A DNA stretch of 38,501 bases from Acidimicrobiaceae bacterium (GTDB lineage: Bacteria; Actinomycetota; Acidimicrobiia; Acidimicrobiales; RAAP-2): contig PMLV01000003.1 of NCBI GenBank assembly GCA_003160635.1, positions 1 to 38,501 on the forward strand, given 5' to 3'. Below are positions 1-38,501 of this stretch, in pieces. Every line of letters starts with the position of its first letter. Within the stretch, counting starts at the first letter, position 1. The translations under genes and the position numbers were made by a program. The notes beneath the pieces are model-generated. The model had not been told where the DNA came from, searched no databases, and worked only from the letters and a program-made list of their open reading frames with translations.

Positions 1-1
1 T

Positions 2-49
2 CGGTCGAAGGCCTATTTCCGTAATGCGCTGACTCTGGACGAATTCTGA
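2..49 (+). CDS. C-terminal end of an unidentified gene (partial)
   Basis: The first bases read as an open frame ending in TGA at 47-49, giving the last 15 residues RSKAYFRNALTLDEF. The composition looks like real coding sequence, but there is too little to name a family. Because it lies just outside the attachment-site-like region at 611-774, a recombinase or other mobile gene is possible; that is a guess. Confidence 0.3.
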   Translation, partial: RSKAYFRNALTLDEF

Positions 50-83
50 GTGGTCTGTCCTGGGCCTAGTGGAGCCAAGTAGT

Positions 84-443
84 TCACCGGAAGCTTGTCT
101 CGCCTTTTTTGGTCGGAGCTCTTTTGACGGCCTTCTTCACCGTCCGCGTCGCCGCCTCCTTGGGCGCTTGCGTGCGCTTGGCCGTCTTCGTCGAGCTACG
201 CCTGGCGGCTCCTGCCTTCGTGGTGCCGGTCCTGGCATTGGCCGGGCTACTTCGACGCTTCGAGGCGGATCTGGCCCGCCCGACGACACTGAGGGAGCCC
301 ATCTTGGGTGCGAACGTGGACTCCTCGCCGGTCGACCACTTCACCTGCAAGAGGGACCCGATCACGCCGGTCACGACTCCGTCTCGAGGAGCCTGGCCCA
401 CCTTCGTCGACGCCACCTGAACCCGGTCACCTACGTCTGCCAT
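84..443 (-). CDS. DUF1918 protein with basic, histone-like tail
   Basis: A protein of about 119 residues. The first 50 or so match the actinobacterial DUF1918 family, a small SH3-like fold: VGDRVQV near the start, a PRDGVV turn, then LLQVKWSTGEEST. The rest is low-complexity Lys/Arg/Ala/Thr sequence (KKAVKRAPTKKG near the end) like histone-H1-type tails, suggesting nucleic-acid binding. I place the start at the ATG at 443 because AGGGA lies seven bases before it; a GTG at 449 is in frame but too close to that site. No operon partner is visible. The molecular role of DUF1918 is not established. It lies outside the transposon. Confidence 0.7.
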   Translation of the reverse strand: MADVGDRVQVASTKVGQAPRDGVVTGVIGSLLQVKWSTGEESTFAPKMGSLSVVGRARSASKRRSSPANARTGTTKAGAARRSSTKTAKRTQAPKEAATRTVKKAVKRAPTKKGETSFR

Positions 444-610
444 TTGCACATCCCTAGTAGCGCTTATTCGGAGCCCATGCTGTCACCCGACCAACCTCAC
501 CATGACCACGGCCAAGGTGAGCAAGCCGATGAAGGCGACGAGCTCCCTCCAGTGTTCCTCTCGCCATCGCAGTCATGCAGCGGTTGTGGTTGGAGAGCGC
601 GTGGGGCGAG

Positions 611-723
611 CGAACTTCGTCCGTCTCCGTCCGTCAGAGGTTGAAAAACAGCGCAAAACAGTGCCAACCGATGAAGGGTAAAATCCCTGGTCAGCCTGCA
701 ATTCAGCTGGTCACGGGCGGGCC
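611..723 (+). repeat. 113-bp direct repeat, copy 1
   Basis: This non-coding segment, from cgaacttcgtccgt to tcacgggcgggcc, recurs in the same orientation at 27993-28105 with the same length and roughly four-fifths identity by eye. It ends seven bases before the tRNA-Val 3' half. I infer an arm or end sequence of an integrative element (other than the casposon), because this copy stops where tRNA sequence begins. No coding function is seen. Confidence 0.7.
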
Positions 724-730
724 TGGGTCC

Positions 731-774
731 TCTTCACACGGCTGAGGTCGGAGGTTCGAGTCCTCTAGCGCCCA
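731..774 (+). other. tRNA-Val(CAC) 3' half, probable attachment-site scar
   Basis: The segment contains an anticodon loop reading TTCACAC, a complete T-arm (GGAGG-TTCGAGT-CCTC) and the acceptor 3' strand AGCGCCC followed by discriminator A774. The 5' acceptor strand, D-arm and 5' anticodon stem are absent: the bases before 731 belong to the 113-bp repeat and do not pair. A tRNA copied from the anticodon loop to the 3' end is the usual identity block of tyrosine-integrase attachment sites. It is not a functional tRNA gene. The casposon target duplication begins at its last acceptor base. Confidence 0.75.
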
Positions 775-786
775 CTGTGTAGCCAT
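773..786. repeat. 14-bp target-site duplication, left copy
   Basis: cactgtgtagccat, identical to 20246-20259 in the same orientation. Each copy lies directly outside a terminal inverted repeat. It spans the last acceptor base and discriminator of the tRNA-Val 3' half plus 12 downstream bases. A 14-15 bp duplication at a tRNA 3' end is what is known for the Aciduliprofundum boonei casposon. Confidence 0.85.
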
Positions 787-942
787 ACACCAAGGAAGCC
801 GGGAGAGGGCCGGGCGGCCGGAAGGCGGACACGGGAAGAGGACGGCCGGAAGGGCGGGCCGGGAGCGGGCCGGGGACGAACGGGACAGCGAGACGACGGC
901 GACGGCGACCGCAAGGGAGACCGGCGACCGGCGGGGAGCGAG
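787..942 (+). repeat. Left terminal inverted repeat of the casposon-like element
   Basis: It begins acaccaaggaagccggg and is matched by the reverse complement of 20091-20245. The match is essentially perfect over the outer 45 or so and the inner 80 or so bases, with small substitutions and indels only around 832-860. The plus strand has no T at all from 787 to 949. It is non-coding, with no T-run to suggest an intrinsic terminator. Confidence 0.9.
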
Positions 943-1006
943 GGGGGCCTAGATCGGATCGATCAATGCTTGGATGGACAACGTCCCGCTACGGCTTGCA
1001 ACCGAG

Positions 1007-4000
1007 TTACCAGTCCCTCCCATCGAGAAGCTTGTCGTCATGCTCAGCGTGCCAGCGAATTCGCTCGACTGCAGATTTCTCTAGTGAGCGATAGAACCGC
1101 TCCTCGACAGAGCCACCAGATAGAGCATTCGCAATGGCCCGAGCTTTGTCCCGCTGCTCAACATCGTGGGCGAAGGGCTTGCCTGGAGTGCCCGTGAATG
1201 TGCCGCTAGTCACAGCTCCGTGCATCGAGCTGGCTACTTGTTCTCTGCAGTCCTGGCCCAGCTTGGATGCGACATCCAGGGCACGGCTGACAAATTCCAC
1301 GTTTTCAAATATGAAACTCCGGGGCGCCCTCCGCAGGATCGAGGCAAGGGCCGTCATCTGAGCTTTGCTGGCAGCTCTCAAGGCCCCATCCAACACTGAA
1401 AGGACCGAGGTGTCGAAGTCGTTTGCGATTGCAGCAAAGAGCCGACCACCCGACTCGTGGCGCATCCAAGATGACGGATCCTCAACAAGCCATTCAATTA
1501 CTTCCTTCAGAATGGCGACGAAGTCAGCATGGAACCGCACTTGGAGGGGCTGATGCCATTCGAAGGGCAGAGGGTGATAGGCCAGGGCGAACTCGACATG
1601 TTCCCAGTGATCAATTCTCTCCATCAGGAGGGTGACAAGCTGAGCAGGATTGTCCTTGGATAGGCCCGACAGAAACTCCATGGTCCAATAGGGTTCTATG
1701 GAAGGACATTCGATCAGTTGCTTGAGTATCCCGGCGGTCTCAGGTTCGGCCAACTCGCTCCAGCGCAATGGTCCGAGGCTGGAGAAGCTCTGGAAGACCT
1801 CTTCAGCCACCTCTGGCGAATCTGCGAACCGGACTCGCGTCAACAGCGCTACCGCCGCGGAACGATGGTGAGGGGCAAGTCGCTGAGCAGCGGTTACCAC
1901 CGACTTGCGGACAAAGGGGTCCTCGTCACTGCTAAGTCGGAGGAGGACTTCGAATTCACCGTCGATGAGCGTTGACCGCGACCCTCGATACCATCCCAGA
2001 CTCTGGGCCATTGCGCGACGCACAGCCAGGTCGTCAGTTTCAAGCAGTTCTTGAACAGCGGCCGCTGCATGACCTGGGAGCAACTCAGCTACGCCCGCGA
2101 CAACAATCGCCAAGACTTGGAAAAGGACAGATGAGGGATCGTCAGCCAATTGGGAGGAGATCGCGATCCCAAGCGATGGTCGCCGCTTGACCAAGTTCCA
2201 GATGAGTGGATTGGGGTTGCCCACCCGCCCAAACGCACGAAGTTGTGCACGTAATCGCGTTGTCAGTTGATCGACGATCTCTTCGTCGGAGTACGTCTCG
2301 GCAATCTCCGCCGAGAGACTTTCCAGTCGTCCTTGCCTCTCGGCCTCCATCTCTTGGAAGTCCGCCGTGCGGCCTTCAACGAGTTGGTCCCAGCTGTCAA
2401 AGAGAGCAACAGCCAGCCGAAGGCCCAGGGAGTTGGAGAAACCTTCGAGTACCTCACGGGCAGCATCCCGAGTCCCGAGTTTGGAATACAAATAGTGCCA
2501 ATGAAGAGCGTGCTCAATCGCGACCGCGATGACGGGGTCGACTTGGGTTCCGGAAAGCGTTTCCTTCAGTCGCGAGAATGTGTCCAGGAAATCTGGAGTC
2601 CAAGCTTCAGTTTCCGAATCGGATACTTGCCGACCGAAGAGCCCATGAGGATAGTGAAGGCTTGCTTCGATCAGCTTTGCCGCACGGGCGGCTCGCTGAA
2701 TGTCGGGAGAGACAAGCTCGGTGAAAGCCAGATTGAGAATTCGCTCTCGAAGTGGCCGAACGACAGATGGGTTGATTAGGTAGGGCCGGAATCGAATCGA
2801 GCGACCATCGAAAGAATCCTCGGTTCCTTCGGTCGCCAACATCGGGCCAAGAACATCGAATGGAGATGGGCCGGATCCCTCCGGTTCTTTCAGCCAATCT
2901 TCGACGAGATCGACGAGGGAAATGTTGTAGGCCAAAGGCTTTCCGGCTCCTAAGCTCGCCAGTCCTTGGAGAACACGCAAAGGATGCTCCGGGTGCGGGT
3001 TGGTCTCACGTACGTCGGTGCCCGCGAGTTCCCATAAGAGGTTGGCGGACTCGTGCAGGTGCTCGGGATTGTAGGCAGTGGCTTGAAGGATGCCTGGTAG
3101 CTCGTGTACTACATCGTCGTATGAAGGCGCAACGGACCAGAGCCACGGTTCGTCGTTCTCCTCAAGCACGTCCGTGGGGTTGTCGATGACCCCACGGACG
3201 AGGATCAGACTTCTCCGCGGTTCGAAGTAGGCAACCTTCTGAAGGAGCTTGAGCAAGCTAATCCGACCGAGAATCCCAGCGGACTGAGCCACTTCGTCGA
3301 CCGTGTCCCATAGCCGGTCTGTCAGTTGAGGGGCACCGGGTACGTCATGTCTTATCTGCCAGTCAATTCGACTCGCGTTGATGAAGACGTGCTGAGCCGC
3401 CTCGCCTTCAGCGGATTGCCAGGCTCGCTCGAGAAACCCAGTTGACGCTCCGGACCCCTCGTCGAAACAAGCCTCGCTCAAAACTACGTCGCCGAGCAGG
3501 TCCGGCACGATCCGAAGAGAGCTGCCCCGGCGCAACAGAACTCCCGCATCCTCAAGGGCGCGGAGATGCCGAACTGCCCGATCAAATGGCTCGTCGACCA
3601 ACTTTCCAAGGCTGTTCTGGAATGCGGGGTCGTCAGATCGAAATGGCTGCAATATGCCAAGAGAATCAAGGACCGCTCGACGCAACTCCGAGTTACCTGA
3701 TACCGGGTTGGCTACAACCACGTCTCGAAACTTGCGAAGTACTTCCTTCCGAATCGTTTCCTCGTGATCTAAACATGCTGGATCGAGATCCCCGCGCTTT
3801 ATCAGCGCTCCCGCAACAACGGTGATGAACGGGCAGTCAGCGGTGAGGCGTCCAAGGCGTTCAGCAAGCTGATGTGGCCAGCCTGCACCTAGCGCTTCGG
3901 CAGCCAATGCCTCTGCATCTTGACGGGAGAGGTCGGACAGGTGGAACTGTGGCAGATCGTCGACCCGCAAACCGAGTTGACCCAGTTCAGCGGCGAGGGA

Positions 4001-5119
4001 GTCAAGACCGTAGGGTCGCAGTGCCAAAAGCACCTTGCCATGACCTGCAAGGCGTAACACTTCGGCGACCATCGCCTGTAGGTCGTCCCGGTCATGAGCA
4101 TCATCAATCACAAGCAACAAAGGTTCATTTCGGGGGAGCAACTCGTAATCCTGAGCCCTCAGTTCAGAACCAAGCTTGGCGAATCGAACAGAAGTTGCTC
4201 GACGCTCTAGCGTGCGCCCTACCTCAAGGAGCAAACGACTCTTGCCTATCCCGCCACGACCGACGACGAGCCCGATCCTCTGTGATGGATCATCCACAAA
4301 CGCGAGGACATCTGCCAGCTCATCCGCTCGGCCAACGAGCTGCCAGTCATGCGTGTAGATCAGCCCGGCCGTCAGCGGTAGGAAGAACTCATCAGTAGGC
4401 AACCACGGCCCAGGTTCGGCCACGCCGAGAAATGGCTCCCGCCAACCTGGGAAGAACGTATCGACGATCCTCACGGCTTTGTCGAGCGACAACCCGCGAA
4501 TGGTCCGTGAGATGTCTTCTCCGTCCCAAAGGGTCCAGCCCGGGTATCGCTGCATTTCTTTCCGGGCGGCGGGGCTGGCACTGCGCCGTGACAGGACTAG
4601 GAAATGAGCATCAGCTTCGATGGTGACCTCTCCGACGGCGGCCTTGACCTTCTGGGGACCGAATTCCTTGTGCCGCTTGCATTGGTAGGTCGCCAGGTAA
4701 CGCGAATCTTTTTCGGCCGTGACATCAACGCCGTGCTGCTTGTGTCCCTGACTTCCCAGCCGAGTAACGAGGGCATCCGGGTTCAATTGTTGGCCGATGT
4801 CGGCGACCAGCTCCTCGAACTTGTCGGGGGCAAGTTCCCAAACCGGTAGCACGGTCAACCGAGGGCGCACCGGGCGGGAGATCTGTGGGCGGTCGGCAAG
4901 CAGCGTGTATCCGGCGGCATGGAGGAACTCACCCGGATCCGCTTCAAAGAGAGCGGCAAGCTCGACCACCATCCCCCGGCGAGGACGGGAGCCGCCTTTC
5001 TCCCAACGACTGATCGCCTGTTGGCCGACAGCCCCTCCAAGGCGCAGAGCCAACTCGTCCTGGTCCCAGCCCCGGCGCACTCGCTCCTCTTGGATCAGCC
5101 TGCCGATGGTTAGCTCCAC
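1007..5119 (-). CDS. XRE-HTH / Mrr-like nuclease / STAND NTPase (Avs-like defence candidate)
   Basis: 1370 aa. Residues 1-70 form an XRE-type helix-turn-helix (QQAISRWEKG). Residues 90-230 look like an Mrr-type PD-(D/E)XK nuclease, with GVD (D132) and YQCK (Q146, K148). A STAND P-loop NTPase follows, with Walker A GRGGIGKS at 287-294 and Walker B LLLVIDD at 334-340. The remaining 900 or so residues are helical, with HEAT-like stretches near 1040-1110, as in the sensor arms of STAND proteins. Nuclease-STAND-repeat proteins (the Avs group) recognise phage proteins and then cut DNA; that role is inferred here. The HTH at the N-terminus is unusual and suggests self-regulation through the palindrome at 5131-5172. 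The start is GTG at 5119. It is the last gene leftwards before the TIR and is probably cargo. Confidence 0.8.
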   Translation of the reverse strand: MELTIGRLIQEERVRRGWDQDELALRLGGAVGQQAISRWEKGGSRPRRGMVVELAALFEADPGEFLHAAGYTLLADRPQISRPVRPRLTVLPVWELAPDKFEELVADIGQQLNPDALVTRLGSQGHKQHGVDVTAEKDSRYLATYQCKRHKEFGPQKVKAAVGEVTIEADAHFLVLSRRSASPAARKEMQRYPGWTLWDGEDISRTIRGLSLDKAVRIVDTFFPGWREPFLGVAEPGPWLPTDEFFLPLTAGLIYTHDWQLVGRADELADVLAFVDDPSQRIGLVVGRGGIGKSRLLLEVGRTLERRATSVRFAKLGSELRAQDYELLPRNEPLLLVIDDAHDRDDLQAMVAEVLRLAGHGKVLLALRPYGLDSLAAELGQLGLRVDDLPQFHLSDLSRQDAEALAAEALGAGWPHQLAERLGRLTADCPFITVVAGALIKRGDLDPACLDHEETIRKEVLRKFRDVVVANPVSGNSELRRAVLDSLGILQPFRSDDPAFQNSLGKLVDEPFDRAVRHLRALEDAGVLLRRGSSLRIVPDLLGDVVLSEACFDEGSGASTGFLERAWQSAEGEAAQHVFINASRIDWQIRHDVPGAPQLTDRLWDTVDEVAQSAGILGRISLLKLLQKVAYFEPRRSLILVRGVIDNPTDVLEENDEPWLWSVAPSYDDVVHELPGILQATAYNPEHLHESANLLWELAGTDVRETNPHPEHPLRVLQGLASLGAGKPLAYNISLVDLVEDWLKEPEGSGPSPFDVLGPMLATEGTEDSFDGRSIRFRPYLINPSVVRPLRERILNLAFTELVSPDIQRAARAAKLIEASLHYPHGLFGRQVSDSETEAWTPDFLDTFSRLKETLSGTQVDPVIAVAIEHALHWHYLYSKLGTRDAAREVLEGFSNSLGLRLAVALFDSWDQLVEGRTADFQEMEAERQGRLESLSAEIAETYSDEEIVDQLTTRLRAQLRAFGRVGNPNPLIWNLVKRRPSLGIAISSQLADDPSSVLFQVLAIVVAGVAELLPGHAAAAVQELLETDDLAVRRAMAQSLGWYRGSRSTLIDGEFEVLLRLSSDEDPFVRKSVVTAAQRLAPHHRSAAVALLTRVRFADSPEVAEEVFQSFSSLGPLRWSELAEPETAGILKQLIECPSIEPYWTMEFLSGLSKDNPAQLVTLLMERIDHWEHVEFALAYHPLPFEWHQPLQVRFHADFVAILKEVIEWLVEDPSSWMRHESGGRLFAAIANDFDTSVLSVLDGALRAASKAQMTALASILRRAPRSFIFENVEFVSRALDVASKLGQDCREQVASSMHGAVTSGTFTGTPGKPFAHDVEQRDKARAIANALSGGSVEERFYRSLEKSAVERIRWHAEHDDKLLDGRDW

Positions 5120-5130
5120 GAATCCATCAT

Positions 5131-5172
5131 ACGTACTATCTGCGTGTGAGAGTTCACACGCAGTAGGTACGT
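5131..5172. promoter_or_regulatory. 42-bp palindromic operator candidate
   Basis: Perfect 10-bp arms CTGCGTGTGA (5140-5149) and TCACACGCAG (5154-5163) are separated by GAGT. Further out, ACGTAC (5131-5136) and GTACGT (5167-5172) are exactly symmetric about the same centre; only the three base pairs between the inner and outer arms fail to match. It lies 12-53 bases before the GTG start of the STAND gene, so it should overlap the promoter. It is a likely binding site for that protein's own XRE domain or another element regulator. It could also form an RNA hairpin after cas1, but no U-run follows. Confidence 0.65.
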
Positions 5173-5223
5173 GCCTACCCGACTACGGACGGCGAGCGCT
5201 GTTGCGCTGGTCGATTCGGGTCC

Positions 5224-6906
5224 TCAGGACTCCCTGGTGAGCCGATCGAGTGCGCCCCAATGCATTGGGTGTGGAGTTGTCTTGCCCGTCCTATACGACG
5301 AGGCCGTCGACTTCGTGCAACCCGTGGCAGTCATGATGTCGGCGAGCTTGATCGACGCCAGTTTGGGCTGTATGACTCTTTGGAAGTCCTCCCGGTCCAC
5401 AGTGGTGTCCGCGTTCTCCCGTCGCCACTGCTCCTGCGCCGCTCGAACTTTGGCGATAGCCCTCCCACGGCGCTGGCGAACATCGCGAGCTTGACCCGGC
5501 TGCTTCTCCCAGCAGGTCGAACAACGCAAGTGCCGCGGCCGCTCCAAAGTACTGCCGCAGTCGATACAGGCTGCGAAGTCGAGCGGTCCGCGTGCGACGT
5601 CGGTGCGCGGTGCCTCCGCCCGCGCAACTGCCGAGCGACGACCCCTCTGTATTGCTCCGACCTTTCGGGCCCTGACCACGGCCGCCGCCGCGTGAGCATT
5701 TCGGCCTGTCAGAGGGGTTCGCGGTGACCACTTTCCGGCGACAACCCGGCCGAAGGTGTGGGCCACCTGCTCAGCGTAGGGAGCCACCTCGCGAGCCCAG
5801 ATCGGCATCGTGGCCGCCAATCGCTGGGCCAACGCCGGACCGATGCGCACGCTGCCGTCACTTCGCTCGATGAAGTCCTTCCGCGTGAAGGTGGCCTCCG
5901 CCATGAGATCGATGACGAATCGCTCCACCTGCGGTCGGACTGGCTCGATCACGTCCAGGACGAGCGAGTCCCGCCCGGAGGCGTCCATGTGAAGGACTCC
6001 CAATCCCGGATCGAGGCCCACGGCCACGCACGCCAGACGGGCCTCGATGGCAGCTATCCGATAGAGATAATTCAAGACAGCGTTGGTCGGACGCTCCGCC
6101 TTGCGATTTGAGTTGCCCTTCGTCAGTAACGAACGTCGACCGTCGTAGTGGCACCAATGGGTAGGCACGCGCTTGGTGTCGGCCACTGTGAATCGCGGCG
6201 CTGCGGTGGGATGGTCGACCCAAGCGCCGAAGTAGCACGCGGCAGCGGTCGCTTCGAGCTGCCGGACCTCGTCGATGCTGGCCGCGTCATCGAGCGCGGC
6301 TGCGATGTGGGCAAGCGTCTCGGCGACATCAGGTCGGTCGAGCGATGCGGCGGCGACCGACGCTTGGCCCAGGATCTTCGCGCCAATGAGACCGATGGCG
6401 ATGCTGACAGCCAGCTCATCGGACGCGGTCCCCTGGACTCGCCGGAGGCGAGCGTCGTCGTGACCGTAGGAGCCCGGAGAGAGCACCACCTCTCCGTCCT
6501 GATCGACCACCACGATGGCCACGCCAAGCGCCTGGCACCAGGCGATCGCGTCCAGCGTGATCATTCCTGATTGGGCACCGACCACAAGACGGCGGAGCCC
6601 ACTCCCAGCTTTCGGCCAATTACGCACCCGTCGGTTCCAGCCAAGGCCGTCGCCCACCTGAAGTTGTCCGTTGTAGACGCGGACCCGCACGCCCTCCCCG
6701 AGCACGACCGCCACTGAGGGACCGGCAGGGTCATCGGCGAACCCGGCCTCGATCGCTCCGAGGATGTCGTCGATCTGCTCGGAACGAAGCGCACGACCCT
6801 CCCGAATGACGCGGACCGATGATGCTGAGGGTTTCGACTTCGTACGACCATTGCGGGGCTTCCCCGCCGATACTGCAGCAACGTGGATATTGTTCGTGAC
6901 GCTCAT
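5224..6906 (-). CDS. cas1: Solo Cas1 (casposase candidate) with zinc ribbon and HTH tail
   Basis: 560 aa, longer than CRISPR Cas1 proteins (about 300-340). The catalytic core matches Cas1: LEATAAACYFGAW gives Glu218; NAVLNYLYRIAAIEA is followed by GLDPGLGVLH with His306, then SLVLDVIEPVRP with Asp318 and Glu321. A CX2C...CX2C zinc ribbon follows (Cys447, 450, 462, 465), then a basic stretch and an HTH-like domain at about 515-556 (GCTKSTASSYRTGK). C-terminal HTH domains are known in casposases and help recognise the ends. ATG at 6906 has GGAGGGA nine bases upstream; the frame is open further upstream but that part looks non-native. There is no cas2 and no repeat-spacer array anywhere in the window, so spacer acquisition is unlikely. 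Inferred role: integrase acting on the T-free TIRs and the tRNA 3' end. Confidence 0.9.
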   Translation of the reverse strand: MSVTNNIHVAAVSAGKPRNGRTKSKPSASSVRVIREGRALRSEQIDDILGAIEAGFADDPAGPSVAVVLGEGVRVRVYNGQLQVGDGLGWNRRVRNWPKAGSGLRRLVVGAQSGMITLDAIAWCQALGVAIVVVDQDGEVVLSPGSYGHDDARLRRVQGTASDELAVSIAIGLIGAKILGQASVAAASLDRPDVAETLAHIAAALDDAASIDEVRQLEATAAACYFGAWVDHPTAAPRFTVADTKRVPTHWCHYDGRRSLLTKGNSNRKAERPTNAVLNYLYRIAAIEARLACVAVGLDPGLGVLHMDASGRDSLVLDVIEPVRPQVERFVIDLMAEATFTRKDFIERSDGSVRIGPALAQRLAATMPIWAREVAPYAEQVAHTFGRVVAGKWSPRTPLTGRNAHAAAAVVRARKVGAIQRGRRSAVARAEAPRTDVARGPLDFAACIDCGSTLERPRHLRCSTCWEKQPGQARDVRQRRGRAIAKVRAAQEQWRRENADTTVDREDFQRVIQPKLASIKLADIMTATGCTKSTASSYRTGKTTPHPMHWGALDRLTRES

Positions 6907-6976
6907 GGAGCCAATCCCTCCGTGTGCAGCGCGGGCGGGGCTGCAACCTCGCCCGCGCACTGATTGCCTTGGTGAC

Positions 6977-8077
6977 CTAGTCCTCTGCTTTCTTCGGGTC
7001 CGTCGCGGTCTGTGGCACTTCCTGAATGGATACAAGGGTGGCTCCTTCAGGATGAACGTCGAGCCACTCGCGCAATTGGCGGAGAACCGCATCCGCTTCG
7101 TCCTGGTGAAGGGCAGCAAAGACCGCAAGACCGCCGGGGCCGAGACAAGGGCGCCATTTCTCTGGAAAATCTCTAGCCGCGGAGGTCAACGTACGAAGAA
7201 CCGGAAGCTCTCTGCCCAGAGCCTCACTGGTGAGTGCTAAATCGCGTCGTGCATTCTTGTTGGGAAGGAAAAGCAGCACGGCAGGCGCCAAGAATGCCAA
7301 GCCCAAGTCGTCGCTTATCCGTAGCCGCCGCAAGGTTCTTCCGTACCGAGCCATTATCCTGTGCTTTGGATCAGAACTCTCACGGCCAGTCGCGTCGAAG
7401 TAATCCGAGACAGCCCTCGCGTACTCCATGAGTGTTCGGGAGGTTTTTGCTGCCCAGCGGAGGTCCTGCTGAGAAGAGTCTCTTACGGCCCTGCGTAGTG
7501 CCACCAAGCTCAAGTTCTTCAGAAACGACCGAAGGCGATCCATGTCTCCGGCTTCCTCGTAGTAACCAACCGCCTCGGGTCCGGCAAATCGTTCGACGAC
7601 CAATTCGGCCCAGATCGGGTTCGTCGGCTCTCTGTCGGTGGTGAGGTCGAGCATCGCGTTGCGCACCGACAGATCGATCGCTTGACGCGGACCCAAGAAT
7701 GCAAAGCGCTCTGATCGTCTCAGCGTCGGCTTCTTCGCCCGCTGGAGCATTGGGAGCCACCGATAGACGAAGTGGTCGAACGCGGTCGTGACCCCGTCGT
7801 GTGCGACATCGACGTCGCGGGACATCGCGGAGAGAACTGCCTCATCCAGGCTCGCAGACCTGCTGAGAACGATGGCGAATCGGGCCGCTACTTCGGCTGC
7901 GTTCGGTTGGTATTGGCGTAAATTGCCTCGTCCCTGACGAGGCCCCGGAGGCAACTCGAAGACGTCGGCGGAGCGCCAGCGGACGATTTGGGACCCAGTC
8001 ACCGAGAGATCGGAATGTCCCCACTGAACTAGGAGTTCAGTGGCCTCAGCCGCCACTCTCTCGTCGACTGGAGTCAC
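6977..8077 (-). CDS. Unknown protein with MerR-like N-terminal HTH
   Basis: About 366 aa. The first 60 or so residues (TGSQIVRWRSADVF, PPGPRQGRGNLRQYQP) resemble the winged helix of MerR-type regulators; the remainder is mostly helical and unrecognised. I chose GTG at 8077 because AGGAG lies eight bases before it, whereas GTG at 8086 overlaps that site. It ends 70 bases before cas1, is read in the same direction, and is probably co-transcribed with cas1 and perhaps the STAND gene. It faces the rightward operon across a short divergent gap. A regulator or accessory DNA-binding factor for the transposase is a reasonable inference; no enzymatic motif is visible. Confidence 0.5.
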   Translation of the reverse strand: MTPVDERVAAEATELLVQWGHSDLSVTGSQIVRWRSADVFELPPGPRQGRGNLRQYQPNAAEVAARFAIVLSRSASLDEAVLSAMSRDVDVAHDGVTTAFDHFVYRWLPMLQRAKKPTLRRSERFAFLGPRQAIDLSVRNAMLDLTTDREPTNPIWAELVVERFAGPEAVGYYEEAGDMDRLRSFLKNLSLVALRRAVRDSSQQDLRWAAKTSRTLMEYARAVSDYFDATGRESSDPKHRIMARYGRTLRRLRISDDLGLAFLAPAVLLFLPNKNARRDLALTSEALGRELPVLRTLTSAARDFPEKWRPCLGPGGLAVFAALHQDEADAVLRQLREWLDVHPEGATLVSIQEVPQTATDPKKAED

Positions 8078-8167
8078 GAGTGCCACTCCTGAATATTACT
8101 AAAATATCCCGCCAAAAACGACTTAGATGGCTTTGCTGGAGCTGCTGCCCTGACCAGGATTAGTCCC
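8078..8167. promoter_or_regulatory. Divergent promoter region between the two element operons
   Basis: A 90-bp gap between the leftward HTH-cas1-STAND genes and the rightward replication operon. It has the only clearly AT-rich stretch nearby (gaatattactaaaatatcc), including a short inverted pair ATATT/AATAT, suitable for -10 elements or an operator. The adjacent HTH and RHH proteins are natural candidates to bind here. No exact -35/-10 pair can be assigned. Confidence 0.4.
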
Positions 8168-8353
8168 GTGCCACCAGCTCGCTTCACGGTCAGCCTCCCG
8201 GAACCTCTCGCCGACGCCATTGTCGGAGAAGCGGTCCGTTGTTCGGCCAGGACGTCCGAGGTGATCGCCGAAGCGCTTGGCGAGCTGTTTCCGGACTTCG
8301 TTGCTCGCCGTATGCGCGCTGATCTCGGCGAGGCGGGGACGGATCCGCCATGA
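8168..8353 (+). CDS. Ribbon-helix-helix DNA-binding protein
   Basis: 61 aa. RFTVSLPEPLADAI is the typical RHH beta strand followed by helix 1, and the sequence continues with RTSEVIAEALGELF as helix 2, as in CopG/MetJ-type proteins. The start is GTG at 8168 with AGGA about eight bases upstream. It is the first gene of the rightward operon; its TGA overlaps the ATG of the next small gene. It is probably a transcriptional regulator of the operon or a TIR-binding accessory protein. RHH proteins also serve as antitoxins, but the neighbour is not a recognisable toxin. Confidence 0.6.
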   Translation: MPPARFTVSLPEPLADAIVGEAVRCSARTSEVIAEALGELFPDFVARRMRADLGEAGTDPP

Positions 8354-8472
8354 CCCGAACGCGAACCGACCCCGGGAGTCGTGTCCCGAGGTCGGCAATG
8401 GAGAAATTTTCCAGGCTCTCCGCTCACCAGCATAACCACTGGTGGAGCGGGGAGGCAGCGACGGGGCGGTAA
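8350..8472 (+). CDS. Small 40-aa hypothetical protein
   Basis: ATG at 8350 overlaps the TGA of the RHH gene (ATGA), and the frame ends in TAA at 8470-8472, three bases before the ATG of the next gene. The peptide is polar, with an HQHNHWW stretch, and has no family I recognise. The translational coupling on both sides is the only argument that it is real. Confidence 0.4.
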   Translation: MTRTRTDPGSRVPRSAMEKFSRLSAHQHNHWWSGEAATGR

Positions 8473-8475
8473 CGC

Positions 8476-8907
8476 ATGCCTCGGGAACGCAATCACCGAT
8501 CTGAATACGCAGCTCGGCTACGGCGCGCTGAACGTTCCGGACTGTCTCGCTCTCAGGCCAGAGGACATCCTCGCCCAGCAGAACGGTCTGTCGCGAACCT
8601 GCGGTCCCTCCGATCGTGGATAGTCACGTTTCCAGCGAGCAATCCTCCTCGGCTCGTCACTGTTGAGACGGACTACCGCACGGCTCAGCGCGTTGGTCGA
8701 TACGACCGCATGCTCCGTCGGCTCCGGGAAGGCCGAATGGCTCAGAACGACTTCCGACGGCGCGCTCGTCGAATGAACCCCATTGGAACATTCCAGGTCG
8801 TTTCGGATCCCGCCGTTGCACTGGCACTTACCGAGGTCTCAAACCGAGACGAGTGGATTTTCGAATCTGGCCGTCAACGTCCTCGCCGCTCCCGGAGATC
8901 GATGTGA
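8476..8907 (+). CDS. Unknown phage/mobile-type basic protein (SRSQARGHPR motif)
   Basis: 143 aa and strongly basic. The N-terminus (SEYAARLRRAE, then GLSRSQARGHPR) resembles a short segment I associate with proteins in actinobacterial phages and integrative elements; no function is known to me. The middle contains YRTAQRVGRYDRMLRRLREG, a likely amphipathic helix, and the end is Arg-rich. Its ATG TGA end overlaps the GTG of the HNH-like gene, indicating coupled translation. Binding to DNA or to a replication protein is possible but not shown. Confidence 0.5.
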   Translation: MPRERNHRSEYAARLRRAERSGLSRSQARGHPRPAERSVANLRSLRSWIVTFPASNPPRLVTVETDYRTAQRVGRYDRMLRRLREGRMAQNDFRRRARRMNPIGTFQVVSDPAVALALTEVSNRDEWIFESGRQRPRRSRRSM

Positions 8908-9227
8908 AAGCTCAATGCGTCTACTGCGGGCAGCCCGCGACCGAGCAGGACCACCTCACCGGTCGACCGGCCGGTAATCGGCCCTACTTCGATGTCGACT
9001 TGTGGGTCCTGGCGTGCGGGGCTTGTAACAAGGTCGCGTTCCAGAGCTGGCGGGCTCTCGGATTCGATCGGGTAGGCGATACGGCGGTGGCTCGGTTGCG
9101 CCGTCTGGGGGTCTTCGCGGCCCGGATGTCTGACCGCGAGCTGCCAGACGCACTACAGCCGAGCTGCTGGGCTGCTCTCGCCCGCTGCTTCACCGAGATC
9201 GCTGATGACATCGAAGGGCGCCAGTGA
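8904..9227 (+). CDS. HNH-like zinc-binding nuclease candidate
   Basis: 107 aa. CVYCG near the start, QDHLTGR, then WVLACGACNKV follow the C-X2-C / DH / C-X2-C-N layout of HNH endonucleases with structural zinc. The usual second His near the end of the motif is not obvious, so it may be a degenerate or variant HNH. GTG at 8904 overlaps the preceding stop; its own TGA overlaps the GTG of the ATPase gene. HNH nucleases are common casposon components, which supports the assignment, but their function there is unknown. Confidence 0.6.
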   Translation: MKAQCVYCGQPATEQDHLTGRPAGNRPYFDVDLWVLACGACNKVAFQSWRALGFDRVGDTAVARLRRLGVFAARMSDRELPDALQPSCWAALARCFTEIADDIEGRQ

Positions 9228-10348
9228 CCGACGGCCTCGATCTTCGATGGGTGGCCGAGACAATTGCGAAGCCACCGCCCGAACCGGCGATTCTCGTCCA
9301 AGGGCTGCTCCGCCGGGGCGAGCTGTGCGTCCTCGGCGCGCCGCGAGCTCTCGGCAAGAGCTGGTGGGCCATGAATCTGGCCGCTCTGGTCGGCCGAGGC
9401 TCTGGGTTCTTTATGGGAACTCTGCCAGTGCGCCGGTCCGCCACGGTCCTTTACGGCAATGGGGAGCTGGACCCGTGGGCATCGGGACAGCGGTGGCAGA
9501 TGCTCCTCGGTAGCGAGGTTCCGGGTCCGATTGCCGAGACCTTCGAGCCGTGGCGCCTGCGGGTCGTCCAGATGCGCAGCACCTCGGCGAGCGAGGTGGG
9601 AGCCACCACTGAGCAATGGTTCGAAGGGGTGCTCGACGCGCGAGTGGCATCCGGCGTCGAGGCCCACGATGTCGGCCTGCTGATCGTCGACCCGTGGGCC
9701 ACCTTCTACGCGGGCGACGAGAACTCCAACGACCAGGTCGAGGCCGCCCTGGGCCAGCTGCGTGCCTTGGCCCTCCGTCACGAGGTGGCCGTCGTAATTG
9801 TCCACCACCTCTCCAAAGCCACTGACGCTCGCGACCCCGAAGACCTCTGGCGCGGGGCGTCGCGTCTCGCCGACTGGGCCTCGACGCGGGTCACCTTGCT
9901 TCCGCACTTCACTGAGCGCTCCCGGCTGGAGGCGGGACTCACACCGGTCGAGGCGCGCCGATACGTCGATGTCCGGTTCCTGCGACGGCACGAACCGACC
10001 GAGCCCTTCTCCGCCGTGCTCGGTTACGACGGCTGGTGGTGTCGCTGGGAACCTGCTGAAAGTCATCGACCCGTTGGACGCCTCACACCGGCCGACGTGG
10101 CCGCCGCGTGCCAACGCTCGGGCGGATCGTGGGCCTCAACGACCGAGGCGCGATCGGCCCTCGGGATCGGGCGAGAGGCAGCCGCCAAGGCCCTCCGCCA
10201 AGCGGTCGACGCGGGCGTCATCGTCGAAGCACCCGGGAGGAACGGTGCCAAGGCCTACCGGGTGCCCGAGATCATCGAGGCCGGCCATGACTGGCCCCAA
10301 CAGGTCCTCAACCTGGCCGCAGAGCGCGAGCGGCGGAGCCAGCCGTGA
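9224..10348 (+). CDS. RepA/DnaB-like AAA_25 ATPase (replicative helicase candidate)
   Basis: 374 aa. The N-terminal half has the RecA-like fold of the AAA_25/RepA group: LCVLGAPRALGKSWW is a Walker A variant, LIVDPWATF a Walker B, and VAVVIVHHLSKA the sensor strand typical of plasmid and phage RepA hexamers. Residues from about 285 look like a winged helix (STTEARSALGIGREAAAKAL). These proteins load at or unwind replication forks. It sits just ahead of ssb and polB, so it likely provides helicase function for copying the element. GTG at 9224 overlaps the HNH stop. Confidence 0.7.
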   Translation: MTDGLDLRWVAETIAKPPPEPAILVQGLLRRGELCVLGAPRALGKSWWAMNLAALVGRGSGFFMGTLPVRRSATVLYGNGELDPWASGQRWQMLLGSEVPGPIAETFEPWRLRVVQMRSTSASEVGATTEQWFEGVLDARVASGVEAHDVGLLIVDPWATFYAGDENSNDQVEAALGQLRALALRHEVAVVIVHHLSKATDARDPEDLWRGASRLADWASTRVTLLPHFTERSRLEAGLTPVEARRYVDVRFLRRHEPTEPFSAVLGYDGWWCRWEPAESHRPVGRLTPADVAAACQRSGGSWASTTEARSALGIGREAAAKALRQAVDAGVIVEAPGRNGAKAYRVPEIIEAGHDWPQQVLNLAAERERRSQP

Positions 10349-10448
10349 CGCCTCGACCATCGCTGGTTGCCAGCGCCGAGCCCCGGGCATCCGCCCGAGA
10401 CCCGGCGGTGGAGATCGGCTTCACCAACAACAGAGGAGGTGCGGCGGA

Positions 10449-10907
10449 ATGCCGACCAAGCAAACAACGAAGACCAACGAGAAGGAAGCTCCCAGGCGCT
10501 CGGGGTCAGCAGCGGTGGCCAAGGTCGGAAACCTGACCCGCGACCCTGAGCTGCGCTTCGGCGAGAAGGGGACGGCATTCACCAGTTTCGGGTTGGCCGT
10601 CAACAAGCCCAAGGTGCCCGGCGACTGGCGTGGCGAAAAGGAGACCACGTTCTACGACGTGGTCTGCTTCGGCACCCTGGCCGAACACGCGGCCGAGTGC
10701 TTGACCAAAGGAGCCCGGGTGATCGTCACCGGGCGACCCGAGGTCGAGACCTATACGGCCAAAGACGGCACCCAGAAGGAGCGCAAGCGGATTCTGGCTG
10801 ATGCCCTCGGACCCGAGCTGCGATGGGACACGGCCATAGTGCAGCGGGTCACGAGGACCAAGCCCGAAGCATCGGAAGAGGCCGAAGACCAGGAGGAGGA
10901 CTTCTAG
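10449..10907 (+). CDS. ssb: Single-stranded DNA-binding protein
   Basis: 152 aa. The OB-fold signature runs from VGNLTRDPELRF through WRGEKETTFYDVVCFG, LAEHAAECLTKGARVIVTG and the KRILADALG strand. The tail is acidic and ends in DQEEDF, close to the conserved acidic tip of bacterial SSB that recruits partners. ATG at 10449 follows a strong GAGGAGG site; longer open sequence upstream lies in the previous gene and is not coding. The TAG overlaps the GTG of the exonuclease-like gene. An element-borne SSB next to its own polymerase suggests that the element replicates itself. Confidence 0.9.
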   Translation: MPTKQTTKTNEKEAPRRSGSAAVAKVGNLTRDPELRFGEKGTAFTSFGLAVNKPKVPGDWRGEKETTFYDVVCFGTLAEHAAECLTKGARVIVTGRPEVETYTAKDGTQKERKRILADALGPELRWDTAIVQRVTRTKPEASEEAEDQEEDF

Positions 10908-11851
10908 TGGCTCGTGCTGGGGTCACCCACCCGAGCGAGCCGGTGGGTGACCCCAAGCCGTCCGGGGCTCGGGGCCACGTGAACCTTCGCCACTGGCCCG
11001 GGCTCGGCGGCTGGTACTCGCCCGAGAAGCCGTCGTCCATGGTGCGACTCCGGGACCGCCTGGCGTTCTACGTGGTGGCACTTCCAGAAGTCGGGGCCGT
11101 TCCAGAGCGGCTGGGCCTTGGCTCCTGGCGCCAAGCCATCGGAGCCATCGTGTTTGGGGCCGGAATCTTCTACGACGACAGCCTCAGTGAGAGTGATCCC
11201 GACGCGATAACGACCCTTCAGGCATGGTGCGACAGCCACCCCCTGGATACCCCGTTGGGTCCAATTCGGCGGACGGCACTCTCGTTGACCCAGTTCAACG
11301 TCGGCGAATTCCATCGAATGGCCTACGTGGGCCGAAGGGCGGTGGTCAGTGCCGATCTTGGTCGCACCCTCGGCTTACTGGCCGATTGGTGGACACCGGC
11401 TCAGAGGGGTGAGTTTCGAGGGGGCTGGTCGCTTGGGCTCCGAGGCTGGGGCGTCGTCGCACAACACGGCGACCGGCGTCGGTGGTCGACCAGCTACGGC
11501 CATCCCAAGCTCTACGTCCAAGCCACCGGTGTCCACGGCACCAGGGCTGCCTTCGGCTGGCCACGCCCGAATCCCGAAGGGAAGCGCAGGGGCGTGTGGG
11601 TGCCTGCCGGACAAGACCGGCTCGTCTCGTACCGCGGGTACTTCCTCGACGTGATCGGTGCGGCATTCGCCTTCGACGCCGTGGACAGCTCCGACCTCGA
11701 CGATCACCTGCGCATGTGGGATCTCAGTCCTGTGGGGGCGCCGTATGCGGTGCCTGTTGGCACAGAAGGGATCGAGAGCGTCGACCGGCTGGTCGGGTCC
11801 ATTCATCGTCTGGCCCTGGAAGTCGACCGCGAGGCCGCACGATGGGGGTAG
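10907..11851 (+). CDS. Exonuclease-like domain protein paired with PolB (proofreading half, possibly inactive)
   Basis: 314 aa from GTG at 10907 (overlapping the ssb stop). It has the layout of the RNase-H-fold exonuclease region of PolB-like proteins. RRAVVSADLGRTLGLLA aligns with the VVGFNLPFDLSRLA-type ExoII strand, followed by a FRGGWSL segment, then YFLDVIGAAFAF and a DLDDHL helix as in ExoIII regions. The ExoII Asp appears to be Thr and no clean DxE ExoI is seen, so proofreading may be lost. It ends 10 bases inside polB; the usual single polymerase chain is thus split in two, or joined by frameshifting. The family call rests on pattern and position and is tentative. Confidence 0.5.
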   Translation: MARAGVTHPSEPVGDPKPSGARGHVNLRHWPGLGGWYSPEKPSSMVRLRDRLAFYVVALPEVGAVPERLGLGSWRQAIGAIVFGAGIFYDDSLSESDPDAITTLQAWCDSHPLDTPLGPIRRTALSLTQFNVGEFHRMAYVGRRAVVSADLGRTLGLLADWWTPAQRGEFRGGWSLGLRGWGVVAQHGDRRRWSTSYGHPKLYVQATGVHGTRAAFGWPRPNPEGKRRGVWVPAGQDRLVSYRGYFLDVIGAAFAFDAVDSSDLDDHLRMWDLSPVGAPYAVPVGTEGIESVDRLVGSIHRLALEVDREAARWG

Positions 11852-13887
11852 GGCTGAACATCGGGGGCGCGCACTCACCCGGCGGGACCGCGTCGCAGCT
11901 CCTGGAGCGCATGGGAGTGCGACCACCGCTGGCCAAGTTCCGGCTTGGAGACGACGAGTTTGCCGCCTGGCTCCGGGCCTTCCACGGAGGTTGGGTCACG
12001 AGCGGGCCACTTGATGGCGTGCCGTTCCCCGCTGTCGACGCCGATGTGCGGAGTGCCTTCCCGGTGATCGCATCACTGCTCGGATGGTGGGACTACACGT
12101 GCGCTCAGCGGTTGCGCCCAGTGGACGTGACCAGAGCGTTCAGGCGTTTCCTCTCGGCGCCCGACCTGATGGCGCGCATGCTCGACCTGGCTACCTGGAG
12201 GCGGTGGGGCCTCACCCGAGTGGTCGTCCGTGCCCAGGGCGAGCCATGGCCGGTCGAGGTGGCCGAATCCAACGGTCCTCGGCTGCATGTGGTGCCCACG
12301 TGGGCCGAGAGCCTGGATGCGACTTGGCTCGATGCCGTGGCGGCATCAGTGCTCGCGGGACGGCAGGTCGAGGTGATCCGGGCCATTCGTCTCGCGCCGC
12401 GGGGGCGCCAGGACGGTCTGTCCACGGTACGCATTCCCGGGTCTCGACTTCACCCAGATGAAGACCCAGCTGTCTCCATGGTGCGACTCCGACGCAAGGC
12501 AATTGCTCAGGGAAACAACCGGCTGGCGTCACTGTTGCGGGTGCTGGTCAATGCCATGGTCTATGGGAATCCGGCACGATTCGACTCGGGTCACCACGGT
12601 CGTGAGAGGCCCGGGCCGTGGTGTTTCCCACCGTTAGCGGCCACGGTGCCGGCGGGTGCTCGGTGCATCCTCGCCATGGTCGAAGCACAGGTGTGGGCCC
12701 GTGGTGGCGTCATTGCGGCCCGTGACACAGACGGACTTTTGCTTGTCGCATCCCGTAGGGGTGGCGATATCCAACTGCCAGACGGCACCAACGCTCACGT
12801 TCTCTCATGGTGCGACACCGACGCTGTACTAGATGGGTTCAACGCACTGGGTCTTTTCCGGGATGGCGGACCGTTCTGGTCGATCAAACGGGAACACCGC
12901 GGACGACCGATACGAGCCGTTGTGTGGGGCCCGAAGCGTCACACCCTGTTCGTCCATAGCCACGGGATCGAGGTGGTCGCATCCACTGAGCACGTGCTTG
13001 GGGCTCTCGCCGCTCCACCTGGTACCACCGGGCGCCGGGACGACGGGCGCCATCTATGGACCGAAGATGTCGCTCGGGTCCTTGCCGGTGTTGCCAGCGG
13101 TGAGTGCGACAAGCCGATCGTGCCGACGTTCCGGTGGGAACGGAACAGTCCCGACTTTCCCGCATTGCGGCGATTGTCACTCTCCGGTCCCAAAGCGCTC
13201 CGACAGATGCCCGCAGCGTTCGGCTTCCGACCCTTCGCCCGAGTGATCGAAGGCCAATCCGCCTACCCGCGGCATGACGCCCGGCCGGTCACACCCGATC
13301 CCGGTGGTGAGTTGGTTCGCTGGAGGGAACTTCCGTGGCGTGATGCGCATGGCGGACAGGCGGTAGGGGTCAGTACCGACCCGCTGGACCTTGACAGGGT
13401 CATCCTCGACAGCCTCCGCGCGAGGTCGGTCGCATGGTCCCGGCCAACCGGCCAGGTGCACCGAGAGGCGGTCGTCGTGGACCCACTGCTCGTGCGCCCG
13501 GTCGGAAGGGCTGGTGGTGCGTTCACCGGAGGGAGTCCACAAGCCGTGCGCTCGACGGTGGATATCGGCTCTGTCCTTATGACGGCGGCGAGGCTCCTTG
13601 GCGTACCGCGGTTCGCATCCCTGACCGGTTTGCCCGAAAGGACCGTCCGGGCTCTCGCAAGTGGGCGTCGGCCACGTGGCTCGACAGTAAGAAAGGTGTG
13701 GCTGGCGATTTCCGGGCACTTCGGATCCGACCCACTCCCGGGCCTGCTCGACCTCGCGGAAGGCGACGGTCCTTGTCGCTGCGTGTATCCAGGGTGCGAC
13801 GTGGCAGCCCGGATCCGATCCCACACCTGCTCGGAGCGCCATCGAAAGGCACTGGCTCGGCTAACCCAGGGGGTGCCAGGTGCCTAG
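11842..13887 (+). CDS. polB: Divergent family B DNA polymerase with C-terminal HTH and zinc finger
   Basis: 681 aa. Motif A is DVRSAFP (68-74), motif B RVLVNAMVYGN (233-243, with Arg for the usual Lys), and motif C RDTDG with Asp295 and Asp297. After these comes a GPKRHTLF segment matching the K-R-Y region. All catalytic Asp residues are present, so activity is expected. The C-terminus carries an HTH-like stretch (SLTGLPERTVRALASGR) and a CX1CX4C...CSERH zinc finger, additions that may tie it to element ends. Bacterial chromosomes do not use PolB for replication; casposons and other self-synthesizing transposons do. ATG at 11842 overlaps the exonuclease-like gene by 10 bases, and the next gene starts before its TAG. 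Confidence 0.85.
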   Translation: MGVGLNIGGAHSPGGTASQLLERMGVRPPLAKFRLGDDEFAAWLRAFHGGWVTSGPLDGVPFPAVDADVRSAFPVIASLLGWWDYTCAQRLRPVDVTRAFRRFLSAPDLMARMLDLATWRRWGLTRVVVRAQGEPWPVEVAESNGPRLHVVPTWAESLDATWLDAVAASVLAGRQVEVIRAIRLAPRGRQDGLSTVRIPGSRLHPDEDPAVSMVRLRRKAIAQGNNRLASLLRVLVNAMVYGNPARFDSGHHGRERPGPWCFPPLAATVPAGARCILAMVEAQVWARGGVIAARDTDGLLLVASRRGGDIQLPDGTNAHVLSWCDTDAVLDGFNALGLFRDGGPFWSIKREHRGRPIRAVVWGPKRHTLFVHSHGIEVVASTEHVLGALAAPPGTTGRRDDGRHLWTEDVARVLAGVASGECDKPIVPTFRWERNSPDFPALRRLSLSGPKALRQMPAAFGFRPFARVIEGQSAYPRHDARPVTPDPGGELVRWRELPWRDAHGGQAVGVSTDPLDLDRVILDSLRARSVAWSRPTGQVHREAVVVDPLLVRPVGRAGGAFTGGSPQAVRSTVDIGSVLMTAARLLGVPRFASLTGLPERTVRALASGRRPRGSTVRKVWLAISGHFGSDPLPGLLDLAEGDGPCRCVYPGCDVAARIRSHTCSERHRKALARLTQGVPGA

Positions 13888-14308
13888 CGTGCGACGTCCT
13901 GGGTACTACGTGGCCGCCCCGGTGGCAGTGCTGCTCCGTCCGGAGTGGCCCGAGCGGGTGCGACAGATTCAAAAGCTGGTCGGTCCTGTGTGGGACCCCG
14001 CAGTGCTCTTTAGCTCATCCGCGGACTGGTTAGACGGGTGGCCCGACCTCCTCTCGATGGTTGCTGGTCTCGTGCTGGTGCCGGACGACGACGGGAGCAT
14101 CGGGGCCGGATGTCTCCGGGAGATCGCCGACGTGCTCGGCCGTGATCGCCCAGTTTGGCTCTACGACCGCCTACAGCTCGTGCCATGGGGAGGCGTCGTC
14201 ATAAGCACCGTTTCGGTGCCGTCCAGGTTCCGAGTTGCGGAAGTCAACGTGGGCCACCCGACACCGGGCCGTCGCACGCCCCGAGGGAGCAAGAAGGAGA
14301 CCCTGTAG
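13880..14308 (+). CDS. Deoxyribosyltransferase-like small protein
   Basis: 142 aa. The central pattern GLVLVPDDDGSIGAGCLREI followed by VLGRDRPVWLYD resembles the Rossmann-like nucleoside 2-deoxyribosyltransferase and related fold (D-D/G-x-G-x3-E-I, then a strand with P-V). It might act on nucleotides or simply bind them. GTG at 13880 overlaps the polB stop, and its TAG overlaps the GTG of the next gene. Such folds occur in phage nucleotide metabolism and in NAD-signal defence; nothing here decides between them. Confidence 0.4.
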   Translation: MPSVRRPGYYVAAPVAVLLRPEWPERVRQIQKLVGPVWDPAVLFSSSADWLDGWPDLLSMVAGLVLVPDDDGSIGAGCLREIADVLGRDRPVWLYDRLQLVPWGGVVISTVSVPSRFRVAEVNVGHPTPGRRTPRGSKKETL

Positions 14309-14652
14309 TGACCCATGGGACCCGGAGCGCCTACAACCGGGGCTGCCGGTGCGAGGCTTGCCGGGAGGCCAGCCGCCTCGCCCGCGCTCGTCAGCGAGAT
14401 GCGGTCCGGATTCGCAGAGCTGGTCGAGACACCGAAGCCGATGCCATCGATGTCGCATCGCCGTGGGGTTTGGTCGTCATCCTGGGTGGTGGGGCCGTGT
14501 GGTGCCTCTGGCAAGCCAGGCAAATCCCACAGGACGACGATCCTGTCCATGCTGCAGCACGACGTCGCTGGATTGTGGCCGGGCTCTTGTTCGCGGGCTT
14601 CGCCCTTGCCTTGGCATGCCTAGCTGGCGGTGAGGACGCCGATCCCGTCTGA
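14308..14652 (+). CDS. Small Cys-rich motif protein with two membrane segments
   Basis: 114 aa. It opens with HGTRSAYNRGCRCEACREA, a short CxC-x2-C module that I associate with actinobacterial phage and mobile-element proteins. It then has two likely transmembrane helices (WGLVVILGGGAVWCLW and IVAGLLFAGFALALACLAG) separated by a short loop, and an acidic end. GTG at 14308 overlaps the preceding TAG. A membrane protein inside a replication/defence operon could be an effector or an anchor; this is inference only. Confidence 0.5.
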   Translation: MTHGTRSAYNRGCRCEACREASRLARARQRDAVRIRRAGRDTEADAIDVASPWGLVVILGGGAVWCLWQARQIPQDDDPVHAAARRRWIVAGLLFAGFALALACLAGGEDADPV

Positions 14653-14706
14653 CGGGGCTACCAAGCTCGCTGTCTTGTCGCGCCTGGGGGTCACCCATGC
14701 GCGATC

Positions 14707-17700
14707 GTGGTCGCCGTGGGGGACCTAGACAGTCTGATCCGACGGCTCGATCCTGACGAATACCGGCGGGGGAAGCAGTTCGAACGAATCGTCGAATGGT
14801 TCCTCGCCCACGCTCCCGAGTACGAGACGCAGCTGCGCAAGGTCTGGCTTTGGGACGACTGGCCAGACCGCCCCTCCCAGGACCTGGGCATCGACCTCGT
14901 TGCCGAAGCACGTGGCGGTGACCTGTGGGCGATCCAGGCGAAGGCCTACGGACCCGATTCCTCCGTCACGAAGCGGGACATGGATTCATTCCTGTCAGCC
15001 TCGGGAAGCCGGCGTTTCTCATATCGGCTGTTGGTGGCAACCACCGATCGGGTCGCGGTCAACGCCCGAAAGACCATGGAGCAACAGGCGATCCCCGTGG
15101 GAACGCTGCTGCGCTCCGATCTTGCCGCGTCGGGCCTCAATTGGCCCGTCTCCCCCAGCCACCTCGTCGCTCCCAGGCCGCCGAGGAAGAGGCTACGGCC
15201 CGACCAACGCGAGGCCGTCCGAGATGTTTTGGCAGGCTTCAAGAGGTCCGAACGCGGCCAGATGATCCGTGCGTGCGGCACCGGCAAGACCCTGGCGGCA
15301 CTTGGCGTGCACGAACAACTCGGTGCCAAACGCACCCTGGTCCTCGTTCCGTCGCTGTCGCTCCTCTCTCAGACGCTTCGGGAATGGACGGCGAACGCCA
15401 AAGAAGAATTCGAGTATTTGGCGGTGTGCTCCGACGAAACAGTGGCTGATCCCGACGCCCCAGTCGCTTTCACCCACGACCTAGGTGTCCCCGTCACCAC
15501 CGATGCCACCAAGGTTGCCGAGTTCTTGGGTCGGCGGGGACAGAGAGTGATCTTTTCGACCTATCAGTCATCACCCCAAATCGCTGTGGCGTATCGCAAG
15601 CACCACAAGCCACCGGCCCTGGATCTAGCTATCTGTGATGAGGCGCACCGGTGTGCGGGCCCGGTGAATAGCGACTTCGCCACGATCCTTGACCCGAACA
15701 AGATCCGTGCGAAGCGTCGGCTCTTCATGACAGCCACCCCTCGGTACTTCACCGGACGGATCATCCGTCAGGCGAAGGAGGCCGATTTCGAGATCGCGTC
15801 TATGGACAATGAAGGCACCTTCGGTCCGGTCTTCCACCGCCTCACGTTCGCCCAGGCCATTGATCAGGAACTGCTCTCGGACTACCGGGTGGTGATTGTT
15901 GGCGTAGATGACGCCACTTACAAGGAATGGGCCGAAGACGGGACGTACGTTACCCGCGACGGGGCCAAGATTACCGATGCTCGGACGCTCGCCGGTGAGA
16001 TCGGACTGGCCAAGGCGATGCGCCGGTATGACCTTCGGCGCGTGATCACCTTCCACAGCCGTGTCGACACGGCTCGGCACTTCAGCAACGAACTCCCCGA
16101 CGTCATTGCGTGGATGCCATCGAACCAGCGGCCGACCGGCAGAATCCAAGCCGACTACGTCTCTGGACAAATGCCCACGGGCGAACGCAGACGACGCCTG
16201 AGCCGCCTCGCGAATCCGCAGGCTCGCGAACGGTCGCTGCTCTCCAATGCTCGTTGCCTCGCTGAGGGTGTCGATGTGCCAACACTCGATGGGGTGGCGT
16301 TCGTCGATCCTCGCCGCTCTGAGATCGACATCGTCCAGGCCGTCGGACGTGCCATCCGTCTCGCTCCCGATAAGGAACTCGGGACCATCATCCTGCCGGT
16401 CTTCATCGACTCTGAGGGCGACGCCGACGAGGTGCTCGATCAGTCGGTATTCAAGCCGATCTGGGATGTCCTCAAGGCACTGCGCTCCCATGATGAGGAA
16501 CTCGCCGAGCAGCTGGATACCTTGCGGACCGCTCGGGGCCGAACTCGAACGTCTGGGCGCCTGCCGTCGAAGATCGTCATAGATCTCCCCGCCCATGTTG
16601 GGGTCGAGTTCGCCGACCAGTTTGAGGCGCGACTCGTTGATGCGACTACCACATCATGGGAGTTTTGGTTTGGACTGCTCCAGCGTTTCGTTGAACTCAT
16701 GGGCCATGCCCGCGTGCCATCTGACTACAACGATGGCGATTACCGACTCGGACGGTGGGTTGTTAAGCAGCGGGTGGACTACTGGAACGAGCGGCTTGCC
16801 GCCGACCGGGCGATGCGTCTCGACGCGTTCGTCGGCTGGACCTGGGATGCGCGTGCAGATAGCTGGGAGAAAGGCTTTGACCTCTTGTCCCATTTCGTTG
16901 ACCGCGAGGGCCATGCACGTGTGCCGGATGACTGGGTGGTCGATAGGTTCCAACTTGGATCGTGGGTAGGTGTCCAACGGCGTGCTCACCTCAGCGGAAC
17001 CCTTGACCCTGAGAGAACCAGGCGCCTGAGTGAACTATCCGGTTGGTCTTGGGATCTACTCAGCGATCAGTGGGACGAGGCCTACAGCTCGTTACAGAGA
17101 TTCTCTGCGCGCGAGGGCCACACACGAGTTCCTCAAGGTTGGAGGGAGGGTGATCTCCGGCTCGGATCCTGGGTCGCCGTACAACGAAGGAGATATGACA
17201 AAGACTCGTTAGATCCGGAGCGATGTATCCGTTTGGAATCACTACCTGGCTGGTCCTGGCATCCCTGGGCTGACCGGTGGGATGAACGCCACGCCCTCTT
17301 GAAGCGATTCGTGAAGGGCGAGGGTCATGCACGCGTACCTCAAGGTTTCATGGTCGGCCACGTGAAGCTTGGCGGTTGGGTTATCGAGCAGCGGACCAAC
17401 TACTCAAAGGGTTCACTCGATCCCGAAAGAGTGCAAACGTTGGAGCTACTCCCCGGCTGGTCGTGGGAACCATTCAGCGATCAGTGGGAGGAGTACTGCT
17501 CCGCACTTGAAGGTTTCGTCTCGAGAGAAGGACACGCTCGGGTACCTCGAGGATGGAGGGAAGGTGATCTCCGGCTTGGAAGTTGGGTGGGTAGACAGCG
17601 TTCTGCGTACGCCAAAGGGACCATGTCTCCTGACAAAGCCCGACGCCTCGGATCGCTTCCAAACTGGTCCTGGGATCCATTCACTGAACAATGGGAGCAG

Positions 17701-18528
17701 GGGTATGGCGTCCTCCAGACGTTTGTCTCCCGCGAGGGACACGCGCGAGTGCCCCATCATTGGGTGGAAGACCAATTCAGGCTCGGGTCATGGGTAACCA
17801 AGCAACGGCAGACCCATGCAAAGGGTTCTCTCGATACCAACCGATGCTGCCGGGTGGAGGCATTACCCGGTTGGTCCTGGGATCCGCTCAGCGATCAGTG
17901 GGAGCAATACTTCATCACACTCGAACGCTTTGTCGCTCGGGAAGGCCATGCCCGCGTGACCCAAAGTTGGTCGGAGGACGGACTCAAGCTCGGGTCTTGG
18001 AGTGCGACGCAGCGGATGTCCTACGCCAAGGGTTCCCTGGACCCGGCAAAGGCCGAGCGCCTACGGGCTCTCCCCGGTTGGTCCTGGGATCCTCGAACGC
18101 AGCGTTGGGAAGCGGGATACGAAACACTTGTTGATTTTGCAGCCCGCCACGGGCACGCAAACGTGCCTCAAAAGTGGATAGAGGGCCACTTCAATTTGGG
18201 CCACTGGGTAGCCGTCCAAAGGCGGTTTCACTTTGCAGGATCCCTGGATCGAGACCGAGCTCGCCGCTTGGAGGCAGTCCCCGGTTGGTCTTGGGATCCG
18301 CTTAGCGATCAGTGGGACCAGCATTTCGCCGCACTCGAACGCTTCGCCGAGCGCGAGGGTCACGCACTTGTTCCGGCCAAACACATAGAAGGTGGGTTCA
18401 AGGTGGGTTCATGGGTTAGAAACCAACGAACTGCCTACGAGAAAGGCGTGCTCGATTCGCAGAGGGTTAAGAGGCTCGCAGGAACTCAGGGATGGACGTG
18501 GAGACAACGAGCAGCACGTTCACAATGA
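14707..18528 (+). CDS. Mrr-type nuclease / DEAH helicase with nine helicase-associated repeats
   Basis: 1273 aa. Residues 15-150 look like an Mrr/PD-(D/E)XK nuclease (GID with D63, then IQAK with Q77 and K79). A superfamily 2 helicase follows: ACGTGKT at 189-195 as motif I, ICDEAHR as motif II, FMTATPRYF as motif III, and AVGRAIRL as motif VI. From about residue 650 there are nine tandem helicase-associated repeats of about 69 residues. Proteins of this layout resemble stand-alone type I/III-like restriction or anti-plasmid helicases; the target is unknown. It might serve defence or element maintenance. GTG at 14707 is used, and a GTG at 14716 is also possible; no strong ribosome site is seen. 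It comes 55 bases after the previous gene. Confidence 0.8.
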   Translation: MVAVGDLDSLIRRLDPDEYRRGKQFERIVEWFLAHAPEYETQLRKVWLWDDWPDRPSQDLGIDLVAEARGGDLWAIQAKAYGPDSSVTKRDMDSFLSASGSRRFSYRLLVATTDRVAVNARKTMEQQAIPVGTLLRSDLAASGLNWPVSPSHLVAPRPPRKRLRPDQREAVRDVLAGFKRSERGQMIRACGTGKTLAALGVHEQLGAKRTLVLVPSLSLLSQTLREWTANAKEEFEYLAVCSDETVADPDAPVAFTHDLGVPVTTDATKVAEFLGRRGQRVIFSTYQSSPQIAVAYRKHHKPPALDLAICDEAHRCAGPVNSDFATILDPNKIRAKRRLFMTATPRYFTGRIIRQAKEADFEIASMDNEGTFGPVFHRLTFAQAIDQELLSDYRVVIVGVDDATYKEWAEDGTYVTRDGAKITDARTLAGEIGLAKAMRRYDLRRVITFHSRVDTARHFSNELPDVIAWMPSNQRPTGRIQADYVSGQMPTGERRRRLSRLANPQARERSLLSNARCLAEGVDVPTLDGVAFVDPRRSEIDIVQAVGRAIRLAPDKELGTIILPVFIDSEGDADEVLDQSVFKPIWDVLKALRSHDEELAEQLDTLRTARGRTRTSGRLPSKIVIDLPAHVGVEFADQFEARLVDATTTSWEFWFGLLQRFVELMGHARVPSDYNDGDYRLGRWVVKQRVDYWNERLAADRAMRLDAFVGWTWDARADSWEKGFDLLSHFVDREGHARVPDDWVVDRFQLGSWVGVQRRAHLSGTLDPERTRRLSELSGWSWDLLSDQWDEAYSSLQRFSAREGHTRVPQGWREGDLRLGSWVAVQRRRYDKDSLDPERCIRLESLPGWSWHPWADRWDERHALLKRFVKGEGHARVPQGFMVGHVKLGGWVIEQRTNYSKGSLDPERVQTLELLPGWSWEPFSDQWEEYCSALEGFVSREGHARVPRGWREGDLRLGSWVGRQRSAYAKGTMSPDKARRLGSLPNWSWDPFTEQWEQGYGVLQTFVSREGHARVPHHWVEDQFRLGSWVTKQRQTHAKGSLDTNRCCRVEALPGWSWDPLSDQWEQYFITLERFVAREGHARVTQSWSEDGLKLGSWSATQRMSYAKGSLDPAKAERLRALPGWSWDPRTQRWEAGYETLVDFAARHGHANVPQKWIEGHFNLGHWVAVQRRFHFAGSLDRDRARRLEAVPGWSWDPLSDQWDQHFAALERFAEREGHALVPAKHIEGGFKVGSWVRNQRTAYEKGVLDSQRVKRLAGTQGWTWRQRAARSQ
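16654..18513 (+). repeat. Nine tandem helicase-associated (HA) repeats, about 207 nt each
   Basis: Each unit has a W near its start, then F..REGHARVP, RLGSWV..QR, and ends in LPGWSWDP. The units diverge at nucleotide level but keep the core residues, so they are in-frame protein repeats, not a DNA microsatellite. The HA domain usually occurs once to a few times per protein; nine is high. Confidence 0.85.
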
Positions 18529-18688
18529 GTTCACGTCAAAGTGTGGTGACGGAACAAGCACGTGTGGCAATGAGCCAGTGTTTCACCAAGCCCGATCTCC
18601 GCCGGTCGCCGGTCATACCGTTTCAGCTGTGGCCCGGGCGATGCCGCCCAGACCCTCGTAGGCTGGTCACCTACGTCTTCGGAGGACT

Positions 18689-19702
18689 ATGGACCTCGCA
18701 CCATTCAACTTCGATCGCCGACGAGAGGTTGCTGTCGTCGTCGGCGCAGGCGCTACCAGGGGTGCCCACTTCGTTACTCCCGGGACGGTGTGCAAGCCTC
18801 CGCTAGATAGTGACTTCTTCACACTTCTTCGTTCAAGTGCATTGAACAATTCCGATGTCCGACGGCTCCTCGACTTTGTGTCCGAGGAGTTCGGTGGTCT
18901 TCAGGTCGGCATGGAGACGTTCTACTCGCAGGCCTATCACTACGATCAATTCATCCATGACGTCCCCGCGGGTGGGAAGGGTCGTCGAAAGAAGTACGAG
19001 TGGAATCTCGCCTACTTTCGACGTGCTCTTCCTCTCCTCTTTGCCAAGAGTCTCAGCGGCAATGAGTGCGCCTTCCATGCAGCTCTGGCTACAGCTGTAA
19101 GCCCCGGAGATACTTTTATCTCGTTCAATTACGACTGCCTTCTCGACCGAGCTCTGGCACGGTTCGGCGGTCGCCGCTGGCGGCCGTTGGAGGGATACGG
19201 CTATCCGGTGTCCGGAAGTACGCAGGGTTGGGACGACCAATCCGGAAGCGGTCGCCCGTATAAGACATCAATTGGTCTCCTCAAGCCTCATGGGTCATTG
19301 AATTGGGTAATGACAGATGACGCTCTGACCCTACGAGCAGACGAGTACGCGGCGCGCTCGGAGCACGAACTTGTGATCGTGCCACCGCTCTGGCAAAAGT
19401 CATTTGACTCTGAGCCCTATCAAACAATTTGGAAGGAAACCCGTCGGATTCTGTCCCGAACAAAGGCATTGTTTGTGATCGGCTATTCATTGCCCGAGAC
19501 AGACGTCTACACCCAGGCGACCCTGCGGATGGATGTGGGCCCACTCGATTTTCTCTGTATCGTCAATCCGGACGAGGACGCTCACAGACGAGTCTTGCGA
19601 ACTCTGCGATCCTCAGTTACTACAACCACACATGTCGTGGAATTTGCGCGACTCGCCGATTTGGCAGCGCTCTTGCCTCCCGTGGCGCTCGGTGGGTTGT
19701 GA
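18689..19702 (+). CDS. SIR2-like NADase/defence protein
   Basis: 337 aa. VAVVVGAGAT near the N-terminus is the nucleotide-binding loop, FISFNYDCLLDRA the second conserved block, GLLKPHGSLNW the third and ALFVIGYSLPETD the fourth, as in the SIR2-like group found in many anti-phage systems. Known members hydrolyse NAD+ to stop phage growth; that activity is inferred here. GGAGG lies three bases before the ATG at 18689, and a 160-bp gap separates it from the helicase gene, so it may have its own promoter. Its TGA overlaps the GTG of a small beta-repeat gene, suggesting a two-gene unit. Confidence 0.75.
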   Translation: MDLAPFNFDRRREVAVVVGAGATRGAHFVTPGTVCKPPLDSDFFTLLRSSALNNSDVRRLLDFVSEEFGGLQVGMETFYSQAYHYDQFIHDVPAGGKGRRKKYEWNLAYFRRALPLLFAKSLSGNECAFHAALATAVSPGDTFISFNYDCLLDRALARFGGRRWRPLEGYGYPVSGSTQGWDDQSGSGRPYKTSIGLLKPHGSLNWVMTDDALTLRADEYAARSEHELVIVPPLWQKSFDSEPYQTIWKETRRILSRTKALFVIGYSLPETDVYTQATLRMDVGPLDFLCIVNPDEDAHRRVLRTLRSSVTTTTHVVEFARLADLAALLPPVALGGL

Positions 19703-20064
19703 ACGCCTCGGTCCGTCGAGCCGTCGCCTATATCGCCGGACGAGCGGTCAGCGGGCGTCGTGCATCCTCGGCATACGACTTCTCATCCGGGAAATACACG
19801 AACTTCAGCGGCGAGGTTTCGGATTCAAAGGTAGCGGTCTACGACTTCGATGCGGGCTGCCACGTCTCCGGAAGCCGGAGGGGAGATCGGTACTCGCTGT
19901 ATCACTACGGCATCAGCGGCCATATCGATCTATCAGTTAAGCCGAACGGAACGTTCTCAGGATATGACTACACGTCCGCCGCTCACTTTAGCGGCAAGGT
20001 CACTGGAAGATCGATAAGCCTCTACGACCACGGCTCCGGCGAGTACTTCAATTATTCGATTTGA
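19699..20064 (+). CDS. Beta-repeat partner protein of the SIR2-like gene
   Basis: 121 aa. It is built of short repeated strands around a Y-D-[FY/H]-x-S-G motif: SSAYDFSSGKYTNFSG, VAVYDFDAGCHVSG, YSLYHYGISGHIDL, SGYDYTSAAHFSG, ISLYDHGSGEYFNYSI. This predicts a beta-sheet or beta-roll. I know similar conserved hypothetical proteins but not a function. GTG at 19699 overlaps the SIR2-like stop, so the two are likely made together; it may be the sensor, inhibitor or scaffold. It is the last gene before the right TIR. Confidence 0.6.
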   Translation: MNASVRRAVAYIAGRAVSGRRASSAYDFSSGKYTNFSGEVSDSKVAVYDFDAGCHVSGSRRGDRYSLYHYGISGHIDLSVKPNGTFSGYDYTSAAHFSGKVTGRSISLYDHGSGEYFNYSI

Positions 20065-20090
20065 GCAGTACCAAGCTCCCCCAACTCCCT

Positions 20091-20245
20091 CTCGCTCCCC
20101 GCCGGTCGCCGGTCTCCCTTGCGGTCGCCGTCGCCGTCGTCTCGCTGTCCCGTCGTCCCCGGCCCGCTCCCGGCCCGCTCTCCCGGCCGTTGTCCCTTCT
20201 TGTCCGCCTTCCGGCCGCCCGGCCCTCTCCCGGCTTCCTTGGTGT
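20091..20245 (-). repeat. Right terminal inverted repeat of the casposon-like element
   Basis: Reverse complement of the left repeat at 787-942. The outermost bases are again acacc when read inward. The plus strand has no A from 20085 to 20246, mirroring the T-free left end. It starts about 26 bases after the last cargo gene's stop. Confidence 0.9.
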
Positions 20246-20259
20246 CACTGTGTAGCCAT
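20246..20259. repeat. 14-bp target-site duplication, right copy
   Basis: cactgtgtagccat, identical to 773-786. The outer neighbours differ (gcccccat follows here), so identity is confined to the 14 bases, as expected for a target duplication. Confidence 0.85.
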
Positions 20260-20385
20260 GCCCCCATTTGTAAGAGTTCGGCTCGTCTGTCCCACTCTGG
20301 CTCCGGCGCCTGTGTCCCACTCCGCCCATTGCTCTAGAAGCTCCGTTGACCTTGGCTTGGCTCTGTTTGAGCCAAGGAGGCGGGC

Positions 20386-20604
20386 ATGGCACTGGTGGAG
20401 CTTTCGATGCTTGAGCAGCGCTATCTGGCTGTTCGAGAGGTGCTCGACACCGGTGCCAGCGTCACCGACGTGGCCACCCGCCACGGTGTTGACCGCAGGA
20501 CGCTGCACCGTTGGCTGGTGCGCTATGCCAACGAGGGCATCGGGGCGCTGGCCGACAAGAGCTCCAAGCCCGACATAACAGCCAATGAGCGAGCGCCCGG
20601 CTGA
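20386..20604 (+). pseudogene. Truncated IS481-type transposase, N-terminal HTH only
   Basis: ATG at 20386 opens a 72-codon frame whose first 60 or so residues match the helix-turn-helix region of IS481 transposases (VTDVATRHGVDRRTLHRWLVRY, DKSSKP). The catalytic DDE domain of about 250 residues is absent, and the last residues diverge. It is an old IS remnant just outside the casposon. Confidence 0.65.
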
Positions 20605-20727
20605 CACTGTGAGCCGGGCGAGCGAATTAGGGGCTCTCACCAGCCGCGGCCTCACCCCGTGAGTGCGGCAGTGTGATGCGACCTCTTGGGGGGCCGTTTC
20701 CCGGCTGGCAAAACTACGCTCGGCGCC

Positions 20728-21471
20728 GTGGGAACGAACTCGCTCACGCGAGTCACCTCTGCCCGGTTGGGCGTGCTGGTCCCAGCCATTCTTGGCGTGG
20801 CTTTGCTTGCCCTACTCGAGGCTGGGTGTGGCAGCTCGACTCCTAAACCGCCGCCAACGTCAGCTCGATCGGGTTCACATGTCTCAAGCGTTCCAACGAG
20901 CACAACCACCACCGTGGCGCCCACGACGACTACCGACCCCGGTGCCTTGCCCCAGACCACGGACGAGCCCTCGAACGATGCTCCGCTTCAGGCACGGATG
21001 ACCGCGCTATGGCAGGCGATCGTGGACGACTCAATCGATGAGGCTCGACCCCTCTTCTTCCCCGAGAGCGCGTACCTCCAGATGAAGACGGGGGTCATCA
21101 GCGATCCGGCCTCCGATTACGCGAATCGTTTGATCGCGTTCTACGGCCTCGACATCGGGGCCTATCACAGCCTGTTGACGAGCGAGGGGACGGGCGGGAC
21201 GCTCGTCGACGTTCTCGTCGACCCAACTTACGCGACGTGGATCGCGCCGGGGCAATGTGAGAACCGCATCGGCTACTGGCATCTTCCCGGCGTTCGGCTC
21301 GTCTACGACGTGGATTCGGTGGAGTACTCGTTCGCGGTGGCGTCGCTCATCTCGTGGCGCGCAACGTGGTATGTGGTGCACCTCGGCCCCAATCCAAGGC
21401 CGCAGAACGTGGGCACCGTCGACCAGCCCAGCCTCGGGGCCGGTGCACCCGGTCCACCAGGGGGCTGCTGA
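20728..21471 (+). CDS. Putative secreted lipoprotein of unknown function
   Basis: About 247 aa from GTG at 20728, chosen because it places a signal peptide (GVLVPAILGVALLALL) at the N-terminus ending in the lipobox-like LEAGC. A TTG at 20686 would add residues without signal character. A Thr/Ser/Pro-rich linker (TSTTTTVAPTTTT) follows, then a globular domain of about 150 residues with three Trp in the second half and no family I recognise. It probably acts on the outer face of the membrane. It faces the convergent CapA-like gene. Confidence 0.55.
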   Translation: MGTNSLTRVTSARLGVLVPAILGVALLALLEAGCGSSTPKPPPTSARSGSHVSSVPTSTTTTVAPTTTTDPGALPQTTDEPSNDAPLQARMTALWQAIVDDSIDEARPLFFPESAYLQMKTGVISDPASDYANRLIAFYGLDIGAYHSLLTSEGTGGTLVDVLVDPTYATWIAPGQCENRIGYWHLPGVRLVYDVDSVEYSFAVASLISWRATWYVVHLGPNPRPQNVGTVDQPSLGAGAPGPPGGC

Positions 21472-21504
21472 GGAGCGGTAGATCTCGCCCGGCATCCGAC
21501 ACGA

Positions 21505-22707
21505 TCAGGTCGAGCTCGGCCCCGGCTCAATCTGGCCACTGGAAGAGATGGTGGCGGCCACCGAACCGAAGTCCGCGCTGGAGAGCTGGTTGACGAACTG
21601 GGCAGCCGCTCCCGAAGAGTCGACCGATGGCCTTCCGACGCCGTCGAGGAGCAACGAGATGAACTGACCGCTCAGGAATGTCCCGTCAGACCGAAGGGTC
21701 ACCTTCAAGATCCCGGAGAGATCAAGTACCCCAGTGGTGGCGAAGTCGTAGTAGGAGGCGAAGTTCCCGAGGCTGTAGGCAATCAGGTGGCCGTTGTAGA
21801 ACTCCATTCCCCTGAGGACGTGGGGACCGCTGGCAATCACGAGGTCGGCGCCGTCGTCGATCGCGGCGTGGGCGAATGCCTTTGGGTTGCCGCGATCCTC
21901 GCCGACGTAGGTCTCCTCCTGACCGGTCACGTGATCGGCGGAAGTCCCCTCGGCTCCGGCATGCATGTACACGACGACCACATTGGCTTCGGTCCGGGCC
22001 TGTTGGATCAACTGCTTGGCGGTGGTGAAGTCGAGGAGGTTGTTGACGTTCGAGTACGGGGCAAAGGCGACAAACGCCACCTTGGTTTCCCCGTCGGTCA
22101 CCACCCCGATCTGCCCGGGAAGCCCCGTCTGAGTCATGCCGGCCCCCTGGATCGCAGCCGTGGTGTCGGCGAGGCCGGACGACCCGTAATCGTGTGAGTG
22201 GTTGTTGGCACTGTTGAGCACGGTGAAACCGGCTTGGTGAAGCACCTGCGCGTCCGAGGATGGAGTCCGGAACGCATAGCAGTTGGTAGAGCCGGCAGCG
22301 CATTTTGAAGCGGACTGGTCGGTGAGCGTGCCTTCGAGGTTGCCGAACGCGATCGGGGCGCTGAGGGCAGACTGGACGGGCTGCAGGTACGTCGAGGGGT
22401 CGGGTGGCAGGTTCGGGGTATTCCCGAGCTCGGTGTCTCCGACGGCGGCGATCGTCACCGGGTTGGCAGGCTTGGTCGTCGTGGTCGAGCTCTTGGGGAT
22501 CGCGTCGGCTTTGTGCCCATGGGTTCTCGGGATCGACGTGGTTGCCGAGGCGTTCGTGTGGCGCCCGCTCGAGCGGGACAGATCGGTCACCACGAAGACG
22601 ATCGCGACGATCAGCACCACGGCAGCCACGCCCACGGCGATCCGGCGCATCAAGAAGACCGACCGGCTCGGACGCCGGTGGTGACGGGGGACAGACGGCG
22701 GACTCAC
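21505..22707 (-). CDS. CapA-family (PgsA-like) metallophosphatase-fold protein
   Basis: 400 aa. One N-terminal membrane helix (about residues 24-45) and a Thr-rich linker precede a CapA/poly-gamma-glutamate synthesis domain. The domain shows AAVGDTELG, FGNLEGTLTD, SANNHSHDYG, YMHAGAEG and GADLVIASGPHVLRG with a following YSLGNF. These carry the Asp/Asn/His metal ligands of the fold. CapA proteins are linked to anionic polymer synthesis or hydrolysis outside the cell, but many are of unknown substrate. GTG at 22707 follows the upstream glycosidase-like gene by 13 bases, so the two form an operon. Confidence 0.8.
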   Translation of the reverse strand: MSPPSVPRHHRRPSRSVFLMRRIAVGVAAVVLIVAIVFVVTDLSRSSGRHTNASATTSIPRTHGHKADAIPKSSTTTTKPANPVTIAAVGDTELGNTPNLPPDPSTYLQPVQSALSAPIAFGNLEGTLTDQSASKCAAGSTNCYAFRTPSSDAQVLHQAGFTVLNSANNHSHDYGSSGLADTTAAIQGAGMTQTGLPGQIGVVTDGETKVAFVAFAPYSNVNNLLDFTTAKQLIQQARTEANVVVVYMHAGAEGTSADHVTGQEETYVGEDRGNPKAFAHAAIDDGADLVIASGPHVLRGMEFYNGHLIAYSLGNFASYYDFATTGVLDLSGILKVTLRSDGTFLSGQFISLLLDGVGRPSVDSSGAAAQFVNQLSSADFGSVAATISSSGQIEPGPSST

Positions 22708-22720
22708 GGCCGACCGGGAC

Positions 22721-23815
22721 CTACCACGGCTGATCGGTTACCCCGGGAAGGCGTTGCAACACGGCGAAGAAGTCCTTGGTGCTCGGGTACAAGAAACGGT
22801 TGGAGATCTGGTTCGGGTTCGGCACGAACAAAGAGGCAGACACCGCACCGGGACCGGCGTAGGAGACGAAGATCGGCCACTCGGGATTGATGTCGAGCTG
22901 CATCGCCCGCACAGCTCCCACGTCCAGGAGTATGCGGGCGAGGCTCGAAGCCGTCTGAGCCGGAGCTGCGACGTAGATGAGGTTCCCGTGCGCGTCGATA
23001 CCGAGACCGGTCCTCCACACGGCAGGAACACCGCCCAGGGTGACCCCCCAGGTGCTCGGGATGTTCGAGGATGCGGTGGCGGCACCGGCGTCGACCAGCA
23101 TGGGGAGATTCTGGCGCGCCATCAAGACGTCGGGTCCCGGGGTCGGGCCGCCCTCCCAGTCGACGATGTCAACGTGGCCGTCCGCATAGGAGACGACCGT
23201 TGCCAGGCCATTGACCATTGGGAAGTACAACGTTCCGTGGACGTAGAAGCCCCCGGCGCTGTCGGCCTCGTAGAATCCCGAGTTGAACGTTGCGAGCAAA
23301 TTGGGCCACGCCGTTTGGGGCACCATTTCGGGGCCGCGGTCAAGTGGGGTGTCGCCCGGTCCCTTGTAGCCCGGGTAGAGAGCGAGCTGCGTGGTCTGTG
23401 TCCGGATCCACGCGGCGTAGGCAACGATGCCGGTCTGGGAGGGATCCGGGCGGAACGTCGTCGTCAGGACGCAGGCCGGCCCGGAGTCCCAGGTGTCCAC
23501 GGGGACCCATCGTCCTTCCCCTGGTAGAGGCGGCGAGACGACGGGGGCGATGGACGGCGGCATGTATGGGGGGGGCAAGGTGGTCGTGGGGTGTGGACGA
23601 GCCGAGGTCGACGTTCCCAGGTCGCCGCCTAGCCGCGGTGTGGCTGAGGTGCCTGGGTGCGCACCGAGCCGGGTGACGACCACCACGACGCCCGCGATCA
23701 GGAGCAGGCTTACGCCTAGGACCTGTCGACGCCGGCGTATGACCTTGCGATGCCGCGAGCGCCGGTCTGCTTGCGATGAACCGGCAGGCCTCGGCTCGAA
23801 CCCCGCCTGTGTCAT
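22721..23815 (-). CDS. Phosphodiester glycosidase-like (NAGPA domain) membrane-anchored protein
   Basis: 364 aa. A basic N-terminus and one membrane helix (VLGVSLLLIAGVVVVV) are followed by a Pro/Thr linker and a domain of the NAGPA/phosphodiester-glycosidase family (PF09992): ATFNSGFY with a Gly-Gly, NLPMLVDAG, RTGLGIDAHGNLIYV and AMQLDINPEW. Family members cleave sugar-phosphodiester bonds; in bacteria they are often tied to cell-surface polysaccharides. It is co-transcribed with the CapA-like gene downstream. Start ATG at 23815. Confidence 0.75.
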   Translation of the reverse strand: MTQAGFEPRPAGSSQADRRSRHRKVIRRRRQVLGVSLLLIAGVVVVVTRLGAHPGTSATPRLGGDLGTSTSARPHPTTTLPPPYMPPSIAPVVSPPLPGEGRWVPVDTWDSGPACVLTTTFRPDPSQTGIVAYAAWIRTQTTQLALYPGYKGPGDTPLDRGPEMVPQTAWPNLLATFNSGFYEADSAGGFYVHGTLYFPMVNGLATVVSYADGHVDIVDWEGGPTPGPDVLMARQNLPMLVDAGAATASSNIPSTWGVTLGGVPAVWRTGLGIDAHGNLIYVAAPAQTASSLARILLDVGAVRAMQLDINPEWPIFVSYAGPGAVSASLFVPNPNQISNRFLYPSTKDFFAVLQRLPGVTDQPW

Positions 23816-24077
23816 CGAAGGAGCGTAAGGAACGCTAAGGCCAACCTCAAGTCACCCTGCCGGCTGCCAATAAGCAACCAGAGCGACGAACTCCTGGTTC
23901 CTCGCGCCGAAGAATAGGAGCAATTACCAACCTGACAGGCCGTTCCACATCAGGAGCCTCGTGAGTCGCGCACCGGATCGAGTGGCCGGATGTGACGAAA
24001 TGCCCTAGGAAACCCAGGCCAGCGGCGCCCATAGTGAGTGGGGTCGAGTCAAGAGGCTCTCGGAGAGGGTTGGGGCG

Positions 24078-24671
24078 ATGATTGGTCGACGTTCGGTTGG
24101 TCTGGTGGTCGTATTCGGTGCGGGAGCGCTACTCGTCGGGGTGCTGGGTGTAAGCGCGGCGCCGGTTCTGGCCAGTGCCAAGCCGAAGCCTCCGCCAATG
24201 TGCTCGCTGGTGTCCCCGGCTACAGCCTCCTTGGCGGCCGGTAATGTCAGCCTCAGTGGGCAGGGGGGCACCTCCCTCAGCGGACGGTCTCTAAGAGGCC
24301 GAGCGGGGGTTCGGCTGCTCGGGGCCCTGGCGGGAGTTGAGAGCAAGAGCTCCAAGGCGACCGCTTGCTACTTCGTGCGGCGGAACGTGCGCCTGCAGGT
24401 AGTTTTCCTCACCAAAGTGATCCGGGCTGCGTTCGTACGCGCCGCCGGGCAAGGCTTGACGACGAATGATCCTAGCCTTGGTGATGCCGCCTTCTCAGTG
24501 CTTTCAGTCGGCGGTTCTCTCCGGGCCACATCTGACTTGTATTTCCTTGTCGGATCCACGGCATTCCGGATGGGCCCCTTGGTAGCGTCGTCCACGCCGG
24601 GTATCACAGAGATGCAGACCTTGGCTGGCACGAAGGTAGTGACGGCGCTGCGTGCGCACGGACCAACCTAG
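24078..24671 (+). CDS. Secreted hypothetical protein
   Basis: 197 aa. A clear signal peptide (LVVVFGAGALLVGVLGVSA, cleavage near PVLASA) is followed by a domain opening CSLVSPATASLAAG with a second Cys (TACYF) for a possible disulfide. The pattern is reminiscent of small actinobacterial secreted proteins of the DUF3558-like kind, but the match is too weak to name. GGAGAGGG precedes the ATG at 24078. It is followed by the IS3 copy. Confidence 0.55.
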   Translation: MIGRRSVGLVVVFGAGALLVGVLGVSAAPVLASAKPKPPPMCSLVSPATASLAAGNVSLSGQGGTSLSGRSLRGRAGVRLLGALAGVESKSSKATACYFVRRNVRLQVVFLTKVIRAAFVRAAGQGLTTNDPSLGDAAFSVLSVGGSLRATSDLYFLVGSTAFRMGPLVASSTPGITEMQTLAGTKVVTALRAHGPT

Positions 24672-24826
24672 CTACGAGTACGCGGTAGAAAGGTGAGGCG
24701 GGCTCCATAAGCCACCAATTGCCACCGATTGGGTGGTTCGGTGGCGATGACCGGGTACCCGTGAACTGATCCACCCGTTGTGCGAGTCCGGACCCCACCA
24801 TGATGGGGAAGGAGGACCACACAACG

Positions 24827-25105
24827 ATGAAGCGACGCCGGCACACGCCCGAGCAGGTCATCAGGAAGCTGGCCGAGGGCGACAAGCTCCTGGCCGAAGG
24901 CAAGACCATCGACGAGGTGGCCAGACACCTCGAGATCACCGAGTCGACCTGGCACCGCTGGCGCAACCAGTACGGCGGGATGAAGGCCGATGATGCCAAG
25001 GAGCTCAAAGAGCTCCGGCGCGAGAACCAACGCCTGAAGAAGATCGTGGCCGATCTCACCTTGGACATCGACATGTTGAAGGAGTTGAACCGGGGAAATT
25101 TCTAG
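24827..25105 (+). CDS. IS3 transposase OrfA
   Basis: 92 aa from ATG at 24827. The HTH (TPEQVIRKLAEGDKL, TIDEVARHLEITESTWHRW) and the following leucine-zipper-like coiled coil (ELRRENQRLKKIVADLTLD) are standard OrfA parts for end binding and dimerisation. It ends at TAG 25103-25105 directly after the slippery site, so most ribosomes would stop here. Confidence 0.85.
   Translation: MKRRRHTPEQVIRKLAEGDKLLAEGKTIDEVARHLEITESTWHRWRNQYGGMKADDAKELKELRRENQRLKKIVADLTLDIDMLKELNRGNF
25093..25099 (+). promoter_or_regulatory. Predicted -1 programmed frameshift site (G GGA AAT)
   Basis: The heptamer GGGAAAT is in the X-XXY-YYZ phase of orfA, six bases before its TAG. A one-base backward slip enters the open orfB frame and would yield the OrfAB transposase, as is general in IS3. 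Confidence 0.65.
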
Positions 25106-25956
25106 CCCCGGACCGCCGCCGGAGGGCCGTCTCGACTCTCCAAGAGCAGTTCGGGGTCCCGCAGCGTCGGGCCTGTCGGGTCGTCGGCCAACCCCGGTCC
25201 ACCCAACGGCTTTCTGCACCGGTCCCAAGTGACAGCGAGCTGGCCCTGCGGGCATTCCTGCGCGACTTCTCGCGCCGCCGTCCCCGGTGGGGCTGGAGAA
25301 GGGCGGCCACCGCGGCCAGGAGCGCCGGCTGGGTGGTCAACAACAAGCGGATCCACCGCCTGTGGCGGGCAGAAGGCCTGCGTGTGCCCTATCGGAAGAG
25401 GAAACGCCCGCTCCGGGGCATCGGGGTGGCCGTTGGTGCCATGTGCCCGATCCGGCCCAACGTGGTGTGGGCTCTCGACTTCCAGTTCGACCAGACATCT
25501 GACGGCAGGATGCTGAAGCTCTTGAACGTGATCGACGAGTACACCCGGGAGTGCCTGGCCATCGACATCGATCGCTCGATCGACGCCGACGGGGTGGTCC
25601 GCTGCCTCGAGCGATTAGCTGGTGAGCGAGGAGCTCCGGCCTACGTGCGCTTCGACCACGGGCCCGAGTTCATCGCCTACGCGGTGGCCGACTGGTGCCG
25701 GTTCAACGGCACCGACACCGTCTTCATCGACCCGGGATCACCGTGGCAGAACGCCTGGATCGAAAGCTTCAATGGACGACTTCGCGACGAGCACTTGAAC
25801 GGCCAGCAGTTCGATTCGCTGTTCGAGGCCCAGGTCCTCACCGAGGACTGGCGGATGGACTACAACGTCAACAGGCCCCACAGCGCCCACGGCTGGCTGA
25901 CCCCGGTCGAGTTCGTGGAAGCCTGGCTCAACCGACAACAGCTAGCACTCGCATAG
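25099..25956 (+). CDS. IS3 transposase OrfB (DDE integrase domain), read by frameshift
   Basis: The frame is open from the slip site (FLAPDRRRRAVSTLQEQFGV) through the HTH_21-like region (RACRVVGQPRSTQR) to the rve domain. The three catalytic acids are visible: WALDFQFD, YVRFDHGPEF and NAWIESFNGRLRDE, with the expected NVNRPHSAHGWLTP block near the end. A GTG at 25333 is in frame but lies inside the domain. The copy looks intact and possibly active. Confidence 0.85.
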   Translation, partial: FLAPDRRRRAVSTLQEQFGVPQRRACRVVGQPRSTQRLSAPVPSDSELALRAFLRDFSRRRPRWGWRRAATAARSAGWVVNNKRIHRLWRAEGLRVPYRKRKRPLRGIGVAVGAMCPIRPNVVWALDFQFDQTSDGRMLKLLNVIDEYTRECLAIDIDRSIDADGVVRCLERLAGERGAPAYVRFDHGPEFIAYAVADWCRFNGTDTVFIDPGSPWQNAWIESFNGRLRDEHLNGQQFDSLFEAQVLTEDWRMDYNVNRPHSAHGWLTPVEFVEAWLNRQQLALA

Positions 25957-25968
25957 CGGGTGGCTCAG

Positions 25969-26170
25969 GAATCGGGATCCGGTCAGCGACCCTGGACACC
26001 ATCTTGGCCAGCTCGCTGTCGGCGAGCCGAGAGCCGGCACCGGGTTTTGGGTTCTCGCCGGGTGCGTGAATCGTCTTGGTGATTTGGATCGGGGTGCCGT
26101 TGGCTCGGCGGCCTGCGAAGACCCTCAGTCTCCAGACGCCCGGGCTGACTTCAGTCTTCATTCCCTTCAC
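25969..26170 (-). pseudogene. Tyrosine integrase, N-terminal fragment cut by IS3
   Basis: ATG at 26170 begins MKGMKTEVSPGVWRLRVFAG, the typical N-terminal arm-binding domain of actinobacterial phage/ICE integrases, continuing with a residue pattern (ADSELAKMVSRVADRI) that leads into the core-binding domain. Sequence continuity ends at the IS3 right end; the catalytic R-H-R-Y part is missing here and left of the IS. It starts 70 bases from the tRNA-Lys 3' half, the classic int-att arrangement. Confidence 0.65.
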
Positions 26171-26238
26171 GCTTCAAATTGTCGTCATTTTGTAGTCGCG
26201 AGCCGGGTGATGAAACTCAAAAATGGCCTCTCACCAGG

Positions 26239-26285
26239 TGCGCCCCTCGGGATTCGAACCCGAAACCTGCGGATTAAGAGTCCGT
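26239..26285 (-). other. tRNA-Lys(CTT) 3' half, probable attachment site
   Basis: Reading the minus strand there is an anticodon loop CTCTTAA with a four-pair stem, the variable region, a full T-arm (CGGGTTCGAATCCCG), the acceptor strand GGGGCGC and discriminator A. No fitting D-arm or 5' acceptor of normal spacing follows on the other side; the best pairing would give an 87-nt molecule. It lies next to the truncated integrase, so it is most likely the att site of a decayed integrative element. Confidence 0.65.
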
Positions 26286-26289
26286 AGGT

Positions 26290-26717
26290 TGCTCCACACA
26301 TTGGCCTTATGGCCAGCCAAGTGCGCTGGAGCTCCATACCGAGCCATCACATCGGCTCGCGCCTATTCAAAAGAGCTAAGTCCCAATTGGCATCCGTAAT
26401 GCCATCCCAAGCGCCCGACGGACTGGGAGCCAGAAGAACTCGACGAGTCGGGCCGGACGCTGACCGTCTCGATGAGTTCATTTCAGATCAACTAATCCAG
26501 CCGGTACACGACCGGATTGCTCAGAGGCTTCACCAGCGTGAAAGGTTGTGGCGGGTCGGGTCCGCCTCGAAAGAGTTCAGCTCGCCCACTCCGTTCGCCG
26601 GTTGGTGGATGCTGGCCAGCGGCGGCCGTACAGCTTGTCCACCGCTATTGCCGTTCTGCTCCTCTGTGCCGGCGCCTGCGAGCCCTCACCAGCCCGCTGA
26701 ATAGTTCGCGGCAATTT
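26290..26717. other. Gene-free stretch between tRNA-Lys scar and ardC-like gene
   Basis: Both strands have short open frames, but none starts with a plausible ribosome site or shows a family pattern. It probably contains decayed mobile-element sequence. I see no repeats or RNA gene in it. Confidence 0.4.
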
Positions 26718-27614
26718 CTACGCCTCGACCCGGTCGCCCGCCACGCCAGTGAGGATCATCCGTGCAGCCTCCAGGACTCGGCTGGCGGTGTCCTGCACAA
26801 CCTTGGTCTCCCCGCCGCTCCAGTGGGCGATGTACGGCCACGAATAACCGTCGGTGGCGAACCCGGTTGCTTGGCACACGAGAAATGCCACGCTCTCGGC
26901 TTCCACCTCGGAGCGCCCTCGGCATCGGACGTATTCTGCAGCGTCTGGGTGCAAGAGAACATGGGCCAGCTCGTGGCAAAGCGTCTTGGTTGCCTGCGCG
27001 CCACTCACGTCGTCACGGATTCGCACGATCAGCGCCGTGTGATCGGTATAGCCATTCGCCCCGTTGCAGTCCCCACGCTCGACCGTGTAACCAGCCGCCA
27101 CCACCTGAACCCCCAAGGCTTCCCATAGTCCTCTTTGGTCGTCTCCGTCGAGCAATATCGGTCGCACCTCCGGCAGGTCATCACCGTCGGTTTGGGTTAC
27201 ATCGAACACGGAAGCGGTGGTGAATCCACGTATTCCAACGTAGGCGGTTTCGATACCATCGTTGTCCGTCACCGTGTAGCGGTACCGGCAGGGCACGAGT
27301 ATCCGGATCCCACGCTCTCCCTTGCGAACCCTGCGCCCCAGGCTCCGCCAAACCTGGTACCCAGCTACTCGCGTGGCGTCGGGTCGCTGCAGCATGATCA
27401 AGAACACGTTGTTGGCGCTGTAGTGATGGAACCGCGCCGCCAGCTCCAGCATCCGCTGCCAGTCTTCACCGCTAGTCAGTGACTCGACCGCGTTGACTAA
27501 GTCACGGTGAGCTTCGACCAAACGGTTGGCACGATCCCCAGTAAGGCTCTTCGGGTCCATACCTCCGTAAAGGTCTGGGCCGGACCCGTGTGTGTAGCGC
27601 ACCGCGCGGGCCAT
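26718..27614 (-). CDS. ArdC-like antirestriction / zincin metallopeptidase protein
   Basis: 298 aa. The N-terminal half has the ArdC ssDNA-binding pattern (SANNVFLIMLQRPDATRV, then GRRVRKGERGIRILVP). The C-terminal half has a zincin HELAH motif (TLCHELAHVLL) with a downstream Glu-rich helix (VEAESVAFLVCQATG), as in ArdC and ImmA/IrrE-like peptidases. ArdC proteins protect incoming conjugative DNA from restriction. The start is ATG at 27614; ATG at 27560 is in frame but its GGAGG is too close. It is typical cargo of an ICE or plasmid, fitting the att scars around it. Confidence 0.75.
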   Translation of the reverse strand: MARAVRYTHGSGPDLYGGMDPKSLTGDRANRLVEAHRDLVNAVESLTSGEDWQRMLELAARFHHYSANNVFLIMLQRPDATRVAGYQVWRSLGRRVRKGERGIRILVPCRYRYTVTDNDGIETAYVGIRGFTTASVFDVTQTDGDDLPEVRPILLDGDDQRGLWEALGVQVVAAGYTVERGDCNGANGYTDHTALIVRIRDDVSGAQATKTLCHELAHVLLHPDAAEYVRCRGRSEVEAESVAFLVCQATGFATDGYSWPYIAHWSGGETKVVQDTASRVLEAARMILTGVAGDRVEA

Positions 27615-27992
27615 CTATTTACTTATGTCAATCAGCCACTCGGACTGACCCTTGAATCGGATCCCCAAGCCGATCCGACGTCGGCAAACTCGCGGAGATA
27701 CAAGTGAACTGGTATTTGGAACGTGAAGCGAGCGCCCTCCTGCCGGATAGCGGCATCCCCAGTCCAATAGTGGAGGTTCCAGGAGACAAACCTGACATTC
27801 ACGGGCTTGAGTAAAGCCGGGGTTGATGACACACCAGCGTCATGGGGTGTGGCCGAGTCGCAGACGATCTGCGTCATCGGTGGTCGATCTCCTCGGTACG
27901 AACCACAGACGGAGGAATCAAGAGACGTCCACCCCATCAGTCCCATTGGGCCGGCACGTTCCACGTGATGTTTCAACGGTCTGCTGACACCC
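27615..27992. other. Gene-free stretch upstream of the ardC-like gene
   Basis: It should contain the ardC-like promoter. A minus-strand open frame spans much of it but is not convincing by start site or family. Small palindromic stretches (aagccgatccgacg region) are present without clear meaning. Confidence 0.35.
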
Positions 27993-28105
27993 CGAACTTC
28001 GTCCGTTTCCGTCCGCAAGAGGTTGAAAACAGCGTCAAATGGTGGCGACCGATGAGGGCGAAATTCCTGGTCAGCGTACAAAAATCACCTGATCACGGGC
28101 GGGCC
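27993..28105 (+). repeat. 113-bp direct repeat, copy 2
   Basis: Same orientation and length as 611-723; both begin cgaacttcgtccgt and end tcacgggcgggcc. Here it is not followed by tRNA sequence. Together the copies bracket 27 kb holding the casposon, the integrase scar and the ardC-like gene. Confidence 0.7.
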
Positions 28106-28411
28106 ATGGGAATCGGGAACCGGCAGGATCACTTCGTGCTCCCGCCGGGCGGCCGAAACACAAAGCCTGCTCCGCTATCGGGGCCGCTCGTGATCCCCAA
28201 CCTGCCTCCGGCGGACCGGCCGTAGGTGTCACCGACAGCGACGGCTCGTCCGTTGGTCGGCGAGCGACGAGCCCTTTTGGCAGACGCCCGCTGGCGCTGA
28301 TCCGGGTTTCGGCTCTACTACCGTCAACAGAGGCGGAATGAGCTATTCCGCAATCCAGAGCCGGACGGAGAGACCACGGAGAAGCGCATCCACTACGCGG
28401 CCACGTTCGCC
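28106..28411. other. Gap before the MFS gene, possible gene remnant
   Basis: The minus strand at about 28130-28215 reads GGRLGITSGPDSGAGFVF followed by a stop, which weakly resembles the end of a histidine-kinase ATPase domain. No upstream continuation is found. The rest shows nothing recognisable except the MFS leader region. Confidence 0.3.
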
Positions 28412-29836
28412 GTGCTGGCGACGGCGGCGCTGGCCTTCAGCCTCCTGCAGTCGCTCATCATCCCGGCCATCCCGCTACTCGAACATACGCTGCACACCTC
28501 GACGACCGGGGCCACCTGGTTGCTGACGGGATACCTGCTCAGTGCGGCGATCGCCACGCCGATCCTCGGACGGTTGGGCGACATGGTCGGCAAGGAGAAG
28601 ATGATCGTCGTCGTGCTGGTCGCACTGTCGACTGGCACCCTGATCAGCGCCCTGGCCACCACGTTCCCGATCATGCTGGCCGGCCGGATCGTCCAGGGCG
28701 CCGGCGGGGCGATCTTTCCGCTGGCCTTCGGGATCATTCGTGACGAGTTCCCCCCCCAGAAGGTGGCCGGGGCGATCGGGGTGCTCTCGGCCATCCTGGG
28801 CGTGGGTGTGGGCGCCGGCATTGTCCTGGCCGGCCCAATCGTCGAGCACCTCTCGTACCACTGGCTGTTCTGGGTTCCCCTCGTCCTGTCCGTTGGGGCG
28901 ACGGTGACCACGTTCTTCTTTGTGCCCGAGTCACCGGTCCGGACGCCCGGTCGGGTCAACTGGGTCGGGGCCTCGATCATGTCGGCCTGCCTGGTTGCCG
29001 GGCTCCTGGCCGTTTCCTACGGCCCGATATGGGGATGGAAGAGCACCTCGGTGCTCGGGCTCCTCGCTGCGGTCGTCGTGTTGATCCCGTGCTGGATCCG
29101 TTCCGAGACCCGTTCGGACACTCCGATGGTCGACATGAAGATGATGAGGATCCCCGCCGTCTGGAGCACAAACCTGGCCGCCCTGCTGTTCGGGTTCGGG
29201 ATGTTCGCCATGTTCGTCGCCGTGCCCGAGTTCGCGGAAACCCCGGCTCGCGTCGGCTACGGCTTTGGAGCCTCCGTGACTCAGTCAGGCCTCTACATCC
29301 TGCCCTTCGCGGTAGCCATGCTGGTCATCGCCCCGCTGACCGGTCGCCTAACCGTGGCCATCGGCTCCAAGCCCATCTTGATCATGGGGGCGCTCTTCGC
29401 CGCCGCCTGCTACGGGCTGCTGGTCGTGGCCCACGGGGAGCCCTGGAACATTTACGTGGCCGCCGGGCTGCTTGGCATCGGTGTCGCCTTCGGCTTCGCC
29501 TCGATGGCCAACCTGATCGTCGAGGCCGTGCCGGTCACCCAGACCGGGGTCGCCACGGGCATGAACACGAACGTCAGGAATATCGGTGCTGCTCTCGGCA
29601 GCGGGGTGGCCACCAGCCTGATCGTCAGCGGCATGCTGGTCCACGGCTACCCGAGGCAGCACGGCTACGTGCTGGCCTTCGCCGTCTGTGGCGCGGCGCT
29701 GGTGGTGGCGGCGATCGCGGCCACCTTGATCCCAGCCCGCCGCCGCCCCTCGGTCGTCCTCAGCGAGTCGCACCCCGCCCTGACCGCCGAGGCGGAAGTG
29801 ATCGTCGGGGCCATCGGCTACGTGGCTGAGGACTGA
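28412..29836 (+). CDS. MFS drug-efflux-type transporter (DHA family)
   Basis: About 474 aa from GTG at 28412, with 12-14 predicted membrane helices. GRLGDMVGKEKM is the MFS motif A loop, and RIVQGAGGAIFPLAFGIIRDEF the motif found in DHA exporters; a second-half loop GRLTVAIGSKPI repeats motif A. It likely exports drugs or metabolites by proton antiport. The same frame is open upstream of the GTG (EKRIHYAATFAV) and looks like natural N-terminal sequence, yet contains no ATG, GTG or TTG before a stop. An ATG at 28338 is in another frame. The true start is therefore uncertain, or a frameshift lies near 28340-28410. Confidence 0.8.
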   Translation: MLATAALAFSLLQSLIIPAIPLLEHTLHTSTTGATWLLTGYLLSAAIATPILGRLGDMVGKEKMIVVVLVALSTGTLISALATTFPIMLAGRIVQGAGGAIFPLAFGIIRDEFPPQKVAGAIGVLSAILGVGVGAGIVLAGPIVEHLSYHWLFWVPLVLSVGATVTTFFFVPESPVRTPGRVNWVGASIMSACLVAGLLAVSYGPIWGWKSTSVLGLLAAVVVLIPCWIRSETRSDTPMVDMKMMRIPAVWSTNLAALLFGFGMFAMFVAVPEFAETPARVGYGFGASVTQSGLYILPFAVAMLVIAPLTGRLTVAIGSKPILIMGALFAAACYGLLVVAHGEPWNIYVAAGLLGIGVAFGFASMANLIVEAVPVTQTGVATGMNTNVRNIGAALGSGVATSLIVSGMLVHGYPRQHGYVLAFAVCGAALVVAAIAATLIPARRRPSVVLSESHPALTAEAEVIVGAIGYVAED

Positions 29837-30090
29837 CGGCCATCGGCATTCACACCGTCGAAGCCAGTTTGATCGAGCAGGTCGGGTTGGTCGACGTGTT
29901 CGGGCCTTCGCCCCAGACCCCGGACGTCGCCCGCCAAGTCGTTGCCGCCGGTGCCACAACGCTGTGGCTCCAACTCGGCATCCCGTCGGCGGAAGCGCGT
30001 GCCGTCGCTGAGGGCGGCGGCTTGCTGTAGGTCGAGGACCGCTGCCTGATCATCGAGCAACGACGTCTCGGACTGGGCTCGCCCGGCTAG
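29837..30090 (+). pseudogene. CoA-binding-domain protein (YccU-like), broken remnant
   Basis: A frame reading GLVDVFGPSPQTPDVARQVV, then GATTLWLQLGIPSAEARAVAE and, after an in-frame TAG at 30028-30030, VEDRCLIIEQRRLG matches the second half of the CoA-binding YccU-type family. The family usually has a Tyr or Val where the TAG lies. The N-terminal Rossmann part is missing. It is therefore a decayed gene. Confidence 0.65.
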
Positions 30091-30172
30091 ACGGAGGTGG
30101 GTCCGAGATCGCTGGCGGACCTGGTATGAGTTGCGCCGAGCGGTCGGTATCCGCTCTGGATCGAGAGCCCTG

Positions 30173-30781
30173 TTAGACGGTCACGTCGGTCGTGGTCGGA
30201 TCGGGTCGCTTTGCAAGAAGTCCGACCCAGCTCAGCGCGACGCTCAGGCCCGCGAAGAACAAGGCGTCGAAGATCCCTGCCACTAGTTGCCACACGGCAG
30301 CGGGAGAGGAGGCATTCAGGAACGAGATGTTCAACCCCAACTCAACCAGGTCGCCAATCGCCAGCACGGCTGCGCCCACGGCCATGAAGATCAACGGTGC
30401 AGAAAGCAACGAGCGTGTCCACGACCGGGAGCGCACGGCCCGTGTGACCAGAACCACCCCTGTGATGAGCAGGCCGATGCCGACGACGCTCACCGCGGAA
30501 CCGGCGGTCAGCCATGCGGCCCCACCGACATGTTGACTGTCATATGTCGTCCCGATCGCTATGCCGCTGATCGTCTCGACGAGGAGCATGACGGCCGCCG
30601 CGATCACCACGATCAACGGATACGTGAGCAGATGACGGGACCATGGTCGACGAGCACGGGGCTCCGCCCACGTCGTCCGATCGCACACCGGGCAGACGTT
30701 TTGGCTGTCCCGCACGCTGAGCTGCTCTTCAGGAAAGGTGTGGCCCAGGGGACAGGTCACGAAACCGGGGGTTTGGCTCAT
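30173..30781 (-). CDS. Zinc-ribbon membrane protein of unknown function
   Basis: 202 aa. The N-terminal 40 residues hold two Cys pairs (VTCPLGH and VCPVCD), a likely zinc ribbon in the cytoplasm. Four hydrophobic helices follow (for example LIVVIAAAVMLLVETI and VVGIGLLITGVVLV), arranged as two hairpins. No transporter or enzyme motif is seen. It is separate from its neighbours, with gaps of about 80-160 bp on both sides. Confidence 0.55.
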   Translation of the reverse strand: MSQTPGFVTCPLGHTFPEEQLSVRDSQNVCPVCDRTTWAEPRARRPWSRHLLTYPLIVVIAAAVMLLVETISGIAIGTTYDSQHVGGAAWLTAGSAVSVVGIGLLITGVVLVTRAVRSRSWTRSLLSAPLIFMAVGAAVLAIGDLVELGLNISFLNASSPAAVWQLVAGIFDALFFAGLSVALSWVGLLAKRPDPTTTDVTV

Positions 30782-30939
30782 CTGTTGGATCCTTCTCGCT
30801 ATCGACGATCGGTACCCGTAGCGCTGGCCATCAGGAACCGCCGTCGGTGAACCGTTCTCGCTAAGCGATCCCGCACGGCGCTCACGGGACGAGCCTGACG
30901 TTCCAACTCAAGGTGGCTGGCTCCGTTCGCTCGAGACTC

Positions 30940-32409
30940 TCAGGCCGGGGGCCCGCTGGCCAACTGAACGGTGGCGGTGTGCGACTGACCTGTTTGATCG
31001 GTCCATTCGATCTGCACCTTGTCGCCCGGGTGATGCGTGGCCAGGGCGGCGGTAAGAGCCGATGGGGAGTCAACCGTGGTGCCATCGAAGCTGGTGATCG
31101 TGTCGCCGGCGGAGATTCCGGCCACGCTGGCGGGATCGCCGGTCACAACGGCCGCCACGACGACCCCGGTTCCCTGTTGTCCCCCCTGACCGAAGGCGCC
31201 TCCGCCAAAGCCACCCGAGCTTGTCGTCGGCTGGACCTCGATGCCCAAGAAGGCGGTGAGGCCGATGTGGACGGTGGCGGAGCCATGACTGGCATCGATC
31301 TGCTTGGCGGTGGCGACCGCTTCGTTGATGGGTATGGCGTAGCCACTACCCCCGCCGGTCTGGAATTGGAAACCGGCCGACCCTGCCGTATCGATGCCGA
31401 CCACTTGACCGTTGTCGTCTACGAGCGGCCCGCCCGAGTCGCCGGGTTGGATGTCGGCGTTGGTCTCGATGAGGCCGGTGAGCTGCTCTGTATTTCCGTT
31501 GCCGGCATCGGTGGCTGTGATCGACTGGTTGAGCGCCGTCACCGACCCACCGGCCGAGCTCGGAGTGCCGCCGGTGCCCCCGGCATTACCGATGCCGACC
31601 ACCGATTGGCCCACCGAGACGCTCGACGAGTTGCCGATTGACACCGTCTGGAGCCCCGATGCTCCGTGGAGTTGCAGGACGGCCAGGTCCCGAGAGATGT
31701 CGTAGCCGACGACGGTGGCCGTGTAGGTCTGACCGTTGCCGACATCGGTAACGCTGATGGCGGTCGCGCCGTCAATGACGTGATTGTTGGTGAGGACCTC
31801 TCCCGAGGAGGTGAGTACCATCCCGGTCCCCGCCGCCTGCGCCCCCTGGTAGCTGAGTGTCGTGTTGATGTCGACCAGCCCCGGATCGACCTTCGAGGCA
31901 ATTGAGGAGATGGCGGCCGGAGCACCCGAGCCCGTACCTGCCGAGCCGGTGGGTGACGTGGTGTGAGGCGAATTGCCGACAGGCGAAGAGCTCGACAACG
32001 AGTTGGAAGCCTGGTGCCATACGCCGTAGCCGATGCCCACTCCGGCACCGAGAAAGAGGGCGGCGGCGAGCATGAGAGCACCGCCCTTCGAAGCCGCCCC
32101 CCGGCTCTTCGGCTGCTCGGATCGGGGCGGGGCCCATGGCTGAGTCGGTCCGTCCGAGGGCGAATACCACGGTCGTGCGCCTTGGACGCCCGCCGGGGGA
32201 GGCGGGTAACCGCCACCACCATGCTCAGACTGTCCCGTTCGAACCGAGGTGGGCTCGACGCCGGCAGGACCGGTGGTGGGCGTTGCCGCCGTGGTCGGCC
32301 ACGTCGAAGGACTGGCTTCGATCGGGATCGGTGTCGGTGCTTCTTGCGTCGAAGCGGAGAACGGAGCCGACGGCTCGTTTCCCTCTTCATCCGCGTGGGT
32401 GTCGCCCAT
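30940..32409 (-). CDS. HtrA/DegP-type serine protease with PDZ domain
   Basis: 489 aa. A Pro-rich cytoplasmic N-terminus of about 115 residues and one membrane helix (LMLAAALFLGAGVGIGYGV) anchor a trypsin-like domain with catalytic His in LTNNHVID, Asp in SRDLAVLQL and Ser in QPGDSGGPL. A PDZ domain closes the protein (VAGISAGDTITSFDGTTVDS). It degrades or refolds damaged proteins outside the membrane. ATG at 32409; no partner gene adjoins. Confidence 0.9.
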   Translation of the reverse strand: MGDTHADEEGNEPSAPFSASTQEAPTPIPIEASPSTWPTTAATPTTGPAGVEPTSVRTGQSEHGGGGYPPPPAGVQGARPWYSPSDGPTQPWAPPRSEQPKSRGAASKGGALMLAAALFLGAGVGIGYGVWHQASNSLSSSSPVGNSPHTTSPTGSAGTGSGAPAAISSIASKVDPGLVDINTTLSYQGAQAAGTGMVLTSSGEVLTNNHVIDGATAISVTDVGNGQTYTATVVGYDISRDLAVLQLHGASGLQTVSIGNSSSVSVGQSVVGIGNAGGTGGTPSSAGGSVTALNQSITATDAGNGNTEQLTGLIETNADIQPGDSGGPLVDDNGQVVGIDTAGSAGFQFQTGGGSGYAIPINEAVATAKQIDASHGSATVHIGLTAFLGIEVQPTTSSGGFGGGAFGQGGQQGTGVVVAAVVTGDPASVAGISAGDTITSFDGTTVDSPSALTAALATHHPGDKVQIEWTDQTGQSHTATVQLASGPPA

Positions 32410-32822
32410 GTTCTGCTCTTTCTACCTGCTCAAGGGTTCGTGTATACCCCAGTACAGCGGTGGTTCGTAAGAATTGGGTCAATGCCACATAGCAATCGGG
32501 TAATCCTTTTCGGGGCCCGATCCGGTTCTGACCTGGGAGATCGGTGACCGATCGTTCCCGAGACAGCCGCGACGTTTGTTCCGGAGGCATCGGTTACGCC
32601 TGAAGGACCAACCGGGTCGGCGTCCTGAGGCGGTGACCAGGCGTCCTCTGAGTTCCACCGGGCAACGAATCCTGCGGTGTCCGTGTTGATCGTCCGGGTG
32701 TGGACAGCGGCGCAACGGACCAGGCGTTGCGACGGCCCAAGCCGAAGTCCCTAGAGCATCAATCGGTTGGGTCACTCATCGTGACGTGCGGACAGCCTCC
32801 CGGAGACAGCCTCGGACAGGAC
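32410..32822. other. Non-coding gap between htrA-like and kdpE genes
   Basis: It contains the upstream region of the HtrA gene and the downstream region of kdpE. Short open frames on both strands have no family signal. No clear terminator hairpin with a T-run is seen. Confidence 0.4.
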
Positions 32823-33536
32823 CTAACTACCGTTTCCCTCGACGGTGCTAGCCCGTTGCTCGGGATTGAGGACGTAACCGACACCGGGAATGGTGCGGAT
32901 CAGCTGACCGGTCGGATCATGAAGCTTCTGCCTCAGGCGATGGACGTAGGCATGTAGGTACTGGGCTTCGCTGCCGTAGCCAGGGCCCCACACCGCCGAG
33001 AGGATCATCTCGTGGGTGCACGTTCTCCCGGCGTATCGGGCCAGGTAGGCCAGGACGTCGAACTCCTTGCCGGTCAGATCGACCCCGGCACCGTCTAGGC
33101 GGGCGTCGTGGTGCACGAGGTCGAGCTCGAGTGAGCCGACCGAAATGGCGGTCGGCTGGCTGTCCGTCGAGTCGCTCTTGCTCCGCCGGAGGGCCACCCG
33201 GATCCGGGCCTCCAGTTCAGCCATGCCGAAGGGCTTGGTCATGTAGTCGTCCGCCCCACCGTCCAACGCGGCGACCTTGCGGGATTCGGTCTCGGTTGCG
33301 GAAAGCATCACGATGGGGACGTCGCTCCACTGACGGATGCGCCGGCAGACCTCTAGGCCGTCGAAATCGGGGAGGCCAAGGTCGACGATCACGATGTCGG
33401 GCGCGGACACCGCAGCCTCGGAGACCCCGCTCTCGCCGGTCGCGGCGGTGAAGACCTCGTGTCCCCCGGAGCGAAGCCCGAGACGCAGGGCCCGCAAGAG
33501 CGAGGTGTCGTCGTCGATCACGAGTACCTTGGCCAA
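32823..33536 (-). CDS. kdpE: KdpE response regulator (OmpR family)
   Basis: 237 aa. The receiver domain has acidic residues in LVIDDD (8-10), phospho-acceptor Asp52 in VIVDLGLPD and Lys in YMTKPF. The OmpR-type winged helix has LTGKEFDVLAYLA and HAYVHRLRQKL. TTG at 33536 (LAKVLVIDDD) is the only start giving a normal KdpE length; it lies four bases after the kinase stop, so the two are translationally coupled. It controls the adjacent kdpFAB genes in response to low K+ or osmotic stress. Confidence 0.85.
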   Translation of the reverse strand: MAKVLVIDDDTSLLRALRLGLRSGGHEVFTAATGESGVSEAAVSAPDIVIVDLGLPDFDGLEVCRRIRQWSDVPIVMLSATETESRKVAALDGGADDYMTKPFGMAELEARIRVALRRSKSDSTDSQPTAISVGSLELDLVHHDARLDGAGVDLTGKEFDVLAYLARYAGRTCTHEMILSAVWGPGYGSEAQYLHAYVHRLRQKLHDPTGQLIRTIPGVGYVLNPEQRASTVEGNGS

Positions 33537-33540
33537 CCCG

Positions 33541-35010
33541 CTAACCCCCGGATTCCTCGATCGACGCCGCCGCCATGGTGAAAACGAATCGGGCGCCGCC
33601 TCCTGGCACGTCTTCGACCCAGATTCGCTCTCCATGGGCTTCCACGAAGGTCTTGGCGATGGCCAACCCCAACCCGGCCCGACCACCGGTGTCGAACCGG
33701 ACAAAGCTTTCGAATACGGCATCGCGTTCGTCGGCCGGCACGCCCGGTCCCCGGTCCGTCACAGAAACGGCTACCCGGTCGTCCCTCAGCCCAGCGGCCA
33801 CCGTGATCGGCAGGTCGGCGGGGGAGTGGCGATCGGCGTTGTCGATCAGGTTCACCAGGACCTGGCCGATGAGAATTGGGTCGACTGCAACGTTGGGTAG
33901 CGATGCCGGCAGATCCAGATTGACCTCGCGACCTCCGAGGGCCGGCCGCGAGCCGGCCAACGCATCCCCAACCAGGTCGAGCACCGCCCAAGGCTGGCGA
34001 TCCAGTCCGAGCACGCCGGCCTGGTAGCGGTTCATGTCGAGCAGGCTGGTCACGAGGCGGGTGAGGCGATCCGTCTGGACGTCGAGGAGCCCGTACAGCT
34101 CTTTGCTATCGGCGTCGGAGAGGGTGATCTCGGGATCGAGCAATGCCGACGATGCCACCTTCATCGTGGCCAGAGGGGTCCGCAGGTCGTGAGAGACCGC
34201 GCCGAGGAGGTCTTGGCGGAGCCGATCGACTTCCTCCAGGATCTCCGAGCGATGAGCCCGAGCCCGGAGCTGGACCCGCTCCAGCGCCAGGGCGGTGTGG
34301 TTGGCGAACGTGCCGAGCAGGGCACCGTCCGCGGCTGACCCCGACAATCCCTGCAAGACGAGCATGCCAACGGGTCCGCTGGCCGCCGAGAGCGCCACCG
34401 CTCGAAGCTCGCCCTGGGTCTCCCCGGTGATCCCGACCCGCACCGGAACTCCCGACTCGGGATTGAACCGGTGGAGGTCTTGATCGGTCATCGCAAGCCC
34501 GGCCGAGGCGGCGACCGAGAGTTTCCCGTCGACGGGAAGGAGCAAGGCGACGCCGTCGGCTTCGAACACCGTCCAGATTGCGGTGACGATTGTCTCAAGA
34601 AGCTCTTCGATAGAACCGTCTTCCACCACGAGTTCGGACAGGGTGAAGAGGCGGCGAGCCTCCTCCTCTCGCTGTTCGGCTTTGGCTCTGGCCGTCTTCA
34701 GCCGGGATGCCACCTGGGCGACCAGGAGCATGACCACGACATAGACCCCGAGGACGACCCAGTTCTCGCCCGTGCCGACGGTGAGTCGGTTGTAGGGGGG
34801 GATGAAGAGGTCGTCGTAGACCAGGAACCCGGCGACCACGGTGACGACACCGGCGGTGTAGCTGCCCGCGATGACTGCGATTACGACCGGCACGACCAGG
34901 ACCAGACCCGGAGTGGCGACGCTGAGATGGGAACGCAACGGGAGCATCGCGGCCCCAAGAGCGATCGCTGCGACGACCCCGATTAGCGAACCGGTCAGCC
35001 TGGTGCTCAC
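33541..35010 (-). CDS. kdpD: KdpD-like sensor kinase lacking the N-terminal KdpD/USP domains
   Basis: 489 aa against about 850-900 for full KdpD. It starts directly with the DUF4118 four-helix membrane region (to about 100), then a GAF-like domain, a HisKA with SHDLRTPL (His274), and an ATPase domain with NLIDNADRHS, DRGPGVP and GRAGLGLAIAK. The N-terminal Walker-A KdpD module and the universal-stress-like domain that sense K+ and c-di-AMP are absent, either ancestrally short or encoded elsewhere. It is divergent from the kdpF side and coupled to kdpE. Confidence 0.8.
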   Translation of the reverse strand: MSTRLTGSLIGVVAAIALGAAMLPLRSHLSVATPGLVLVVPVVIAVIAGSYTAGVVTVVAGFLVYDDLFIPPYNRLTVGTGENWVVLGVYVVVMLLVAQVASRLKTARAKAEQREEEARRLFTLSELVVEDGSIEELLETIVTAIWTVFEADGVALLLPVDGKLSVAASAGLAMTDQDLHRFNPESGVPVRVGITGETQGELRAVALSAASGPVGMLVLQGLSGSAADGALLGTFANHTALALERVQLRARAHRSEILEEVDRLRQDLLGAVSHDLRTPLATMKVASSALLDPEITLSDADSKELYGLLDVQTDRLTRLVTSLLDMNRYQAGVLGLDRQPWAVLDLVGDALAGSRPALGGREVNLDLPASLPNVAVDPILIGQVLVNLIDNADRHSPADLPITVAAGLRDDRVAVSVTDRGPGVPADERDAVFESFVRFDTGGRAGLGLAIAKTFVEAHGERIWVEDVPGGGARFVFTMAAASIEESGG

Positions 35011-35173
35011 GGCCCCATTGTCCTACAGGGTCCAGGCGATCTGTCTCCCCACGCCCGGCTCACACGGTCGTGGCCGCACGCACCTGCCCAGCCTCGTGGC
35101 TGTTTAGACATTTTTCAGACGAAATGGCCCCGATGCAGATCCTGTTCAGGACCACTCCCAGCAGCATCGGGAC
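35011..35173. promoter_or_regulatory. Divergent kdp promoter region
   Basis: 163 bp between the KdpD-like kinase start and the first small peptide of the transporter operon. It has an AT-richer stretch (tgtttagacatttttcagac) with a repeated agac spaced ten bases apart, a plausible KdpE site. Exact promoter elements cannot be fixed. Confidence 0.45.
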
Positions 35174-35257
35174 ATGGCAGATCTGTTGGCGGTGGTGGGA
35201 ACGGTCGGCTTCACCCTGGTGATGCTCGGCCTCGTATGGGCGCTGGACCGGGTATGA
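35174..35257 (+). CDS. 27-residue membrane peptide leading the kdp operon
   Basis: MADLLAVVGTVGFTLVMLGL followed by VWALDRV; one hydrophobic helix. Its TGA overlaps the ATG of kdpF (ATGA). Similar single-helix peptides sit before kdpF in other actinobacteria and may be accessory to the pump or act as a leader for translation. The call rests on overlap and hydrophobicity. Confidence 0.55.
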   Translation: MADLLAVVGTVGFTLVMLGLVWALDRV

Positions 35258-35343
35258 CGGCCGTCCAAGGCGTCCTATTGGCGGTGTCGATAGTGGTGTT
35301 CATCTACCTCGGCATCGCGATGTTCAAGCCCGAGTGGTTCTGA
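35254..35343 (+). CDS. kdpF: KdpF, small subunit of the K+-transporting ATPase
   Basis: 29 residues, one helix (VLLAVSIVVFIYLGIAMF), ending KPEWF, the typical KdpF layout. It stabilises the KdpABC complex in the membrane. ATG at 35254 overlaps the previous stop, and its TGA is one base from the GTG of kdpA. Confidence 0.85.
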   Translation: MTAVQGVLLAVSIVVFIYLGIAMFKPEWF

Positions 35344-35344
35344 C

Positions 35345-37042
35345 GTGGCCTTTTTCTGGACACTCGTCGCGTTGGTGGTGGCGCTCGGGCTGACCTGGCG
35401 CTACCTCGGGTCCTACATGGCCGCAGTCTTCGAGGGCCGCGTGCACTTCTTGGGTTGGGCCGAGCGACCGGTCTACCGCCTGCTTGGGACCGGCCCCGAG
35501 CACGAGCAGACCTGGAAGCGCTACGCCGGCTCCGTCGTCATCTTTTCCGCCATCTCGCTCGGCATCACCTATCTGATCCTGCGGGTCCAGGGGTCGCTGC
35601 CGCTCAACCCCCAGCATCTCGGCGCTGTCTCGCCGGCGTTGTCCTTCAACACCGCCTCCTCGTTCATCACGAACACCAACTGGCAGAACTACGGCGGGGA
35701 ATCCACCATGTCGTACTTCTCCCAGATCGGCGCGCTGACCGTTCAGCAGTTCGTGACGCCGGCCGTCGGCATCGCGGTTGCGATCGGCCTGGTCCGAGGG
35801 TTCAGCCGCAAGAACTCGGCGACCATCGGGAACTTCTGGGTCGATATCACCCGCTGCATCCTCTACATCCTGCTGCCGATGGCCTTCATCGCCGGCATCA
35901 TCTTCGTCGGTCAGGGTGCGGTGCAGACCTTGGCCGGCCCGATCGTGATCCACAACTCATTGAACGGCGTCACCCAGACCATCCCCCGGGGGCCGATCGG
36001 GTTCATGGAAACGATCAAGCAACTCGGCACCAACGGCGGCGGGTTCCTCAACGCCAACTCGGCTACCCCGTTCGAGAACCCGACCGGGGTCACCAATTTC
36101 CTGTCGATCTACCTGATCTTGTCAATCCCGGTCGCGCTCACCTACACGTTCGGGAAAATGGTCGGGAGCGTCCGTCACGGTGCCGCCCTGCTGGCGGCGA
36201 TGGCCCTCATCTTCGCGGTGTGGGTCGGTTTCACCAGCTACGCCGAGCACCAGCCCAACCCGGCCGTCCAGGCCGCCGGCATTACCCAGACCACCGGGAA
36301 CGTCGGGAATACCGAGGGAACCGACGTCCGGATCGGCGACACCAACTGCGCCCTGTTCGGGGTGACGTCCACGAACACCTCGACCGGTTCGGCCAACTGT
36401 GCCTACGACTCCACCAACCCGATAGCCGGCGCCGGCCTGCTCACCGGGATGATGCTCGGGGAGGTCACGCCGGGGGGAACGGGAAGCGGGCTCTATACGA
36501 TCCTGATCTACGCGGTCATCGCGGTGTTCCTCGGCGGCCTCATGATCGGGCGAACGCCCGAGTATTTGGGAAAGAAGATCCAGGCGAAGGAGGTGAAGCT
36601 GGCCGGCCTGGGCGCCCTGGTGATGCCGATCGTGGTGCTGACCGTCACCGCCATCGCGGTGTCGATCCACGCCGGCCGGGCCGGACCACTCAACGGGGGA
36701 CCCCATGGGTTCACCGAGATCCTCTATGCCCTCACGTCGCAGGGCAACAACAACGGGTCGGCGTTCGGCGGCCTGACCGGCAACACGACCTTCTACAACG
36801 TGATCGGTGCCGTTGACATGCTGCTCGGGCGCTTCGCCATCATGATCCCGGCGCTGGCGCTCGGCGGGTCCCTAGCGGCCAAGAACGTCGTCCCGGCCTC
36901 CCTCGGCACCTTCCGGACCGACAACACCATGTTCGTGGGCCTGACCATCGGCGTGATCGTGATCATCGGCGGGCTGACGTTCTTCCCGGCCATCTCCCTC
37001 GGACCCATTGTCGAGCAGCTCAGCCACGGAAGGTTCTTCTGA
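35345..37042 (+). CDS. kdpA: KdpA, K+-binding channel-like subunit
   Basis: 565 aa, normal length. Multiple membrane helices with the selectivity loops [12 protein letters not shown] and [18 protein letters not shown], and [13 protein letters not shown] in the second half, all standard KdpA. It selects K+ and passes it through the complex powered by KdpB. GTG at 35345; its TGA overlaps the ATG of kdpB. Confidence 0.95.
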
Positions 37043-38501
37043 TGACCACCGCTTCCCCCACCATCTCAGAGCCCGATGCGCCTCAGCCGACGGTTGCCCA
37101 TGGGGTCGCCCAGGCGCGCAGCCTCTTCGACCGAGAGATCCTCCGCCAGGCCCTCGTCGACTCGGTGGTGAAATTCAAGCCGTCGGTGCAGGTGCGGAAC
37201 CCGGTCATGTTCGTGGTGCTGATCGGCTCGGTGATCACGCTGATAGAGGCCATCGCGCATCCGGGGAAGTTCGCCTGGTCCATCACCATCTGGCTGTTCT
37301 TGACCGTGCTCTTCGCCAACTTCGCCGAGGCGATGGCCGAGGGCCGGGGGAAGGCCCAGGCCGACACGCTGCGCCGGATGCGTTCGGAGACCGAGGCCCG
37401 GCGCCTGGTCGACGGTGGCACGGAGGAGCGGGTGGCCGCGTCCGCACTGGCCAAGGGAGACCTCGTGGTGTGCGAGGCCGGCGATCTGATCCCGTCGGAC
37501 GGCGAGATCGTGGAAGGGATCGCGTCGGTTGACGAGTCGGCGATCACCGGGGAGTCGGCCCCGGTGATCAGGGAATCGGGTGGAGACCGCTCGGCCGTGA
37601 CGGGCGGGACCAAGGTGCTCTCGGACCGGATCGTGATCCGGATCACCGCCGAGCGGGGTCAGACCTTCCTCGACCGCATGATCTCGCTCGTCGAAGGCGC
37701 CAACCGCCAGAAGACCCCCAACGAGATCGCCCTCACCATCCTGCTGGCCGTCCTGACCATCGTCTTCCTGCCGGTGGTGGTGGTGCTCCAGCCCTTCGGC
37801 CACTACGCCGGCGCGACGGTCTCGGTGATCATCTTGGTGGCGCTGCTCGTGTGCCTGATCCCGACGACCATCGGGGCGCTGCTTTCCGCGATCGGCATCG
37901 CCGGGATGGACCGACTCGTCCAGCGCAACGTGCTCGCCATGAGCGGCCGGGCGGTCGAAGCGGCCGGCGACGTGCAAACCCTGCTTCTCGACAAGACCGG
38001 GACCATCACCCTCGGCAACCGGATGGCCTCGGCCTTTCTCCCCGTCGTTGGCCACGACGAGCGCCAGGTCGCCGATGCGGCACAGCTGGCCTCGTTGGCC
38101 GACGAGACCCCCGAGGGCCGTTCCATCGTCGTGCTGGCCAAGGAGCAGTTCGACATCCGGGAACGCCAGCTGACCGGCGAGCACGCCTTTGTCCCGTTCA
38201 CCGCGGTCACCCGCATGTCGGGCCTCGACGTCGACGGACGGCGGATCCGCAAGGGCGCGGCCGAGTCGGTCAAGAGCTGGGTCGCCGACCAGGGTGGGAC
38301 CATCCCGGCCGACCTCGACGGGATCGTGGAGAACATCGCACGGATCGGCTCGACCCCCCTCGTCGTCGCCGACGGCCGGGACATCCTGGGCGTCATCGAG
38401 TTGAAGGACGTGGTGAAGCAGGGCATCCGCGAGAAGTTCGACGAGATGCGCTCCCTCGGCATCCGCACCGTGATGATCACCGGCGACAACCCCCTGACCG
38501 C
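37042..38501 (+). CDS. kdpB: KdpB, P-type ATPase subunit (partial, runs off the window)
   Basis: The first 486 residues are present. The actuator loop [11 protein letters not shown], the membrane helix Pro-Thr-Thr region ([11 protein letters not shown]), phosphorylation motif DKTGT with Asp317, and [10 protein letters not shown] at the edge are all intact. It hydrolyses ATP to drive K+ import with KdpA; kdpC should follow beyond the window. Confidence 0.95.

Follow-up and report, generated by a model that had tools for sequence, protein, structure and literature searches.

The window analysed here, 38,501 nucleotides of an actinobacterial genome, raises the question of whether the 19.5-kb region at 773-20259 is a complete casposon and, if so, how it came to be there. 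The source is a draft assembly of 342 contigs (91% complete, 8% contamination) and probably a MAG. The initial annotation had read the region as a casposon-like element with inverted repeats of about 155 bp next to identical 14-bp direct repeats. This arrangement stands, with the repeat length corrected to 160 nt on the left (787-946, plus strand) and 159 nt on the right (20087-20245, minus strand). The left target-site duplication (TSD), CACTGTGTAGCCAT, occupies 773-786 and the right copy 20246-20259, both on the plus strand; the copies are identical at 14/14 positions, and the published median for casposon TSDs is 15 nt. The terminal inverted repeats (TIRs) begin exactly at the inner edges of the direct repeats, and 787-946 aligns with the reverse complement of 20087-20245 at 93% identity over 160 columns. 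A script scoring pairs of direct and inverted repeats gave this pair 45, against 10.5 for the second-best pair in the window. Given the 7% difference between the TIRs, the element may have inserted some time ago.

These ends enclose Cas1 and PolB, so that the casposon-defining set of Cas1, PolB, TIRs and TSD is present. Sequence-level support extends to the TIRs, the 14-bp TSD, a Cas1 with its four catalytic positions kept, the single-strand DNA-binding protein (SSB), a RepA-like ATPase, restriction- or defence-type domains and the boundaries. A Pfam scan of the 14 element ORFs revealed no recombinase or transposase domain, and Cas1 is the sole recombinase candidate that the sequence offers. 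The casposon reading is thus borne out, and we consider it highly probable that the region is a complete bacterial casposon, likely put in by its own Cas1 next to a tRNA-Val relic, on its 3' side. The element is predicted to move by means of this Cas1.

The insertion target is a tRNA-Val(CAC) relic reduced to the 3' half of the gene (732-775, plus strand), all 44 nt of which are identical (100%) to the 3' ends of tRNAs in related genomes. ARAGORN called tRNA-Val(CAC) at L020-L022 and no tRNA anywhere in the window. The relic contains the T-loop motif GGTTCGAGTCC (753-763, plus strand), the same kind of leader motif as the A. boonei casposase requires (PMC6614799). Its core, TCGAGTC, stops 10 nt upstream of the TSD; the first 3 nt of the TSD still belong to the matched tRNA part, and the other 11 lie downstream of it.

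An insertion sequence (IS) end with a transposase fragment in the right flank (20269-20603, plus strand), which we take to be IS481-like, served as a ruler for the boundary. At 6/6 sites found in related genomes, 31-32 nt separate this IS from a tRNA T-loop motif, and deletion of 787-20259 in silico brings the T-loop motif to 32 nt from the IS end; the pre-insertion site rebuilt in the initial annotation by removing one TSD copy plus the element therefore fits the related sites. The joined flanks, searched against 172 family genomes, matched 158 of them, our own included, with the matches listed being mostly tRNA ends. Two listed matches span the junction, in G492 and G460, and both are tRNA-plus-IS sites at other places. 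No orthologous empty site was present among the matches listed, and the boundary test consequently rests on the IS spacing. The left flank (611-772) is itself repetitive, since copies recur at 27993-28110 of the window and in G459 and G460, in part without the tRNA half.

Elsewhere in the window, at 25928-26290, a second tRNA relic lies beside an apparent truncated integrase start, the integrase being named by eye. Together with the position of the element at a tRNA 3' half, this would suit a genomic island placed by a tyrosine integrase, whose att sites the direct repeats would be and in which the inverted repeats would be incidental. We regard such an island as very improbable: none of the 14 element ORFs scanned has a Pfam integrase domain, the one hint being a weak 75-aa PHROG match; the TSD shares just 3 nt with the tRNA part; the 160-nt TIRs abut the TSD exactly; and three Cas1-bearing relatives have the same architecture at different tRNAs or at none.

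The predicted casposase is a 560-aa Cas1 encoded at 5224-6906 on the minus strand (PF01867, E 4.6e-35). Its residues E218, H306, D318 and E321 are invariant across 29 aligned rows, the catalytic residues E141, H208, D218 and D221 of E. coli Cas1 (PMC9939771) having been mapped onto it by eye. The C-terminal region combines a Cys4 zinc-binding-like element, whose C447, C450, C462 and C465 are invariant in the same 29 rows, with an HTH-like element seen by eye; HTH_31 is precomputed for 2 of the 120 listed homologues (P0034 and P0094). In a tree built from 12 of at least 120 archaeal homologues, 12 of at least 120 homologues of the window protein and 17 CRISPR-type rows picked by score and length rather than by arrays at their loci, the window Cas1 belongs to a set of 40 rows that is distinct from the 12 archaeal casposases and from the 17 CRISPR-type proteins. 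Fragments (L057-L060, L096, L126, L132), low-scoring rows (L003, L005-L007, L009-L011, L031, L115, L124, L135, L136) and same-locus duplicates were excluded. The tree thus places the window Cas1 relative to archaeal casposases of the Methanosarcina type (separate sets, 100/100 and 99/98) and to CRISPR-type Cas1.

As Cas1 is the CRISPR adaptation enzyme, the gene might instead belong to a remnant of a CRISPR-Cas adaptation module trapped between repeats. The window Cas1, however, lies outside the CRISPR-type set (100/97) and is the only Cas1 in the genome, the 20 largest of the 52 repeat families of the window include no CRISPR-like array, and no Cas2 was found in the 18 window ORFs scanned, which makes a trapped remnant the least probable of the readings considered here. 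IMG/VR yielded no relative of the window Cas1, and plasmid matches (best 20 of 24 rows) cover less than a third of the query and are mostly annotated as CRISPR-type Cas1.

The polymerase is divided between two plus-strand ORFs overlapping by 10 nt, an exonuclease-like domain at 10823-11851 and a 681-aa polymerase domain at 11842-13887, the latter with an HTH-like, Cys-rich C-terminus seen by eye. PolB has no Pfam or NCBIfam match, and 0/26 PolB homologues match a Pfam polymerase family; motifs A and C together with the predicted fold point to a very divergent B-family DNA polymerase. Motif C reads RDTDG in the window and FCDTDS in L029 and P0145. The predicted fold and the profile comparison point to different polymerase types: the fold is closer to the phi29/His1 type, whereas hhalign with single sequences places E. 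coli Pol II (91%, 1e-6) ahead of PRD1 (75%, 2.6e-5). PHROG 1907, the phi29/PRD1 family, is matched by 3/26 polymerase rows (best 2.5e-6) and also by E. coli Pol II (1.6e-7); a phage search with the polymerase gave one match, at chance level. With motifs ExoI, ExoII and ExoIII all lost, the enzyme is predicted to lack proofreading. Other elements, too, have a split polymerase and an exonuclease part without these motifs, which argues against a local lesion.

Upstream of the polymerase on the same strand lie an HNH-like endonuclease gene (8853-9227; CxxC..DH..CxxC), the RepA-like ATPase (9224-10348; Pfam AAA_25, E 3.1e-27) and SSB (10449-10907; PF00436, E 2e-21; scanned from 10455, the start codon being taken from the ORF). 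The HNH-like gene has no Pfam match and weak matches to PHROG HNH families (E 0.02-0.4), with homologues on 6/21 other Cas1-bearing contigs; no homologue of the ATPase was found on related contigs. The gene set reported initially is accordingly upheld by Pfam for Cas1, SSB and AAA_25 and by motifs and predicted fold for PolB, the HNH-like gene being weakly supported. Directly upstream of cas1, on the minus strand, is a gene for a 369-aa protein (6977-8086) with no confident family match and no homologue on related contigs; a MerR-like HTH is suspected by eye, and other proteins of about 300 aa hold this position in two relatives. Downstream of the polymerase are two small plus-strand ORFs, orf13880 (13880-14308), common to four other contigs (G444, G311 C154, G021 C61 and G000 C285), and orf14155 (14155-14652), common to G000 C285 and, partly, G000 C92. 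A 123-aa segment of orf14155 matches a 75-aa 'integrase' PHROG (E 2e-6) but also HNH families, and we rejected it as a recombinase.

Three larger genes, assigned by domain scan, form the cargo. The first (1007-5119, minus strand) encodes a 1370-aa HTH, Mrr-type nuclease, STAND-like NTPase and HEAT protein; the second (14707-18528, plus strand) a 1273-aa protein with an Mrr_cat_2 nuclease, an SF2 helicase and nine helicase-associated repeats, resembling the front part of type IIG restriction enzymes; and the third (18689-19702, plus strand) a SIR2-like protein. Related contigs carry no homologue of the Mrr-STAND and SIR2 genes. Their domain names lead to the prediction that all three protect the host against phages.

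The boundary scan covered 18 of the 22 Cas1 contigs (all except G391, G431 C183, G420 and G350 C187) plus C92 and C285, entered with placeholder intervals. It revealed three further complete elements in two related genomes, 18-20 kb long with TSDs of 15-16 bp, two of the three at tRNA 3' ends, so that one of the four complete elements overall is not at a tRNA. No TIR/TSD pair was found in 16/20, many of them just 3-10 kb long. Restriction- or defence-type domains occur in 4/4 complete elements.

A search of the same genome for the start of the TIR, allowing up to 3 mismatches, gave 11 matches against 3 for a control; 6/11 were 3-mismatch matches outside the TIR-bearing loci described next. On C92 a diverged TIR adjoins a relative of the same cargo gene and lies 23 nt past a tRNA T-loop motif, the spacing seen in the window. 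A reading of C92 as a non-autonomous element was rejected in favour of a truncated copy, since the locus lacks the right TIR and has a fragment of orf14155, in inverted orientation, next to a second tRNA relic. C285 holds remnants of PolB, orf13880 and orf14155. The concern that the inverted repeats might be unrelated dispersed repeats is thus mostly allayed by C92 and C285; C266, a bare TIR end without the tRNA motif, points the other way, and the short GC-rich TIR matches on C302 and C99 are of doubtful meaning. In G459, contig C4 carries a copy of the left flank followed by a TIR-like end, with no casposon gene in the approximately 60 kb read (phmmer E 1e-4).

The apparent truncation of the other TIR-bearing loci in the source genome, the divergence of the TIRs and the decayed exonuclease domain would all suit a dead casposon, with real boundaries, lost mobility and genes retained by the host for defence. 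We consider this unlikely, though well short of negligible, as the TSD copies are identical, the Cas1, Pol, SSB and RepA ORFs are intact, the Cas1 catalytic residues are invariant, and the polymerase features recur in other elements.

For a casposon inserted by its own Cas1, the following course may be proposed. Cas1 would bind the element ends and recognize the T-loop motif that lies in the tRNA 10 nt ahead of the insertion point, probably with the help of its own zinc-binding and HTH-like tail, in analogy to the reliance of the A. boonei casposase on a tRNA-Pro leader motif. It would then attach the two element ends with a stagger of 14 bp, the TSD arising when the gaps are filled. Once excised, the element is predicted to be replicated by the split PolB together with SSB and the RepA-like ATPase, and phage defence by the cargo genes is predicted to pay for its carriage.

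The layout at the insertion points (tRNA T-loop core, 10-14 nt, a TSD of 14-16 bp and a TIR) agrees with the biochemistry of an archaeal casposase, and ancestral tRNA-end recognition for casposases of both domains thereby becomes testable, which bears on how Cas1 gained CRISPR leader recognition. The recurrent defence-type cargo would link a Cas1 lineage to immune-gene carriage, and a split polymerase with a motif-less exonuclease would be an unusual enzyme. Tentatively, and with rather more doubt than conviction, we suggest a fifth, actinobacterial casposon family that homes to tRNA ends, uses a split, proofreading-less polymerase of phi29/His1-like fold and serves as a vehicle for phage-defence islands, in which a Cas1 relative, compared here with Methanosarcina-type and CRISPR-type proteins only, moves immune genes outside CRISPR. 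To our knowledge few bacterial casposons have been published, and actinobacteria now offer a group with readable boundaries.

Among other mobile elements, pipolins resemble the window element as self-synthesizing elements with a PolB, and Tn7-like transposons in carrying defence cargo beside conserved sites; in contrast to these, neither a tyrosine integrase nor Tns proteins were found in the window element. Family 1 casposons and protein-primed PolBs (phi29, His1, tectiviruses) invite comparison, and no terminal protein was identified in the window element; the A. boonei casposon polymerase belongs to a PolB_CDTDS cluster, described as related to both types of polymerase, protein-primed and Pol II-like (PMC7544198). 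Family 2 (A. boonei, Methanosarcina; PMC6614799 and PMC10359463) shares with the window a comparable TSD (14-15 bp), a tRNA 3' target with an upstream T-loop motif (TCAAATC about 8 bp before the TSD in A. boonei, TCGAGTC 10 bp before it here), HTH-like tails on Cas1 and PolB, and an HNH gene, weakly supported in the window. It differs in its archaeal hosts, its smaller elements (6-16 kb in PMC4046053) and the Cas1 set to which it belongs in the tree. PMC4046053 also reports tRNA 3'-end insertion for five euryarchaeal casposons and, among known casposon genes, methyltransferases, a restriction endonuclease and three Sir2-like proteins. Also comparable, within that published description (Krupovic et al. 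2014), are the bacterial family 3 casposons StrAlb-C1 (Streptomyces albulus), HenMar-C1, NitAL212-C1 and AceAut-C1, which likewise combine Cas1 and PolB with TIRs and a TSD and have an HNH-type gene, to which the weakly supported HNH-like gene of the window may correspond; in 2/4 of them, including AceAut-C1, Cas1 is reported to carry a fused zinc-binding domain and an HTH domain, which the zinc-binding-like and HTH-like tail in the window resembles. The window element is set apart from the family as described there by its SSB and RepA-like ATPase, its split PolB with a motif-less exonuclease part and its insertion at a tRNA 3' end. With an actinobacterial casposon, that of Streptomyces albulus, already published in 2014 (PMC4046053), the window element is a variant of an established element type.

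The initial annotation, read from the sequence alone, had described a casposon bounded by 14-bp direct repeats with inverted repeats of about 155 bp just inside them, and the positions of both were borne out. The direct repeat, CACTGTGTAGCCAT, is 14 bp long and stands at 773-786 and 20246-20259, and the terminal inverted repeats (TIRs) at 787-946 and 20087-20245 pair with 93% identity over 160 columns. When each exact direct repeat flanking Cas1 was scored by script for inverted repeats just inside it, this pair scored 45 vs 10.5 for the runner-up in the window.

Directly upstream of the left target-site duplication (TSD) lies the 3' half of a tRNA-Val(CAC), with 44 nt identical to the tRNA ends of related genomes and with its 5' half absent; the T-loop core, which reads TCGAGTC, ends 10 nt ahead of the TSD. 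The right flank opens with the end of an insertion sequence (IS), which we take to be IS481-like. A search of 172 genomes of the family for the T-loop motif followed by this IS end, with 24-40 nt permitted between them, found six places in six genomes, the spacing invariably 31 or 32 nt, and the reversed pattern gave no match in the same 172 genomes. In silico removal of 787-20259, the deletion proposed to rebuild the pre-insertion site, leaves 32 nt between motif and IS end, so by this test the claimed end points are correct within one base, a precise check of the boundaries that supports the casposon reading. Because this spacing is that of the 31-32-nt sites, the casposon probably entered a site already holding the tRNA relic and the IS. 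No orthologous empty locus was found among the matches listed for the family genomes. The IS itself (20269-20603 in the window; L163-L168 in 6/172 family genomes) keeps its 31-32 nt from T-loop motifs at differing tRNAs and looks like a tRNA-end-specific IS; the L164 copy has a 463-codon frame, and over 61 residues the start of that frame gives a 74% match to the fragment in the window.

Other mobile-element traces lie further along the window. On the minus strand at 25928-26290, a second relic resembling a tRNA 3' half, GGTTCGAATCC, is followed by an apparent truncated tyrosine-integrase start, adjoined by an IS3-type transposase pair (24800-25956). A direct repeat at 611-727 and 27993-28110 (82%, 27.4 kb between) recurs beside tRNA halves in two compared genomes, G459 and G460, and is probably the end of another mobile element.

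Three further contigs of the host genome carry TIR copies. On C92 the copy (85% over 155 columns) follows another tRNA 3' end, with a T-loop spacing of 23 nt equal to that in the window, and adjoins a relative of the Mrr-helicase cargo gene split into two frames. The C285 copy (78% over 74 columns) has a T-loop motif at 21 nt and is accompanied by remnants of PolB and of the small ORFs orf13880 and orf14155, and C266 holds a bare end. These loci look like truncated copies and suggest repeated insertion by this casposon family in the host genome, several times. The assembly has 8% contamination, so the copies could stem from a second strain. In G459 (L148, contig C4, ~90,470), a TIR-like end, apparently a solo casposon end, stands shortly past a degenerate tRNA-Val half; the roughly 60 kb examined there yielded no casposon gene.

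Among the genes assigned to the element, Cas1 (PF01867, E 4.6e-35), SSB (E 2e-21) and an AAA_25 RepA-like ATPase (E 3.1e-27) were recovered, and the HNH-like protein gave a weak match. Three large cargo genes encode an HTH-Mrr-STAND-HEAT protein, an Mrr_cat_2-helicase-HA protein and a SIR2-like protein. In a 29-row alignment, Cas1 residues E218, H306, D318 and E321 are invariant and correspond, mapped by eye, to known catalytic residues (E. coli Cas1 as reference; PMC9939771), and four C-terminal cysteines are likewise invariant. This Cas1 is the only one found in the host genome, a draft 91% complete. The functions of the genes and the mobility of the element are inferred.

An unrooted maximum-likelihood Cas1 tree (69 rows, 405 columns), with no row identified as casposon family 1, 3 or 4, placed the window's Cas1 in a group of 40 rows set off by a 99/98 branch; 28 of these rows come from the window and from other actinobacterial genomes, and the remaining 12 are database proteins. 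This group may include, or be the same as, published family 3. Twelve archaeal casposases (100/100) and 17 CRISPR-type rows (100/97) each formed one set. At E <= 1e-30, 9/172 genomes of the family and 9/397 of the order hold a Cas1 relative, own genome included in both. A broader Cas1 model (E <= 1e-20) matched 23/396 phylum genomes and 11/395 class genomes, and 14 and 2 loci of these matches, respectively, were CRISPR-type in the tree. Two Cas1 genes of the window's group, L096 (G468 C10) and L060 (G127 C86), are split over several frames and are decaying relatives.

Complete elements were present on four of 20 contigs scanned: that of the window; one of 19.9 kb (G451 C19; TSD 15 bp) directly after an intact tRNA-Leu(TAA); and two in G021, a member of the host's family, one of 19.5 kb at a tRNA 3' relic (C61; TSD 15-16 bp) and one of 18.2 kb with no tRNA at the site (C66; TSD 16 bp). 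On G445 C29 and G311 C154 an intact tRNA-Val(CAC) lies ~2 kb from Cas1, the far element end falling outside the contig. On the remaining 21 contigs with Cas1, of which many are short, homologues were found of PolB (6/21), the HNH-like protein (6/21) and SSB (4/21), and none (0/21) of the RepA-like, Mrr-STAND and SIR2 genes or of the 369-aa ORF upstream of cas1.

All four complete elements carry restriction or defence-type domains, as counted inside elements only: beyond the window, a type ISP-like enzyme with a methylase (G451), D12 and N6/N4 methylases with a weak HipA-like match (G021 C61), and ResIII with an N6/N4 methylase (G021 C66). Since methyltransferases, a restriction endonuclease and Sir2-like proteins were reported earlier among casposon genes (PMC4046053), this cargo is a strengthened pattern and no discovery. 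Outside the casposon, 26718-27614 (minus strand) encodes an antirestriction-type protein with ArdC-N and IrrE-like peptidase domains.

Casposons were described in 2014, one in Streptomyces albulus among them (PMC4046053), four families are recognised (PMC10359463, PMC9939771), and a 2023 paper mentions a broad, unpublished survey (PMC9966878); among the papers searched, none joins 'casposon' with 'Acidimicrobi'. The finding is real, and is new as a variant in its host group, its tRNA-end homing in bacteria, its split polymerase and motif-less exonuclease, and its recurrent defence-type cargo. The A. boonei casposase requires TCAAATC ~8 bp upstream of its TSD (PMC6614799); the window casposon has TCGAGTC at 10 nt.
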